Position numbers and translations under genes: made by a program
Notes under the pieces: model-generated
The model's database searches: none
What the model saw: the letters and a program-made list of their open reading frames with translations, nothing else
Told to the model about the DNA's origin: nothing
Source: Phormidesmis priestleyi Ana
GTDB lineage: Bacteria > Cyanobacteriota > Cyanobacteriia > Phormidesmidales > Phormidesmidaceae
DNA length: 64,000 bases
Direction: 5' to 3'
NCBI GenBank assembly: GCA_001314865.1
Contig: LJZR01000027.1
Coordinates: forward strand, 1-64,000
Part shown: positions 1-64,000 of the stretch, one piece after another
Layout: each line of letters begins with the position of its first letter
Position numbering within the stretch: position 1 is the stretch's first letter

Positions 1-87
1 GCCGCTGTTGTCGCCGGACTGCTTCTGCGTCTAGCGTTAGGGTGGCTTGGATATGATAGTGGATGGCTGTGGGTATCGCTGTTTTAG
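1..87 (+). CDS. C-terminal fragment of a possible membrane protein (AAVVAGLLLRLALGWLGYDSGWLWVSLF*), truncated at window edge
   Basis: Open frame 1 from base 1 to TAG at 85-87; hydrophobic translation. Confidence 0.35.
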   Translation, partial: AAVVAGLLLRLALGWLGYDSGWLWVSLF

Positions 88-310
88 ACGGTCGGCCAGT
101 ATTGTCGTAATGCGGAGTTGGGTTTGAATGTGCTCGGTCGCTTGATCTAATCGTTTTTCTAGGGCTTTTAAGTCAGAAACTTGACGCTGACTCGATTCGA
201 CGACCAGCCATCGCTGACGGATATCGCTCTAGCTCATCAACGATACCGGCTATGATGCCCAGGTGGTCTAGGTTTTTGACTGCTATCGTATCCGTTATTT
301 CTGTGATCGC
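46..310 (-). pseudogene. IS1634-family (DUF4277-type) transposase remnant, internally deleted and frameshifted
   Basis: Minus-strand frame gives AVKNLDHLGIIAGIVDEL (typical N-terminal motif); a second frame gives QRWLVVESSQRQVSDLKALEKRLDQATEHIQTQLRITTILADR (typical C-terminal-half motif); no intact ORF. Confidence 0.6.
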
Positions 311-442
311 TTGACCCTATCTACGCTCCTCCAATATCCTCTGCCATTATTCTCAATGTGACAATTCAAAGGGCGGAATGTGGGATAAATGTTGTATGAA
401 ATACAACTGAGATACCTGAAAAATGCGTTCTCAGTATTTTTC

Positions 443-461
443 CTTAACCTGACCTTTACTT
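443..461 (+). promoter_or_regulatory. Candidate Pho box upstream of pstS
   Basis: CTTAACCT-GAC-CTTTACTT: two 8-mers 11 bp apart, close to the cyanobacterial YTTAAYYW direct-repeat consensus; located ~190 bp upstream of pstS. Confidence 0.5.
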
Positions 462-640
462 AACCGCGCTAGGTTTCGGTCAGAATACGGCTGTAGGCAC
501 TTGACTAAGCAGCTAGCCAATTCAACTTAATTCAGCTATTGCATTCAGCTACAGCGATTTAAGCCAACGGCGATGCTGCTCAGGTGCGCTTCAACTAAAC
601 GGTCAATCTTAAACTGGCCTTCTAACTGGATATTAAAGGA

Positions 641-1672
641 GTGATAGGTTCCATGCAATTCAAGACTCGCCCAGCCCGCCTGGCGTATTCTTTCTCTATT
701 TTAGCGCTGACAGTTAGCCTAGCTGCCTGCGGCGGTGGTACAACTACTGCTGATGTTGCAGACCCAGCCGCTGACGGCAGCGTTCCCGAAGGCTCCGGTG
801 TAAGTGGTGATGTTCAAATTGACGGATCGAGTACCGTTTTCCCAATTTCTGAGGCAGTCGCCGAAGAATTTCAGCTGGCTAACCCCGGTACTAACGTCAC
901 GGTTGGCGTCTCTGGAACTGGCGGGGGCTTTAAAAAGTTCTGTGCTGGCGAAACTGACGTTTCCAATGCATCTCGGCCAATCAAAGCGGAAGAGATGGCA
1001 GCTTGTGAAGCGGCGGGTATCGAGTTTTTTGAACTGCCCATTGCGTACGACGGCCTTACCGTGGTGACCAATGCTGAAAATGACTTTGCTCAGTGCTTGA
1101 CGATTGATCAGCTCAATGCTATTTGGTCTCCTGAGTCAGAAGGCTCCATTACTAACTGGAATCAGGTTGATCCCTCTTTCCCCGATCAGCCTTTGGATCT
1201 GTATGGTCCCGGTACTGACTCGGGTACTTTTGACTACTTTACTGAGGCTATCAACGGTGAAGAAGGGGCTAGCCGTGGCGACTATACTGCCAGTGAAGAT
1301 GACAATGTCATTGTAACGGGTGTAACGGGTTCGTCGGGATCGATGGGTTACTTTGGCTATGCTTACTACGAAGAGAGCTCAGATGTGCTCAAATCGGTTG
1401 CGATTGAAAACGAAGCTGGCGAATGTGTAGAGCCTTCTGTTGAAACTATTGCAGATGGTTCGTACAACCCGCTGTCTCGTCCTATATTCTTTTACGTCAG
1501 TAAAGAATCTTACGAGACAAAGCCTCAGGTTAAGGCATTTGCTGACTTCCACCTCGATCCGGCCAATGGCGGTTTGATCGGTGAAGTTGGCTATGTCCCT
1601 CTACCTGAAGATATTGCTCTTGCTGGTAAATCGCGGCTTGATAAAGGAGAGACTGGCAAATCTCCTATCTAG
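641..1672 (+). CDS. pstS: Phosphate ABC transporter substrate-binding protein PstS
   Basis: Lipoprotein signal (LAACGG), DGSSTVFPISEAVAEEF motif, followed by pstC/A/B. Confidence 0.97.
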   Translation: MIGSMQFKTRPARLAYSFSILALTVSLAACGGGTTTADVADPAADGSVPEGSGVSGDVQIDGSSTVFPISEAVAEEFQLANPGTNVTVGVSGTGGGFKKFCAGETDVSNASRPIKAEEMAACEAAGIEFFELPIAYDGLTVVTNAENDFAQCLTIDQLNAIWSPESEGSITNWNQVDPSFPDQPLDLYGPGTDSGTFDYFTEAINGEEGASRGDYTASEDDNVIVTGVTGSSGSMGYFGYAYYEESSDVLKSVAIENEAGECVEPSVETIADGSYNPLSRPIFFYVSKESYETKPQVKAFADFHLDPANGGLIGEVGYVPLPEDIALAGKSRLDKGETGKSPI

Positions 1673-1679
1673 TGCAAAG

Positions 1680-1701
1680 GGGGCTGGCGAGTGTCAGCCC
1701 C
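1680..1701 (+). terminator. Intercistronic hairpin between pstS and pstC
   Basis: GGGGCTG-gcgagtgt-CAGCCCC, 7-bp perfect stem just after the pstS stop. Confidence 0.5.
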
Positions 1702-1887
1702 TAATTGTCACCTAATTAATTGTCAATAATGACCGTTAATGATTGGTCTTCTAGGCTTTTCTGTTTTTTGCTCGCGGTTTTTTACGAATCCCAACTTCAA
1801 ACGCTTGTACCTGCGGCGATCGCTCACCCCGAGGCTAATCCCCAAGGTGCCTTGCCAGTCAACATTTTTTATCTGAGACCTTCTGTT

Positions 1888-2823
1888 ATGACAGCTGATG
1901 CTCCTTTGAATGTAGCGGTGGGTGAATGGAAGCCAAATCGCGATCGCGCCAAGCTCATTCAGACAATCGTTAAGTTTATCTTTGGTTCTTTTGCCGCGAT
2001 TTCTGTCGTGACCACACTGGGGATCATTGGGACGCTTATTTTTGAGGCGATCGCCTTCCTCCAAGAAGTCCCCCTTTCCCAGTTTTTAACCGACACTCGC
2101 TGGACGCCGTTATTTTCCAGTAAGCAGTTCGGCATTATGGTGCTCGTGAGCGCCACCCTCATGATTTCGTTTATCTCTATTTTGGTCGCGCTGCCATTAG
2201 GGCTGTTATCTGCTGTTTGCTTGAGTGAATACGCGAGTCCTAAAGTTCGCCGTGTGCTTAAGCCTATTCTCGAAATCTTGGCAGGTGTGCCTACAGTGGT
2301 ATATGGCTACTTTGCTTTACTCACCGTGACCCCCTTCTTACAGCGGTTTCTGCCTAATTTACAAGGTTTTAACTCGCTCAGCGCTGGCTTGGTATTAGGC
2401 ATTATGATTACGCCCATGGTGGCTTCCCTTAGTGAGGATGCCATCTATTCAGTGCCTCGTGCCCTTAAAGACGGTGCCTATGCTCTCGGTGCAACTAAGC
2501 GTGAAGCCACCACGTCAGTAATCTTGCCAGCCGCCCTTTCTGGAATTGTCGCCTCGCTTATTTTGGCGGTTTCGCGCGCGATTGGTGAAACCATGATTGT
2601 GACGCTTGCTGCGGGTTCCAACCCAACCTTAGGGTTCAACCCCTTTGTTCCTGTTATGACCATGACAGCCTACATCGTACAGATTACAAAGGGCGATGCC
2701 CCTCACGGCACGCTTGAGTACAAAACTATCTACGCGGTGGGAATTACCCTGTTTTTGATTACCCTTGCACTGAATATTTTCAGTTTCTGGTTTGTTCGCC
2801 GCTTCCGCGAAAAGTACGACTAA
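1888..2823 (+). CDS. pstC: Phosphate ABC transporter permease PstC (start likely ATG 1888 rather than the track start at 1720)
   Basis: Homology by motif (LEILAGVPTVVYGYFAL, EDAIYSVPRALKDGAYALGATKRE); operon context. Confidence 0.93.
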   Translation: MTADAPLNVAVGEWKPNRDRAKLIQTIVKFIFGSFAAISVVTTLGIIGTLIFEAIAFLQEVPLSQFLTDTRWTPLFSSKQFGIMVLVSATLMISFISILVALPLGLLSAVCLSEYASPKVRRVLKPILEILAGVPTVVYGYFALLTVTPFLQRFLPNLQGFNSLSAGLVLGIMITPMVASLSEDAIYSVPRALKDGAYALGATKREATTSVILPAALSGIVASLILAVSRAIGETMIVTLAAGSNPTLGFNPFVPVMTMTAYIVQITKGDAPHGTLEYKTIYAVGITLFLITLALNIFSFWFVRRFREKYD

Positions 2824-2889
2824 GCCGTTTGAATCAATTATTTGAATCAATTAATGTACGTAGCAAAGACTCAGGAATAAGGTTTCGTC

Positions 2890-3822
2890 ATGGATTCACA
2901 GATTTCTTCTAGACCCTCTCCGGAAGATGGTCAAAAGGTTTTTAAAAGTAGCGAATTTAAGCCAAATATATCTGGCCGTTACCGCTTAGATCGCGCGTTT
3001 GCGATCGCAGCTTGGGCTGCAACCGGAATTTCGGTCGCGATTTTGGCTTGGTTGCTGTTGACCATATTGGTAGATGGTCTTGGCACGCTCAATTGGAATT
3101 TCATTACCAGTTTGCCTTCTCGAAGGGCTGAAAGAGCAGGTGTCATTGCTGCCTTAGTCGGGACAATTTGGTTAATGATCGTTGTGGCAGCGTTCTCTTT
3201 CCCGGTGGGGGTCGGTGCAGGCATTTATTTAGAGGAGTTCGCTGAAGACAACTGGTTTACCCGGATGGTTGAAGTGAACATCGGTAACCTGGCAGGGGTT
3301 CCGTCTATTATTTATGGTCTACTCGGTCTGGCCATTTTTGTACGGGTGCTAGAGCCCATCACGGGTGGCCGCAGTGTTTTATCGGGGGCGCTCACGCTTT
3401 CTCTCCTGATTTTGCCGGTTATTATTGTGGCCACTCGGGAGGCGCTGCGGGCAGTTCCGGGCAGCATGCGGCTGGCGGGTTTTGCCCTGGGTGCAAACCG
3501 TTGGCAGGTCGTGTGGAGCCATGTTTTACCTGCTGCGATGCCGGGCATTCTCACGGGCGTGATTTTAGCGCTTTCGCGGGCGATTGGTGAAACGGCGCCA
3601 TTGCTTGCAGTTGGCGCAGCGGTGTTTATTTCCTTTTTGCCCACTGGTTTGAACAGTCAGTTCACGGCGCTGCCGATTCAAATTTATAACTGGGTGGGTC
3701 GCCCGCAGGAAGAGTTTCACCACATTGCCGCGTCTGGCATCATTGTGCTGATGACGGTTTTGCTGATGATGAATGCGATCGCCATTTACTTGCGCAACCA
3801 TTTTCAGCAGGCTAAGGAATAA
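2890..3822 (+). CDS. pstA: Phosphate ABC transporter permease PstA
   Basis: NIGNLAGVPSIIYGLLGL, EALRAVPGSMRLAGFALGANRWQ motifs; operon context. Confidence 0.95.
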   Translation: MDSQISSRPSPEDGQKVFKSSEFKPNISGRYRLDRAFAIAAWAATGISVAILAWLLLTILVDGLGTLNWNFITSLPSRRAERAGVIAALVGTIWLMIVVAAFSFPVGVGAGIYLEEFAEDNWFTRMVEVNIGNLAGVPSIIYGLLGLAIFVRVLEPITGGRSVLSGALTLSLLILPVIIVATREALRAVPGSMRLAGFALGANRWQVVWSHVLPAAMPGILTGVILALSRAIGETAPLLAVGAAVFISFLPTGLNSQFTALPIQIYNWVGRPQEEFHHIAASGIIVLMTVLLMMNAIAIYLRNHFQQAKE

Positions 3823-3964
3823 ACCTCTGACGACAGCACTTTGCTGAGCCCCTCACGTTATATATTTGCAAACCTTTTCACGACGACTAATCGCTACAGA
3901 CTCGCTACAGCTCGCTACAGACCTTGCAGACACCTCTGCTGTTCTCCCGAACTTACTATCTATC

Positions 3965-4783
3965 ATGGCAAATCCTCTTTTTTCTTCTACAGTTACGGAT
4001 GTTTCGTTAGAAGCGACGCTTCAAGCCGAAAAAGTTTCGGTTTACTACGGCAATAACCTTGCGGTTAAAGACGTTTACCTCGATATCCCCAAGAATCAGG
4101 TGGTGGCCTTTATTGGCCCTTCTGGTTGCGGTAAAAGCACAATCCTGCGATGCTTTAACCGCATGAATGATCTGATTCCTTCTGCTAGGGTAGAAGGCCG
4201 AATCACCTTTGATGGTGAAGATATTCATGGCAAAAAGGTAGATCCTGTAGAGCTGCGTCGCCGTGTCGGTATGGTGTTTCAAAAGCCAAACCCTTTTCCT
4301 AAGTCTATTTACGACAACATTGCCTTTGGCGCTAAAATCAATGGCTACCAAGGCAATATGGATAACTTGGTTGAAAAATCGCTCCGGGGCGCTGCCTTGT
4401 GGGATGAGGTTAAAGACAAGCTTAAGGAAAGTGGGCTAGGGCTCTCGGGTGGGCAACAGCAGCGTTTATGTATTGCGCGGGCGATCGCAATTGAACCCGA
4501 AGTTATTTTGATGGACGAACCCTGCTCCGCGCTCGACCCAATCTCTACCATTAAAGTAGAAGACTTGATGAATGAGCTGAAGAAGCAATACACCATCGTG
4601 ATTGTGACTCACAACATGCAGCAGGCTTCTCGCGTGTCTGATCGCACTGCCTTTTTTAATGCGATCGCCACCGAAAAAGGCGGCAAAATGGGCTACTTGG
4701 TAGAGTACGACAAAACCGAAAATATCTTTGGCAATCCCAAAGAAGAATACACCCGCGACTATGTCTCTGGGCGATTTGGTTAA
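3965..4783 (+). CDS. pstB: Phosphate ABC transporter ATP-binding protein PstB (start likely ATG 3965)
   Basis: Walker [10 protein letters not shown], signature [14 protein letters not shown], Walker B VILMDEP. Confidence 0.96.
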
Positions 4784-4813
4784 ATCCTTACCTGAGTCAC
4801 GTTTCTAAACTTT

Positions 4814-4844
4814 AGTCAGGGCGTAGCCTCCTTGCGCCCTGACT
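4814..4844. terminator. Hairpin between convergent pstB and DUF445 gene
   Basis: AGTCAGGGCG-tagcctccttg-CGCCCTGACT, perfect 10-bp stem. Confidence 0.6.
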
Positions 4845-4858
4845 ACTCCTTTCCCTTT

Positions 4859-6091
4859 CTATCGCTGTAACAGCAGTAGCCCAGCCTGCATTCCCCCAAT
4901 CACAAAGCCTAAAATTCCGCCCAAATTTACAATCGCCTGTAGCTCGTTTCTCACAATGGTGTTAATGGCCCGCTCCAACTCCTGCGGCGATGTGGCATTC
5001 ACCCGCTCGATAATCACCTGATCGATGTTGAGAATCGGAATGGCCTGCATCACAATCACTTCCAAATCTCGCTCTAAATACCGCTCTAAAATTAGCGCTA
5101 GCTCTTGACTCACCATGTCCAAAGACTCGGTCATCACCGCAGATGACTGCAATCGGCTGAGCAGCTGCATGGCCAGCTTCTCCCAGTCAATTGAAACACT
5201 CAGCGTTTGCAGCAGCTCGCTGCCATTGTTTTTAAGATAGGTTTTGATGGTTTGCCGTAGCGTTCGCCGCAGCTGTCTGACCGTAGAGACTGGAAGCTCT
5301 TGCAGCGAAAACCGCTGAAGCCATGTTTGCAAACGCACCTTAACGCCCAGTCCGGCCGTTAGTTCCGCGATCCGAGCGTTGCTTTTCTCAGGATCTTCTG
5401 TGCAGATAGTGCGCAAGCGAGTGAGCGTGTTACGAACGCCAAATATGTTTGCAACAACCCAGTACGTGCCGCTGGTTTTAGATCGCAGCGTTTCGTCAAT
5501 CACTTGGATGTTGTAATCGCTCAAAAAATCGACCAGCAACAGGCGTACTCTATTCGGCGGTAGCAGGCCGTTGACCATCCAGTCGGACACTTGAGATGCC
5601 TGCTCAGCGTTGAGCTGAAAGTCAAGCAGCACTTGGTCAAATATTTGGTTGAGCTGTGCTTCTAAAAAATCTTCTCGCCTAGACCACACTCGCAATAGTC
5701 TGGGCAGTGATTGACCCATTAAATCCTGCAAGACCTTGCCGAGAATTTTGGCTGTTTTGTTTTGGCTACTGCCCTGCATTTGCTCTAGGGCTAGGCTCAG
5801 CAGCCAGCTAATGGCCTTTTCGGTGCGTTCGGTTTGTAGTAGGCGACGAGCTAGCTTTTGCATTTCCTCAGGTGTGAGGAGCGATCGCATAATCACATCC
5901 GAAATTTTTTGCGCTAGCCGCTGCTGGTTGCTTGGAATCAACCCCGGTGTAAAGGGAATTTTGAGGCCTAAAAACATTTTCGGCCGATAGGGCCGAAACA
6001 GCATTTTTATCGCAATATCATTGGTGAAATAGCCAATGAAGCCCCCTAGTATTGGCGGCAAAAACACTATCCACAAATTGGCCCCATTCAT
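4859..6091 (-). CDS. DUF445 family membrane protein
   Basis: [45 protein letters not shown] motif typical of DUF445. Confidence 0.85.
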
Positions 6092-6120
6092 ATCGTCTCT
6101 TTGATTGAGTCGCTCTCGTT

Positions 6121-6198
6121 AGGCAGCTAGTTTAGGCAGCTGGTTTAGGCAGTTAGTTCAAGCAGTTAGTTCAAGCAGCTAGTTCAAGCAGCTATTTC
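6121..6198. repeat. 6 x 13-bp tandem repeat (aggcagctagttt-like), overlapping the menG stop codon
   Basis: Six consecutive 13-mers by eye: aggcagctagttt/aggcagctggttt/aggcagttagttc/aagcagttagttc/aagcagctagttc/aagcagctatttc. Confidence 0.95.
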
Positions 6199-6947
6199 GT
6201 TGCCACCAAAACGCCCATCATTCCCCCTGCAATAGGGTAGTGGATGGCGCTGGTAAACCCGGCAGCTTTTGCCAAGCTCATCTGCTCGTGCCCTAGCGGA
6301 AAGCGATCTACGCTGGGACTAATGTAAGCATACTCTTCACTGAGTCCAAATTTTTCCGCCGTAGGGACGACTACGGCGTTTAGGTACCACTGTTGAAACT
6401 GACTCATCAGCGGGTGGGTAGGCTTATGAAAATCGAGAATGGCTACTTTTGCGTCTGGTTTTATCACTCTGTGCAGTTCGCGCAAGCCTTGTGGAATATC
6501 GGTTAGGTTGCGCAGTCCGTAGGCCATTGTGGCTGCATCAAAGCTGTTGTCCTCAAAAGGCAGATTCAGGGCATCGGCTTCTGTCCACCTTAAGCGCGCT
6601 TGCAGATGCGGATGACTCAATTGGGTTTTTTGCGCTGCGATCGCTAGCTGCTCTACCGCAAAATCCGCCCCGACTACCTGCCCGGTTTCCCCTACCTGTC
6701 GAGCCAGTAACAAAGCCAAGTCTCCACTGCCGCAGCACACATCCACACACTTCATGCCTGTTGCCGCACCGCTCCACAGCACTGCCATCTGCTTCCATAC
6801 CTGATGCAGGCCAAAGCTCATATCCCGATTTATCTGGTCGTACTGCGGCGCAATCCGATCAAACAGCTGACGAATTCGATTCGCCTCGGGTTGAGTGGAT
6901 GAAGTCAGTGAACTATCGTTCATGTGCTTATAATCACTTCCCATCAC
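6192..6947 (-). CDS. menG: UbiE/MenG-family methyltransferase (probable demethylphylloquinone methyltransferase)
   Basis: FDRIAPQYDQINRDMSFGLHQVWK, CCGSGDLALLLA, MAYGLRNLTD motifs. Confidence 0.9.
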   Translation of the reverse strand: MMGSDYKHMNDSSLTSSTQPEANRIRQLFDRIAPQYDQINRDMSFGLHQVWKQMAVLWSGAATGMKCVDVCCGSGDLALLLARQVGETGQVVGADFAVEQLAIAAQKTQLSHPHLQARLRWTEADALNLPFEDNSFDAATMAYGLRNLTDIPQGLRELHRVIKPDAKVAILDFHKPTHPLMSQFQQWYLNAVVVPTAEKFGLSEEYAYISPSVDRFPLGHEQMSLAKAAGFTSAIHYPIAGGMMGVLVATK

Positions 6948-7061
6948 TTCTCATTGCTTCTCATCGGCACAGTCGCATCTATACAAAAACCTCAAGCTCA
7001 AAAATTCAAGCTCAAAAAGGCTCAGGTGAGTTCTCAAGCAGCTTTTACATCATGACACAAC

Positions 7062-7160
7062 TGCTAGAACTCAAACCGCTAGAACTCGAACCGCTAGAAC
7101 TCAAACTGCTAGAACTCAAACCGCTAGAACTCGAACCGCTAGAACTCGAACCGCTAGAAA
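7062..7160. repeat. 6.5 x 15-bp tandem repeat (cgctagaactc[a/g]aac)
   Basis: Consecutive 15-mers 7062, 7077, 7092, 7107, 7122, 7137 plus partial at 7152. Confidence 0.95.
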
Positions 7161-7166
7161 CTTAAG

Positions 7167-8069
7167 CTATGCCACTGATGTTTTTAGGCAAAGTGCTAAT
7201 TGAGGTGCAATTAAGCTCAGCAGCTGAGTGACATCGCCGACGGTTGCATACGCTGTGTTCCACTGAAGGGACAGCGCTGCTAACGGTTGATCTTGATACG
7301 TGACCGGGACAACAGCATGGCATTGAGTGCCACCTGCGTATAGCGCTTCGCTGACTTTGGCTTCGTCTGACTGGATATTGACTGCCGCCTGGGCGGTTTG
7401 AGTCGCGATCGCTGCCTTTACCATTTCACTCGCCGCTGTCATCGGCTCATCAACCTCGCCATAGCAACCCGCCCCTTTCTGGTTAGTCAGGACAAGCGCG
7501 CAGGCATCGGCCTTTAAAATTTGGCCAAAGCTACTGGCTAAAAAGTTCAACAGCTCGTCAGTCGTCATTGACCGTGCTGCCAACTGCCCAACCGAGACCA
7601 TGAGTTTAGATTGTTTTTCAGCAAGATGCAGCGCTTCATTTTGCTGCTTAATCAGGTCGTAAGTTTCTGATGCTCGCTCCACTACACTTTTTAGCTCGTC
7701 AGGGTCCCAGGGTTTTGTAATATACCGATACACCTGCCCTGCATTGATCGCATCTACTAAGTCTTCTACATCGGTGAAGCCAGTGAGAATAATTCGCACC
7801 GTATCTGGAAAATCAGGTACGGTTTTGCTTAAAAACTCTGTGCCTTTCATCTCTGGCATGCGCTGGTCAGAAATGATTACAGCGACTTCGCCTTCTTCAG
7901 CGAGAACCTGTAGCGCCGCTAGGCCGCTTTCTGCGCGTAAAACTTTGAACTCTCGGCGGAAAGTGCGGTACAGCAAGTCTAAGTTGTCGGGCTCATCGTC
8001 AACAACGAGCATTCTTGGCTTTTTGGAAGGAATATAGCTGGCCAGCGTCAATGGACTAAGGGTTGTCAT
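7167..8069 (-). CDS. Response regulator (REC domain) with C-terminal GAF-like region
   Basis: MLVVDDEPDNLDLLYRTFRREF...VAVIISDQRMPEMKGTEFL...ITKPWDP. Confidence 0.88.
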   Translation of the reverse strand: MTTLSPLTLASYIPSKKPRMLVVDDEPDNLDLLYRTFRREFKVLRAESGLAALQVLAEEGEVAVIISDQRMPEMKGTEFLSKTVPDFPDTVRIILTGFTDVEDLVDAINAGQVYRYITKPWDPDELKSVVERASETYDLIKQQNEALHLAEKQSKLMVSVGQLAARSMTTDELLNFLASSFGQILKADACALVLTNQKGAGCYGEVDEPMTAASEMVKAAIATQTAQAAVNIQSDEAKVSEALYAGGTQCHAVVPVTYQDQPLAALSLQWNTAYATVGDVTQLLSLIAPQLALCLKTSVA

Positions 8070-8168
8070 AGTAGGCGATCGCGCGTCTTTGGCTTCTTTG
8101 TTTCAGTAAGCCCAAGCACTCATCAAAAATAACCGTCCTAACCTTTACGCTCAATGATCCGCACAGGC

Positions 8169-8540
8169 TCAATCAGCGCTAATTTCTAACAGTTCTACTA
8201 CATTGCCATCAGGATCTTTCACAAACAGTGCGGCCCTGCCAGACGAACTCATTTGAAAGGGAACAGCGCGCGCGCTTAGGGCTTGTTTGACGGCATTGAG
8301 ATCATGAATTGCGAAGGTAATGTGCGGATGGCGGCCCCATTTGTCTTCTCGGGCCGGATTTTTCGCCCATTCGCTGACGATTAAATGCAGCTGAAAATCT
8401 CCGATTTGATACCAAGTACCTGGAAAAGTCAGGTTTCTCTCTCCTTTGGTAAGCCCCAAAATTTCGGTATAAAACTGCTCGGCTTTGTCCAAATCACTGA
8501 CCTGTAGGGCAACATGCAGGGGATATAAAATATCTGCCAT
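8169..8540 (-). CDS. VOC/glyoxalase family protein (start likely at MADILYPLHVALQVSDL, 8540)
   Basis: HVALQVSDLDKAEQFYTEILGL...HPHITFAIHDLNAVKQAL...VKDPDGNVVELLE. Confidence 0.88.
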   Translation of the reverse strand: MADILYPLHVALQVSDLDKAEQFYTEILGLTKGERNLTFPGTWYQIGDFQLHLIVSEWAKNPAREDKWGRHPHITFAIHDLNAVKQALSARAVPFQMSSSGRAALFVKDPDGNVVELLEISAD

Positions 8541-8580
8541 CAGCTTTTCGCTCTCTCTGTTTACTGTACGCTGTACGCTT

Positions 8581-8614
8581 ATTATTGACGGGTTGAGATT
8601 ATTGACGGGTTGAT
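8581..8614. repeat. 2 x 17-bp tandem duplication (attattgacgggttgag)
   Basis: Two adjacent near-identical 17-mers. Confidence 0.85.
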
Positions 8615-8630
8615 TCTTTAGAAACTCGCC

Positions 8631-8724
8631 CTCTAGTGTCATTTCTCTAGTGTCATTTCTCTAGTGTCATTTCTCTAGTGTCATTTCTCTAGTGTCATTT
8701 CTCTAGTGTCATTTCTCTAGTGTC
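8631..8724. repeat. 6.7 x perfect 14-bp tandem repeat ctctagtgtcattt
   Basis: Identical 14-mers from 8631 to 8714 plus a 10-bp partial. Confidence 0.98.
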
Positions 8725-8729
8725 TTCTA

Positions 8730-9767
8730 TTGATGATCTTACGCAGAATAATTTCAGTGCGCTGCGGTTTACTGCCTATGAAAATCTTCGATATTTCAAT
8801 AATGGGGCTTATCGTTTCATTAGGGGCGCTCATAATCGTTGCGGTTTTGGTTGAAGGGGTGCTGAGAGTTGGCTTTGGCTTCGGCAATCCGCCACTTTAT
8901 ATTGCAGATGAGCACATAGGGTATCTGTTGGCTCCTAACCAGCGTGTGCGGCGCTTTGGCAACCGGATTGTGATTAATGAGTACGCTATGCGGGCCGAGG
9001 CGATCGCCCCCGTTCCTAATCCCCATACCCTGCGCTTGTTACTGTTAGGCGACTCCTTAGCCAATGGCAACTGGTGGACTGACCAGCCCGATATTCTTTC
9101 CGCTCGCATTGCTCACTACCTTCAGCCATCTCTGCCATCTGGCTATCACCAGGTAGAAGCGCTCAATGTTTCGGCCAACTCTTGGGGCCCTCGTAACCAG
9201 CTCGCCTATCTAGATCGCTACGGTATGTTTGGGGCTTGCCTGGTGGTGTTGCTGCTTAACACGGATGATTTGTTTGGCACACAGCCAACATCGTTGCAGG
9301 TAGGACGCGATCGCAACTACCCCGATCGCAAGCCGCTCCTGGCTGTCGTAGAAGTCTGGAGCCGTTTTCAAAAGCAGCCGCCTATTTTAGGTCTCAGTCA
9401 AGTGCAAAATGAGGGGGGCGATCGCGTCGGCAAAAACCTATCTGCCATTGACGGCATCCATCAAAAAGTACGCGCAGCCAACGGACAGCTTATTGTGCTA
9501 CTCTCCCCACTCAAACGCGAGCTGTCCGGCCCTAAAGACTACGAACTCGTTGCCCGTCAGCGATTGCAAGACTGGGCTGATAAGGCTAACGTACGCTATT
9601 TAGATTTATTAACGACTTACCGCCAGCAGGCTAAGCCCGAGCAGCTTTATCGCGATCACATTCATTTGAGCCCAGCAGGTAATGAGCTAGTAGGCCAGGA
9701 AATTGCAAGCGCTGTTCAATCACTCATATCAACATCAACGCCAACAAACGCTATCCCCAAAAAATAA
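8730..9767 (+). CDS. SGNH/GDSL-type hydrolase-like protein
   Basis: LLLLGDSLANG block, N-terminal TM, C-terminal YRDHIHLSPAGNELVGQEIA. Confidence 0.75.
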   Translation: MMILRRIISVRCGLLPMKIFDISIMGLIVSLGALIIVAVLVEGVLRVGFGFGNPPLYIADEHIGYLLAPNQRVRRFGNRIVINEYAMRAEAIAPVPNPHTLRLLLLGDSLANGNWWTDQPDILSARIAHYLQPSLPSGYHQVEALNVSANSWGPRNQLAYLDRYGMFGACLVVLLLNTDDLFGTQPTSLQVGRDRNYPDRKPLLAVVEVWSRFQKQPPILGLSQVQNEGGDRVGKNLSAIDGIHQKVRAANGQLIVLLSPLKRELSGPKDYELVARQRLQDWADKANVRYLDLLTTYRQQAKPEQLYRDHIHLSPAGNELVGQEIASAVQSLISTSTPTNAIPKK

Positions 9768-10877
9768 CTATCTAATAACCATCGTTTGCAAAGGATCTAG
9801 CACTAGCCGCAACTCATCCGAAGACTTCCACACCTGCCCATCTAGGGCCATCTGGTCAATCACACTGGCTAGTCGCAGCGCCTTCAAAGCCTGCTCGCCG
9901 CCCACCGAAGGTTTATCGCCGCCCCGGACGCAGTGAACAAAGTGTTCTAGCTCAGCATGCAGTGGTTCTGTATTGCTGGTATATACCTTCTCAATGAGTC
10001 CATCCTGGCGGTACATCACCTGACCATAGTCTGCCATGCAGTTTTCCGTAGTTTGCCGGTGAATCTCAATTTTGTTATTCAAAAAGTCTGCTTCGGTCAA
10101 AGAGTTGCGACAATGTGCCGAAATGGTTCTAATTTTGCGATGGGTCACCTTACTAGCAGTGACCGTAGCCACAATGCCATTCGCAAAGCCCAGGGTTGCC
10201 GTTACATAGTCCAAATAAGGGGAGTCAGTACCTTTGCTGCCGCTAGCAGTTAGCTTTGAAACCGGAGAATTTGCTAGCTCTAAAATCAAGTCAATATCAT
10301 GAATCATCAGATCCAATACAACTGACACGTCATTGGCTTTTTGTGAATACGGGCTCATTCGCCTCGCCTCTAAGGCCAGCACTTCTTCTGTCTTTAAGAC
10401 ATTGTGCAATTCTTTAAAGGCAGGGTTGAATCTTTCAATATGGCCTACCTGCAAAATGCAGTTATAGTCTGCGGCTGCATTCACCAGCGATTCTGCCTCT
10501 GCAATGCTAGCCGCAATCGGCTTTTCAATGAGCACATGCACGCCTGCTTTAAGACAGGTCATTCCGACTGAATAATGCAGCCGAGTCGGGACGGCCACGC
10601 ATACCGCATCTACATGTTTCAGCAGCTTTTGATACTCTTCAAAATAGTAAATTTGATATTTGCTAGCGGTTTCTATGCCCCGCTCTACGTTAATGTCCGA
10701 AATGCCCACGAGCTGAACATCTTTGAGTCTAGAGAGCACACGTGCATGGTGTTGGCCCATATTGCCAATCCCAATTACGCCTATTTTTACGGGCTCAGTC
10801 GAATTGTAGCTGTAGGGTTTAGCGCCCGCTAGCGGACAGGAATCGGCATCAGCTGACGGTAGCGGTTTGCTTTGCAC
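9768..10877 (-). CDS. Gfo/Idh/MocA-family oxidoreductase
   Basis: IGVIGIGNMGQHHARVLSRL, GVHVLIEKPIAASIAEAE, LQVGHIERFNPAF. Confidence 0.92.
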   Translation of the reverse strand: MQSKPLPSADADSCPLAGAKPYSYNSTEPVKIGVIGIGNMGQHHARVLSRLKDVQLVGISDINVERGIETASKYQIYYFEEYQKLLKHVDAVCVAVPTRLHYSVGMTCLKAGVHVLIEKPIAASIAEAESLVNAAADYNCILQVGHIERFNPAFKELHNVLKTEEVLALEARRMSPYSQKANDVSVVLDLMIHDIDLILELANSPVSKLTASGSKGTDSPYLDYVTATLGFANGIVATVTASKVTHRKIRTISAHCRNSLTEADFLNNKIEIHRQTTENCMADYGQVMYRQDGLIEKVYTSNTEPLHAELEHFVHCVRGGDKPSVGGEQALKALRLASVIDQMALDGQVWKSSDELRLVLDPLQTMVIR

Positions 10878-11070
10878 GGTCTCACACCTCTTTTTTGTTA
10901 AAAAGCCTATCAGGGCGACGGTAAATACCCTTATGGTAAATATTCTAAATAAATATTACAGGGCTAAGGTCGCTGCCACAGGTGTAGCTAAGGGTTGCCC
11001 AAGTTTAAGTTAGCCTGATTTATAGATGCGATCCCCCCTTAGTAGACTGCTTATACTTTTGTCCACTGCA

Positions 11071-11112
11071 CGTTCCCTATTTCACGTTCCCTATTTCACG
11101 TTCCCTATTTCA
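11071..11112. repeat. 3 x perfect 14-bp tandem repeat cgttccctatttca
   Basis: 11071-11084, 11085-11098, 11099-11112 identical. Confidence 0.97.
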
Positions 11113-11214
11113 CGGTCTCCGCTGTATCAATGAAGACCAGGGGCAAGAGTAAGAAAGGGCAAAAGAATAAGCAAAGCGAAAATGGCGCAGATTCGCTTTG
11201 CCCTTCGTCTTCCT

Positions 11215-12672
11215 TTATCTTGTTCTATCAGCCGGTTTTCGAACGGCTGTAAGCGCCACAGCGCTTTTTGGCTTCGTCAGTATCAGCGGTTCTTTGGGCC
11301 TATGAATTTGAATTTTGCTCAGCTTGGGGCCTTCAGCCGCCACGATAGTAAACTCCAATTCTTGTCCCAGTTTTTGATAAATTAAGCGCTCATTGACCTG
11401 GGGAATCTTTTGCATTTCAAAAATGACGAACCCACCTAAGCTCAAATACTCGTCGCTAGTTGGCAATGAGAGTGATAGCCGTTCATTGACATCTTCTAGA
11501 TCAGTCTGTGCTGGAAAAATAACCGTATGGCTATCTTTTTGAATAACTTGTGCTTGAATCGCAACGCTATCAGCATCTCCGATAATTTCTGCGGTCAAAT
11601 CTCGTAGCGTGACAAGCCCTGCCGTTCCGCCATAGTCATCCACTACCATCACCATTTCCCGAGCCGACTGCTGCATTTGAGTGAGCAGGTCATTCAGCGG
11701 CAGCGATTCGGGGACAACCTTGGCCGGTAGGCACCAGGGCGCAATTAAGGTGTGGGGCGTCAGTTCCTGCTTAGAGAGCGGAATTGCCAAATCATGAAAA
11801 TGAATAATCCCTTTGATATCATCTAAAGATTCTCCGGTTAGCGGATAGCGGGAGTGCCCAGAAACCACAATTTCATCTAGCAAATCTTGAAACGTCGCTG
11901 TCTCGGGCAGCGCGGCAATGCGAGTACGCGGCACCATAATCTCTTCTACAACAGAGACCCGAAACTCAAAAACGTTGCTCAAAATTTCGCGGGCTTCTTC
12001 CTGTAGCTCTGGAATTTCAGCAGCGGTGGTAATTAATAAGCGAAGCTCATCAGCCGTGACCCTACCATGGTGGCCTGGGGTGCTTTCTTTAATGCCTGCC
12101 AGTGAAAGCAACAGCCGCGTAGATTCATTCAGCAGCCAGACAAAAGGATTGAGCAGTTTGGCGATTGTCAGGCTAGGGGGGCCTAGTATGCGCGCAATTT
12201 TTTCGGGATAAAGGAGTGCTACTGACTTAGGGCAAAGCTCTCCCAATACAATTTGCAAGTAGGCCAGCAGTAAGAAGGCTACTGGGACTGCGGCTGAGTG
12301 GGAGAGAAAGATGGTGGTTTCGGCCGATAGCGGTATCCAGGTGGATAAAGCGGTAATCCAATGCTGAATCAATGCTGCCATGGTGTGTTCGCCAATCCAG
12401 CCCAGTGCCAAGCTGGAAAGGGTAATGCCAAGCTGCGTGGTCGATAGCAGGCTGCTGAGCTGACGCTGAAGTTTTTGAACCGTTTTGGCCTGTGCATCGC
12501 CTGCTAATACCAGCTGGTTGATTCGCGATCGCCTCACCGAAACAATCGAAAATTCCACCGTGACAAAAAAGGCATTGAGGCCAATTAAGGTAATGACCGA
12601 CAGTAGCCGCACTGATATCTCCGGCCAGTTGAGGGCCGTTTGAGCAAATATCAGTGGCAAAGGTCGGTGCAA
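11215..12672 (-). CDS. Hemolysin/CNNM-CorC family protein (DUF21 + CBS + CorC_HlyC)
   Basis: EFSIVSVRRSRINQL, VVEEIMVPRTRIAALP, VDDYGGTAGLVTLRDLTAEIIGD. Confidence 0.92.
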   Translation of the reverse strand: MHRPLPLIFAQTALNWPEISVRLLSVITLIGLNAFFVTVEFSIVSVRRSRINQLVLAGDAQAKTVQKLQRQLSSLLSTTQLGITLSSLALGWIGEHTMAALIQHWITALSTWIPLSAETTIFLSHSAAVPVAFLLLAYLQIVLGELCPKSVALLYPEKIARILGPPSLTIAKLLNPFVWLLNESTRLLLSLAGIKESTPGHHGRVTADELRLLITTAAEIPELQEEAREILSNVFEFRVSVVEEIMVPRTRIAALPETATFQDLLDEIVVSGHSRYPLTGESLDDIKGIIHFHDLAIPLSKQELTPHTLIAPWCLPAKVVPESLPLNDLLTQMQQSAREMVMVVDDYGGTAGLVTLRDLTAEIIGDADSVAIQAQVIQKDSHTVIFPAQTDLEDVNERLSLSLPTSDEYLSLGGFVIFEMQKIPQVNERLIYQKLGQELEFTIVAAEGPKLSKIQIHRPKEPLILTKPKSAVALTAVRKPADRTR

Positions 12673-12728
12673 AAGAGGGAAAAGCTGAAAAGAATTTGCG
12701 AGCAGGTGCCAAACGCGATCGCAGGCAA

Positions 12729-12977
12729 TTAATTGCCGCTGCTGATCCGAGCCTCAACGTCTTGAATCACTTTATCTTCATCTAGTAGCACTAGCTCATG
12801 GGTTTTTTCGCCAGTGCGATTGGCCGTGGTTGCATTAGAAGGACGCGTCTCAGGCTGTCGTACGCCAGTCAGCGCCTGCCGACCCAAAGCATATCCCCAA
12901 GAGGCGCTCACAACACCTGCCCCAAACATCAGCGTGAGTAAAATTAACGTAAAGGCAACGGCTGGGTTAATTCTCAT
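12729..12977 (-). CDS. Small single-pass membrane protein, hypothetical
   Basis: 82-aa ORF with one TM segment, coding orientation consistent with neighbour. Confidence 0.6.
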   Translation of the reverse strand: MRINPAVAFTLILLTLMFGAGVVSASWGYALGRQALTGVRQPETRPSNATTANRTGEKTHELVLLDEDKVIQDVEARISSGN

Positions 12978-13233
12978 ACTGCTCTTAATCTCATACTGTT
13001 CTCAAATTTTTTCAAATGTACTTTTCAAAAGTACAAAAGACTCAGCCAGTCACGCTGATATAGCATTTTGGGAGTCTACCCGATATTGACCAAACTAAGT
13101 ACAACCTTTGGGCTATATCTAGCCTATGGCTAGACCGTTTCAGCACCTTCAGCACTTTTTTCAGCACTTTTTATTTATTTCTGAGGGATTGCCAGTAGAT
13201 GATATACCAGTCAAGATAGTATATTAGCAACGA

Positions 13234-13306
13234 CCAGGGTTGGCCGAGCGGATTAGGCAGCGAACTCATAATTCGCCCCAGGCAGGTTCAACTCCTGCAC
13301 CCTGGA
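13234..13306 (+). tRNA. tRNA with CAT anticodon (probably tRNA-Ile2, alternatively elongator Met); CCA not directly encoded
   Basis: Acceptor CCAGGGT/ACCCTGG, anticodon arm GCGAA-CTCATAA-TTCGC, T arm GCAGG-TTCAACT-CCTGC; body resembles chloroplast trnI-CAU. Confidence 0.9.
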
Positions 13307-13311
13307 TCACC

Positions 13312-13341
13312 AAAAAAGCTCCCAAGTGGGAGCTTTTTTTT
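13312..13341 (+). terminator. Rho-independent terminator after tRNA
   Basis: AAAAAAGCTCCCA-ag-TGGGAGCTTTTTTTT. Confidence 0.85.
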
Positions 13342-13454
13342 GAGAGTTTTTTTAATGCTGGCGCTTGGTGCGTTCTATTAATACAGGTAATACAGGACGA
13401 TTGGAACGGACGATTGGCATCGCATGAAACCAGATCGCTCAACAGCCATGCCTT

Positions 13455-13919
13455 TTAACGGCGAGGCAGTGGCTCAAAATTGAGTTCGCTACCGATAACT
13501 CGGCTGTTGATTTGTGAGGTGGGCAGAAGCTGTACTGAGCTGGTGTACGGATTCGGTAGGTCAGGCACGCGAACGGTGGCAGTATTTTGAGTTTGTAGTA
13601 CCATTAGCTCCCGATAGGCTTCAGAGAGCGCCGCACTATCTTTGTTGATTCGCTGTTCGGGAAAGCCGCCCAAGCCCGTGATAAACCCAACTTGGCCAAA
13701 AATAGTACGATTGCGAAAATAATTGCCCGAACGGTGTTCAGTGATATTTTCGACCGCATCTAAAACGGTCTCCTGTGCTTTAGCCGCTGGCGTCAAAATG
13801 GCCGAGATCGCCACGACGCCAATGATCCCTCCAATGACTCCACCCGCGAGTCCGCCAGTCAATCCGCCTGTTACGCCCAAGAGGGTGCCGAGTGCTTTCC
13901 GCTTAGATCCAATAGCCAT
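13455..13919 (-). CDS. Hypothetical protein with glycine-zipper-like N-terminal TM segment
   Basis: LLGVTGGLTGGLAGGVIGGIIGVVAISA. Confidence 0.6.
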   Translation of the reverse strand: MAIGSKRKALGTLLGVTGGLTGGLAGGVIGGIIGVVAISAILTPAAKAQETVLDAVENITEHRSGNYFRNRTIFGQVGFITGLGGFPEQRINKDSAALSEAYRELMVLQTQNTATVRVPDLPNPYTSSVQLLPTSQINSRVIGSELNFEPLPRR

Positions 13920-14086
13920 AATTATCGTGTTCCCTCAATAATCTTGTGAAGATTTTCCTTAAGAGTACCCATCTGCTGCGCTGCTTTTGATGGTGTTCGT
14001 TGCTTCTTCATCCATGAATCTGCGTGAATGCCGATGAATGCCGATACACTAATCAAGTTTCTTAATATTTATTAATTTGCTCATCT

Positions 14087-14680
14087 ATGCCTATTTCTCC
14101 TGCTGACTTACCCACTGCCGATTTACTTCTGATTCGGTCAGCCCTGCTCGACCTCATGTGTGAAGTTGCTTACAAAGAGGGTGATTTTACTTTGACTTCC
14201 GGTCAAAAAAGTACTTACTACATCAACGGTAAGCAGGTGACGCTGCATCCGCAAGGCGCTGTGATGATGGCTCGTCTTTTGCTAAATATGCTGCCGGCAG
14301 GAACAATCGGTGTCGGTGGACTGACCTTAGGGGCAGACCCCATGGTAAGTGCTGTGAGCATTGTGGGTGCTTATGAAAACAAGCCGGTGACGCCGCTGAT
14401 TATTCGTAAAGAGGCCAAGGGACATGGGACTCGGGCCTATATTGAAGGGCCGACGCTGCCAGCCAAGAGTCCGATCACTATTTTGGAAGATGTGGTGACG
14501 ACAGGCGCCTCGGCGATGCAGGCTGTAGATCGACTGCGCGATGCGGGCTATGTGGTGAATGATATTTTGGCCCTGGTAGATCGGCAGCAGGGCGGACAGG
14601 AGCTCTACAACAAAGAGGGCCTGAACTTTCAACCGATTTTCACGATTGAAGAGCTACAGGCCCATTATAAGACGATGTAA
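14087..14680 (+). CDS. pyrE: Orotate phosphoribosyltransferase
   Basis: FTLTSGQKSTYYINGKQ, VTPLIIRKEAKGHGT, ILEDVVTTGASAMQAVDRLRDAGY. Confidence 0.95.
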   Translation: MPISPADLPTADLLLIRSALLDLMCEVAYKEGDFTLTSGQKSTYYINGKQVTLHPQGAVMMARLLLNMLPAGTIGVGGLTLGADPMVSAVSIVGAYENKPVTPLIIRKEAKGHGTRAYIEGPTLPAKSPITILEDVVTTGASAMQAVDRLRDAGYVVNDILALVDRQQGGQELYNKEGLNFQPIFTIEELQAHYKTM

Positions 14681-14701
14681 TTAGTTGAGTCTTGACGAGG
14701 T

Positions 14702-15463
14702 CTAACGAATGACGGCTTTCGTTGTTTTGACAGGCTGCATGGACTCAACCAGGCTACGAACAACCGCGATCATGGCTAGGGGGTCATTGAGCTTGTGTAC
14801 CGCTGAGCCGACGCCAACGCCTGCGGCGCCTGCGGCCAGTGCCATAGGCGCGGTAACGTCAGAAATACCAGAGGCACAAAGAACGGGAACCGTAACGGCA
14901 TGGGAGATGGCGTGAGCTGCTGCCAATGTGGGGGCAGCTTTTTCGATTAGGCCCAAGATGCCGCTATGGGTGGGGGTGCTGCTAGTGCCGCCTTCGGTTT
15001 GAATGATGTCGGCTCCGGCGTTGACCAGTGCTTCGGCGAGCTGTACCTGATCGCTGAGTGTAAGAATATGCGGGACGGTGACTGACAAGGTGATGTGAGG
15101 GAAGCGCGATCGCGTTTCTTGAGTTAATGCAAGAACCTCTGGGCCTTCAAACCGTCTGCCTTCGGCATAAAATGCATCAAAGTTGCCAATCTCAATGAGG
15201 TCAGCGCCTGCTTCCACGGCAGCCGCAAACTTATCGGGTTCTACTGCCGATACGCAGATAGGCAAGCTGATAAGGCTGCGGACGAGGCGAACAAGGGATG
15301 CATCGGCTGCAATATCTACAAAGGTGGCGCCACCTAACTGAGCAGCCTTGACCACATCAGATACGTTTTGCGCGTCAAAATTGGTGAGTCCGCTGATAAT
15401 TTTAAGCGCAGAGCCATGAGTGAGTGCCTGCTGAAAGGCAATTGGTTGGTTGGAGAGCGTCAT
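14702..15463 (-). CDS. DUF561 family protein (TIM-barrel-like, cyanobacteria/plastid conserved)
   Basis: ALKIISGLTNFDAQNVSDVVKAAQLGGATFVDIAAD; LPICVSAVEP. Confidence 0.85.
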   Translation of the reverse strand: MTLSNQPIAFQQALTHGSALKIISGLTNFDAQNVSDVVKAAQLGGATFVDIAADASLVRLVRSLISLPICVSAVEPDKFAAAVEAGADLIEIGNFDAFYAEGRRFEGPEVLALTQETRSRFPHITLSVTVPHILTLSDQVQLAEALVNAGADIIQTEGGTSSTPTHSGILGLIEKAAPTLAAAHAISHAVTVPVLCASGISDVTAPMALAAGAAGVGVGSAVHKLNDPLAMIAVVRSLVESMQPVKTTKAVIR

Positions 15464-15703
15464 AGGAATCTAAGGTTTAGGACTGAATTAAGTCTTATTC
15501 TGCCAGAGATTTTGCCAGAGATTTGATGAGCCAGAGATTTGACTTTTGAGTTTGACTTGAGTTCGACTTTTGAGGAGGTGATGCCCAAGCATGAGGTGAA
15601 CCTTGTCACACTCTCTAGGGCGTAGTATCATCAAAGACTGCGAAGAGACCAGAAAAATAAAAGGCAACTCTAGCGACCTGCTGATTTTAAAAACTTTAAG
15701 ACT

Positions 15704-15901
15704 ATGCCAAAGCTCAAAACTCGCCGTGCGGCCGCTAAGCGATTTCGTCGCAGCGGAAGCGGTAAAATCATGCGCCGTAAGGCTTTCAAGAATCACCTCT
15801 TGGAGCACAAAAATCAAGATCGCAAACGTAAGCTCTCTAAAATGACAACCGTTCATGAGACGGATGTTGCAAACGTAGAGCTGATGATGCCTTATCTGTA
15901 A
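15704..15901 (+). CDS. rpmI: 50S ribosomal protein L35
   Basis: [33 protein letters not shown]. Confidence 0.97.
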
Positions 15902-16061
15902 AAATCTTATCTGTAGAAATTATTGGTAGAACATTGTAGAAACGATAGCGTGTAGAAACGATAGCGTTCTTACAAATTTACTAAGTAATCATCGGGTAAG
16001 TCCTTATCTGGCACATCGCTCACCCACTCAACAGGCTCAATTCAACAGGAAAAAATAAACC

Positions 16062-16412
16062 ATGGCACGTGTTAAGCGCGGTAATGTAGCTCGCAAACGC
16101 CGCAAAAAAGTTCTTAAACTGGCTAAAGGCTTTCGAGGTTCTCACTCTAAGCTATTCCGCACCGCTAATCAGCAGGTCATGAAAGCCCTGCGGAATGCCT
16201 ATCGCGATCGCCGCCGTCGTAAGCGCGATTTTCGCCGTTTGTGGATTGCTCGGATCAATGCCGCTGCTCGTTTGAACGGCACCACCTACAGCCGTTTGAT
16301 AGGGGACTTGAAAAAGGCAAATATTGAGATCAACCGCAAGATGCTAGCTCAGCTAGCCGTGCTAGCGCCTGACACCTTTACAAAGGTGGTGGAGAAGGCA
16401 ACTAGCAAGTAG
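16062..16412 (+). CDS. rplT: 50S ribosomal protein L20
   Basis: [62 protein letters not shown]. Confidence 0.98.
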
Positions 16413-16490
16413 CTAGCCACTGGTGGCTAGTCACAAGTAGCTAGTCACAAGTAGCTAGTCACAAGTAGCTAGTCACAAGTAGCTAGTCAG
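16413..16490. repeat. 5 x 14-bp tandem repeat (ctagtcacaagtag) starting at the base after the rplT stop
   Basis: One degenerate unit 16413-16426, then 4 identical units 16427-16482 and a partial. Confidence 0.96.
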
Positions 16491-16511
16491 TCATCAGTCA
16501 TTAAGGCTTGT

Positions 16512-17483
16512 TTGAGCACGGGTTTATTGATGGAAAGGCGATTGAGGCTGAACGTCAAGTTTTTAGCAAAGCTAAGTCTTTTCGGTTTGTCTTTTAGTTT
16601 AATGATGGGGGCACAGGGATTACTGCTGTCCCCATTTTTGCGTTGGTTAGACTGTCTCCCTGAGGGCGTTTGGTCACTTCAGGCACGCAGTTGGCTACAA
16701 GATGACATGGCTCAGGCCGCTGACCTGTCAGAAATTCGCGATCGCGGCTATATTATCGTTGCGATAAAAAACAATCGTGCCCCACTAGGATTTATTGACG
16801 AGTCAGGCAATTTGAGCGGTTTTGAAATAGATATCGCGCGTCGTTTAGCGGCGGAGCTATTGGGCGATAGTTCAGCCGTTGAATTTGTGCCCGTGCAAAA
16901 TGTAGAGAGGCTCAATGTGGTGCTCGAAGATCGGGTAGATTTTGCGATCGCTGCGATTACCCTCACTGAGATGCGCCGACGAATTGTCCGTTTTAGCGAT
17001 CCTTACTATTTAGATGGCGCTGCTTTTGTCACGACCCGTGCAAGCGTGCAAAGCCTGCAGGATTTAAGAATCAGTAAAATTGCTTTGCTGGATCGCTCTA
17101 GCACCGTGCCGCATGTTCGCTTCATTTTGCCGGGGGCGCAGCTAGTCGGCGTAAGTTCTTATGAGGAAGGCCAGCAGCTGCTCGCGAGCGGCGCGGTGGC
17201 TGCTTTTGCTGGCGATGCTTCAGTGCTGGCTGGCTGGCTAGGCAACAGCACATCTGAAAATGAACGCTACCGAATATTGCCAGATATTCTATCGGCAGAT
17301 CCGTTGGCGATCGCACTACCCAAAGGTCAGCAGTATGACAGCCTGCAATCTGCCATCAACAGCGCCCTACGCCGCTGGTATGCAGAGAATTGGCTGCAAG
17401 AACGAGCCGCCTTTTGGGGCCTGCCTGCCGAGTCAGCGCAGTTTGTAAATTTGACTTCGCCTGCACCCGAGCTTGTGCCCTAG
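16512..17483 (+). CDS. Amino-acid-type ABC transporter substrate-binding protein (SBP family 3)
   Basis: IRDRGYIIVAIKNNRAPLGFIDESGNLSGFEIDIARRLAAELLG. Confidence 0.88.
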   Translation: MSTGLLMERRLRLNVKFLAKLSLFGLSFSLMMGAQGLLLSPFLRWLDCLPEGVWSLQARSWLQDDMAQAADLSEIRDRGYIIVAIKNNRAPLGFIDESGNLSGFEIDIARRLAAELLGDSSAVEFVPVQNVERLNVVLEDRVDFAIAAITLTEMRRRIVRFSDPYYLDGAAFVTTRASVQSLQDLRISKIALLDRSSTVPHVRFILPGAQLVGVSSYEEGQQLLASGAVAAFAGDASVLAGWLGNSTSENERYRILPDILSADPLAIALPKGQQYDSLQSAINSALRRWYAENWLQERAAFWGLPAESAQFVNLTSPAPELVP

Positions 17484-17706
17484 TCTGAGCCCCAAATGGA
17501 TCGGCCTTTAGAATAAGGTAGGACGATAGCAACGTAGGAAATAGCAAGGACAATAGAGAAGAGCAGACAGCATAGGCCATACAGCGTGGAGATTCACAAA
17601 GCGATGATTCGTTTTGTGAGCGCTAATGAGCTCTGCTGTTACAGTGCTGATGTCGTGCTATAAAATAGTGCCATCGTAGAAAAAATAAGAAACTAACCGC
17701 CGACGT

Positions 17707-18231
17707 ATGGAAAATGACAACTATCTGGTTGTTTATTTAGGAATTTTGCTAGTGCTCCTGAGCTTAGCGGCCTTTTTTGTCATTAGGCAGGTATGGGTAA
17801 CTCGCCGCGTTGAAGTAACCCTTTCTGACTTGCAGGCAAAGCTCACAAACCAAAAGGGAAGCGCCGTAGAGTACTACGAGCTAGGCAGTATTTTGCTAGA
17901 CAAAAAGCTATATGTTCAAGCTTCTGTCTACTTAAAAAAAGCGCTAAAAGAACTTTCCGATGAAGAAGAAGAAAATGCTGTGCTGGTACATAACGCCTTA
18001 GGCTATGCCTACTTTGCTCAGGATCAGTTTGATTTGGCCATTCGTCAGTACAACGAAGCGCTAAAAATTAGTCCTGGTTATGTCACCGCTCTTAATAATT
18101 TGGCCCATTCCTACGAGCGCAAGCAGCTGATGCCACAGGCGCTAGAGACTTATGAAAAGTCGCTGGTTGCCGAGCCTAAGAATGAAACAGCAAAGCGCCG
18201 AGCGGAGTCTTTGCGTAAGCGTTTGGCTTAG
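17707..18231 (+). CDS. TPR membrane protein, Ycf37-like (photosystem I assembly-associated)
   Basis: N-terminal TM plus TPRs (AYFAQDQFDLAIRQYNEALKISPGYVTALNNLAHSYERK). Confidence 0.75.
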   Translation: MENDNYLVVYLGILLVLLSLAAFFVIRQVWVTRRVEVTLSDLQAKLTNQKGSAVEYYELGSILLDKKLYVQASVYLKKALKELSDEEEENAVLVHNALGYAYFAQDQFDLAIRQYNEALKISPGYVTALNNLAHSYERKQLMPQALETYEKSLVAEPKNETAKRRAESLRKRLA

Positions 18232-18357
18232 GAATTGTTCGGTAGATCACGGTGACTTTTTTGCTTGGGTCGCGCAGGGCGCTAGCATCATGACGGCTCT
18301 CTCTCTGGCGTCATGACGGATCTCTCTAGGGATCGTGATTTAGAGTAAGGGCAGAAT

Positions 18358-19017
18358 TTGCATTTGACAGAGGTTGAAGAAATTAGATCCCAATGGTTAG
18401 CACTGCTGGTGCGTTACCGGGCAATTGCAATTATCCGGGCCCCCACCGTCGCAGTAGGGGTCGCGATGGCCGAAGCAGCAGTAGCGGGTGGTTTTAGGCT
18501 AATCGAAGTGGCTTGGAACAACGCCCAGGCTGTTGCAATGATGGAGGCTATTCGGCAGGCGTTGCCTAACTGTATCGTTGGCGTTGGCACAGTGCTCACC
18601 GCAGCAGACTTGCAGGGTGCGATCGCTGCTCAGGCTCAGTTTTGCTTTACGCCGCATACCGACCCTCACTGTATCGCCTTAGCTTGTGCTCACCGTTTGC
18701 CCATTATTTCAGGCGCAATGACACCCACCGAAATTTTGAGTGCTTGGCGAGCGGGCTCAGCGAGTGTCAAAGTTTTTCCGATTTCTGTGCTGGGCAATGG
18801 TGCTTATATTCGCAGCGTTTTAGGACCATTGGGGCCAATTCCCTTAGTGCCTACAGGGGGTGTCACCCGTGAAACGGTCGCCGATCTAATCGGTTCGGGC
18901 GCAGTGGCTGTTGGCCTTTCTACTGCGCTGTTTCCACCCGCTGAGGTGGCTGCTGGCGATTGGGCAGCGATAAAGGCCCGCTCAAAAGAATTACTGACGC
19001 TAGTAAGTGAGTATTAA
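18358..19017 (+). CDS. eda: KDPG/KHG aldolase family protein (TTG start)
   Basis: AVAGGFRLIEVAWNNAQAVAMMEAIR, VGVGTVLTAADLQGAIAAQAQFCFTPH, VKVFPIS, PLVPTGGV. Confidence 0.88.
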   Translation: MHLTEVEEIRSQWLALLVRYRAIAIIRAPTVAVGVAMAEAAVAGGFRLIEVAWNNAQAVAMMEAIRQALPNCIVGVGTVLTAADLQGAIAAQAQFCFTPHTDPHCIALACAHRLPIISGAMTPTEILSAWRAGSASVKVFPISVLGNGAYIRSVLGPLGPIPLVPTGGVTRETVADLIGSGAVAVGLSTALFPPAEVAAGDWAAIKARSKELLTLVSEY

Positions 19018-19038
19018 CCGCGTATGGATCGATTTTGG

Positions 19039-19470
19039 CTAGCTGCCAAGCTTAAAGGCTTCAACAAACAGACCGTAGGTAAGGCCAAGCTTAAAGGCGT
19101 TGAGGGATTCTGCGAGGGTAGATCGCGATCGCACTGGCCCAATCTCAGCATCGACAGGCCTCACTGGGCCTCGAATAGCCCCTTGACCGGTTGTAATATT
19201 GACAATCTGCGTGCCCTGTTCTCTTGGTTGCCGAGGTGCAAAGCGGTAGTATAGCCAGCTAATGAGTTCTACGAATAGCACTAGCGAGGCCGATATAGTG
19301 ACATCTAGCTTAGCGGTTTGGCCAGCGGTTGCCGATACTGCCGTCGCAAAAAAATTACCAAACAGCAAACTGATAACAATGACCGAAAGCCGCCGCCAGG
19401 GATTGAATACCCACTGCCTAAATCGAAGGATGATTTGATCGAACAGTGTATTGAGGCGAGTCCTTTGCAT
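19039..19470 (-). CDS. Ycf20/DUF565 family protein
   Basis: LISWLYYRFAPRQPRE and LNAFKLGLTYGLFVEAFKLGS typical of Ycf20. Confidence 0.82.
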   Translation of the reverse strand: MQRTRLNTLFDQIILRFRQWVFNPWRRLSVIVISLLFGNFFATAVSATAGQTAKLDVTISASLVLFVELISWLYYRFAPRQPREQGTQIVNITTGQGAIRGPVRPVDAEIGPVRSRSTLAESLNAFKLGLTYGLFVEAFKLGS

Positions 19471-19616
19471 AGCCTTCGTGCGAGGGTAGCTTGGTAACGT
19501 AAGCTTAGTCTACAAGGTCGGTAGACGCCATTCAATGAAGTGTCACAGCTTTGCCAATAAGGCGAGATTACCAAGGGCTACGATCTAATTATAAAACGGC
19601 CTATAAAAGGATCAAT

Positions 19617-20042
19617 ATGCGACGTTTCTCACCTTTATTTTTAGCGCTAGTCACTGCACTATCGCTGGGTGCTCTCGGCACTGCCGGTACGTCTGTCGAG
19701 GCTCAGTCAAGAATTGCTAGCACGCCGCTAGCTGAACCGCTTGAAATGACAGGTACAACGGGAGGCCGTGAAGCTTCAGTATGCGGCAATATTGACACTA
19801 CTGCCGGGCAGACGGTGCAGGTCACCGAAGCTTTTGCCTCTTTGACTTTTGAAGTGCAGAGTCAGGGCGACTATACGTTACTGATTCAGGGCCCCAATGG
19901 GTTTAGCGAATGTGTATTTGCTCACAACTACGACGGCGGTGTGATTAAAGCGCCTGGATTGCTCAACCAAGGTCGTTATCAAGTCTTTATCGGCGATCGG
20001 CGCGGTCAAAGCCATCCGTACACTCTCCTAATTACTCAATAA
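19617..20042 (+). CDS. Secreted hypothetical protein
   Basis: Signal peptide MRRFSPLFLALVTALSLGALGTAGTSVEA; start reassigned to 19617. Confidence 0.65.
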   Translation: MRRFSPLFLALVTALSLGALGTAGTSVEAQSRIASTPLAEPLEMTGTTGGREASVCGNIDTTAGQTVQVTEAFASLTFEVQSQGDYTLLIQGPNGFSECVFAHNYDGGVIKAPGLLNQGRYQVFIGDRRGQSHPYTLLITQ

Positions 20043-20096
20043 CTGATCACTTAATAACTGAATAGCTGATTGCTATAACTGATCACTCAATGACCA

Positions 20097-20546
20097 TTAG
20101 CCGTCACCATCAGGTAGCTGCTGCACTTCTACATCAATAGTTGTGCGATCGCGAGTGGCGGCTGCATCCGCTAGTTTGACTGGGCCGCTTGGCACATCAA
20201 CTGCTTGAATATCGATAACACCCTCAGCCGCAAAGCGTTCAAAGCCCTCTGATGTCACAGACAAATTGGTGCCGCAGTTGGGGCAGGCTATCTGGGTATT
20301 TTTGAGTCCTGCTAGTGTTTGCTCGCATACTGGGCAGCTGCCATTGACAAGGTTACGCTTTATCCAAAACTGAAGGGCCAAGAAGGCCAATACGGGGGCT
20401 AGCACAATAAAAAGCACCAATGCCAAGACAGACTTGATGATGCCACCAATGCCGATAGCACCTATCAGCCAGATCGTGCCTAAAATAAAGAGCCAGCAGC
20501 CTAGCCTAGGGAAGCGCACCTGCATTTGATTAAAGTTTTGATTCAC
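20097..20546 (-). CDS. Membrane protein with zinc-ribbon (CPVC...CPNC)
   Basis: CPVCEQTLAGLKNTQIACPNCGTNLSV; two TM segments. Confidence 0.72.
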   Translation of the reverse strand: MNQNFNQMQVRFPRLGCWLFILGTIWLIGAIGIGGIIKSVLALVLFIVLAPVLAFLALQFWIKRNLVNGSCPVCEQTLAGLKNTQIACPNCGTNLSVTSEGFERFAAEGVIDIQAVDVPSGPVKLADAAATRDRTTIDVEVQQLPDGDG

Positions 20547-20642
20547 AGCAGTGGAACCTCGCGAATGAGGAATCTCATAGATTCATATCCTTATCGTAGT
20601 GCCAAGGCTTACTAGCGCAAAGCTGGCAACCCGCACTAGCTA

Positions 20643-21827
20643 TTACGAAGTTTTAAGCTTGGCAAGCAGTTCGTCTAGCCGGTTTGCCAGTGCTGAGGCG
20701 CTAAAGTTGGCCAGGGTTTCTTGTCGGAGCCATTCGCCGTTGCATCTAGGATCTTTACCCGTGAGGGCTTCGATGCAGGCGATCGCCACTGCTGCCGGGT
20801 CGCGGTAAGGCACCTGCCAGCCCACTCGCCCGTCCTGCAAAGGATCAGCAGAGCCGTCATCGTCTCCCGCAATTACCGGCACGCCACAGGCCATAGCCTC
20901 TAGGTACACAATGCCAAATCCCTCTTTAGAAGGCATAACATACACATCGGCTAACCGATAATGATCTATCAGCGCCTCATCTGGCACAAACCCAGCAAAC
21001 ACAACCCGATCGGCAACGCCTAAGTCTATTGCTAGCTGAGCGAGTCGAGGCTGATCGTCGCCTCGGCCAATCACAACATACTTCACAGTAGGGAATGCCT
21101 TAGCAATTTGGGGCAGGGCGCGAATTGTAACATCTACGCCTTTATAAATATCTCCTGGCCACAGACGAGCAACCGTCATTAGCACACATGCATCCTCCAA
21201 TCGGTAGCGCTCTAAAAGATCATTCAGTCGATCCTTGGCTGTGACATCGGGTGTAAAGATATTGCCATCAACCACACAAGGCAGCATGTCGAATCTTTCC
21301 TTTGGAATTTGGTTAGCGCTATGGGCCAAATCACGGCTGTAGCGGCTAATGCTCCAAACGCGACTAGCGGCTGTGAGTGCCTTTTTCTGCCGCTTTGGCA
21401 GCTCGTACCACACTTCTTTGCCGTAGGTGAGCACGGTGTAAGGAATTTTGAGTGTGCGGCATAGCTGATTCACCATCGGTGCTAGGTTGATATGACCGCA
21501 AAATACGTGATCTGGCCGGGTGCGAATCAGATATGCCGCAAAAGCCAGCGTGAGATAAATCCGCTCTGCTGCCGGACTTGAGTGTTTGAAATAGTGATAT
21601 TTAAGACTGCTATGCTGGAGCGGATGATCAGTTACGGCATCTCGCAGCAAAAACACGTCAGCGCTTAAGACTGTACAGGTTGCTGTGCTAGCTGAGGGCT
21701 GATTTTTTGGGGGCTCCTTTGAGGATTGGTCTGCCAGCTGAGCGTAGGCCTGCAAGACATCTTGAATATAAGATTGAATGCCGCCTTCGCAGCCAAATAC
21801 TTCGATGAAGACGAATGCGTGTTTCAT
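20643..21827 (-). CDS. Glycosyltransferase family 4
   Basis: VVIGRGDDQPRLAQLAIDLGVADRVVFAGFVPDEALIDHYRLADVYVMPSKEGFGIVYLEAMACGVPVIAG. Confidence 0.93.
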   Translation of the reverse strand: MKHAFVFIEVFGCEGGIQSYIQDVLQAYAQLADQSSKEPPKNQPSASTATCTVLSADVFLLRDAVTDHPLQHSSLKYHYFKHSSPAAERIYLTLAFAAYLIRTRPDHVFCGHINLAPMVNQLCRTLKIPYTVLTYGKEVWYELPKRQKKALTAASRVWSISRYSRDLAHSANQIPKERFDMLPCVVDGNIFTPDVTAKDRLNDLLERYRLEDACVLMTVARLWPGDIYKGVDVTIRALPQIAKAFPTVKYVVIGRGDDQPRLAQLAIDLGVADRVVFAGFVPDEALIDHYRLADVYVMPSKEGFGIVYLEAMACGVPVIAGDDDGSADPLQDGRVGWQVPYRDPAAVAIACIEALTGKDPRCNGEWLRQETLANFSASALANRLDELLAKLKTS

Positions 21828-21841
21828 ACTGTAGGTGACTG

Positions 21842-22891
21842 CTAGGTGTTTTTTATTTGAGCTTCTGTTTGAGCTTCTGTTTGAGCTTCTGTTTGAGCTT
21901 TTAGGGTAGCTCCTGAAGGTTTGATGTCACCGGCTTTTAACCGTTCTAAGTCGGCATTCACCATTTTGCTGATGAGTTGCTCAAAGCTAACTTGGGGCTG
22001 CCAGCCTAAGTTTTGGTTGGCTTTGCTAGGGTCAGCTACCAGCTGAAAATGTTCATCTTCTCGAATGAGACTAGGATCGGAGGCGACGTATTTTTGCCAG
22101 TCTAGCCCAACGCAATCAAAGGCAGTTGCAACTAGGTCGCGCACCGTATGCAAAACGCCCGTGCCAATGACATAGTCTTCGGGGGTGTCGGCTTGCAGCA
22201 TTCGCCACATCGCTTCGACATGATCGCCTGCGTATCCCCAGTCTCGTTTGGCATCTAGGTTGCCGATAGAAAGCTGGTCGCTGAGTCCTAGTTTGATGGA
22301 GGCAGCCGCTAATGAAATTTTGCGGGTGACAAACTGCGGTGGCCGGCGGGGCGATTCGTGGTTGTAAAGGATGCCGCTACAGGCAAATAAGTTGTAGCGA
22401 TCGCGATGATGCACCATCGTCCAATGGGCATGTAGTTTGGCCGCGCCGTATGGGTTTTTGGGCCGAAACGTGGTCTCGTCCGTCTGTGGCGCACTCTGCA
22501 CATCGCCAAAAATTTCTGAAGAGCTCGCCTGATAGAACCGTGTGGATAGGCCTAGCTGCCGAGTTGCCTTTAATAGCCGAGTGGCAGTGCCCGTTACCAA
22601 GTCGAGCGTACCTAACGGATCTTCCCAGGAGCGTGGCACAAAGCTGGGTGCGGCCAAATTATAAATTTCAGTCGGCTGTAGCTGCTCTACGGCCTCTGTG
22701 AGCCAATCAGCGTTGGTTAGATCAACAATATAAGTCTCAATCTGCTCAGCGAGCTGGCCTAGCTTAGCGATACTGCTTTTGCGAGCAGGTGGAATGAGCC
22801 CAACAACACGATATCCCTTCCCAAGCAGTAGACGACTCAAGTAGTAGCCATCCTGTCCAGTTACGCCTGTAATCAGTGCCGTTTTTCTCAT
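21842..22891 (-). CDS. gmd: GDP-mannose 4,6-dehydratase family (start likely MRKTALITGVTGQDG at 22891)
   Basis: ALITGVTGQDGYYLSRLLLGKGYRVVGL, YQASSSEIFGD, FRPKNPYGAAKLHAHW. Confidence 0.88.
   Translation of the reverse strand: MRKTALITGVTGQDGYYLSRLLLGKGYRVVGLIPPARKSSIAKLGQLAEQIETYIVDLTNADWLTEAVEQLQPTEIYNLAAPSFVPRSWEDPLGTLDLVTGTATRLLKATRQLGLSTRFYQASSSEIFGDVQSAPQTDETTFRPKNPYGAAKLHAHWTMVHHRDRYNLFACSGILYNHESPRRPPQFVTRKISLAAASIKLGLSDQLSIGNLDAKRDWGYAGDHVEAMWRMLQADTPEDYVIGTGVLHTVRDLVATAFDCVGLDWQKYVASDPSLIREDEHFQLVADPSKANQNLGWQPQVSFEQLISKMVNADLERLKAGDIKPSGATLKAQTEAQTEAQTEAQIKNT
21856..21903. repeat. 4 x 12-bp tandem repeat (tttgagcttctg) at the 3' end of gmd, encoding AQTE repeats
   Basis: Three identical 12-mers plus a partial; protein end LKAQTEAQTEAQTEAQIKNT. 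Confidence 0.95.
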
Positions 22892-22926
22892 TACATTTAG
22901 GAAATTAAGATTAAGAAAATTCAGAT

Positions 22927-23409
22927 TCACACGACTCTAGCAGTTTTCACAATTCTCAAACAGTTGCGCTGCCTTTTCGGTGAAAAACTCCTTTCTTCCT
23001 TCTCTTTCTTATCTGTCTCGGTATAATCGCCAATATATTCGTAGGTGACCTGATCAGCTAGCCGTCTGAGCAAAAACCAACCATAGCCGCCTTCTCGCAG
23101 AGATCCGGGTTGGGGTTCTTGCAAGCTATTAGGATCGAAGCGATCGCCCTGATCAAAAATACGAATCTCAATTTGTTGGAGTTCTACCAATAGTTCAATT
23201 TCGACTGGGGTACTGCTAGGAAGCCCGGTGTGGGCATGGCGCACTGCGTTCGTAAAACCTTCGGCCAAGGCCAAATTAAGCTGGTCAAACTGTTCGTTTA
23301 TCCAGGGTGCTTGAGCCGCTAATATAGCGATTTGAGTATGAAACCATTGCTGAACTGTCGATAGCTCCTCTAGGCGACTGCTAACAGACAGCTGGGCACG
23401 TTTTAGCAT
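22927..23409 (-). CDS. Anti-sigma regulatory factor-like ATP-binding protein (HATPase_c/RsbW-like)
   Basis: LNLALAEGFTNAVRHAH, GGYGWFLLRRLADQVTYE. Confidence 0.85.
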   Translation of the reverse strand: MLKRAQLSVSSRLEELSTVQQWFHTQIAILAAQAPWINEQFDQLNLALAEGFTNAVRHAHTGLPSSTPVEIELLVELQQIEIRIFDQGDRFDPNSLQEPQPGSLREGGYGWFLLRRLADQVTYEYIGDYTETDKKEKEERSFSPKRQRNCLRIVKTARVV

Positions 23410-23506
23410 TGATAACTCAGCCCTCCTTAAGCGCTCTATTTGCTATCGGATTCTCTTTAGCCCGCTCATTCGTCCTGTTTATGATGCATGAGTGAGCACT
23501 CATAGT

Positions 23507-23540
23507 AAAACACCCAGACTGATAAAAGCCTGGGTGTTTT
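23507..23540. terminator. Strong bidirectional hairpin downstream of petD
   Basis: AAAACACCCAG-actgataaaagc-CTGGGTGTTTT. Confidence 0.8.
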
Positions 23541-23630
23541 CAAAAAGCTATCCTAATCGTCTACGCTTACCTGCCGGATCTTTGTGAAGATTCAGCTTAG
23601 AATCCAGACCTAATCTTTAAAGGACCTAGA

Positions 23631-24113
23631 TTAAAACAGACCTAGGGTCAAAGAGGTATCGATAGGGAAAGTTGCTCCAATGCCCAACCACAGCGTTGCT
23701 GCTGTGCCAAACAAGAATACAGCAGTGGCGATAGGGCGGCGGAAGGGATTTTGAAACTTATTCACATTCTCAATGAAAGGAACCAGGATCAATCCGAGTG
23801 GAATGGCCGTCATTGCTGCAATTCCTAAAAGCTTGTTGGGGAGAACTCGCAGCATTTGGAAGGTTGGGTACAAGTACCACTCAGGCAAAATTTCGAGCGG
23901 TGTTGCAAAGGGATTCGCAGGCTCACCCACCAAGGCAGGATCTAGAACGGCGAGGGCTACACAACAAGCGATAGTCCCCATAATTACGATTGGGAAAACG
24001 TAGAGAAGATCGTTGGGCCAAGCGGGCTCACCGTAGTAGTTGTGCCCCATGCCCTGCTTGAGCTTCTCTCTTAGAATAGGATCGCTGAGATCTGGCTTCT
24101 TAAGAATTGACAT
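23631..24113 (-). CDS. petD: Cytochrome b6-f complex subunit IV
   Basis: [41 protein letters not shown]; start set to 24113. Confidence 0.97.
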
Positions 24114-24253
24114 CGATAAACTTCCTGAAATAGTTACACTAGCGGCTAATAAGTAGCTTAGCCTGATTTTCACAGAGCTTTGCAGAGAGATTTTCTACTA
24201 AAGCTATCTATCGCACCATTTTTCTTTGCAGTTTTCTTTGCATTGGACTGCGT

Positions 24254-24922
24254 TTACAAGGGGCCCGAAATGCCTTGCTTGCGAATCATGATGAAGTGAA
24301 GCAGCATGAAGACCGCGATGAACCAAGGTAATACAAAGGTATGCAGGCTGTAAAAACGAGTCAGTGTTGCTTGACCAACGCTTTCGCTACCGCGCATGAG
24401 TTCAACGATGGTTCCACCGACAACGGGAATTGCGCTCGGTACGCCCGATACAATTTTGACAGCCCAGTAGCCGACCTGATCCCAAGGAAGAGAGTAGCCA
24501 GTTACGCCAAAGGACACGGTGATAACCGCCAAGATAACGCCAGTTACCCATGTGAGCTCACGAGGCTTTTTAAATCCACCCGTAAGATATACCCGGAAAA
24601 CATGCAAAATCATGACGAGGACCATCATGCTTGCTGACCAGCGGTGAACAGACCGAATGAGCCAACCGAAGTTAACATCGGTCATGAGGTACTGAACCGA
24701 TGCAAAAGCATCCGTTACCGTAGGTCGGTAGTAAAAGGTCATTGCAAATCCAGTAGCAAACTGGATAATGAAACAAACGAGGGTGATCCCTCCCAAGCAA
24801 TAGAAGATGTTGACGTGGGGCGGAACGTACTTGCTAGAGATATCATCGGCCAACGCCTGGATTTCTAGCCGCTCATCGAACCACTTGTAGGGCTTTGAGT
24901 CGGTGACTTGCTTAGTAAACAT
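24254..24922 (-). CDS. petB: Cytochrome b6
   Basis: [45 protein letters not shown]; 222 aa from 24922. Confidence 0.97.
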
Positions 24923-25379
24923 GCAGCAAAAAGTTGTGTCTGATAGGGTTTGTACCAATACTAAAAAATGTAACACAACCCAGATGAATTAAGGCTGGCA
25001 AGCCGTCGCAAATATATGGTCAATCATTCCTTGCGATCGCCCGCCTCAACCTATTTGGGCATGTGGGTTCCTGTATGCTTCTTGCCAGATTTCTCAGAGA
25101 GCCTGCGTGGCCGCTTTCTTTCGCCTCATATCCCTTTTGGGTCGGCCAACATTGACGCTAATTTTCTAAGAAACTTTAAGACAATCAAATATTTTCATAT
25201 AATTTACATAGCTTTACATGCGGGGCTAGCTGAGCGGATGGTTAGCGGTGCGAACAATGCCTGGCTGCGCGAACAGATGCGGAGAGTCTGAGAGTAAACC
25301 TGGGTCAAGCTGTATCTTAAAAAGGAGCTGCCTAAAAACGGCTGCTGAAATGGTTGGATCGGAATGTTAGCTTAGGCTT

Positions 25380-26762
25380 GTGTGGCGTTTTATGGCGAAA
25401 GGGATAGAAAAGCAGGTTTTTCGGAGGTTTTTTCGGACGGCCTTTCAAACGGTTCTAACAGCGGGGTTGGCGATCGCACTTTGGTTGGGCGTTTTTATGC
25501 CAACATTCGTGCCAACAGTGGGGTTCCCTGGGAGTATTCATGGGTTGACCCAAATGCCTGCGGCATTTGCCTTTACTGATCAGCAGCAGCTCGTGATGGA
25601 GGTGTGGCGCATTGTTAACCGCAGTTATGTAGATGAAACGTTTAACCATCAAAACTGGTGGTTTTTGCGCCAAAAAGTGCTGAAAAAACAGCTGCCTACC
25701 TGGGACGATGCCTACACAGCTATTCAAGACATGCTGGCCGTTTTAGAAGATCCCTATACTCGCTTTCTACCCCCCGATCAGTACAAGAGCCTGCAAACCA
25801 ATACGAATGGTGAGCTGCTAGGCGTAGGCCTGCAAATTGCTAAAGATGAAGAAGATGGAAATTTGCGGGTAATTGCTCCTATTGAAGGCTCGCCTGCCGA
25901 AGCCGCAGGGCTGTTGCCACAGGATGAAATTTTAGAAATTAACGGGACTCCAACTCGCACCATTAGCTTGGATGAGGCAGCGGCGAGAATGCGGGGGGCG
26001 ATTGGCTCTCAGGTGGCGCTGAAGGTGGGCCGGGTAGATCAGCCACCATTTGAGGTGAGCATACGGCGCGATCGCATTGAAATAAATCCGGTGACTGCTG
26101 AACTCAGAGTTGCCGATGGCTTGCCCAAGCTTGGCTACTTACGGCTAGGTCAGTTCAATGGCAATGCGGCGAGCGAACTCAGGGCGTCTTTGCAAGCTTT
26201 AGAAAAGCAGGGTGCTGATGCCTACATTTTAGATCTGCGTAATAATCCTGGTGGGCTGCTGACCGCAGGCATTGAAATTGCGCGAATGTGGATGGATGAG
26301 GGCACGGTCGTGTTTACCGTTAATCGTCAGGGTGGCCTGGGCAGCTACGACGCGAACGGTCGGGCGATTACCGCCGATCCGCTGGTCGTGCTGGTCAATA
26401 AGGGCACAGCAAGCGCTAGCGAGATTTTGGCTGGGGCTTTGCAAGACAATGGTCGGGCGCAGTTAGTGGGTGAAACTACCTTTGGTAAAGGGCTGATTCA
26501 GTCGCTGTTTGATTTGCCTAACGGTGCTGGCCTAGCCGTGACGATTGCTAAGTACGAGACGCCTAGCCACAAGGATATTAATAAGCTAGGCATCGTGCCT
26601 GATCAAACGGTAGAAACTTCGGTCAAGCAGCGCCAGCAGTTTGGGACTGAAGAAGACGCCCAGTACGAAGCGGCAGTTGCACTCTTAACTCAAACGATTC
26701 AGTCGTCTCAGTCTCCCCCTAATGTGGGGACTATAGCGGTAACGGACGCAAGGACTCACTAG
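25380..26762 (+). CDS. ctpA: Carboxyl-terminal processing protease (S41/CtpA family)
   Basis: PDZ (GVGLQIAKDEEDGNLRVIAPIEGSPAEAAGLLPQDEI), DLRNNPGG, NKGTASASEILAGALQDNGRA. Confidence 0.93.
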   Translation: MWRFMAKGIEKQVFRRFFRTAFQTVLTAGLAIALWLGVFMPTFVPTVGFPGSIHGLTQMPAAFAFTDQQQLVMEVWRIVNRSYVDETFNHQNWWFLRQKVLKKQLPTWDDAYTAIQDMLAVLEDPYTRFLPPDQYKSLQTNTNGELLGVGLQIAKDEEDGNLRVIAPIEGSPAEAAGLLPQDEILEINGTPTRTISLDEAAARMRGAIGSQVALKVGRVDQPPFEVSIRRDRIEINPVTAELRVADGLPKLGYLRLGQFNGNAASELRASLQALEKQGADAYILDLRNNPGGLLTAGIEIARMWMDEGTVVFTVNRQGGLGSYDANGRAITADPLVVLVNKGTASASEILAGALQDNGRAQLVGETTFGKGLIQSLFDLPNGAGLAVTIAKYETPSHKDINKLGIVPDQTVETSVKQRQQFGTEEDAQYEAAVALLTQTIQSSQSPPNVGTIAVTDARTH

Positions 26763-26801
26763 TCATCGTTGTGATGGCGTTAGCGATAAGGAATTAACGC
26801 C

Positions 26802-28070
26802 ATGACAACGGGCAAAACTCGAACCTATCATGACCCGCTGCATGGCGCGATTACGCTAAGCAGTACAGACCCGGTAGAGGCTTTGCTGACGGATTTAATT
26901 GAAACGAGCGCTTTTCAACGGTTGCGGCGAATTCGACAGCTAGGGCCAGCGAGTCTGGTGTTTCATGGGGCGGAGATGTCTCGCTTTACGCATTCCCTGG
27001 GGGTGATGGCAGTCGCTAGGCGAGTGTTTGATCGGCTCTCAGGTATACATGAAGAGCTGCGATCGCATCGGGCAACGGTTTTGTGTGCTGCCCTGCTGCA
27101 TGACATTGGCCATGGCCCGTTTAGCCATACCGCTGAGGAAGTGTTTGGATCTCACCATGAGGACTGGACGATAGCAATTGTAGAAAAGTCGCCTGAAGTG
27201 CGCCGCTTGCTAGATGGTTTTGACCCGACGCTGTGGCAGGCCATTTGCCAAGCCTATCAGCATACGCATGCCGTGCCCTGTGTATGGCAGCTAGTGTCTA
27301 GCCAGTTAGATTGCGATCGCATCGACTACCTCATGCGAGACAGCTACTTTACCGGTGCCTCGTACGGACAGCTAGACCTAGACCGCATTTTGCTGGCGCT
27401 GAGCTATGACCGGCGATCGCAGCAGCTCGTAGTAGAACGCAAGGGCTTAGCGGCGATTGAGCATTACCTAGTGGTGCGCTCCTTTATGTACGCTCAAATT
27501 TACAATCATCCTAAAAATTTATCTGCTACCTGGGTATTGGAGCAAATTTTTAGGCGGGCACGTGAGCTGCTAAAACGCGACGAGTTAGAAGCCGATGAAA
27601 CCGTGACAGACTGGCTGCTGCTGCCAATGACCGATATTTCAATAGAGCGCTACTTAGAAGGCGACGATGGGGTGTTTTGCTACCATGTGCAGCGCTGGCA
27701 AAAGCATCCTGACGCGATCCTGGCCGACTTTAGCGATCGCTTCATCAATCGGCGTCTGCTAAAGGTGCTAGACGTCACCTATGCAACCGCTGAAGAACAA
27801 GAGAACCTGCTGGCAAATGTGCAGCAGCAGCTGCTTGCAGAAGGCGTAGAAGCCCATCGCTACAGCGGCCTACGGCGAACTTGGAGCAAGGGCTACACCG
27901 CCTATCATGAAGGCATTAAGATCAAAACCCCGCAAGGGCTCAAAGAGATTAACCAGATCTCTCCCCTGGTGCAGACCCTTTCTCAGTCCGCGCAGCGAAC
28001 CTGGCTAATTTATCCCGGTGAAGTGGTGATAGGGCTATGCCCTCTATTCATACATTCAACAGATATGTGA
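26802..28070 (+). CDS. HD-domain (SAMHD1/dGTPase-like) phosphohydrolase
   Basis: FTHSLGVMAVARRVF, ALLHDIGHGPFSHTAEEVF, QLDCDRIDYLMRDSYFTG. Confidence 0.9.
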   Translation: MTTGKTRTYHDPLHGAITLSSTDPVEALLTDLIETSAFQRLRRIRQLGPASLVFHGAEMSRFTHSLGVMAVARRVFDRLSGIHEELRSHRATVLCAALLHDIGHGPFSHTAEEVFGSHHEDWTIAIVEKSPEVRRLLDGFDPTLWQAICQAYQHTHAVPCVWQLVSSQLDCDRIDYLMRDSYFTGASYGQLDLDRILLALSYDRRSQQLVVERKGLAAIEHYLVVRSFMYAQIYNHPKNLSATWVLEQIFRRARELLKRDELEADETVTDWLLLPMTDISIERYLEGDDGVFCYHVQRWQKHPDAILADFSDRFINRRLLKVLDVTYATAEEQENLLANVQQQLLAEGVEAHRYSGLRRTWSKGYTAYHEGIKIKTPQGLKEINQISPLVQTLSQSAQRTWLIYPGEVVIGLCPLFIHSTDM

Positions 28071-28078
28071 CAAATATG

Positions 28079-28780
28079 TCACAAAACGGGCTGAGCTGAT
28101 TTAAGCGCTTCCCAGTCAATACTTTGTAGCTGAGCATAGGCGTTGTTAATCTTCTTTTCACCCCGTAAAAAACCAGTGTTGGCACCGGGGCAAATGTAGC
28201 TGAGCGTCTCGGGTGTAAAGTCGGTAAGCATTTGTTGACCAAATTTGAGCTGACGCGGCCAATGAAACGTTTTGGCAAGGCGCAGCGGCTGGGGAACGCC
28301 TGATTGGGTCGGGATGAGATGTCGGCCAGTGAAGAGAACACCGCCATGATGGCGATAGTAAAAGCAGGCTGATCCAGGCGAATGGCCCGGTGTCCAAAAG
28401 GCTCGGCTAGTGTCAGAGAGAGTGCAATCTCGATAAAAGGTCTGCGTGGTCACAGTGGGCAGCAAATAGGCTTCCTGTTCTTGAATGATGACCTGACAGT
28501 CAAAGGCTTTTTGAAACTCCAGAACCTGAGCCATGCCGCCCCGGTGAGTAATAAAGAGGCTGCCAATGCCCCCTTGCTGAGCAATAAATTCTCGATTAGT
28601 TTCGTTGAGTGCCGGACAGTCAATTAAGATGTTGCCTGTTTCAACGGCGTTTTGTTCAACGATCAAATAAGCCGTTCCACCGAGTGTTTCGCGGTTTGGC
28701 GGAAATGCGAAGATATCGCCTTGTTGATCGTCTGTGGAATGGGTGAAAACGAGTTGTGGAGCTTTGGTTAAAACCGGCAT
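28079..28780 (-). CDS. MBL-fold metallo-hydrolase-like protein
   Basis: SLFITHRGGMAQVLEF, WTPGHSPGSACFYYRHHGGVLFTGRHLI. Confidence 0.82.
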   Translation of the reverse strand: MPVLTKAPQLVFTHSTDDQQGDIFAFPPNRETLGGTAYLIVEQNAVETGNILIDCPALNETNREFIAQQGGIGSLFITHRGGMAQVLEFQKAFDCQVIIQEQEAYLLPTVTTQTFYRDCTLSDTSRAFWTPGHSPGSACFYYRHHGGVLFTGRHLIPTQSGVPQPLRLAKTFHWPRQLKFGQQMLTDFTPETLSYICPGANTGFLRGEKKINNAYAQLQSIDWEALKSAQPVL

Positions 28781-28831
28781 GCCAAAGGCACCTAAATAAG
28801 TTGAGCAGTAAGTTGGGTTAACAGTCGGGCT

Positions 28832-28950
28832 AAGTCGAATCTAATTAAGTGGAATCTAATAAGTGGAATCTAATAAGTGGAATCTAATAAGTCGAATCTA
28901 AAATAAGTCGAACCTAAAATAAGTCGAACCTAATAAGTCGAGTCTAAAAG
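28832..28950. repeat. 8 x 14-16-bp tandem repeat (aagt[c/g]gaatctaat)
   Basis: Consecutive units at 28832, 28847, 28861, 28875, 28889, 28905, 28921, 28935. Confidence 0.94.
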
Positions 28951-29096
28951 GGTATGGACTGATATGTCTATATATTGTTGAGCATCTACCTTATGGCAGA
29001 CTTATGGCAGAAATATCCAAGAAAAAGCGGTCTAAAAGCAGCCTAAAAGAAAAACATTGGAGGACTGACTTACAATAAATCCAGGCCATAGCATTT

Positions 29097-30692
29097 GTGA
29101 TTATTGCTTTTCCTCCTGATTTTTCCATGCCTCTTGTTCTACTTGCTTTATTTTTAGGTCTTATAACCTATTTGGTGATTAGCCGCAGCTTCACGAATAT
29201 GACCACGACGCCTATTTGGATGCTCTGGCTCGTGATGATGACCCCTGTGCTAGTGCTGACGCTATGGATGCTGATCAATGGAGATGAGCCGCCGCCGCCG
29301 ATTCTAATCTATGGCCTGTTGATTTTATGCCCATTGCTGTACGCGGTGATGATTTTAGTAGGTGCTTCTGCCAAGTCAGGGAATAAGCCACCTGCGGATA
29401 AGCCAGCGAAATCGTTGGTTGACAGCCCTCATGCCACGGCTGACAAGGCAGAGAACAAGGCTTCTAGCAAGCCCATCACCCGAGATGAAGAAACGCTGTT
29501 GCAGCGATGCTTTCCCTGGTCGATTTACTATCTGCAAGACATTGAATATCGTCCACAGGCGATGATTTGTAAAGGTAAGCTCAAAACCTCGCCGGGTGAA
29601 GCGTATCAGGCAGTGCAGGAGAATGTAGAGGGCAGCTTTGGCGATCGCTTCTTAGTGCTTTTGCAAGAAGGGCTCAACGGCAAGCCTTTTTTTGCGCTAG
29701 TGCCCAATCCCCAGTCTAAAAAGTTTCAAAACTCGTTGCCGCCTGCTACGGATGCGGTCTCTGAGTCTATGCGGGCGGTTCAGATCGCTCGTTTGAAAAA
29801 GCTCAATGATAAGTCTACGCTGACTCGCCCAGGACTTGCCCTCGCGCTGGCGATTACCACGCTAGTGACGACCACTTTTGCAGGCATTGCTTTTATTGGG
29901 GGTGTTGAAGATCCGCAAGCGCTAATGGCCGATCCAACGCTACTCCGACAAGGCTTTGCCTATGGTCTTTCGCTGATGTTTATTTTAGGTGTGCATGAGA
30001 GCGGCCACTATATTGCTACCCGCTATCACAAGCTCAAGTCTACGCTGCCGTACTTTATTCCCGTGCCGTTCTTTTTGGGGACGTTTGGTGCGTTCATTCA
30101 AATGCGATCGCCCATGCCCAATCGCCGTGCCCTATTTGATATTGGTATCGCTGGCCCGCTATCAGGCTTGGTGGTGAGCCTCCCAATTTTACTATGGGGT
30201 CTGGCGCACTCTACGGTCGTACCGCTGACAGAGGCTTCTGCTCTGTTTACTTTTGAGTCGGTCGATCCGAGTCGCTCAATATTGCTGCTGCTGATTAGTA
30301 AGCTAGCGCTAGGTAGTACGCTGCAAGCCGAGAGCGCCTTGAATTTGCATCCAGTTGCGATATCGGGCTGCTTAGGGTTAATTGTGACTGCCCTGAACCT
30401 CATGCCTGTAGGCCAGCTAGACGGCGGCCATATTGTCCACGCGATGTACGGTCAGCGAACAGCGGCGGTTGTGAGTCAGGTGGCTCGCTTTTTAATGCTA
30501 ATTTTATCGTTTGTGTATGACGAGTTCTTTTTATGGGCGATATTGCTGTTGTTTATCCCTTCTGACGAGCCTGCGCTCAATGATGTCAGTGAGCTAAATG
30601 GACCGCGCGACTTTTTAGGTTTGCTGTCTTTGGCACTACTCGTTCTCATTATTCTGCCAGCGCCACCCTCCTGGGCCGCAATGATTCTGTAG
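29097..30692 (+). CDS. Site-2 protease (M50, EGY-like) membrane protein
   Basis: GVHESGHYIATRYHKLKSTLPYFIPVPFFLGTFGAFIQM; NLMPVGQLDGGHIVHAM. Confidence 0.92.
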   Translation: MIIAFPPDFSMPLVLLALFLGLITYLVISRSFTNMTTTPIWMLWLVMMTPVLVLTLWMLINGDEPPPPILIYGLLILCPLLYAVMILVGASAKSGNKPPADKPAKSLVDSPHATADKAENKASSKPITRDEETLLQRCFPWSIYYLQDIEYRPQAMICKGKLKTSPGEAYQAVQENVEGSFGDRFLVLLQEGLNGKPFFALVPNPQSKKFQNSLPPATDAVSESMRAVQIARLKKLNDKSTLTRPGLALALAITTLVTTTFAGIAFIGGVEDPQALMADPTLLRQGFAYGLSLMFILGVHESGHYIATRYHKLKSTLPYFIPVPFFLGTFGAFIQMRSPMPNRRALFDIGIAGPLSGLVVSLPILLWGLAHSTVVPLTEASALFTFESVDPSRSILLLLISKLALGSTLQAESALNLHPVAISGCLGLIVTALNLMPVGQLDGGHIVHAMYGQRTAAVVSQVARFLMLILSFVYDEFFLWAILLLFIPSDEPALNDVSELNGPRDFLGLLSLALLVLIILPAPPSWAAMIL

Positions 30693-30765
30693 TGATGATT
30701 TTGCTGCGGTGCTTCTGTCGTAAAGGGTGTTTAGGGTGCAACGTGTTGAGGTTTAAGGTAAAGCC

Positions 30766-30813
30766 AAAGTAAGACCTAAAGTAAGACCTAAAGTAAGACC
30801 TAAAGTAAAGCCC
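30766..30813. repeat. 3-4 x 12-bp tandem repeat aaagtaagacct
   Basis: 30766, 30778, 30790 identical, then a degenerate unit. Confidence 0.93.
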
Positions 30814-30845
30814 AAAACTGGAACTTATCAGGAGGAAGTGAGTTA

Positions 30846-31283
30846 ATGTCTCAAGATGTCGCCCAGTGGCTCGGTGAAATACAGTCGCTTCAACGTCAGG
30901 TGGCTGAGCTTAAAAGCGCCAGAGATGTGGCCTACGCCAGTGCCGATAATCTTCGTAGCCTGTATGAAACAGAGGCCAGACAGCGTCAAAGAGATCTGAT
31001 GAACTCTCAAAAAACGATTGCTCGCCTGCAAAAAGATTTAGAGATGTTGCAAGCACCTCAGGATGAAAATTCTGAACGGTTGAGCGCAGAGATTATGAGT
31101 ATTCAAAGCGATCGCTCAGTTGAACGGCTACAGGCTGAACTCATTGCCGCCAAAAAGCAGTGTGAACAGCTTAAAAGTCGGCTCAGCGCAGAACAAGCAG
31201 AACATGCCCAGACGCGAGAAAGTCTGACCGCCGCTTTGGGGGATGTGGTTGATTTACTGGCGAAAGAGCGAAGTGCTGGCTAG
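30846..31283 (+). CDS. Coiled-coil hypothetical protein
   Basis: RBS-like aggaggaagtg upstream; Glu/Gln/Lys-rich heptad-like sequence. Confidence 0.75.
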   Translation: MSQDVAQWLGEIQSLQRQVAELKSARDVAYASADNLRSLYETEARQRQRDLMNSQKTIARLQKDLEMLQAPQDENSERLSAEIMSIQSDRSVERLQAELIAAKKQCEQLKSRLSAEQAEHAQTRESLTAALGDVVDLLAKERSAG

Positions 31284-31287
31284 AATT

Positions 31288-31327
31288 CTCTAAAACTCTC
31301 TAAAACTCTCTAAAGCTCTCTAAAATC
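31288..31327. repeat. 4 x 10-bp tandem repeat ctctaaaact spanning the thrC stop codon
   Basis: 31288, 31298, 31308, 31318; thrC TAG lies at 31320-31322. Confidence 0.92.
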
Positions 31328-32495
31328 CCATTGCTTTTGCCAAACTAGCTGCATCGGACTTTAGCCCCGACTTAAACTGGTTGCCGCTGCGTTTAATTGC
31401 CACTTCAGGATCTTTCAATCCGTTGCCTGTGAGAATGCATACAATTCTCGCTCCGGCAGGCACTTGGTCTTTAACCTGTAGCAGTCCGGCTACCGAGGCA
31501 GCGCTAGCAGGCTCACAGAAAATGCCTTCTTCAGAGGCCAAAATACTGTAGGCACGGGCGATTTCGTCATCGGTCACTGCTTTGAATGTACCACCGCTTT
31601 CGTCGCGAGCCGCGATCGCCTGGTTCCAGCTCGCCGGATTGCCGATGCGAATAGCTGTGGCAAAGGTATCGGGCGACTCAATGGGGTGACCCATCACCAA
31701 TGGCGCTGCGCCTGCCGCCTGAAAGCCCATCATTTGAGGGAGCTGCGTGCTTTTGCCTGCCTGCTTGTATTCCTGAAAGCCCTTCCAATAGGCGGTAATG
31801 TTACCGGCATTACCCACCGGAATGCATAGCCAGTCAGGCGCATCGCCTAGCGCATCTACCAGCTCAAACGCGCCGGTTTTTTGCCCCTCAATACGGTACG
31901 GATTGACTGAATTAACTAGGTTGATAGGGTACTGGTCGGCAACGGCTCGTACAGCGGTCAATGCCTGATCGAAGTTGCCCTTAATCGCCAAAATTTCTGC
32001 TCCGTACAGAAGCGCCTGGGCCAGCTTACCCATGGCCACATAGCCGTCAGGGATCACGACGTAGGCACGTAAGCCACCCCGTCTAGCGTAGGCGGCAGCG
32101 GCAGCTGAGGTATTGCCGGTGCTAGCGCAGATGACGGCCTTGGCGCCCGCTTCTTTGGCTTTGGTGACCGCCATGGTCATCCCCCGGTCTTTAAAGCTGC
32201 CGGTGGGGTTGAGGCCATCGTACTTGATGAAAACCTGAACAGATTTGCCAATGCGACTGGCGATAGAAGGGACTGGAATGAGCGGTGTGTTGCCCTCATG
32301 TAGGGTCACAACTGGAGTGGAATCGCTAACGGGGAGGTACTGACGGTAGGTTTCAATCACGCCTGGCCAACCCATATGCAGGGGGGGCACGGGGGATGAA
32401 TTGATAGCGTTTGAAGGATGGGTTTTATCGAGGCTTAAAGTCACAATATTTTCCAAGTACCAAATTTTCCAAGTGCCAAATTTTCCAAGTGCCAA
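31320..32495 (-). CDS. thrC: Threonine synthase (true start probably downstream of the repeat-encoded N-terminus [16 protein letters not shown])
   Basis: [48 protein letters not shown]. Confidence 0.93.
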
Positions 32496-32496
32496 A
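32449..32496. repeat. 3 x 16-bp tandem repeat ttttccaagtgccaaa at the thrC 5' end
   Basis: 32449-32464, 32465-32480, 32481-32496. Confidence 0.95.
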
Positions 32497-32720
32497 TTTG
32501 TAAAAAAGACAGTGGTATCTCTGTGGATATTTATGCCGACGGGAGTACCTTGGCATAGTCCTTCAAGTTTACCTTGGCGCTATCTGCCCATCGGCACAAC
32601 TCTACAAAATTGACGACTCAGTAAAATTGACCACTTGGTAAATTGCCACAGCTTAGAGGCGAGTAGGAATTATTGCCTGGCTAATATCAAGTTGACACTT
32701 AGGTGACAATTTCCTTAAAG

Positions 32721-32747
32721 TTTGATTAAGTATATATGCTTATCAAA
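32721..32747. promoter_or_regulatory. AT-rich inverted repeat in the ~500 bp intergenic region upstream of 33125
   Basis: TTTGATtAAG-tatatatg-CTTATCAAA, 9-bp arms with one bulged base. Confidence 0.45.
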
Positions 32748-33064
32748 CATATAAAATATGCTTGATGAGCTTTGAGAAGCGTTTGAAATGCTTGGTTGCA
32801 TGGCGTTTCTTTGTTCTGTCAGCTTGTCTGGGCTGATTGGCTGATTGGTTGAGAGGTGGTGTTTAGAAGGCGTTCAGACTTGGTGCATTGCTGTGTACTG
32901 AGGCTAGCGCAGGTATCACTTACAACGATTAGTTTTCGGTGTGCCTGGATGGCTTTAATGAAGATAGGCCACTAGACTAACCTGATGAGTTGCTAGCTGC
33001 TTATTGGGTAACAGGTTTGGGGGATAGTTTACCTGTCGTTCAATCGCTGTTGAGTTGTTTCCTT

Positions 33065-33105
33065 TAGCCAAAAATCTCTAGCCAAAAATCTCTAGCCAAA
33101 AAACG
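33065..33105. repeat. 2.7 x 14-bp tandem repeat tagccaaaaatctc
   Basis: 33065-33078, 33079-33092, partial at 33093. Confidence 0.92.
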
Positions 33106-33124
33106 TATCTATCAGTTGTTGTGA

Positions 33125-33451
33125 GTGAGTATGACTATGCCTGTAATGGAACACGCGCCTACTGCGGTAGCCCATCGTTCGGTCAATAAAAAAACAGTCG
33201 CAGGTTTAGATAGCGCTATTAGCCGCCGTGACAGCAGCTTGCAAAATGGCGGTCTTGAGAGGACGCGTTCTAGTCAATCGGCCAATCAGGACAAAGAAGG
33301 CAAAGAATTATGCTCGCTTGGGTCAAAACCTTCTCCCTATCAGCCTGACCATCAGGTTGAGTTGCTACACTTACAGGCTGAGGTCGATGCGCTGCTAATT
33401 AAGCTACGAACTAAGAGCCAAAAGTCCTTGAGCGCAGAGATTGGGCTGTAG
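33125..33451 (+). CDS. Hypothetical protein
   Basis: 108-aa ORF; no recognised domain. Confidence 0.4.
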   Translation: MSMTMPVMEHAPTAVAHRSVNKKTVAGLDSAISRRDSSLQNGGLERTRSSQSANQDKEGKELCSLGSKPSPYQPDHQVELLHLQAEVDALLIKLRTKSQKSLSAEIGL

Positions 33452-33581
33452 CGACTTCTAATTTTCTGTTAAGAATTGGGCCTGATGCCACCTGAGATGT
33501 TTTGATCCACTTATCTTATGGAAGAGGTTTGTAGATACTGGCAGATCTATGCTTTATGAGCAGCGGTTCTCAAGACAGTGA

Positions 33582-34118
33582 GTGAGTATGGGTGAGTTAA
33601 AACAGTCGGACAAGTCGTCGGGTCAACCGTTGAATAAGCCGTTGAACAAGCCGTTGAACTTTGATGAGACGTATCGATGTCCGGCTTGTGGGAGCGGTGA
33701 GCTGAGTGCGATCGCCATGATGGATGTATTTGCCTGCGACTTTTGCCGTCACATGTTTACTGCCAACTTGTCAGCGCAGTCTGTGCATCTTGCCGATAGT
33801 ATTCAACCCATGTCGTGGCAATGGAATGGTTGGCAGTGGCGAACCGCTCAGCAAACTGATATGGCCGCCGCCTTAGTGTGGGCCTTCGCGGGCGTTTTGG
33901 CCGTGACGCCAGTGGTTTTGATTGCCGTGTCTAACTATATTTTTCCACCGCTAGAAGGCTCTAACTTTCCGCTGATGTGGACAGGCTTGACGCTTGTTAG
34001 CCACAGCCTGATGTCGGGCTGGCTACTCGCTGAGTACCATCGTTGGCCCTGGTATGTGGGCGGGCGCATTCGATTTCAGCGTTGGCGTGAGCGTTGGCTG
34101 ACGCAGGAGATAGCTTGA
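33582..34118 (+). CDS. Zinc-ribbon membrane protein, hypothetical (N-terminal LNKP repeats)
   Basis: YRCPACGSGELSAIAMMDVFACDFCRHMF; TM segments; start uncertain because of the 12-bp repeat. Confidence 0.7.
   Translation: MSMGELKQSDKSSGQPLNKPLNKPLNFDETYRCPACGSGELSAIAMMDVFACDFCRHMFTANLSAQSVHLADSIQPMSWQWNGWQWRTAQQTDMAAALVWAFAGVLAVTPVVLIAVSNYIFPPLEGSNFPLMWTGLTLVSHSLMSGWLLAEYHRWPWYVGGRIRFQRWRERWLTQEIA
33627..33662. repeat. 3 x 12-bp in-frame tandem repeat ccgttgaa[t/c]aag
   Basis: Encodes PLNKPLNKPLNF. Confidence 0.9.
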
Positions 34119-34141
34119 TGGTGAGGTGGCTAGAGAACTGG

Positions 34142-34218
34142 CTGGCGAGACGAACTGGCGAAACTGGCCCGCGAGACGGGCTAGCGAGACGGACTAACGA
34201 GACGGACTAATGAGATAG
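34142..34218. repeat. Degenerate 13-bp repeats (ctagcgagacgga)
   Basis: 34181-34193, 34194-34206 and diverged flanking units. Confidence 0.85.
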
Positions 34219-34227
34219 ATCGAAAGT

Positions 34228-35010
34228 CTATAGCTGCCTTTCTTGCGCTAACATTCTCCGATACGATATCCAGCCTACACCCACCATTAGGACGGCAAAG
34301 ACCAATAAAAACCAAAAGTGATGGCCGTTTTCTTGAAAAGATTGGTCGGTGCTTAGCAGGGCGTTACTCAGCGCTTCGGTCATGTGATAAATCGGGTTGA
34401 ACTTGGCGATTTCTAGTAGTGAGTCAGGAAATAAGGAAATTGGTAAGAAGGCTCCGCCAAGGACCATCAGCGGAACCCCAAAAGCCGCAATGAGGGCGCT
34501 GACATCTTCGGTGCGACGCGCGAACTGAGTGCCCAGCATGAACCCTAGACCCACATAGGCCAGTATGCTTAGCAAAATGATAAGGATTGCTAGAAGCCAC
34601 GAGGCATTTGGGAAAGTGGCCCCAGCGAAGGTTGCGATCGCAAAAATCACCAGCGTTTGCCCCAACCCAATCACGCTATGGGCCAAAAAAATACCTAAAA
34701 AATAGGACACACCGCTCAGCGGTGATAGAAATAAGCGCTTTAGAGTCTGCTGTTCTCGCTCTGAAACAACCGTTGCAACACCACCGCCCAAACAGCTAAA
34801 AAACAAGGCTGCACCGACAAGCGTTGGCGGCGCGGCGACTTCAAATGCTTGGCGCACCGTCGTATCTACACGCTCAGCAGTAATCAGCCCATTGAGTGCC
34901 AAAATCAACGCTGGAAACATCATCCAAGAAATGAGGCTCCGTCTACGTCTAAATAGCTCTGTCAAAATACGTTGAGCCACTGCCCAGCTTTCGCGCCAGT
35001 ATTTCTTCAT
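34228..35010 (-). CDS. ABC-2 type transporter permease
   Basis: MMFPALILALNGLITAERV, VVSEREQQTLKRLFLSPLSGVSYFLGIFLAHS. Confidence 0.88.
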   Translation of the reverse strand: MKKYWRESWAVAQRILTELFRRRRSLISWMMFPALILALNGLITAERVDTTVRQAFEVAAPPTLVGAALFFSCLGGGVATVVSEREQQTLKRLFLSPLSGVSYFLGIFLAHSVIGLGQTLVIFAIATFAGATFPNASWLLAILIILLSILAYVGLGFMLGTQFARRTEDVSALIAAFGVPLMVLGGAFLPISLFPDSLLEIAKFNPIYHMTEALSNALLSTDQSFQENGHHFWFLLVFAVLMVGVGWISYRRMLAQERQL

Positions 35011-35040
35011 ATAAGGAGTAAGGCCGCCTTTGGGCCATTT

Positions 35041-35079
35041 TTTTTGACTTAGATTTTTGACTTAGATTTTTGACTTAGG
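35041..35079. repeat. 3 x 13-bp tandem repeat tttttgacttaga
   Basis: 35041-35053, 35054-35066, 35067-35079. Confidence 0.95.
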
Positions 35080-35165
35080 ATTTCTGAGATTTATAATTCG
35101 CATCCTAGCCCCGCCACTAGCCAGCGCATTATAAACTTGAGAAAGCTCTTTATTCGTAGATTCTT

Positions 35166-35840
35166 ATGACGCTTCTCTGTCAGAGTTGGAGTTGTCAGCT
35201 GTTGCCTCTCTGGCTTTTCGCTCGCCAGTCTGAGATTCGCCAGTCTGAGATTTGCCAGTCTAAGATTTGCCAGTTTGGGATTCGCCAGGTTTGGGCTATT
35301 TGCTTGAGCCTGCTATTGAGCCTAGCGGCTGTATGTTTTTTTTCACAACCAGCGGCCTATGCCATGGGCGGAACGCAGCCTGAAATCGGTCAGCCTGCAC
35401 CGACCTTTACCTTGCTCAGCAGCAGCGAATCAGGCGAGATCTCCCTATCCGACTATGCCGGTAAATGGGTCGTACTTTACTTTTACCCTCGCGACTTTAC
35501 ATCCGGCTGCACCCTAGAAGCACAGCGTTTTCAGCGAGACTTGCCCGAATATCAGGCCCGTAATGCCCAAGTACTGGGCGTCAGCGCAGATGATGTAGAC
35601 TCCCACCTAGAATTTTGTGACGCAGAGTCTTTGGTCTTTCCTTTGCTATCAGACTCTGAGGGTAAGGTCAGTCAAGCCTATGGATCTTGGATGAAGCCGA
35701 TGTCTATGCGTCATACCTACTTAATTGACCCCGAAGGCATACTCAAAGCGCAATTTTTAGGCGTGCGTCCAGCCATTCACAGCCAGGAGGTATTAGCCCG
35801 ATTAGATGAGCTGCAAGTAGATGAACTGCAAGCGAGCTAA
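35166..35840 (+). CDS. Peroxiredoxin (Bcp/PrxQ family) with signal peptide; start uncertain
   Basis: PEIGQPAPTFTLLSSSESGEISLSDYAGKWVVLYFYPRDFTSGCTLEAQRFQ. Confidence 0.9.
   Translation: MTLLCQSWSCQLLPLWLFARQSEIRQSEICQSKICQFGIRQVWAICLSLLLSLAAVCFFSQPAAYAMGGTQPEIGQPAPTFTLLSSSESGEISLSDYAGKWVVLYFYPRDFTSGCTLEAQRFQRDLPEYQARNAQVLGVSADDVDSHLEFCDAESLVFPLLSDSEGKVSQAYGSWMKPMSMRHTYLIDPEGILKAQFLGVRPAIHSQEVLARLDELQVDELQAS
35223..35294. repeat. 4.7 x 15-bp in-frame repeat cgccagtctgagatt, N-terminal to the peroxiredoxin signal peptide
   Basis: Encodes RQSEI/RQSEI/CQSKI/CQFGI/RQVWA. Confidence 0.95.
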
Positions 35841-35976
35841 TGCCAAGTAACCGACGCTAACATAACTAGCGCTAATATAAATGGGCTATAACCGGTTCGG
35901 CCAAGCTTGTTTTGCTAGGCAGCACAAGCGCTAAACTAGACTTAACTGGAAATACACCCATACAGGAGAGATTGCA

Positions 35977-36216
35977 ATGTCAACCTTGGCTTTGACTGAA
36001 CCCAACGTAGAGAAAATATTAGATGAGCTACGTCCTTATCTGCTAGCCGATGGCGGTAATGTAGAACTAGTTGAGCTAGATGGCCCTATTGTAAAGTTAC
36101 GTTTGAACGGTGCTTGTGGTAGCTGCCCAAGCTCGGCCATGACTTTGAGAATGGGCATTGAGCGCCGCCTGCGTGAGTTCATTCCTGAGATTGCTGAAAT
36201 CCAGCAGGTCGTGTAG
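35977..36216 (+). CDS. NifU-like Fe-S scaffold (Nfu)
   Basis: [57 protein letters not shown]. Confidence 0.95.
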
Positions 36217-36288
36217 TTTGCCGATAGTTCGCAGACCTAGCCAACGTAGGCCTAGCCAATTGGTGTTGACGCATTCGTAAACAAAACA

Positions 36289-36325
36289 AAAGGGGCGGCA
36301 AGACATTGATCTTGACCGTCCCTTT
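36289..36325. terminator. Long hairpin between nfu and serS
   Basis: AAAGGGGCGGCAAGA-cattga-TCTTG(A)CCGTCCCTTT, ~15-bp stem with one bulge. Confidence 0.7.
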
Positions 36326-36365
36326 GACTGTTACCCTGCTTAGGAATTGTAAGGAAATTAAGACC

Positions 36366-37652
36366 GTGCTGGATATTAAGCTCATTCGCAATCAAACTGC
36401 TCAGGTTCAAGCGGCCTTAGGTAAACGAGGCCTATATGATTTGCAGCCGTTGCTGGATTTAGATGATAAGCAGCGAGAAATTGAGAAAAAACGCTCTGAA
36501 TTGCAGGCTCAGAGCAATGAAACGGGCAAAGCGGTCGGGCAAAAAATTCGGGAAGGGGCCGATCCGAATGGCGAGGAAGTAAAGGCGCTTCGAGAAGAGG
36601 GCAACCGGGTCAAGCAGGAAATTGGTGCCTTAGAGCCGCAAGAGCGTGAGCTGAATGCGCAGATTGAAGAGATTTTGTTGACGCTGCCTAACTTACCAAG
36701 CGACTCGACGCCTGTGGGCAAAAGCGAGGACGAAAATGTAGAGGTTCGGCGCTGGGGCGATGAGCTAATTCCCTCCTCAGCTGGTCGGTTACCTCACTAC
36801 GAAATTGGTGAAAAGCTTGGGATTATGAGCTTTGAGCGCTCTGTAAAAATTGCTCAAAGCAGGTTTGTCACGCTGATAGGCGCAGGTGCAGCGCTAGAAA
36901 GGGCGTTAATTTCTTTTATGCTGGCGCGCCATACGCACGAAGGGTATACCGAGATATTACCCCCCATTTTGGTGAATTCCGATTCTATGCAGGGTTCGGG
37001 GCAGCTGCCTAAGTTTGCCGAAGATGGGTTTAAGTGCGATAGAGATGACCTTTGGCTTACACCTACTGCTGAAGTCCCGCTTACGAACTATCATCGCGAC
37101 GAGGTTTTGACGGACGATCAGCTGCCGATTAACTACTGCGCTTACACTCCCTGCTTTCGTCGCGAGGCCGGGAGCTATGGTCGCGATACCCGTGGATTGA
37201 TTCGGCTGCACCAGTTCAACAAGGTCGAGATGTACAAGTTTGTTCATCCTGACAGCTCCTTTGCTGAGCTCGAAGCACTCACAGCTGATGCCGAAGACAT
37301 TTTGCAGCAGCTAAAGTTGCCTTATCGAGTGATAGAACTCTGTACGGGTGACTTAGGTTTTGGCTCGGCTAAAACTTACGATTTGGAGGTTTGGCTCCCG
37401 TCGGCTGAGAAATATCGAGAAATTTCTAGCTGTTCAAACTGCGTAGATTTTCAGGGCCGCCGTGCCAATATCCGATTCAAAGAGTCTGGTAAAAAAGGAA
37501 CTCAGTATGTTCATACGCTGAACGGATCAGGGTTGGCGGTAGGCCGTACTATGGCTGCCATTTTAGAGAACTATCAGCAGCCAGATGGCAGCGTTAAAGT
37601 GCCTGATGTGCTGCAAAAGTACATGGGTACAGATACTATCCGGGCGACTTGA
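36366..37652 (+). CDS. serS: Seryl-tRNA synthetase (GTG start 36366)
   Basis: [10 protein letters not shown] start; class II motifs [44 protein letters not shown]. Confidence 0.96.
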
Positions 37653-37792
37653 TCTCTTTGGATCGCCTCATTTAGCTATAAACGCGCTAAATTCTCCGGG
37701 TGGCCCTGTACGGTAACCCTGTGTCATCTGGCTGACACATTCGCCTTACTCGACCTGTACAATAACAAAAGTTAACTTAACGCAGCGCTTCT

Positions 37793-38881
37793 ATGACCGT
37801 ACTGGCCGTAATTGGGGTTTTGGCCCTTCTCATTTTTGTACACGAGCTAGGCCACTTTATGGCAGCGCGTTTGCAGGGTATCCATGTCAACAGATTTTCG
37901 ATTGGCTTTGGCCCCATTTTATGGAAGTTTCAAGGACCGCAAACGGAGTATGCACTGCGGGCAATTCCCCTGGGTGGCTTTGTGGGTTTCCCCGATGAAG
38001 ATCCAGAAAGTGCAATTCCGGCTAATGATCCTGACCTGTTGAGCAACCGGCCAGTACTTGATCGGGCGATTGTCATTAGCGCTGGCGTGATCGCCAATAT
38101 GATATTTGCCTATTTGGTGTTTGTGGTGCAGTTTGGCAGTATTGGCGTGCCCGATGCTTTTGTGCTTAAGCCGGGTGTGTTTATTCCTGAAGTGCTGCCT
38201 GATACGCCAGCCTCTGTTGCGGGTGTCAAGGCGGGAGATGTAATTGTTGCGGCTAACAATGAGCGATTGAGCGATCGCGAAACCGTACAAAACGATCTCA
38301 TCAAAATTATTCAGGCGAGCCGCACCAATCCAGTTGACCTCACTATTCAGCGGTTTGATCAAGAAATAGATATTTCGGTTACGCCTGAAATTAACCCAGA
38401 GGGGAATGCCGTAATTGGCGTTAAGCTGATTCCGAATGGTTCGGTGACTTATCGTCGTCCTACTGGCCCAGTGGAGGTGCTTACAGAAGCCGCCCGCGAG
38501 TTTCAAGAGAAAACTCAGCTAGTGGCCAACGGCATGTTTGCTTTGTTGACCAACTTTTCTTCCATGGCCGATCAGGTTGGCAGCCCAGTTAAAATTGTTG
38601 AACAGGGGGCTGGCCTTGCCAAAACAGATGGCAGAAGCCTGTTTCCTTTCGCCGCGATCATTAGCATCAACTTGGCGATTATCAATATTTTGCCGCTACC
38701 TGCATTAGATGGTGGCCAGCTTGCTTTTTTGCTCATTGAGGCTTTGCGGGGTAAGCCCTTGCCTACTCGCCTGCAAGAGTCAGTCATGCAGACAGGCATT
38801 TTTCTTTTGTTGGGGCTGGGTGTTTTTCTGATTATTCGTGACACCACTCAACTGGAAGTTTTACAAAATCTGAGACAGTGA
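37793..38881 (+). CDS. rseP: RIP metalloprotease RseP (M50)
   Basis: HELGHFMAARLQGIHVNRFSIGFGP; PDZ; INILPLPALDGGQLAFLLIEALRG. Confidence 0.95.
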   Translation: MTVLAVIGVLALLIFVHELGHFMAARLQGIHVNRFSIGFGPILWKFQGPQTEYALRAIPLGGFVGFPDEDPESAIPANDPDLLSNRPVLDRAIVISAGVIANMIFAYLVFVVQFGSIGVPDAFVLKPGVFIPEVLPDTPASVAGVKAGDVIVAANNERLSDRETVQNDLIKIIQASRTNPVDLTIQRFDQEIDISVTPEINPEGNAVIGVKLIPNGSVTYRRPTGPVEVLTEAAREFQEKTQLVANGMFALLTNFSSMADQVGSPVKIVEQGAGLAKTDGRSLFPFAAIISINLAIINILPLPALDGGQLAFLLIEALRGKPLPTRLQESVMQTGIFLLLGLGVFLIIRDTTQLEVLQNLRQ

Positions 38882-39807
38882 GCCCAGTCGCCGCTAATTC
38901 GAGCGCCAGTTTTGGCACCCATTCAAGTTCGCCGCCTAGCAAGGAAAATGGCTACGAAGCGGTTCCATTGCCGTTGCCTCATTTGCCACCACCCCTGTTG
39001 AGACCTGTACAAAAGATCTCTAAAAAGCCCCGTGCTATAGAGATACTGACGCGTCTTAAAGCCATGTATCCTGAAGCGCCTTGCTCTTTGGATTACGAAT
39101 CGCCGGTGCAGCTAATGGTGGCAACGATGTTGGCTGCGCAATGTACTGACGCTAGGGTGAATCAGGTGACGCCAGCGCTGTTTGCTCGCTTCCCAGATGC
39201 TGTTGCTCTAGCCGGTGCCGATATTTCTGAGTTGGAAGAGCTGGTGCGCTCAACTGGGTTTTACCGTAATAAGGCAAAAAATATTCTGGCTGCCTGCCAT
39301 AAAATTGTGACTGAGTTTGGCGGGCAGGTGCCTCAAACAATGGATGAGCTAACCTCCTTGCCAGGCGTAGCCCGTAAGACTGCAAATGTAGTGCTCGCTC
39401 ATGCGTTTGATATTCATGAGGGGGTCACGGTAGATACCCATGTAAAGCGGATATCAGGGTTGCTAGGGTTAACGACGCATACAGAGCCGGTGAAAATTGA
39501 GCAGGACTTGATGAAGCTGCTACCGCAAGCAGATTGGGAAAACTGGTCAATTCGACTGGTGTATCACGGGCGGGCGGTTTGTCGGGCGAGGTTGCCTATG
39601 TGCGATCGCTGCGACCTACTCGATATTTGCCCCGGTGCCATTAAGCTGCGAAAAGCCGCCGCCAAAGCCGCCAAAGCGAAAGCCGCTAAAGCCGAGGTCA
39701 CTAAAGCCAAGGTCACTAAAGCCAAGGTCACTAAAGCTAAGATCACTAAAGCTAAGGTCACTCAGACTAAAAGCAGCAAAAGGGCGAAGCGCAAGGTGTT
39801 GGATTAG
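38878..39807 (+). CDS. nth: Endonuclease III with Lys/Ala-rich C-terminal repeat tail; GTG start overlaps rseP stop
   Basis: SLDYESPVQLMVATMLAAQCTDARVNQVTPALFARF; CDRCDLLDICPG Fe-S loop. Confidence 0.95.
   Translation: MSPVAANSSASFGTHSSSPPSKENGYEAVPLPLPHLPPPLLRPVQKISKKPRAIEILTRLKAMYPEAPCSLDYESPVQLMVATMLAAQCTDARVNQVTPALFARFPDAVALAGADISELEELVRSTGFYRNKAKNILAACHKIVTEFGGQVPQTMDELTSLPGVARKTANVVLAHAFDIHEGVTVDTHVKRISGLLGLTTHTEPVKIEQDLMKLLPQADWENWSIRLVYHGRAVCRARLPMCDRCDLLDICPGAIKLRKAAAKAAKAKAAKAEVTKAKVTKAKVTKAKITKAKVTQTKSSKRAKRKVLD
39688..39762. repeat. 5 x 15-bp in-frame repeat aaagccaaggtcact (KAKVT)
   Basis: Consecutive 15-mers at 39688, 39703, 39718, 39733, 39748. Confidence 0.96.
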
Positions 39808-39936
39808 CCAATAGAGCGTTCTACGGTAACTGATACTCATTAGCTGCTTAGGGAGGTGGTTTACAAAACCCACCAGCAAGACTTATTATTAAAGACTGTG
39901 TCATAGAAATAACCCAAAACTAAGAACTTTTGCCTC

Positions 39937-40239
39937 ATGGCTAAAAAAAGCATGGTCGCGCGCGAAAAGAAGCGCCAGAAACTCGTTGCAAAGTACGCCG
40001 ATAAGCGTGAAGCTTTGCTAAAAGCATTTGATGAAGCACCCAACCAGATGCAAAAACTGGAAATTCATCGTCAGATTCAGCAACTACCTCGCAATAGTGC
40101 GCCAACTCGTTTGAATAACCGCTGTTGGAAGACCGGTCGCCCTCGTGGTTACTATCGCGACTTTGGCCTATGCCGAAACGCACTTCGAGAAATGGCTCAC
40201 CAGGGCCTACTTCCCGGTGTAGTGAAGTCTAGCTGGTAG
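39937..40239 (+). CDS. rpsN: 30S ribosomal protein S14
   Basis: [31 protein letters not shown]...[21 protein letters not shown]. Confidence 0.98.
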
Positions 40240-40326
40240 GTTGAGTGGTCCAGTTAAGGCTTAGTGAATTCGGCTTAACTAGGTATCAGTACTAAGCATT
40301 AATTCGCTAGTTATAAAACTAGTTAA

Positions 40327-40368
40327 AAAAAAGAGGTGATCTACTTGTAAGGGGATCACCTCTTTTTT
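40327..40368 (+). terminator. Rho-independent terminator between rpsN and 40394-40807
   Basis: AAAAAAGAGGTGATC...GATCACCTCTTTTTT. Confidence 0.88.
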
Positions 40369-40393
40369 CTTGCAGACTTTTTCTTGCAGGTAT

Positions 40394-40807
40394 CTAAGCT
40401 TGATCACTATTCCCGCAGCATCGCTCTATGCCCAGACTGTCTAGCAGTAGGTCGCCGACTGCGTTGGCAACAGCAAATTCGCTGTAGAAACTTTTTGAAA
40501 AATCGTAGCCCTGCATCTCGGTTAAAATCGCTAGCACGAGGGCGTTTAAATTATTCTCGCTTTCCATGCGCTGTCGCACAAATACCTGCGAAGCCCTAGC
40601 CGCGATATGTTCGTTGATAATTTCGGGTAAAAACTCTGCATCTAGCCATTCATGCAGTCTTGCCTGAAGCCACTGGCCTTCTTTGATCGGATCTTCAGGG
40701 GGCGGTAGTTCAATAGATTCGATGGGCTCAGGGCTGGTTGAATTGGGTTTGGAGCCTGCTGAGGAAAGGTCTGGATTAATGAAGTTAGAGTCGGTAGGAT
40801 CGGACAT
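40394..40807 (-). CDS. Conserved hypothetical protein
   Basis: 137-aa ORF with a coherent C-terminal region (LNALVLAILTEMQGYDFSKSFYSEFAVANAVGDLLLDSLG). Confidence 0.7.
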   Translation of the reverse strand: MSDPTDSNFINPDLSSAGSKPNSTSPEPIESIELPPPEDPIKEGQWLQARLHEWLDAEFLPEIINEHIAARASQVFVRQRMESENNLNALVLAILTEMQGYDFSKSFYSEFAVANAVGDLLLDSLGIERCCGNSDQA

Positions 40808-40881
40808 GGTAAACGTGATCGATGGGTTCTTGATCGCCTTACTTGCTGATACAAGGCTAAAGGGTTGAGCCCGGTTACGGC

Positions 40882-41517
40882 TTGAAAGGGCGCATTAGTT
40901 TACGTAGCGTAATGATCAGAGGTCGCGCTATAAATAGCGTTATGGCTTACTCGGTTCCCCAAATTCTTCAGTGTTACGCCCAGGGCTATTTTTTGATGGC
41001 CGAGGAGGGTGGTTCTCTGAACTGGTATTCCAGCGGTAAGCGGGCATTGATTCCGCTGGACAATCGGTTTCGCTATCCTAAGTCGTTGCAGCGATCGCTC
41101 AACCAAAAGCGCTTTACCCCTGCTATCAATCGAGCCTTTGATGCCGTTGTAGAAGGCTGCGCCGACCGTGAAACCACCTGGATATCAGATGAGCTTAAGG
41201 CCGTCTATACTCGCCTGCACAGGGCTGGATATGCCCATAGCTTTGAGACCTGGCAGGGCGATGAGCTAGCCGGTGGGTTCTTAGGTATTGTGCTGGGCGG
41301 CGCTTTTATTGGTGAGTCTATGTTTTACCGCATTCCAGAAGGATCTAAGGTGGCGATGGTACTACTTGTGGAGCATTTGCGATCGCGCAACTTTGCCCTT
41401 TTCGACGCTCAGATCCTCAACCCACACTTGGCCCGCTTCGGCGCCTTCGAGGTAGACCAATCCATCTACGAAGCTACCCTTTACGAAGCCCTTCAGCGCC
41501 CCTGCCAGTTCACCTAA
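40882..41517 (+). CDS. aat: Leucyl/phenylalanyl-tRNA--protein transferase
   Basis: [61 protein letters not shown]. Confidence 0.94.
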
Positions 41518-41565
41518 ATGCCCTGTACCTAATGACATGCCTAAAATAGACATGCCTAATAACAT

Positions 41566-41616
41566 GCGTCTTTAACATGCCTTAAAGACGCAGCTTAAAG
41601 GCGCAGCTTAAAGACG
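41566..41616. repeat. 13-bp repeats (ttaaagacgcagc) whose first copy forms the 3' arm of a perfect hairpin
   Basis: GCGTCTTTAA-catgcc-TTAAAGACGC (41566-41591), then 13-mers at 41582, 41595, 41608. Confidence 0.85.
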
Positions 41617-41621
41617 TAAGC

Positions 41622-42476
41622 TCACGCCTCTATTCGAGTCAGCAGCACCGGACAGTTGGCATACACCCGCACATAGTCTGAGAGCGACTCACCCAGCAGC
41701 CGATCTAAGTCGGGCATTGCCTTGGCGATGCTAGGCCGCCGGTCGGGCGAGCCGAGAATGAGCAAGCTTACATTTAGCTCATCGGCCAGTTCACAAATCC
41801 GCTGACCTGGCTTGCCCTGAGGCGCCACGCAGCGATACTTAATACCTGCTTGGCGTACTTTGGCGATCGCATCGGCGAGCACGGGGTCATTTTCTGGGCG
41901 ATCCTGAATGACCTCAACTAACTTGGTATTCAGCTTAGACACCGAATGTACCAGGATAATTTCACTCCCTTCAATATCACGAGCAAGTTCTATCGCGACC
42001 TGAAGGCTCTGCTTGGCTGAATCAGATTTGTCAATAGCGACCAAAATCCGTTTGATGGCCTGAATGCTGTACAGGTCATCTTTAACCAGCAGCATTGGCC
42101 GCGAAGACAGTTGAAAGACATATTGACTCACTGAGTTGCCGATAATGGCCTTGAGCCCTTTGAGCCCTCTAGAGCCCATTACAATGAGGCCTGCGTCAAT
42201 CTCATCAGCGACTTTGCCTACTACGTCCTTAGGCTCTCCTTCTCGCAGAATGGCTGTCACCTGAGACGGATTTAGGGTCAGCTCGCTGACCGCTTCAGCC
42301 AGCGTTCTGCCGCCTTTTTCCCAGCTTTCGGTCATGGCAGCGGCTGTCGATTGTGAGGGGACTACATGGAGAATAGTGATGCGCGATCGCTCAATACGAG
42401 GGATCTGCATCAGCTTTTTCATCATCTCTCGGGTGTTTCCAGTTCCCGAGTCAGCCAGCAAAATATTTTGGATCAT
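41622..42476 (-). CDS. Tandem universal stress protein (UspA x2)
   Basis: GLIVMGSRGLKGLKAIIGNSVSQYV and SLLILGSPDRRPSIAKAMPDLDRLLGESLSDYV. Confidence 0.92.
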   Translation of the reverse strand: MIQNILLADSGTGNTREMMKKLMQIPRIERSRITILHVVPSQSTAAAMTESWEKGGRTLAEAVSELTLNPSQVTAILREGEPKDVVGKVADEIDAGLIVMGSRGLKGLKAIIGNSVSQYVFQLSSRPMLLVKDDLYSIQAIKRILVAIDKSDSAKQSLQVAIELARDIEGSEIILVHSVSKLNTKLVEVIQDRPENDPVLADAIAKVRQAGIKYRCVAPQGKPGQRICELADELNVSLLILGSPDRRPSIAKAMPDLDRLLGESLSDYVRVYANCPVLLTRIEA

Positions 42477-42590
42477 GAGCGTTTTCTTTCTTCTTTATCG
42501 GGCTTCTGCTTATATCAATCTAGAAACAAACCGATATAAAATCACGTATCTGATCACCAAACTTAAAACTATTGAGTAGAGAAAAATACA

Positions 42591-43073
42591 ATGCGCCTCG
42601 AACCAGACACCCTATCAGAACCCCTAATCTGGTTTGAATATCCTATTAGAGTGCAGCCCCATCACACTGACTATGGCGGTGTGGTATGGCATGGCACCTA
42701 TATCACCTGGATGGAGTCAGCCCGTGTAGAGAGTCTAATCGCGGCAGACACCTCCTTGAACCGTCTGGTAGAGCTTGGCTATGACCTGCCAGTCGTTGCC
42801 CTAGAGATTCGCTATCGTCAACCCTTGAGACTCGGTATGCAAGCAACTGTCAAAACAAGGTTAGAGCCCCTCAATGGTATTCGCCTGAACTGGCTGTATG
42901 AAATTGCGTCAAACGATCCGCTGCCGCAGCTATATCTAACTGCCAAAGTAACGCTAGTGACTGTAAATACGGCTCATCGTCAGGTCGTTAGACAGATGCC
43001 CAGCGAAGTCAGTGAAATCATCCATCAAGTCGTGCGCTATTTCAATCCTAAGGTCAGTAGAATCTCTGAATAG
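42591..43073 (+). CDS. Acyl-CoA thioesterase (hotdog fold, 4HBT-like)
   Basis: YPIRVQPHHTDYGGVVWHGTYITWMESARVESL. Confidence 0.88.
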   Translation: MRLEPDTLSEPLIWFEYPIRVQPHHTDYGGVVWHGTYITWMESARVESLIAADTSLNRLVELGYDLPVVALEIRYRQPLRLGMQATVKTRLEPLNGIRLNWLYEIASNDPLPQLYLTAKVTLVTVNTAHRQVVRQMPSEVSEIIHQVVRYFNPKVSRISE

Positions 43074-43241
43074 TTAGGACTAGCACAGCTTTCGTCCATT
43101 GAAAGGCTCAGTTCAATCCCTTTTCGTAAAAGCTTATGGATCGACACCTGTAATGCTTTCTCTGTAAGCGATTCATGGATTTTACTAGGGAGTAAAACCG
43201 AGTTTTTTTGAGAAGTTAACAACTCTTAGTACAAATCGCGA

Positions 43242-43310
43242 CTTCTCCACAGGCTTTCCACAGACTTTCCCCAGGTTTTCCACAGACTTTCCCCAGGTTT
43301 TCCACAGACT
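43242..43310. repeat. ~6 x 11-bp (22-bp higher-order) repeat of TTTCCACAGAC / TTTCCCCAGG; contains DnaA-box-like 9-mers
   Basis: ttctccaca 43243, ctttccaca 43254, ttttccaca 43276, ttttccaca 43298; 22-bp unit ttccacagactttccccaggtt twice. Confidence 0.93.
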
Positions 43311-43655
43311 AGGACGTAGATAGGTGATCCTACTGACTTTTGTGGATTACGGCTTCGTTGAAGACGGTTTTCGTTTATGAGAGGCCTTGTGTAAACTTTT
43401 GTAACAAAAAATAGGGTCAAAGCCACTTTATTCGAGAGCGTGAATTTTTACTAAACTCACCTGCCGCTATTAAGAGCATTGCTATTTATAGAAGCATGTT
43501 CCACAATGAATACCACTTAAGCGAAGCGCTTGGCCTGCAAAGGTTTGACCGTCCTGTGTTTCCTCAGGACAGTCGCCTATGCAGTACGGGTGTGAAAGTT
43601 TTTCGTGCCTAAAAATTGGGTGCCTAAAAGCATCTAGGTTGAATGCCTGAGTCCG

Positions 43656-43687
43656 TGTAAACGGCAGATATTGTAAACGGCAGATAT
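43656..43687. repeat. 2 x perfect 16-bp tandem duplication tgtaaacggcagatat
   Basis: 43656-43671 and 43672-43687 identical. Confidence 0.95.
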
Positions 43688-43708
43688 TAATCGATTTGGC
43701 TCAGGCTC

Positions 43709-43785
43709 AAAAAGTAAAGCTCAAAAAAAGTAAAGCTCAAAAAAAGTAAAGCTCAAAAAAAGTAAAGCTCAAAAAAGTAAAGTTC
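43709..43785. repeat. 5 x 14-16-bp tandem repeat aaaaaaagtaaagctc
   Basis: Units at 43709, 43723, 43739, 43755, 43771. Confidence 0.95.
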
Positions 43786-43802
43786 GTTAAGGAGAATGTG
43801 CG

Positions 43803-44033
43803 GTGCAGCAATCCGTTAGTTTGTCAGTTGAGATTCCCGAAGAGCTTCACCTATCCGTTCAGCACTATTTAGATGTGCATTCTGGATGGGGCCAAGACCG
43901 TTTGTTTTGCGCAGCTATATCGCTATTTTTGATGCAAAACGGCGTAACAAAGCGTCAGGTAAGCCGCATTTACCTAGATAGTTTGTTTGGTCAGCAGCCC
44001 GAAAGTGACAAAGAAATGATCCATTCTAACTAG
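43803..44033 (+). CDS. DUF2811-like small protein (GTG start)
   Basis: SVEIPEELHLSVQHYLDVHSGWGQDRLFCAAISLFLMQNG. Confidence 0.78.
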   Translation: MQQSVSLSVEIPEELHLSVQHYLDVHSGWGQDRLFCAAISLFLMQNGVTKRQVSRIYLDSLFGQQPESDKEMIHSN

Positions 44034-44207
44034 CCGCTTCCTGACAATGACTGGCAGCTAGCTCCACCAGATGCTAGCTCCAGATCCCAGCCTCAGATAC
44101 TATCTCCAGACTTCTGTTCGCTAGCGCTCGCTTTAGCGGGTTCTAGATTACGAGGGGCCACGAGTGCTGACTTGGCTAGACGCAAGATCGCTGGCGATAT
44201 TGACAAG

Positions 44208-45023
44208 TTACTTTCCAATTGCCTTCACCAGGCCAATGCCGCCAAAGTATAGGAAGAGCACTGCGCCACCTAGAAGGCTTTGGGTAATAGGATCAGTAGA
44301 GGGCGTAAGCACTGCGCCCAGTATGGCTGATCCTAGCAAAACATATCGCCAGCCAGACAGCATTTGTTTAGAACCAACGATGCCTAGCAAGCCGAGCAGA
44401 AGCTGCACGACCGGAATCTGAAAGGCGATTCCTGTGCTAAATAGCAGCAGCAGGACAAATTCAAAATAGCGATCAATCGACCACATTTGTTCGACGACAT
44501 CTGCACCGTAGTTGATAAAAAAGTTAAGTGCGGCGGGCACCAATGCGATGTAAGCAAATGCGAGTCCGGCAAAAAACAGGACGCTAGAGCCCAGTACAAC
44601 GGGCGCAATGAGGCGGCGCTCGCGGCGAGTGAGCCCCGGTAGAACGAACTGAATAATTTGATAAAGAATGAAGGGACTAGCGATTAAGATGCCGCTGTAG
44701 CCTGCCACCTTAATAGACACAAAGAAGTATTCGCCGGGTGAAAGCTGTAGAAACTTTGCGCCTTGGGCGGGGACTTCTAACAGCTCTACAATTTGCCGAA
44801 CAGCTGTGAAACAACCGAGTACAGCGATCGCGATCGCAATGACTGAATAAAAAATTCGCTGCCTGAGTTCGTCCAGATGGTCGAACAAAGACATCTCAAG
44901 GTCATCAGGCACCTCGTCTAAAAAGGTGTCCTTTTCCTGCTTGTCCACCTCTATCTGGACATTTTTTTCCGGTGCCCAAAGTTTGGTAGAACTTGCCGTC
45001 TCAAGATCAGCAGGAGGCGTCAT
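44208..45023 (-). CDS. tatC: Sec-independent translocase TatC
   Basis: [34 protein letters not shown]-like and GLTRRERR motifs. Confidence 0.94.
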
Positions 45024-45116
45024 AAGCAGATCATTGGATAAGGAGCATCGTGGCTGTTGTCCGATTGGATACAGCGTTTGTCCTCTATTGTAGAGGGTGG
45101 ATTAAAGAAGATTAAA

Positions 45117-46937
45117 CTACTGTGGAAAAATCTTTTCCTCGGGCTGCCCAGGCTCACCCATGACTTCAGCTTCTCCCCCATTGGCGGCAAGCTGGAGAGC
45201 ACCTGCATCCCCTGAGTACACGCTGAGATTTTCTGTCGCCTCCCATACCTGGCTTTCACCGGGCTGAAGGGTGCCTTCAAAAATCGGGGTGGGGTTGCCG
45301 TCAGCAATAATGCTTACCCAGGCTTCTGAAGTTGCCGTTGCTTTTACATAGATGGGCGCTGTACTAATGGGCGGCTCGGCAGCAACGGGTTCAGGGTCAG
45401 GGATGGGTGGCAACCCTCCGCTAGTATTTCCTTCAGTGGTCTGTTCTGTTGGTGCTGAGCTGTCAGCAACGCTGGGTTGACGGTTGTTACCGCCTAACAC
45501 GCTGGCGATGACGAGGGCTACGGTTGCGATCGCGGCCACTACGCCACCAATAATAAACGGTTTTAAATTCGGCTGCGCAGGCCGGTCATATTCAACCCCC
45601 ACAGGCTTAATAGACTGCATTGGCTCAGGCTGGCTTGGCGAAGAGAATTCGTTTTGCGGGGCAGTCAAGGCAGCGGCAGGTAAATTGTCATCCGAGTAAT
45701 TGTCATCCGAGTAATTGTCATCCGAGTAATTGTCATCCGAGTAATTGTCATCCAAGCTTGGCTTGTCCAACGGACGATCTAAAATAGCCTGACCATTGAG
45801 ATCGGCCTCTTCAAACCCCGTGAGATCGGTATCTTCAAACCCGGTTTCTAAACGGCTATTTACGCTAGCAGCTACTGGTAAACCAATCCCTAATTCAGGA
45901 ATGGTTGTTTCATGATCAGTTTTCTGCGTAAAGCGGGCGGCGGCTTCATTTTGCGACGGGCTCAACTCAGAGGGCGTTACTGGGGCCTCATCTGTCTGAG
46001 GTTGCTTCAGGTTTTCCCGGTCAAAGGCCGCTATCTTGCTAGCAAAGTCCGTTTCTGCATCGGCAGATTCAGTATCCAAATCGCGATTCAAATCGTGATT
46101 CAGGGGTGCATCTAACGAGGTTGTTTCTTCGACTGGTGGAAAGCCGCCCGTTATGGAGTCAGTTGCTGCAACGTTATCAACGGCGTAACTAAAATCGTCA
46201 TCAGCAGTTGCAGGGATTTGTTCTAGGGGGGGTTCTATCTGGGGTTCTATTTGGGGCTCTATCTGGGATTCTATTTGGGGCTCTATTTCAGAGAACTCTA
46301 TTTCTTCGTATCCGGTATTGACGCTGTTTACAGTGCTGTTTACAGTGCTTTCTTGGGCGCTCTCTTCTAAGGCGCTCTCTTCTAAGGTGCTCTCCAACAG
46401 GGCATCTGCGCTAAGTGCTGGATCGAAGCTAGCTGCGGCTGTGGCAAAAGGGCTGGTATCGGGCCGACCAAGCGTTAGATCGTCTACGGTATTAGGGGAT
46501 GAGCCATTGGCGACTACACCTGCGCTAAACATCGGCGTCGCTGTTTGCGATGCTTTGGCAGCGGCTGTATTCGGCTTAGGATGGCCATTCACCGCAAATC
46601 GAGTCGTTGTGGTGTCACCAGGTGGCGCTGGTCGCACCGGACGAGGCGTCGAGGGAATAGAGTCAACCGTAAACTGCTGGGATAGCTCTATACCATTGAG
46701 TCCTAACGTTTCACCGTACCGCCGAATAAACCCCTGAACAAAAATGGGCTCCGGCAGCATGGTTGGATCGCCCGTTTCAATGCCGCTTAGTAGCTGTGGG
46801 CGAATGTAGGTTCGAATGGCGATGTCTGCTAAAGACTTATTTTGCTTTTCTCGGTTGTCACGCAAGAAAGCGCCAATTTGTGCGAGTTGATTTTGCTGCG
46901 CGGCACTAAATTTAGTCACAATACTCCATGAAACCAA
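45117..46937 (-). CDS. RodZ-like protein (N-terminal Xre HTH, TM, C-terminal DUF4115-like)
   Basis: IGAFLRDNREKQNKSLADIAIRTYIRPQLLSGIETGD; long Asp/Glu-rich linker; C-terminal WVSIIADGNPTPIFEGTLQPGESQVWEA. Confidence 0.85.
   Translation of the reverse strand: MVSWSIVTKFSAAQQNQLAQIGAFLRDNREKQNKSLADIAIRTYIRPQLLSGIETGDPTMLPEPIFVQGFIRRYGETLGLNGIELSQQFTVDSIPSTPRPVRPAPPGDTTTTRFAVNGHPKPNTAAAKASQTATPMFSAGVVANGSSPNTVDDLTLGRPDTSPFATAAASFDPALSADALLESTLEESALEESAQESTVNSTVNSVNTGYEEIEFSEIEPQIESQIEPQIEPQIEPPLEQIPATADDDFSYAVDNVAATDSITGGFPPVEETTSLDAPLNHDLNRDLDTESADAETDFASKIAAFDRENLKQPQTDEAPVTPSELSPSQNEAAARFTQKTDHETTIPELGIGLPVAASVNSRLETGFEDTDLTGFEEADLNGQAILDRPLDKPSLDDNYSDDNYSDDNYSDDNYSDDNLPAAALTAPQNEFSSPSQPEPMQSIKPVGVEYDRPAQPNLKPFIIGGVVAAIATVALVIASVLGGNNRQPSVADSSAPTEQTTEGNTSGGLPPIPDPEPVAAEPPISTAPIYVKATATSEAWVSIIADGNPTPIFEGTLQPGESQVWEATENLSVYSGDAGALQLAANGGEAEVMGEPGQPEEKIFPQ
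45685..45759. repeat. 5 x 15-bp in-frame repeat ttgtcatccgagtaa (NYSDD)
   Basis: Four identical units plus one diverged. Confidence 0.97.
46231..46290. repeat. 5 x 12-bp in-frame repeat (IEPQ)
   Basis: ggttctatctgg-like units at 46231, 46243, 46255, 46267, 46279. Confidence 0.93.
46324..46395. repeat. 12-bp (ctgtttacagtg x2) and 15-bp (gcgctctcttctaag x2+) in-frame repeats
   Basis: Encodes STVNSTVN and ALEESALEES. Confidence 0.88.
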
Positions 46938-47179
46938 CGACTACTATCGGAACGCTGAAGAAGATAGTGAGCCCTAACATAAACTTCTATGTATGTTCAC
47001 TCAAACTATCCTATCAATGATTTGGCCCTATCAATGATTTGGCTAAATCATGCGCTCATAATTTGACTACTGTAACTTGACCCACTGTAATTGGGGTTTG
47101 ATTGGGGTTTGTCAGTGACCTCTTAAGGCCAGATGGTAATAGGGCCAAATTATGACTATCAGCATTGAGATCTCTAGAT

Positions 47180-49429
47180 CTATGGATCTAGATTCGCAAT
47201 TTTTGCAGCGATTTCAGGATTATATAGACGCAAGTAGTTCCAATAGCCCCCAAACACGGCGCTAATGTAGCCTTTGGTTTCAGGATAGGGAATTTTTTCG
47301 ACAAATTCGTCGGCGTTGCTAAAGCCGCCTTCTTGAATCCATTCATCTACTGCGCCAGGGCCTGCATTGTAGCTAGCAACGGCGAATAGCGAGTTGTCTT
47401 GAAACTGCTCGTGGGTGAAGTCTAAAAACCAGGTGCCAAATTTAACGTTGTCTTCGGGCTGAGTCAGGCTGTAGTTTGTAATGCTTGTTTGCTCGCTAAT
47501 CCAAGTGGCGGTTTCTGGCATGACCTGCATCAGGCCGACGGCTCCAACGACAGACTCAATTTGCGGCTGAAACCTAGATTCTTGGCGCACTAGGCCAGTG
47601 ACGAGGAGTGGGTTGAGCTGTCGTGCTTGAGCCCAGTTTTTGATAATGTCTGAGAAAGGAAAGGGATAAATGGCCTGCCAGTATTCTGGATTTTTCCGTA
47701 GCTGTTGGTATTCTTGCTTTTCATTTGGAAGATCTCGCCACGAAAGGCTAGAGACCATGAAGATGCCGTTGAGATTGTCGCCAACGCCTAGGCGTAAAAT
47801 GCCGTCGGTAAACTGCTCTGACATGGTTGGCTGCTGCGGATTGTCAAATTCGGTTTGCCAGTGTGCCCAGGCATCTGTGTTTTGGCCGAGCAGGTATAGC
47901 TCTTGGAGGGTGGCCGAGCCTGTGGGTAGGGGCGATCGCCTTGGCGGAATTGCAATACTGGGTGTAAAGGTGCGTACCGTATCAAAATCGCCGACTTCCC
48001 AGTTTAAATAAACGGCGCTGCGCCAGGCATAGTAAGTCTCTGAATGGTTGCGAATAACCTGTTCAAAAGATCGGCTCGCCAGATCTGGCTGATTTTGCTT
48101 CAGTGCCCATTTGCCGAGTAAAAAGCCCGCTTCGGCGGCGTTGTCATTGTCAGGGGCGGCGTCGATTAGCTGCTGTGCCCAATTGATTGCTGCTGAGTAA
48201 TTGCCCTGTTGGGCGCTGGTTTTTGCCTGTTGAAGTCGAATTTCGGCTGCCGCATTTGAGTCGGAATACTGAGAGAGGATAGAGGCTCGGGCCTGCTTTG
48301 CAGAGTCAGGGCTCTGAAGCGCTTCTAGGAGATCGGCCCGTTTGGCTAGGGCGGCGGCGGCCTGGTCGGGGAAACGATTAATGACCTGATCGAGTGTCGC
48401 TAAGGCGGCGGGTTTGGGCAGCAGGTCGGCTAGGTTCATGAGGCCATCAGCTGCTTCAGGTGTGTCTGGAAAGGTTTGGCTGAGGGTTTGATAGGTCGCG
48501 ATCGCCTCTACAGTTTTGCCGTCACGTTCCTGGCCTCTACCGGCCCAATATAGATTAGTTGGACTAGCGGGCGCTTTGGCATATGCGCTTCCTGCTTGAA
48601 TGTAGTTTTGAGTTTCCCGGTAGCCAAACCCGATTGCTTCCCAGTCTTCAGGGGTTAGCGAGCTACTGTACTGGCTGACCAGCCGGTTGAGGGTAGAGAC
48701 ATAGTCGGGATGATGAATGCCGTGGTAGGCCACTAACTTAAGTAGTCTGAGCTCTTCATCAGCGGTGGATTCTGCGCTAGCTGCGCCCGCTGTCGTCGCG
48801 GTGTTTTTTTCAAGCTTTGCTAAGGCAACTTCTATACTGCGCGGGTGGCTTGGCTGCGTGGTCAGCAAGGTTGCTTGGTAGGTGGCCCCCTCTGGGTTGT
48901 TTTGCGCTATGAGCTGCTGGCTGAGTTGATAGAGGGCTTCAGCCGCCGCAGGGCTATCGGCATAGGTGCTGGCAAGCTGTTTCCAAGTGGCCTGAGCGGC
49001 GGCTTGCTGACCCGCAGCGGCTTGGGCTTGGCCCCTTTTGAGCAGTATGTAAGGTGCTAGCAGGTCGTAGCGGTTCTCTAAGCCTTCGAGCAGGGGCAGG
49101 GCGCTACCCGCTTTGCCTTGAGCAATCAGGTCGGCGGCGAGCATGTATTGAGCGCGATCGCGCTCTAGCCCGTCTGATCGTTGGGCGATCGCCACTAGGG
49201 CTTCGCTGCGTGCCGCTGGCTGCTGCTTTGTCAGACTCAGCACCATTGATTGATTTACAGCCTGAGGTGATTGCTCCGCTGTGCTATCTGGATTGATTGC
49301 AGAGGTGGGGTTGAAAGTATCCGTGTTTTTGAGCAAGGCCACGAGTAGCCCAACTGCCAGCCCGACCGATAGGGTGCTGACGCCGACGAGCGCGATGAGA
49401 GATCGCTTATTTTTGAGCGTTTTCAACAT
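47180..49429 (-). CDS. slt: Soluble lytic murein transglycosylase (Slt, TPR-like superhelix + SLT domain)
   Basis: ARQLNPLLVTGLVRQESRFQPQIESVVGAVGLMQVMPETATWI. Confidence 0.93.
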   Translation of the reverse strand: MLKTLKNKRSLIALVGVSTLSVGLAVGLLVALLKNTDTFNPTSAINPDSTAEQSPQAVNQSMVLSLTKQQPAARSEALVAIAQRSDGLERDRAQYMLAADLIAQGKAGSALPLLEGLENRYDLLAPYILLKRGQAQAAAGQQAAAQATWKQLASTYADSPAAAEALYQLSQQLIAQNNPEGATYQATLLTTQPSHPRSIEVALAKLEKNTATTAGAASAESTADEELRLLKLVAYHGIHHPDYVSTLNRLVSQYSSSLTPEDWEAIGFGYRETQNYIQAGSAYAKAPASPTNLYWAGRGQERDGKTVEAIATYQTLSQTFPDTPEAADGLMNLADLLPKPAALATLDQVINRFPDQAAAALAKRADLLEALQSPDSAKQARASILSQYSDSNAAAEIRLQQAKTSAQQGNYSAAINWAQQLIDAAPDNDNAAEAGFLLGKWALKQNQPDLASRSFEQVIRNHSETYYAWRSAVYLNWEVGDFDTVRTFTPSIAIPPRRSPLPTGSATLQELYLLGQNTDAWAHWQTEFDNPQQPTMSEQFTDGILRLGVGDNLNGIFMVSSLSWRDLPNEKQEYQQLRKNPEYWQAIYPFPFSDIIKNWAQARQLNPLLVTGLVRQESRFQPQIESVVGAVGLMQVMPETATWISEQTSITNYSLTQPEDNVKFGTWFLDFTHEQFQDNSLFAVASYNAGPGAVDEWIQEGGFSNADEFVEKIPYPETKGYISAVFGGYWNYLRLYNPEIAAKIANLDP

Positions 49430-49722
49430 ATTCGCAAGTGAGAGACGTCCGTAGCGCTATCGATTGAATCAACCTTTTTGTATACGTTCTCTGAAGTTTT
49501 AACAGATAAACCGTAATAACGGTGAGGTTGAAGTTGCCAGATGACCTCTGTATAAAATGTATGAAAAGAAAATTGCTTTATAAAACGCCGCGTCCATGCC
49601 CCCAAAGCGCCTGGGCAAAGCCCCAAAAGCGCCTGGGCAACTAAAAATAGGCGAGTCATGAAAAAACGGTGAAATCAGTAGATACTATAGAACGGGAATT
49701 TATAAACGCGAAGAACTAGGGA

Positions 49723-51201
49723 ATGGATTTTATAGCGTCGGATCAATCTTGTCTAAACTGGTCAGGAGACTGCCTAGTGATCGGACTTTTAGAAGAGTCG
49801 CTGCCGCTAACCGGTATTTTGTCAGATCTAAACGACAAAGTGGCTGGTCTCCTACAAATCCTGATTGATGAAGAAGCGTTTGAGGGCAAGGTCGGTTCTA
49901 CCGCCATGACGCGCCTCGGCCCCGACTCCCCGGTTAAAAAAATTGCCATTGTAGGCTTAGGAAGCTCTGATGGCATGGCGTTAGAAGGCTTGCGTCGTGG
50001 GGCTGCTACGGCTGCTCGTCTAGCCAAAAGGGCTAAAAGTGCTTCTATGGCTATCAGTTTCCCGGTTTGGAATAACAACCAGGCGCTGACGGCTCAGGCG
50101 CTGAGCGAAGGCATTATTTTGGCGCTCAATCACGACACTCGCTTTAAATCCGAAAATAAAGCCCAAAAAGGGGTCAGTCTTGCTCACATACATCTGCTGT
50201 CCTTTGCTGGCGAAGAAGATGCGATCGCCCGTGCTCAGGTTATTTGCGAAGGTGTTGTGCTAGCCCGTGAGCTGGTTGCCGCGCCGCCCAATGTTGCCAC
50301 ACCCGATAAGCTTGCTGAAACCGCTACTGATATTGCTCGCGACTACGGCCTAGAGCTTAATATTTTAGAGCGTGAGCAATGCGAATCACTGGGGATGGGT
50401 GCTTACTTAGGCGTTGCGCAAGCGTCGGATTTGCCCCCTCGGTTCATTCATCTCATCTATAAGCCCGCTGGGACTGCCAAACGTAAGCTGGCTATTATCG
50501 GCAAGGGTCTGACCTTTGACTCAGGTGGGCTCAACCTCAAAATTGGTGGCTCGGGCATTGAGATGATGAAAATTGATATGGGCGGTGCAGCCGCGATGCT
50601 GGGTGCGGCTAAGGCGATCGCGCAGCTCAAGCCCGATGTAGAAGTCCACTTTATTAGCGCCGTCACCGAAAACATGATCAGTGGTCATGCCATGCGTCCG
50701 GGTGACATTCTCACTGCCTCCAATGGGAAAACCATTGAAGTGAACAATACCGATGCCGAAGGTCGCTTAACCCTGGCCGATGCGCTCGTCTATGCCGACA
50801 AGCTTGGTGTAGATGCCATGATTGACTTAGCCACGCTCACTGGCGCCTGTGTCGTTGCCTTGGGTGACGACATCGCCGCCTTATTTAGCCCTGATGAAGA
50901 GCTTTCCGAATCGCTGTCTAAAGCGGCTGAACTCTCCGGCGAAAAGCTCTGGCCAATGCCTATGGAGGACAAGTATTTTGAGGGTCTAAAGTCTGTCGTT
51001 GCCGATATGAAAAACACAGGCCCCCGAGCAGCTGGATCTATCACAGCGGCTTTGTTCCTCAAGCAGTTTGTGAAAAATACACGCTGGGCGCATTTGGATA
51101 TTGCTGGCCCGGTTTGGTCTGATAAAGAAAGTGGCTATAACAGTCCTGGGGCTACCGGCTATGGCGTAAGAATGCTGGTGCAGTGGGTGACTGGCAGTTA
51201 A
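49723..51201 (+). CDS. pepA: Leucyl aminopeptidase
   Basis: [37 protein letters not shown]. Confidence 0.96.
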
Positions 51202-51237
51202 TCTGGGCCGTCATGGCATTGAAGACGAAGCACAGTC

Positions 51238-51270
51238 AAAAGATCAGTCAAAATAACTGACTGATCTTTT
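51238..51270. terminator. Rho-independent terminator after pepA
   Basis: AAAAGATCAGTCA-aaataac-TGACTGATCTTTT, perfect 13-bp stem plus T-run. Confidence 0.88.
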
Positions 51271-51377
51271 TTGATACGTCGGATTTGTAGGAAATAGGGC
51301 ATGTATCTTTCTCTATGGCTTAAATTCTCCCGTTTGTTAAGGGAATTTTTGCGATTTATGTACCCTACTGACTGCTT

Positions 51378-51806
51378 GTGAAAAATACTTTAGAGACTAC
51401 CGCTTCTACGCCTAAAGAGGCTCAAAGGCTCCAGCCTTACCGAATCATCATTATCGGCTTGTCGGTTGCTTATGCTGTTTTCTTTTTACTGATGCTGTGG
51501 GCGGCTTACCGAAACCAGCTGCCGTTTGATTGGCTGGCCTCACGGCTTCCCTACTACGACAAGCTAGGGCATCTGATTCTTTACTGCATTCCCACTTATC
51601 TAGGTCACCGACTGTGCAAACACAAGCACTTTCAACTCGGCTGCCGACTGCCGGTGTTTCCAGTGCTCTTTATGTTGTTTACTATCGCTGAGGAGATCGT
51701 TCAGGGCCTTTCTCCTTATCGTACGCTGGATACGGTGGATATGGCCTGTAGTTTGATTGGTATTGGTATGGGCTATGGGCTCGCTCAACGCAGCGCTAAA
51801 AGTTAA
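51378..51806 (+). CDS. VanZ-like family protein
   Basis: YYDKLGHLILYCIPTYLGHRL; EEIVQGLSPYRTLDTVDMACSLIGIGMG. Confidence 0.82.
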   Translation: MKNTLETTASTPKEAQRLQPYRIIIIGLSVAYAVFFLLMLWAAYRNQLPFDWLASRLPYYDKLGHLILYCIPTYLGHRLCKHKHFQLGCRLPVFPVLFMLFTIAEEIVQGLSPYRTLDTVDMACSLIGIGMGYGLAQRSAKS

Positions 51807-54447
51807 ACCGTTTGGTGGCTGCTGATTGCCTGTCGGGGACGACATGCCGGTTGACGATTGCTTTGTTGCTTTCTTGTTGGGTGGCCATATCGACTGCGAT
51901 CGCAGCAATTTGCACATCTAAGCAGTGCATTGGTACCTGCATTTCAGTGGTGACTTCTAGGTCACCTAGCGCATCAGGAACTAAGTTGGTCAGCAGCAGG
52001 GGATCTATCACCACGCTACGGCTTTGCCGATCGACCATCCACAGCTTAATAAAAGGCTTATACATCGATGGCCGAGTTCTCACGGTTACGGCAATGGTTT
52101 CACCGGCTACCAAATCTCCCATTGGTACGCTAATTACCGGTAGTGCCATTTCAGGCAACTCTTCTGACGAGGCTGGCAGGTGATTGGGCTGACGGGTGAG
52201 CGGTGCGATCGCCTGTCGCGAGTTAGTTGGGGTAGTGTAGTTAGCTGAGGCAGTGTAGTTGGCTGAAGCAGCGTGCCGCTGTTGGCTTAGTCCTTGGGAA
52301 CTCCGCTGAGACAACTGACGATTCCGTCTGTTTTGTCCCGTAGATCTGCTTTGTCCCGTAGATCTGCTTTGTACTGGAGGCATGCTTTGTGCTGGAGGCA
52401 TGCTTTGTGCTGGGGGCATGCTCTGGGTTGTAGGTATGCTCTGCGCTGAGGGTGTTGTAGGTCGTGCGGCAGATATTTTGTCGTCGTAAATGACCACTTC
52501 GCCCTGAGAAAACTCAGCGGCCGCAGCAAGATCAGGCGACTGGCCTCGGCTGACACCAGCTTGTTTCATCCCTTCTGCAATCAATGCTGCTTCCTTGTGG
52601 CTTTCGTGTGTCAGCGTTGATAGCCGGTTCCAAAAGTGATCCTTTAGCTTTAACGACCGAAAGTCAACACTAGACTCTAGCTGCCGGGTTGATGGCCGCT
52701 GATCCATCTCTGATCGGTTAGCTGCTGGCCGAGCGGCTGGCGGAGAGCTAGCCGAGGCGGTTTCCAGATCGGGAGCGCTTTCTAGGTTGGGCGGTTGATA
52801 ATTCTCTGCTACTGGGGCTGAAAGGATATCTTTTGGCTGAGTCGCTTGCCCATTGGCCTTAAACGTTTGATGTTCTGGCAAAGCGCCTTCAATGCCAGGC
52901 GCTTCCAACGTATCCCAATCGGGCCTATCCGATCGCAAATCCTGGTCAATATCCTCTAGCACAGCGCTGATTTCATCGGCTTCTAAGTCGCCATCCTCAA
53001 TGCTGGTGCCTAAGAACTGAGCGGGGGCTGTTACCATGGGCGCACGCTCAATTGGCAGGCGGGGTTCTCTGGGCTCAGGCGATGATGCAACGAATGTGGA
53101 GCCTACCGATTCTGGATGTGCGGCGGCTGGGGCTGCGGCTACTGGCAAGGTGGGGGCTGCGCGATCGCTAGAACCATCACTCACGATAAGATTAGCAGCG
53201 GTATCGGCGCTGTAAGGACTCCCAAAGTTAGGCAGCTCTAGCTGGTCTGTAAGATTGTCTCGATCGGTAGATTCTTGCGAAAATCCGTTAACGTCTACTG
53301 GTTTGGGCCGATCTAGCTGAGGTGGGAGCACAACCCCAACGGCTGGTACAAAGGTGGTTTGAATTGGATTGAGAAACGGCACTGCCAGCTCCGGTTCACT
53401 GTTGGCGTAACCGTTTGAACGGCCTGATGCGGTCTCGCCTGACAACACAGAAATCTCTTCGTCAAAACTGCCCGGATCTTGATTGGCGATCGCATCTAGC
53501 AGTTGGTCAATGCCCGCTGTAATCGTAAATGCCGTAGAGGCCAAAATTTCCACTTTGTCGTTAGGATCTATCGCGGCGGTTCGCAACGAAACTTCTCCTA
53601 AAATGACTCGGGTGGTCACTTCCGCTGGCAGCTGTATCTGCACTTTGAAGTCAGCCGGTAGCCTGCTCAAGCTCAGGGGCCGATGCGCTTCCATAATCAC
53701 CTGCGCGGTTTCTGGATTTTGCAGGCGAATCCAGAGCTGACTGGTTTCTTCCTGCACGGTTTCGGTCAGAGAAGTGACCTTGCCCATAATGCTCATAGGC
53801 TGACTATGGTGTGCCAGGTATGCCTGCTGCCTGAGCACAACGCGATAGTCCAAGGCCTGGGCGGCGGCTGAATCGCCAAGGTCGGTGTTGGTGAGTCCCT
53901 GGTTCTGTCGTTGGGTTTCGAGTTCGGCCTGGGCCTGAATTAAAGGCAAATCGGGATTGACATGAACAGCGGATGAGTCTGTCTGAGGTGGGCGATCGCC
54001 CTCAACCATCTCACTGACAACCGAGTCTGAATCGTCAGGTACTGGCCATTCTGCTGACCAGTCTTCATCAGTATGGGCAAACACCTGAAGCTGCACGCTG
54101 TAGCACCAGTCAGCGTCTTGTGGCAGATCTGCCGAACTGTTTGCCGAACTATCTGCTGATTGAATACTGCTGCAATTGAGCGCCCACTGCCCCGGCTTAA
54201 GATGCACAAACGGCATCACCACGACTAAGCCTGCCTCATTGGTTTGGCCGATCCGCTTACGAATGCGCTTGCGCGGCGGTAGCTCATCGGTAATGAGCTG
54301 ACTCACCTGAATCTCCATTGGTGTATTGGCGCGGTCAGTATGCGCAACCACTCGATAGCGGCCTTCTAAAATTTCTACCTGTTCCGTTTCTAGCGGCAGC
54401 CAGGTTTGATCGCCTTCTTTTTGGATCAGAAATTCCCAATATTTCAT
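51796..54447 (-). CDS. Large multidomain hypothetical protein with long disordered, repeat-containing region
   Basis: 883-aa ORF; ordered N- and C-terminal regions, Pro/Ser/Gln-rich middle; 3' overlap of 11 bp with the VanZ gene. Confidence 0.85.
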   Translation of the reverse strand: MKYWEFLIQKEGDQTWLPLETEQVEILEGRYRVVAHTDRANTPMEIQVSQLITDELPPRKRIRKRIGQTNEAGLVVVMPFVHLKPGQWALNCSSIQSADSSANSSADLPQDADWCYSVQLQVFAHTDEDWSAEWPVPDDSDSVVSEMVEGDRPPQTDSSAVHVNPDLPLIQAQAELETQRQNQGLTNTDLGDSAAAQALDYRVVLRQQAYLAHHSQPMSIMGKVTSLTETVQEETSQLWIRLQNPETAQVIMEAHRPLSLSRLPADFKVQIQLPAEVTTRVILGEVSLRTAAIDPNDKVEILASTAFTITAGIDQLLDAIANQDPGSFDEEISVLSGETASGRSNGYANSEPELAVPFLNPIQTTFVPAVGVVLPPQLDRPKPVDVNGFSQESTDRDNLTDQLELPNFGSPYSADTAANLIVSDGSSDRAAPTLPVAAAPAAAHPESVGSTFVASSPEPREPRLPIERAPMVTAPAQFLGTSIEDGDLEADEISAVLEDIDQDLRSDRPDWDTLEAPGIEGALPEHQTFKANGQATQPKDILSAPVAENYQPPNLESAPDLETASASSPPAARPAANRSEMDQRPSTRQLESSVDFRSLKLKDHFWNRLSTLTHESHKEAALIAEGMKQAGVSRGQSPDLAAAAEFSQGEVVIYDDKISAARPTTPSAQSIPTTQSMPPAQSMPPAQSMPPVQSRSTGQSRSTGQNRRNRQLSQRSSQGLSQQRHAASANYTASANYTTPTNSRQAIAPLTRQPNHLPASSEELPEMALPVISVPMGDLVAGETIAVTVRTRPSMYKPFIKLWMVDRQSRSVVIDPLLLTNLVPDALGDLEVTTEMQVPMHCLDVQIAAIAVDMATQQESNKAIVNRHVVPDRQSAATKRFNF
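52331..52452. repeat. 18-bp in-frame repeats (MPPAQS / RSTGQS)
   Basis: gcatgctttgtgctggag-like and tttgtcccgtagatctgc-like units in succession. Confidence 0.92.
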
Positions 54448-54635
54448 GTCGCTCGCTCAGATGCCTAAACAGGTTCCCAAATGTCACAGAATCATATATA
54501 GACAGCAGTATAGGGGAAATCGTAGCAGACGGATTTGACTCGGCAACATCTTTGGTAAAATCCATCCTTTTTGCTGCTCTTTTTGCCTCAAAACTACGGT
54601 GATTACTGAGGTTTGCTGTATTATTTATGCCGCTA

Positions 54636-54666
54636 CATACGACTGCAAGCAGTATGCAGTCGTATG
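54636..54666. terminator. Perfect hairpin between divergent/adjacent minus-strand genes, downstream of pgm
   Basis: CATACGACTGC-aagcagtat-GCAGTCGTATG. Confidence 0.65.
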
Positions 54667-54701
54667 CCTCAGGGTTTTTGTCCTGATGTAATCTCTTTGC
54701 C

Positions 54702-56345
<1,644 letters not shown>

Positions 56346-56423
56346 TTATCTAATGTAATTTCAATTTATGATCTCACACTCCTGCCCGTTGCCAATGCAT
56401 CGCTAGATTCAAGTTGTTTTATT

Positions 56424-57380
56424 TCAAGGCGTCTTGTATCTCAATATTTCGATGGCATCCCCTACTTGTAGCCGCATCAGCGTTTGATTTGCCGTTTGAG
56501 CCGCTGTTTGAGCCGCTGTTTGAGCCGCTGTTTGGCCTGCCGGTTGATCGGCCGGTTGATCGGCCCGTTGATCGGCCTCTATCTGAATGCAGTTTTGCCC
56601 AAACCAAATGCCTCGATTTTGGTAACGATAGGTTGCGAGCGTTTTTGTCGGTTCTTGGCCTTGAATGCCGGTGTGTGGATTTACTCCAGGGATGGAGCAG
56701 CGATCGCACAGTTTCGGCAATTCAAACACCCCTGCGCCGATTCGTATTTGCTGCCAGGTATCTTCCTCATGTGCCTCACGACAGCCCTTGACGACCAAAT
56801 TGGGCCGAAACCGCGCCATCGTCACCGCTGCCTCGCCTTTCTCTAATAGTCGCTGATTGAGGCCCGCCAAAGAAGCTTCTGAAATCAATAAATAGGGATA
56901 GGCATCGGCAAAGCTGACGAGCTGATCGTCGCCAAATCTGCCGTGATCGGTCGGCCTGTGCGAATGGTTGGGCATATACACCAGCTGACAATCAATGCCC
57001 ATAAACCGCGTGAACCACTGTTTGCTTTCGGTGCCAAGGGCGATCGCCTCACACCGATCGCCCCACACTTCTACCGTTACTTGCCTATGCGATTCACTCT
57101 CTGGTGATATCTCTGGTGATATCTTTGGTGATATCTCTAGTGGCACCGATAGCTCAGGCATGTCAGGTGCATTAATCGTCAACTGATCGCCAATCGCAAC
57201 TGAAATGAGCGCCATTTTAGGAAACTGACGCTGAGTCATAAACTTTCCACTGGCATTCACCACCATCCATCGGCGGTCGTATTGCAAACCGCGAGCCGTC
57301 ATCTGCCCTTCGCGGAGGGCAATGCCAGCTGCTGATTTAATCGGGTACACATGCAGTTCACTTAGCGTTAGTGCAGCCAT
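56424..57380 (-). CDS. MOSC domain-containing protein (MOSC_N + MOSC)
   Basis: LHVYPIKSAAGIALREGQMTARGLQYDRRWMVV; RFRPNLVVKGC; CDRCSIPGVNPHTG. Confidence 0.93.
   Translation of the reverse strand: MAALTLSELHVYPIKSAAGIALREGQMTARGLQYDRRWMVVNASGKFMTQRQFPKMALISVAIGDQLTINAPDMPELSVPLEISPKISPEISPESESHRQVTVEVWGDRCEAIALGTESKQWFTRFMGIDCQLVYMPNHSHRPTDHGRFGDDQLVSFADAYPYLLISEASLAGLNQRLLEKGEAAVTMARFRPNLVVKGCREAHEEDTWQQIRIGAGVFELPKLCDRCSIPGVNPHTGIQGQEPTKTLATYRYQNRGIWFGQNCIQIEADQRADQPADQPAGQTAAQTAAQTAAQTANQTLMRLQVGDAIEILRYKTP
56485..56580. repeat. 8 x 12-bp in-frame repeat in two subfamilies (tgagccgctgtt / tgatcggccggt)
   Basis: Encodes QRADQPADQPAGQTAAQTAAQTAAQTANQ inserted near the MOSC C-terminus. Confidence 0.95.
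57098..57145. repeat. 4 x 12-bp in-frame repeat tctctggtgata (ISPE/ISPK)
   Basis: Units at 57098, 57110, 57122, 57134. Confidence 0.93.
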
Positions 57381-57494
57381 GATCTCAATCTATCTCAATC
57401 TATTGATTCCAGCGTACTGCCCGTCTACTTCCAGCGTACAGAGATTCTTGCGCAAAGATGTTTTATCGCCCTTTGCGAATGAGAACCTTAGTCC

Positions 57495-60173
57495 TTAGTC
57501 CACAGATACTCTGAATCGAATGAAACCATAGGAATTAGCTGGAACCCCATCGCCTGTCGCATTTGGAATATTGCTTAGTTCAACTACGATAGCGCCATTG
57601 TCATTAGGCCCTGTGCAGCTGATATCTGGAAACCGAGTACTCGGTTCAACCCCCGCTGGGAAATAGTAGCCGCCGATATTGTCACTATCGACAGTTGCAG
57701 GCGTTTCGTCGCCATCATCAGCATTGGTGAGCCCTATTTGAGCGCCGTTAAAGTTCAACAGAATGCCACGCGGGCCGCTGCCGAAGGTCGGTGTGAGGTT
57801 GTTGTAGGCATCGGTGATGAAGGTTGTGTGGGTGGGTGTGCGATCGCAAATCAACACATCCTGCGCCGCCACATCTCCGTTCGACAAAAACGAAATTGTA
57901 TATTCAATCTCATCGCCAGGCGCCACTAAAGTACTATTAGCCGTACCATCTGCGATGCCTGTGATATATTCCTCAACGTTTCCACTTCCAATCGTTGCCG
58001 CCGTAGGATTACCCGGCCAATTCACCTCGTTATCAATATCGTTGGACGAACCCACATCCACATATTCAGCATCAAAACTTTGCTCATTAGCCAGCCCTCG
58101 GTTGATTGCTGTAATCCGTTTTACCAGCAATAAGTTAGGATCGCTCAGTGGGAATTGGTAGCCAAAGTTAGCATCATTGAAGTCAATAGCTCCAACGGGT
58201 AGCGTCACCCCGAAAGACTCGGTGGCCGTTGTGAGCGTGCTTCCCGCCAAAACCCCATTCACGTCAGTGACGTTAATGATGTAGTTACCAAATATCAGCT
58301 CACCAAAGTCATAGGCTCCATTGGCATCGGTTGTCCGCGTTGCCAACACTGGCTCATTGGCGTCAATCACACCGTCGCCGTTGAGATCCCATACCAGATC
58401 AACCGTGACATTCTCAATTCCTGGCTCACCTGAGTCGGTTATTCCATTCGCATTTGTATCGTTCCAAACAAAATCACCAATGCTAGACGAGCCACGTACA
58501 CATTCTGCTGCATCAGCAGAACTGTGCGCGCCTAAAGGGCCAGTTGTGGGTCTACGAGTACCCGGTATCTCGTTGATACTGTTGCCCACTCTAGTTATCT
58601 GAAACACATCGCTAGCGCCCAGTGCCCACAGCCGTCCCTGGCCATCTTTAGCTAGCTGGGAGTTTGTTGTAAAGCTATCCACTAAGTCAACAAATGTTCC
58701 GGTGTTGAGGTCATAGCTCCAATAAACCTGGCCGCCGTTGCCGTTAGCAGTAATAACGCCATTATCATCAATAATAAAATCGCCCCAGTTTGGCGTAGCA
58801 CCTCCACTTGAATTTGTAATTGTGCCGTTTTGCACCAATGTATCAATTCCTAGGGCTGTCACATCTTGAATCAAAAGTCCGTTTGAACCCGGAACAAAGT
58901 CTACTTTGAATATCTCAAAAATGCCGCCAGAGGCAATGTCTGACCCTTGATAAACAGATCCGCCAAAGAACGCGGCTCCACCGCTGGACAAACTAAAGTT
59001 GGTTGGTAGCGGTGTTGATAGGTAGCTCGAAAAATTGCTGTCTACAACCACATGAGTGTTGGTCAGTGGGCTCCATGCAAACAGACTATTGCCCTCCCCA
59101 TAATATACTTGCCGGTTCACATGGTCTGTAGAAAGGCCGTTCGTGGCTCCAAGCGCAGTATTCGTCAGCTGTAAAGATGCACCGCTTTCAACATGCACCG
59201 CAAATATTTGGTTGTTCTGACCCGAATACACCAAATTGTAGTCTGCTCGACATGTTCCGGTTCCCACAGGGGGCAGAACGGTAACCAGTGTGACCAAAGC
59301 GCTTTGAGTGGCACTGGCTTCTTGACGACGAAATGTGGTGTCTCCATTGATGGGTGGGCCAGCCGCTTCTGTTTCGACTACTGGGGTTGTAGGAACATCT
59401 ACAATGTCGGCATCTTGGTTGTCTTGAGTGTACAGATCAAGCGCGTTACCCCCATCGCTATAAACTTGATTCCCTGAGTTGCCTGTAGGCGTATCTCCGA
59501 GCACAACGGTAAGAGGGTCGTTATTTGCTAGTCCTGTATTGGCTTTTACCGGTACGCGTACCGTCACTGTGCCGCTCGGTGCAATAGACCCTTCGGGCAG
59601 ACCTAAGGCTGCGCCTGTTGTCATTCCACCTGCTATCACATCGATAGGTGTGGGTAGGGTTGTTGTACTGGTGCCGTCAGTGTCATAGGCAATAATCTGA
59701 ATTGGGCCATTCAGCGATCCATTGGTAATTGAAGCGTTGTCAGGAATAAAAAATTGTGTGGGGTCATTGCCGACGTTGGTAATTTCAAACGTGAAGTACA
59801 CAACGTCTTCGGTATTGATGACGCTATCTCCCTGATTTGGCCCAGCGTTTGCCACGTTGCTTGGGGCTTCTGTAAAGCCTGTTGCTGTGACGGTAATTCC
59901 TGCTACTTCTGCTACGGTCACTTCAACAATGTTGGATTCAATGTTGCGAATGCCGCTGTCTGGATCGCTAAAGCTACCCGTGGCTTGATTTTGGATCACC
60001 GTGCCAGGAGCGGGGCTGTTGGCATCGGCCCAGGCGATCGCACTGGGTAACAGAGCACCTCCGGTTACGAGCAGTGACAACAACAGTCGTCTTAATCCCG
60101 TTAATCGAATGCTCACCGGTTTCTCATTGCCGTTTGTTGTTGTTGAAGCAGACTGTGAAAATGGCTGTGACAT
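57495..60173 (-). CDS. Secreted surface protein: DUF11-like, beta-propeller-like and SdrD_B-like regions plus C-terminal shared module
   Basis: Signal peptide; SSIGDFVWNDTNANGITDSGEPGIENVTVDLVWD; C-terminal DEIEYTISFLSNGDVAAQDVLICDR. Confidence 0.85.
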   Translation of the reverse strand: MSQPFSQSASTTTNGNEKPVSIRLTGLRRLLLSLLVTGGALLPSAIAWADANSPAPGTVIQNQATGSFSDPDSGIRNIESNIVEVTVAEVAGITVTATGFTEAPSNVANAGPNQGDSVINTEDVVYFTFEITNVGNDPTQFFIPDNASITNGSLNGPIQIIAYDTDGTSTTTLPTPIDVIAGGMTTGAALGLPEGSIAPSGTVTVRVPVKANTGLANNDPLTVVLGDTPTGNSGNQVYSDGGNALDLYTQDNQDADIVDVPTTPVVETEAAGPPINGDTTFRRQEASATQSALVTLVTVLPPVGTGTCRADYNLVYSGQNNQIFAVHVESGASLQLTNTALGATNGLSTDHVNRQVYYGEGNSLFAWSPLTNTHVVVDSNFSSYLSTPLPTNFSLSSGGAAFFGGSVYQGSDIASGGIFEIFKVDFVPGSNGLLIQDVTALGIDTLVQNGTITNSSGGATPNWGDFIIDDNGVITANGNGGQVYWSYDLNTGTFVDLVDSFTTNSQLAKDGQGRLWALGASDVFQITRVGNSINEIPGTRRPTTGPLGAHSSADAAECVRGSSSIGDFVWNDTNANGITDSGEPGIENVTVDLVWDLNGDGVIDANEPVLATRTTDANGAYDFGELIFGNYIINVTDVNGVLAGSTLTTATESFGVTLPVGAIDFNDANFGYQFPLSDPNLLLVKRITAINRGLANEQSFDAEYVDVGSSNDIDNEVNWPGNPTAATIGSGNVEEYITGIADGTANSTLVAPGDEIEYTISFLSNGDVAAQDVLICDRTPTHTTFITDAYNNLTPTFGSGPRGILLNFNGAQIGLTNADDGDETPATVDSDNIGGYYFPAGVEPSTRFPDISCTGPNDNGAIVVELSNIPNATGDGVPANSYGFIRFRVSVD

Positions 60174-60188
60174 AGTATGACAACAAGG

Positions 60189-60246
60189 CAGTGGGCTAAA
60201 GACAGTGGGCTAAAGACGATTGAACAAATGACGATTGAACAAATGA
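60189..60246. repeat. Two adjacent tandem duplications: 2 x 14 bp (cagtgggctaaaga) then 2 x 15 bp (cgattgaacaaatga)
   Basis: 60189/60203 and 60217/60232 copies identical. Confidence 0.95.
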
Positions 60247-60265
60247 TGTGCAATCACGCTGGGCA

Positions 60266-63016
60266 TTACGGCGCAACCCGAGTTTTGAATCTGAATAGAC
60301 CATAGGCATCATTGGGTGTGCCAGGGCCGGTAGATGCGGGAATGGCCGTTAGGGTAGGCTCTCCTGTGCCGGTTGCGCCCGTCACATCAATCATGAGAGT
60401 GCCGTTATCGTTCGCGCCTTGCAGGTTACAAGTCGCTGGCACAGGGGCACTAGGGGCGATGAATTCGGTGCGATCAATCGCATCACTCACCGCTGTTAGC
60501 CCCAACACCGGGCTAGTGCCTAGCTGCAGTTCCACATCTACGCCTGCGCCATAGGCATTGGTGACAAAAGTTTGGTTGGGAAGAAGGCGATCGCACAGTC
60601 GTACATCTGTCGCTGCCACATTCCCTGAGCTTAAAAAGTACACTGTATACTCTATCTCATCACCTGGCCGCACCGAGCCTGCATTAAACGCCCCTAATAG
60701 ATAATTAGCAGGCCAGTTCGGATGATTATCAATCGCGGCATAGGGCGAAGTGGTATCGTCAACAAACTGGCTGAGATTGGTGCCATCGTTGGGATTAATC
60801 GTTTGCCCATTCACTGCCGTAATCCGCTTCACCAACGACATATTAGGCACGCTTGGCACAATGACAACATCTTCAGCTGTACTTGAGCTGGCAATATAGT
60901 TAGTGCCAGCCACGTCCTGACTGCCCTGTGAGCCACTCTCGTAAGTGGTCTCTGCTACACCTGTGTTGGCACCAGCCGCTGGTGAAATTTGTCGATTGGG
61001 TGTGCTCCGACTGGGATCTAAATAGCTCACAAAAGCTGGATTTTGATAAGTCCCCGGAGGTGTCCCGGCGGCGATATCTACGGAAAAGGTTACCGCTACC
61101 GACCCGCCTTCGGGGATGGTATAGTCCCCAAACTCAAGATTATTCGCAGTGCCCAGGTTGCTGGGTGACGTTGGCCCTGTTGCGCCGCCGCTAAGTACTG
61201 CTGTGGCTCCAGCACTATAGGTAAACCCAGCTGGCAATGTATCAGAAAGCCGGGTCCCGGTTGCGCCACCCGGCCCTGAATTGGTCGCCGTAATGGTGTA
61301 GGTTGCCGTTGAGGGTGTAATGCGACCACCCGCATCGCCTGAATTGTCTTCGGTTTTGGTCACTGTGAATGTTGGAAAGCAGTCTGCACCCTGTAAGGCC
61401 GGAGGCACCAAGGCGGGATTGATAGAGCCTGTTATGCCGTTACTACCATTCGTTGCGCTATGCGGAGTGCCCGCGCCTGAATTTGCCCGTCCGCTCACAC
61501 CGCCCGCTAAGTTGGGTGCCAGAACTTGCCCTCCTGGACTTGCTGAAACCACCACCCCGCCACCGCCGCCACCACCAGGGCCATGTTCGTTATTAAAATC
61601 GCTTACCGTATCGCCGCCATTCCCGCCAATAGCCTCTACCGAGAGCCCTGATAAATCGCCGGACTTGGCAATGAGCGCCACCGTACCGCCTGCACCGCCG
61701 CCACCTGCACCATCTGGCGCACTAAAAAATTCTCCCTGTTCACCATCACTCCCATTCGAGACAATTCTGCCTGTGCCGACAAATCGGTCAGCCCGAATCA
61801 TAACCACACCGCCGCCTTGTCCGCCTCGAATGCCGTTAGCGTCGTTGTTGACATCGCCGCCACCGCCGCCGCCGCCCAAAATTAAGCGATCGCCCACCGG
61901 ACTAGGCACAGGGACGGTGCCACCCAAACCTCTAGAGCCCGGACGGTCTCCCCCGGCATCTTCCCAGCCGATGCCACCAAAGCCCCCATCGCCGCCGTTG
62001 CCGCCGCCGCCGCCGCCAGCGTTATGAGCATTACCGCCGCCGCCCGCGTTAGCGGGTGCTCCTCGGCCTGCATCTCCCCCTGGCAATTGTTCTGATCCAA
62101 GGTCTACGGCTGTTGTTCCATCCCACAGGTAGCGAGGTGTTCCGGCAATGCCCTCGCCTTTACCGCCGACTTCTGTTGAAGTGGTGGGTGAAACATAGAT
62201 ATTGTTGTTTGGCCCAGAGGACGAGTCATTAGGAATAAAGCCGCCTCTAAATCCACGTTCTGTGGCATCAATAGTAAACCCGTTGAAGTTCATATCGCCT
62301 GCGATATCGAGGGCTAGTACGCCACCGACTTGACCATTCCAATCTGGCACAGTGACATTGCTGGTCAGCGATAAGCTGGCATACTGCACTACCCGAATAA
62401 CCTGAAAAGTTCGCCGTCCTCGCGTCGGCGTAGCATTCGTGTTGTTGTAAGTATTCACGACGCCATCGTTCGTATTACCGCCAACAAAGGTGAGTGATCC
62501 ACCACTGATCGGTACAGAGTTTGTTGCTCTGACAAATTCATATATACCTGAGTTGCCTAAGCTCGTTTGGCCTCTACCGTCATTGGCCGGATTGCCAGAA
62601 CCGTAGGCGGCTGTATTACTGCTGTCGATGGTGGCATCCTGCATTTGAATAATCATCAGCATGTCACCTTCAGAGATGGGTACATTACTTCCTGCGGTGT
62701 AGGAGCTATCTAATACAACAGAAGTGGCACCACTGGCCAGAGATGCCCCACTCTGAGGCGGAAAGTAAGTATTCACCATTTCAGAGAAGTTCACTGGCCC
62801 ATCTTTGCCCGGTGTTGCACATACGTTAGAGCCAGCAAAGGCAGGCTGCATAGGCAACAGCAACAGCATTTGCCCTGTGAGCAATCCAAGCGATAACGAA
62901 CCTGCAAACCAGCGTCGCGGTTTAATGAGGTGGGCGACTCGTTTTTGATAGCGGTTGTTGCCTGTGGTGCTTTTGTGAGTAGAAGACTGTTGTTGAGACA
63001 ACATAATTAATAACAA
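60266..63016 (-). CDS. Secreted Gly-rich surface protein with DUF11-like domain and the same C-terminal module
   Basis: Signal/TM region; GGGGGGGDVNNDANGIRGGQGGGVVMIRADRFVG; SLVKRITAVNG...DEIEYTVYFLSSGNVAATDVRLCDR. Confidence 0.85.
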   Translation of the reverse strand: MLLIMLSQQQSSTHKSTTGNNRYQKRVAHLIKPRRWFAGSLSLGLLTGQMLLLLPMQPAFAGSNVCATPGKDGPVNFSEMVNTYFPPQSGASLASGATSVVLDSSYTAGSNVPISEGDMLMIIQMQDATIDSSNTAAYGSGNPANDGRGQTSLGNSGIYEFVRATNSVPISGGSLTFVGGNTNDGVVNTYNNTNATPTRGRRTFQVIRVVQYASLSLTSNVTVPDWNGQVGGVLALDIAGDMNFNGFTIDATERGFRGGFIPNDSSSGPNNNIYVSPTTSTEVGGKGEGIAGTPRYLWDGTTAVDLGSEQLPGGDAGRGAPANAGGGGNAHNAGGGGGGNGGDGGFGGIGWEDAGGDRPGSRGLGGTVPVPSPVGDRLILGGGGGGGDVNNDANGIRGGQGGGVVMIRADRFVGTGRIVSNGSDGEQGEFFSAPDGAGGGGAGGTVALIAKSGDLSGLSVEAIGGNGGDTVSDFNNEHGPGGGGGGGVVVSASPGGQVLAPNLAGGVSGRANSGAGTPHSATNGSNGITGSINPALVPPALQGADCFPTFTVTKTEDNSGDAGGRITPSTATYTITATNSGPGGATGTRLSDTLPAGFTYSAGATAVLSGGATGPTSPSNLGTANNLEFGDYTIPEGGSVAVTFSVDIAAGTPPGTYQNPAFVSYLDPSRSTPNRQISPAAGANTGVAETTYESGSQGSQDVAGTNYIASSSTAEDVVIVPSVPNMSLVKRITAVNGQTINPNDGTNLSQFVDDTTSPYAAIDNHPNWPANYLLGAFNAGSVRPGDEIEYTVYFLSSGNVAATDVRLCDRLLPNQTFVTNAYGAGVDVELQLGTSPVLGLTAVSDAIDRTEFIAPSAPVPATCNLQGANDNGTLMIDVTGATGTGEPTLTAIPASTGPGTPNDAYGLFRFKTRVAP

Positions 63017-63191
63017 GAAGTAGGGAGCATAATTTGAGAGCGAAACATTACCAGAATTTTAGAAGTACATGTTGGGCATTACTTGGGCATTACAGGTGTA
63101 TTCCAGTTCTCGAACCAACAACAAACGACTTGAATTAACTGAAATATCAGTTTTTTTTGTTATGATACCTGCCTAACGTACCCATGCGGGC

Positions 63192-63236
63192 CAGCTAAGA
63201 AACAAGTCAGCTAAGAAACAGGTCAGCTAAGAAACG
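63192..63236. repeat. 2.8 x 16-bp tandem repeat cagctaagaaacaagt
   Basis: 63192-63207, 63208-63223, partial at 63224. Confidence 0.94.
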
Positions 63237-63246
63237 CTAGGAAATA

Positions 63247-64000
63247 CTAGGGCTCTATTTGCAAATCATTTTCCTGATTGATAAAGATGATTTCTATCCC
63301 CTGTACATCTCGGAATATAAACTCGACTCTTCTGTTGCGTGCCAGGTTCGTACGGTTTGTTTCTTCGACGAGTAGTGCCGTTTCACCCAAAGAACGTAGG
63401 GTCATCCGTTCGTTCTCAATCCCTTTGCTTAATAGGTACTGGCGAGCATTTTCAGCGCGCCGTCGAGCAAGGTCTTGATTGTAGCTAGCGCTAGCGCGTG
63501 TGTCGGTGTGGCCGTGAAGGTCAACTACGATGCTAGGGTACTGTTTGAGGGCGGCGACTATTTTGTCGAGCACTGCGGCGCTTTCGGGGCTGATGGTGTC
63601 TTGATCAAGCGCGAAGTGAATGTTGCGAGGAACCTTTAGCTGAATGATTTCAGGAATCGGTTCGTCTGGGATAGGTTCGAGGGCAGGGGGGCTTGATAGT
63701 GCAGGCGAAGTGGTACATTGCGGCATCGCTGCTGGGCTGTTAGTGGGTATGGCAATAGCACCTGCAAGGGCCTGAATGCGGGTGTTGCGGGCAGGCTCGG
63801 AGGTGCCGTAGCGAGAATCGGTGGCGATCGCACTCAACCCCTCTTTGATATTGATGTCGTCTAATGCGATCGCATCTAGCACAAATTCAAAATCACCCTT
63901 TTCATCGGCAGTGGCTATTGCTAACGGCATGCTTAGCGGCCCATATTCATCGGTTGAGCCAGTAGAAGAATACAGCTGAATTTCAGTATTCGGATCAGCT
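63247..64000 (-). CDS. OmpA-family C-terminal domain protein, 5' end beyond the window
   Basis: IHFALDQDTISPESAAVLDKIVAALKQYPSIVVDLHGHTDTRASASYNQDLARRRAENARQYL; frame remains open to the window edge (ADPNTEIQLYSSTGSTDEYGPLS). Confidence 0.9.
   Translation of the reverse strand, partial: ADPNTEIQLYSSTGSTDEYGPLSMPLAIATADEKGDFEFVLDAIALDDINIKEGLSAIATDSRYGTSEPARNTRIQALAGAIAIPTNSPAAMPQCTTSPALSSPPALEPIPDEPIPEIIQLKVPRNIHFALDQDTISPESAAVLDKIVAALKQYPSIVVDLHGHTDTRASASYNQDLARRRAENARQYLLSKGIENERMTLRSLGETALLVEETNRTNLARNRRVEFIFRDVQGIEIIFINQENDLQIEP

What the first reader, a model, noticed from the sequence alone, without database searches (positions are those of the whole stretch)
6121..63236. Window-wide family of short tandem arrays sharing period but not sequence
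More than 25 loci carry 2-8 near-identical tandem copies of a short unit (10-17 bp, most often 13-16). Each locus has its own unrelated sequence, so this is not a dispersed repeat family, a CRISPR, or one classical heptameric STRR. Copies within an array are often identical (for example 6.7 perfect 14-mers at 8631), which implies recent and repeated local duplication. This suggests an active process, such as slippage, templated fill-in or a repair polymerase, that duplicates ~14-bp segments throughout this genome.
Basis: partly seen in the sequence, partly recalled or inferred. Interest (0 to 1): 0.75.

Follow-up and report, generated by a model that had tools for sequence, protein, structure and literature searches.

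The report
Genome-wide short tandem duplications in cyanobacterium
This cyanobacterium's genome is riddled with an estimated 4,000 small stutters, 10-16 letter stretches copied head to tail, each with its own sequence, made by an ongoing copying error that needs no pre-existing repeat and may start where a DNA-untwisting enzyme (topoisomerase I) cuts; if so, it is a natural counterpart of a mutator known only from the laboratory.

Summary
TRF finds 43 array loci in the window against 0-1 in each of five shuffles. In 1.37 Mb sampled from the same genome the density is about 6.7 arrays per 10 kb (extrapolated ~4,000 genome-wide). All 397 intergenic units compared are distinct. Coding arrays are multiples of 3 bp in 265/272 cases; intergenic arrays are not (155/430) and peak at 12-15 bp. 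Orthologous gaps in a sister species mostly lack the arrays. This is therefore a genome-wide duplication process, filtered by selection.

Density is ~7x that of other cyanobacteria and ~60x E. coli, but a lower-level version with similar periods occurs across cyanobacteria. One sister is equally dense.

Two-copy arrays show little or no junction microhomology, which argues against slippage as the founding event. The flank carries a weak motif, 5'-CNNT|unit-unit on one strand, replicated in held-out data (ANNG 40 vs 20.6 expected, p=1e-4). It matches the type IA topoisomerase preference (C at -4). E. coli topA R168C is a published mutator making repeat-independent tandem duplications of 2-19 bp. 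I propose extension and rejoining of a TopA cleavage complex as founding event (about 40%), then slippage expansion. Why the rate is raised here is unknown: TopA1 keeps R168, and SbcD, MutS1, PolA and RecJ are present.

The parts
2828..2853 (.). intergenic array, 13 bp x 2.0, flanked outward by AT
6123..6198 (.). intergenic array, 13 bp x 5.8
6984..7018 (.). intergenic array, 14 bp x 2.4
7059..7159 (.). intergenic array, 15 bp x 6.7
8581..8613 (-). 17 bp x 1.9 array in the non-conserved N-terminal extension of a glyoxalase-like ORF
8631..8724 (.). intergenic array, 14 bp x 6.7, all copies identical; no array in the orthologous gap of G003
11069..11114 (.). intergenic array, 14 bp x 3.3; absent from the G003 gap
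13148..13172 (.). intergenic array, 12 bp x 2.1; absent from the G003 gap
15538..15574 (.). intergenic array, 13 bp x 3; absent from the G003 gap
15891..15967 (.). two adjacent unrelated intergenic arrays, 15 bp x 2.0 and 16 bp x 2.1; absent from the G003 gap
16406..16489 (.). intergenic array, 14 bp x 6.0, starting at the end of an ORF; absent from the G003 gap
21856..21900 (-). in-frame coding array, 12 bp x 3.8, in a C-terminal tail of a GDP-mannose dehydratase-like protein beyond the region aligned to G003
28831..28949 (.). intergenic array, 14 bp x 8 with a 46-bp higher-order period; G003 has an unrelated 16-bp array in the same gap
30766..30808 (.). intergenic array, 12 bp x 3.6; absent from the G003 gap
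31287..31325 (.). intergenic array, 10 bp x 3.9; absent from the G003 gap
32448..32499 (-). 16 bp x 3.2 array at the predicted 5' end of threonine synthase (start codon uncertain)
33065..33102 (.). intergenic array, 14 bp x 2.7
33627..33659 (+). in-frame coding array, 12 bp x 2.8, in a variable N-terminus (PLNKPLNKPLN)
34145..34209 (.). intergenic array, 13 bp x 5.0; absent from the G003 gap
35041..35087 (.). intergenic array, 13 bp x 3.5; absent from the G003 gap
35222..35288 (+). in-frame array, 15 bp x 4.5, at the N-terminus of a peroxiredoxin-like ORF
35803..35832 (+). 15 bp x 2.0 array whose unit is shared with G003: an old, retained duplication
39686..39762 (+). in-frame coding array, 15 bp x 5.1, in the C-terminal tail of endonuclease III beyond the conserved domain
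41581..41616 (.). intergenic array, 13 bp x 2.8; absent from the same gap of three sisters
43656..43688 (.). intergenic array, 16 bp x 2.1
43709..43782 (.). intergenic array, 16 bp x 4.7
45683..45753 (-). in-frame coding array, 15 bp x 4.7, in the linker of a RodZ-like protein
46229..46394 (-). three in-frame coding arrays (12 bp x 5, 12 bp x 2.2, 15 bp x 2.6) in the same linker
47010..47043 (.). intergenic clean two-copy 17-bp array, junction m=0, flanked outward by ATAG (5'-CTAT|unit on the + strand); G003 and G002 have different arrays in this gap, G001 and ULC129 none
52221..52271 (-). in-frame coding array, 18 bp x 2.8, in a low-conservation linker
52365..52448 (-). in-frame coding array, 18 bp x 4.7, in a low-conservation linker
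56494..56577 (-). two in-frame 12-bp coding arrays (3.4 and 3.2 copies) in the C-terminal region beyond the G003 alignment
57098..57142 (-). in-frame coding array, 12 bp x 3.8; lies exactly at a 12-residue insertion relative to the G003 protein (ISPKISPEISPES)
60185..60246 (.). adjacent intergenic arrays, 14 bp x 2.4 and 15 bp x 2.1
63192..63235 (.). intergenic array, 16 bp x 2.8

Best explanation
SHOWN: the arrays are products of a genome-wide process that duplicates ~8-17 bp stretches head to tail, mostly without junction microhomology, largely after the split from sister species, with purifying selection removing frame-shifting copies from genes. INFERRED: the founding event is an error of topoisomerase I (type IA, TopA). 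TopA cuts single-stranded, AT-rich DNA after 5'-CNNN, stays joined to the 5' end and leaves a free 3'-OH. If a polymerase extends that 3'-OH by ~10-16 nt before rejoining, the new stretch is sealed in front of the old one: 5'-CNNT|unit|unit. The resulting repeats then expand to 3-9 copies by ordinary slippage or unequal exchange. Arrays persist mainly near gene 3' ends and in flexible protein tails and linkers, where they do least harm.
For: Process and selection (about 0.9 on its own): density 7.27/10 kb vs 0.07 shuffled; coding arrays 265/272 multiples of 3, intergenic 155/430, and again 62/66 vs 42/112 in fresh sequence; of 16 window gaps with arrays alignable to G003, 12 have no array there, 2 an unrelated one, 2 a similar one; a coding array coincides with a 12-residue insertion; density convergent 35.6 > tandem 23.3 > divergent 16.7 per 10 kb, skewed to the upstream gene's 3' end. 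Junctions: among 87 clean two-copy intergenic arrays m=0 in 44%, against 53% for simulated blunt duplications and 0% if >=1 nt microhomology is needed; G001 similar, 12 of 20 m=0. Topoisomerase step: outward flank A at +0 and G at +3 (on the other strand 5'-CNNT|array); in pooled data +3 is the only position with significant G excess, 0.281 vs 0.222. Held-out sequence and sister genomes: ANNG 40 vs 20.6 expected, p=1e-4; ATAG 9 vs 1.7, p=7e-5. ANNG sits on one side, rarely both: 2 of 456, ~5.9 expected if independent, p=0.10, as a single nick predicts. Published: bacterial topoisomerase I prefers C at -4 and leaves a 5'-phosphotyrosine and a 3'-OH (PMC7587558, PMC2702276, PMC6101483); E. coli topA R168C gives repeat-independent tandem duplications of 2-19 bp (PMC6954433). 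TopA1 of this genome keeps the -4 cytosine contacts and the catalytic tyrosine motif.
Against: The motif is weak: excess G at only ~6% of boundaries, whereas mapped in-vitro cleavage sites had C at -4 throughout. It was found by scanning, then tested on held-out data; the single-position G3 test in held-out data is only p=0.012, and the G000 and G004 held-out sets are individually weak. In pooled distant cyanobacteria only A at +0 was significant, not G at +3. TopA1 has no R168-type lesion, so nothing seen explains the raised rate. Arrays are rarest in divergent gaps, where transcription-driven negative supercoiling should be highest, though selection confounds this. The laboratory study found no match between its hotspots and known cleavage motifs. 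About 13% of clean two-copy arrays have m of 7-9, possibly remnants of larger arrays. No polymerase extension of a type IA cleavage complex has been shown.
Confidence: 0.4

Rival explanations
1. Replication slippage or misalignment founds the arrays as well as expanding them, perhaps with a weakened flap, exonuclease or mismatch-repair step.
For: Slippage is the standard route for expanding existing repeats, and arrays with 3 or more copies, imperfect copies and higher-order periods exist. AT-rich boundaries would melt easily.
Against: Clean two-copy junctions lack microhomology. Full-length SbcD, MutS1, PolA and RecJ matches are present. Nothing in slippage predicts an outward CNNT motif. Inverted repeats are not enriched at the sites.
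Confidence: 0.28
2. Staggered nicks on opposite strands 10-16 nt apart leave 5' overhangs that are filled in and joined, duplicating the overhang.
For: Predicts blunt, microhomology-free duplications of a limited size range. [quoted passage not shown]
Against: No Ku homologue found in this genome or 17 relatives. The ANNG motif does not occur on both sides more than chance.
Confidence: 0.15
3. The arrays are selected functional elements: binding-site clusters, terminators or regulators.
For: Arrays concentrate near gene 3' ends and in convergent gaps, and 43240-43310 looks like a conserved DnaA-box cluster.
Against: Units share no sequence, arrays turn over between sister species, they are scarcest in divergent (promoter) gaps, and coding arrays follow the reading frame.
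Confidence: 0.05
4. Footprints of mobile elements: target-site duplications left by insertion and excision, or a dispersed minisatellite element.
For: Blunt tandem duplication is what a precisely excised element leaves (general knowledge); clean two-copy arrays are blunt.
Against: Target duplications of one element family have a narrow size, whereas periods here run from 9 to 18; units are all different; ATAG-flanked arrays share no longer flank.
Confidence: 0.03
5. Assembly artefact of a draft genome.
For: The genome is a draft in 136 contigs.
Against: Coding arrays obey the reading frame; arrays are mostly under ~110 bp; the same kind occurs in independent assemblies including G001, which has a 4.7-Mb contig.
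Confidence: 0.01

Closest known systems
E. coli topA R168C tandem-duplication mutator (Bachar et al. 2019, PMC6954433)
   Same: Head-to-tail duplications of short stretches (2-19 bp there), independent of existing repeats, genome-wide.
   Different: Laboratory mutant of a conserved arginine. Here TopA1 keeps that arginine, the record is accumulated in a natural genome, arrays have expanded to many copies, and a C(-4)-type flank motif is seen, which the laboratory study did not find.
Cyanobacterial STRR (short tandemly repeated repetitive) heptamers
   Same: Short tandem arrays between cyanobacterial genes.
   Different: STRRs are 7-bp units of a few recurrent sequences (own knowledge). Here 7-bp units are almost absent (1 of 748 arrays) and every unit compared is unique.
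Bacterial VNTR / MLVA loci
   Same: Minisatellite-like arrays of variable copy number.
   Different: E. coli K-12 gave 1 array of period 9-30 per 100 kb. Here it is about 67 per 100 kb with a preferred period, and copy-number variation was not measured.
Lower-level 12-18 bp arrays in other cyanobacteria
   Same: Same period range, including 14-16 bp, in 76 tatC loci and in other cyanobacterial genomes.
   Different: About 1 per 10 kb there, against 1.1-6.9 in this genus; the C(-4) flank signal was not significant in the distant set.

Membership tests
topA-type tandem-duplication mutator | duplications independent of existing repeats | tested here: met
   m=0 in 38/87 clean two-copy arrays; blunt simulation 53%, microhomology model 0%
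topA-type tandem-duplication mutator | duplication length 2-19 bp | tested here: inconclusive
   excess seen for about 8-17 bp; 7 bp shows no excess over chance and shorter units cannot be told from chance
topA-type tandem-duplication mutator | substitution at TopA R168 | tested here: not met
   TopA1 has ...ETRRILDRLVGY..., matching mycobacterial TopA at these contact positions; R168 numbering by motif, from own knowledge and PMC6101483
topA-type tandem-duplication mutator | raised duplication rate per generation | not testable with these tools
   needs mutation-accumulation lines or close strains
type IA topoisomerase cleavage product | C at -4 from the cut (CNNN|) | tested here: inconclusive
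   significant but weak: +3 outward G 0.281 vs 0.222 pooled; ANNG 40 vs 20.6 in held-out sets, G3 alone p=0.012
cyanobacterial STRR | 7-bp unit | tested here: not met
   1 of 748 arrays has period 7
cyanobacterial STRR | recurrent unit sequence shared between loci | tested here: not met
   397 distinct of 397 units
CRISPR array | repeats separated by unique spacers, one repeat sequence | tested here: not met
   units abut directly and differ between loci
slippage-founded minisatellite | founding duplication between short direct repeats | tested here: not met
mismatch-repair or exonuclease-deficient mutator | loss of MutS, RecJ, SbcCD or PolA | tested here: not met
   MutS1, RecJ, SbcD and PolA present at full length; MutL, SbcC, ExoVII, UvrD not tested
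Ku-dependent end joining of filled-in staggered breaks | Ku present | tested here: not met
   no Ku match in 18 genomes

The most novel reading that the evidence does not exclude
A natural lineage in which topoisomerase I cleavage complexes are routinely extended and resealed, writing microhomology-free tandem duplications into the whole genome. That would give a sequence signature (5'-CNNT|unit|unit) for how bacterial tandem repeats arise from non-repeated DNA.
Probability: 0.35. Interest if true: 0.82.

Novelty: new variant of a known kind. Interest (0 to 1): 0.62.

Why it matters
How a first tandem repeat arises from unique DNA was described as unknown in 2019 (PMC6954433). A genome with about 4,000 independent examples gives that question a data set: birth size, lack of microhomology, a candidate cut motif and selection by reading frame can all be read directly. 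It also means proteins in this genus gain short repeated tails and linkers at an unusual rate. If the topoisomerase link holds, the duplication rate could be set by an enzyme rather than by repair loss.

Tried and rejected
Inverted repeats or hairpins at the sites: best stem 5.2 vs 5.3 bp in controls. Loss of SbcD, MutS1, PolA or RecJ: all present. Ku-based end joining: absent. A shared element beyond the ATAG flank: none seen. Paired nicks: motif not co-occurring on both sides. One consensus family: none. TopA2 as the cause: a second type IA match occurs in many relatives, including low-density G006, and is missing in G003, so it does not track density. Identity as Phormidesmis priestleyi BC1401: that genome is 5.55 Mb in 213 scaffolds (PMC4971617), so not the same assembly. 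Literature for such arrays in cyanobacteria: the searches gave only heptamer STRR or unrelated work.
Full report
What was checked. The window is contig C30 of a 5.93-Mb draft genome (G000). Phormidesmis LEGE 11477 (G002) and Phormidesmis priestleyi ULC027bin1. TRF at score 50 finds 43 loci in the window; five dinucleotide shuffles give 0, 1, 0, 0 and 0. I sampled 1.05 Mb of the genome for analysis and 0.32 Mb more for validation. Density is 6.93 and 5.87 arrays of period 9-30 per 10 kb, about 4,000 if the rest is alike (extrapolation).

Comparison. Sister genomes: G004 6.55, G002 3.6, G005 3.3, G003 2.4, G001 1.7, G006 1.1 per 10 kb. Other cyanobacteria: 0.96 in 76 tatC loci and 1.30 in 400 kb of other genomes, with periods again mostly 12-18 bp apart from 7-mers. 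E. coli K-12: one array in 100 kb. So the kind is general in cyanobacteria, while the amount is exceptional in part of this genus. Control samples are small (20-60 kb per genome), so single values are rough.

Selection. With a simple codon-based gene caller, 265 of 272 coding arrays have a period divisible by three (mainly 12 and 15), against 155 of 430 intergenic ones. Intergenic density is 19.6 per 10 kb and coding 3.3. In an unbiased scan of repeat lag, intergenic DNA shows a hump at 10-16 bp with a peak at 14 and almost nothing at 9 or below. Aligned to BC1307 proteins, the window's coding arrays mostly sit in tails, signal regions or linkers outside the conserved blocks; one (57098-57142) coincides with a 12-residue insertion. 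Intergenic arrays are densest in convergent gaps and towards the 3' end of the upstream gene. This is what mutation plus purifying selection would leave.

Turnover. Forty-seven window proteins have matches in the BC1307 sequence held. Of the 16 alignable gaps with window arrays, 12 have none in BC1307, 2 have an unrelated array and 2 have a similar unit (35803 and 43240).

Founding event. For clean, perfect two-copy arrays, the excess of the match over the unit length (m) measures junction homology. In 87 intergenic cases m was 0 in 44%, 1 in 16% and 2 in 13%. Simulated blunt duplications gave 53, 27 and 12%; a 1-nt requirement gave no m=0. These two-copy arrays are shorter (8-17 bp, mode 11) than arrays of three or more copies (13-15 bp), partly because TRF's score cut-off drops short two-copy arrays and possibly because longer repeats expand more readily.

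Flank motif. Scanning the boundaries showed A at +0 and G at +3 outward, with ATAG the most over-represented four bases. I fixed ANNG as the test and applied it to sequence fetched afterwards and to sister genomes. G001 had already been looked at when the motif was formed, so it is not fully blind. With boundaries near genes removed, the pooled non-discovery sets gave ANNG 40 vs 20.6 (p=1e-4), ATAG 9 vs 1.7 (p=7e-5) and G3 alone 91 vs 70.7 (p=0.012). Individually: G000 validation 17 vs 9.4, G004 10 vs 5.9, G001 7 vs 2.7, other sisters 6 vs 2.6. Leaving G001 out, ANNG is 33 vs 17.9. In coding arrays it was 43 vs 23.0 and, in validation, 12 vs 6.5; ANNG shifted outward by 8 bp was not enriched in the held-out sets. 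The motif is one-sided. On the complementary strand it reads 5'-CNNT|unit|unit, with the array on the 3' side of the cut.

Mechanism. Bacterial topoisomerase I prefers C four bases before the cut. It binds the 5' end covalently and leaves a 3'-OH. Extension of that 3'-OH followed by resealing would give exactly a blunt tandem duplication 3' of CNNT. E. coli topA R168C gives repeat-independent tandem duplications of 2-19 bp, and its authors leave open whether the enzyme itself is the cause. Here TopA1 keeps the R168 motif and the -4 cytosine contacts, so the cause of the raised rate is not identified. The genome has a second type IA enzyme (TopA2) with changes at two of those contacts by eye (D and K in place of R), but its presence does not track density. 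The extension step is inference.

Verdict. A genome-wide, microhomology-poor duplication process with strong selection by reading frame is well supported. TopA as the initiator is the best available mechanism at about 0.4; slippage-founded duplication remains the main rival. Known kind: tandem-duplication mutator. New variant: natural, lineage-wide, with a candidate cut motif.

Noticed in passing
window 43240-43310: Cluster of TTTTCCACAGG-like repeats (DnaA-box-like) in the 1.1-kb gap next to tatC; similar clusters lie in the same gap of BC1307 (L004 ~11602-11650) and LEGE 11477 (L006 ~11941-11973). A candidate replication-origin or DnaA-binding region, and one of only two window arrays with a similar unit in BC1307.
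   Followed up: partly
window ~43802-44026: Short unlisted ORF (~75 codons, ...SVEIPEELHLSVQHYLDVHSGWGQDRLF...) in a 240-bp stretch ~80% identical to BC1307; resembles a small conserved cyanobacterial protein (DUF2811 from memory, not tested).
   Followed up: no
L119/L120 (G000 C45:117608-120583 and 132348-134732): Two type IA topoisomerase genes 12 kb apart; both carry tandem arrays in their own C-terminal regions. The second has D and K where TopA1 has the two arginines contacting the -4 cytosine (by eye).
   Followed up: partly
G004 (L235-L237, L254-L257): A sister genome with nearly the same array density (6.55 per 10 kb) and period spectrum; its topA matches are fragmented, one with an internal TGA in the draft.
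   Followed up: partly
boundary profile, inside position -4: C is relatively high at -4 inside the array end (0.237 against about 0.18 at neighbouring positions); not predicted by the simple model and not followed.
   Followed up: no
L007-L083 pooled: Other cyanobacterial tatC loci hold many 7-bp arrays (44) of the classical STRR period, almost absent from this genus.
   Followed up: no
window 57495-63016: Two long minus-strand proteins with DUF11 repeats, one also matching AgmC-type gliding protein, next to each other.
   Followed up: no
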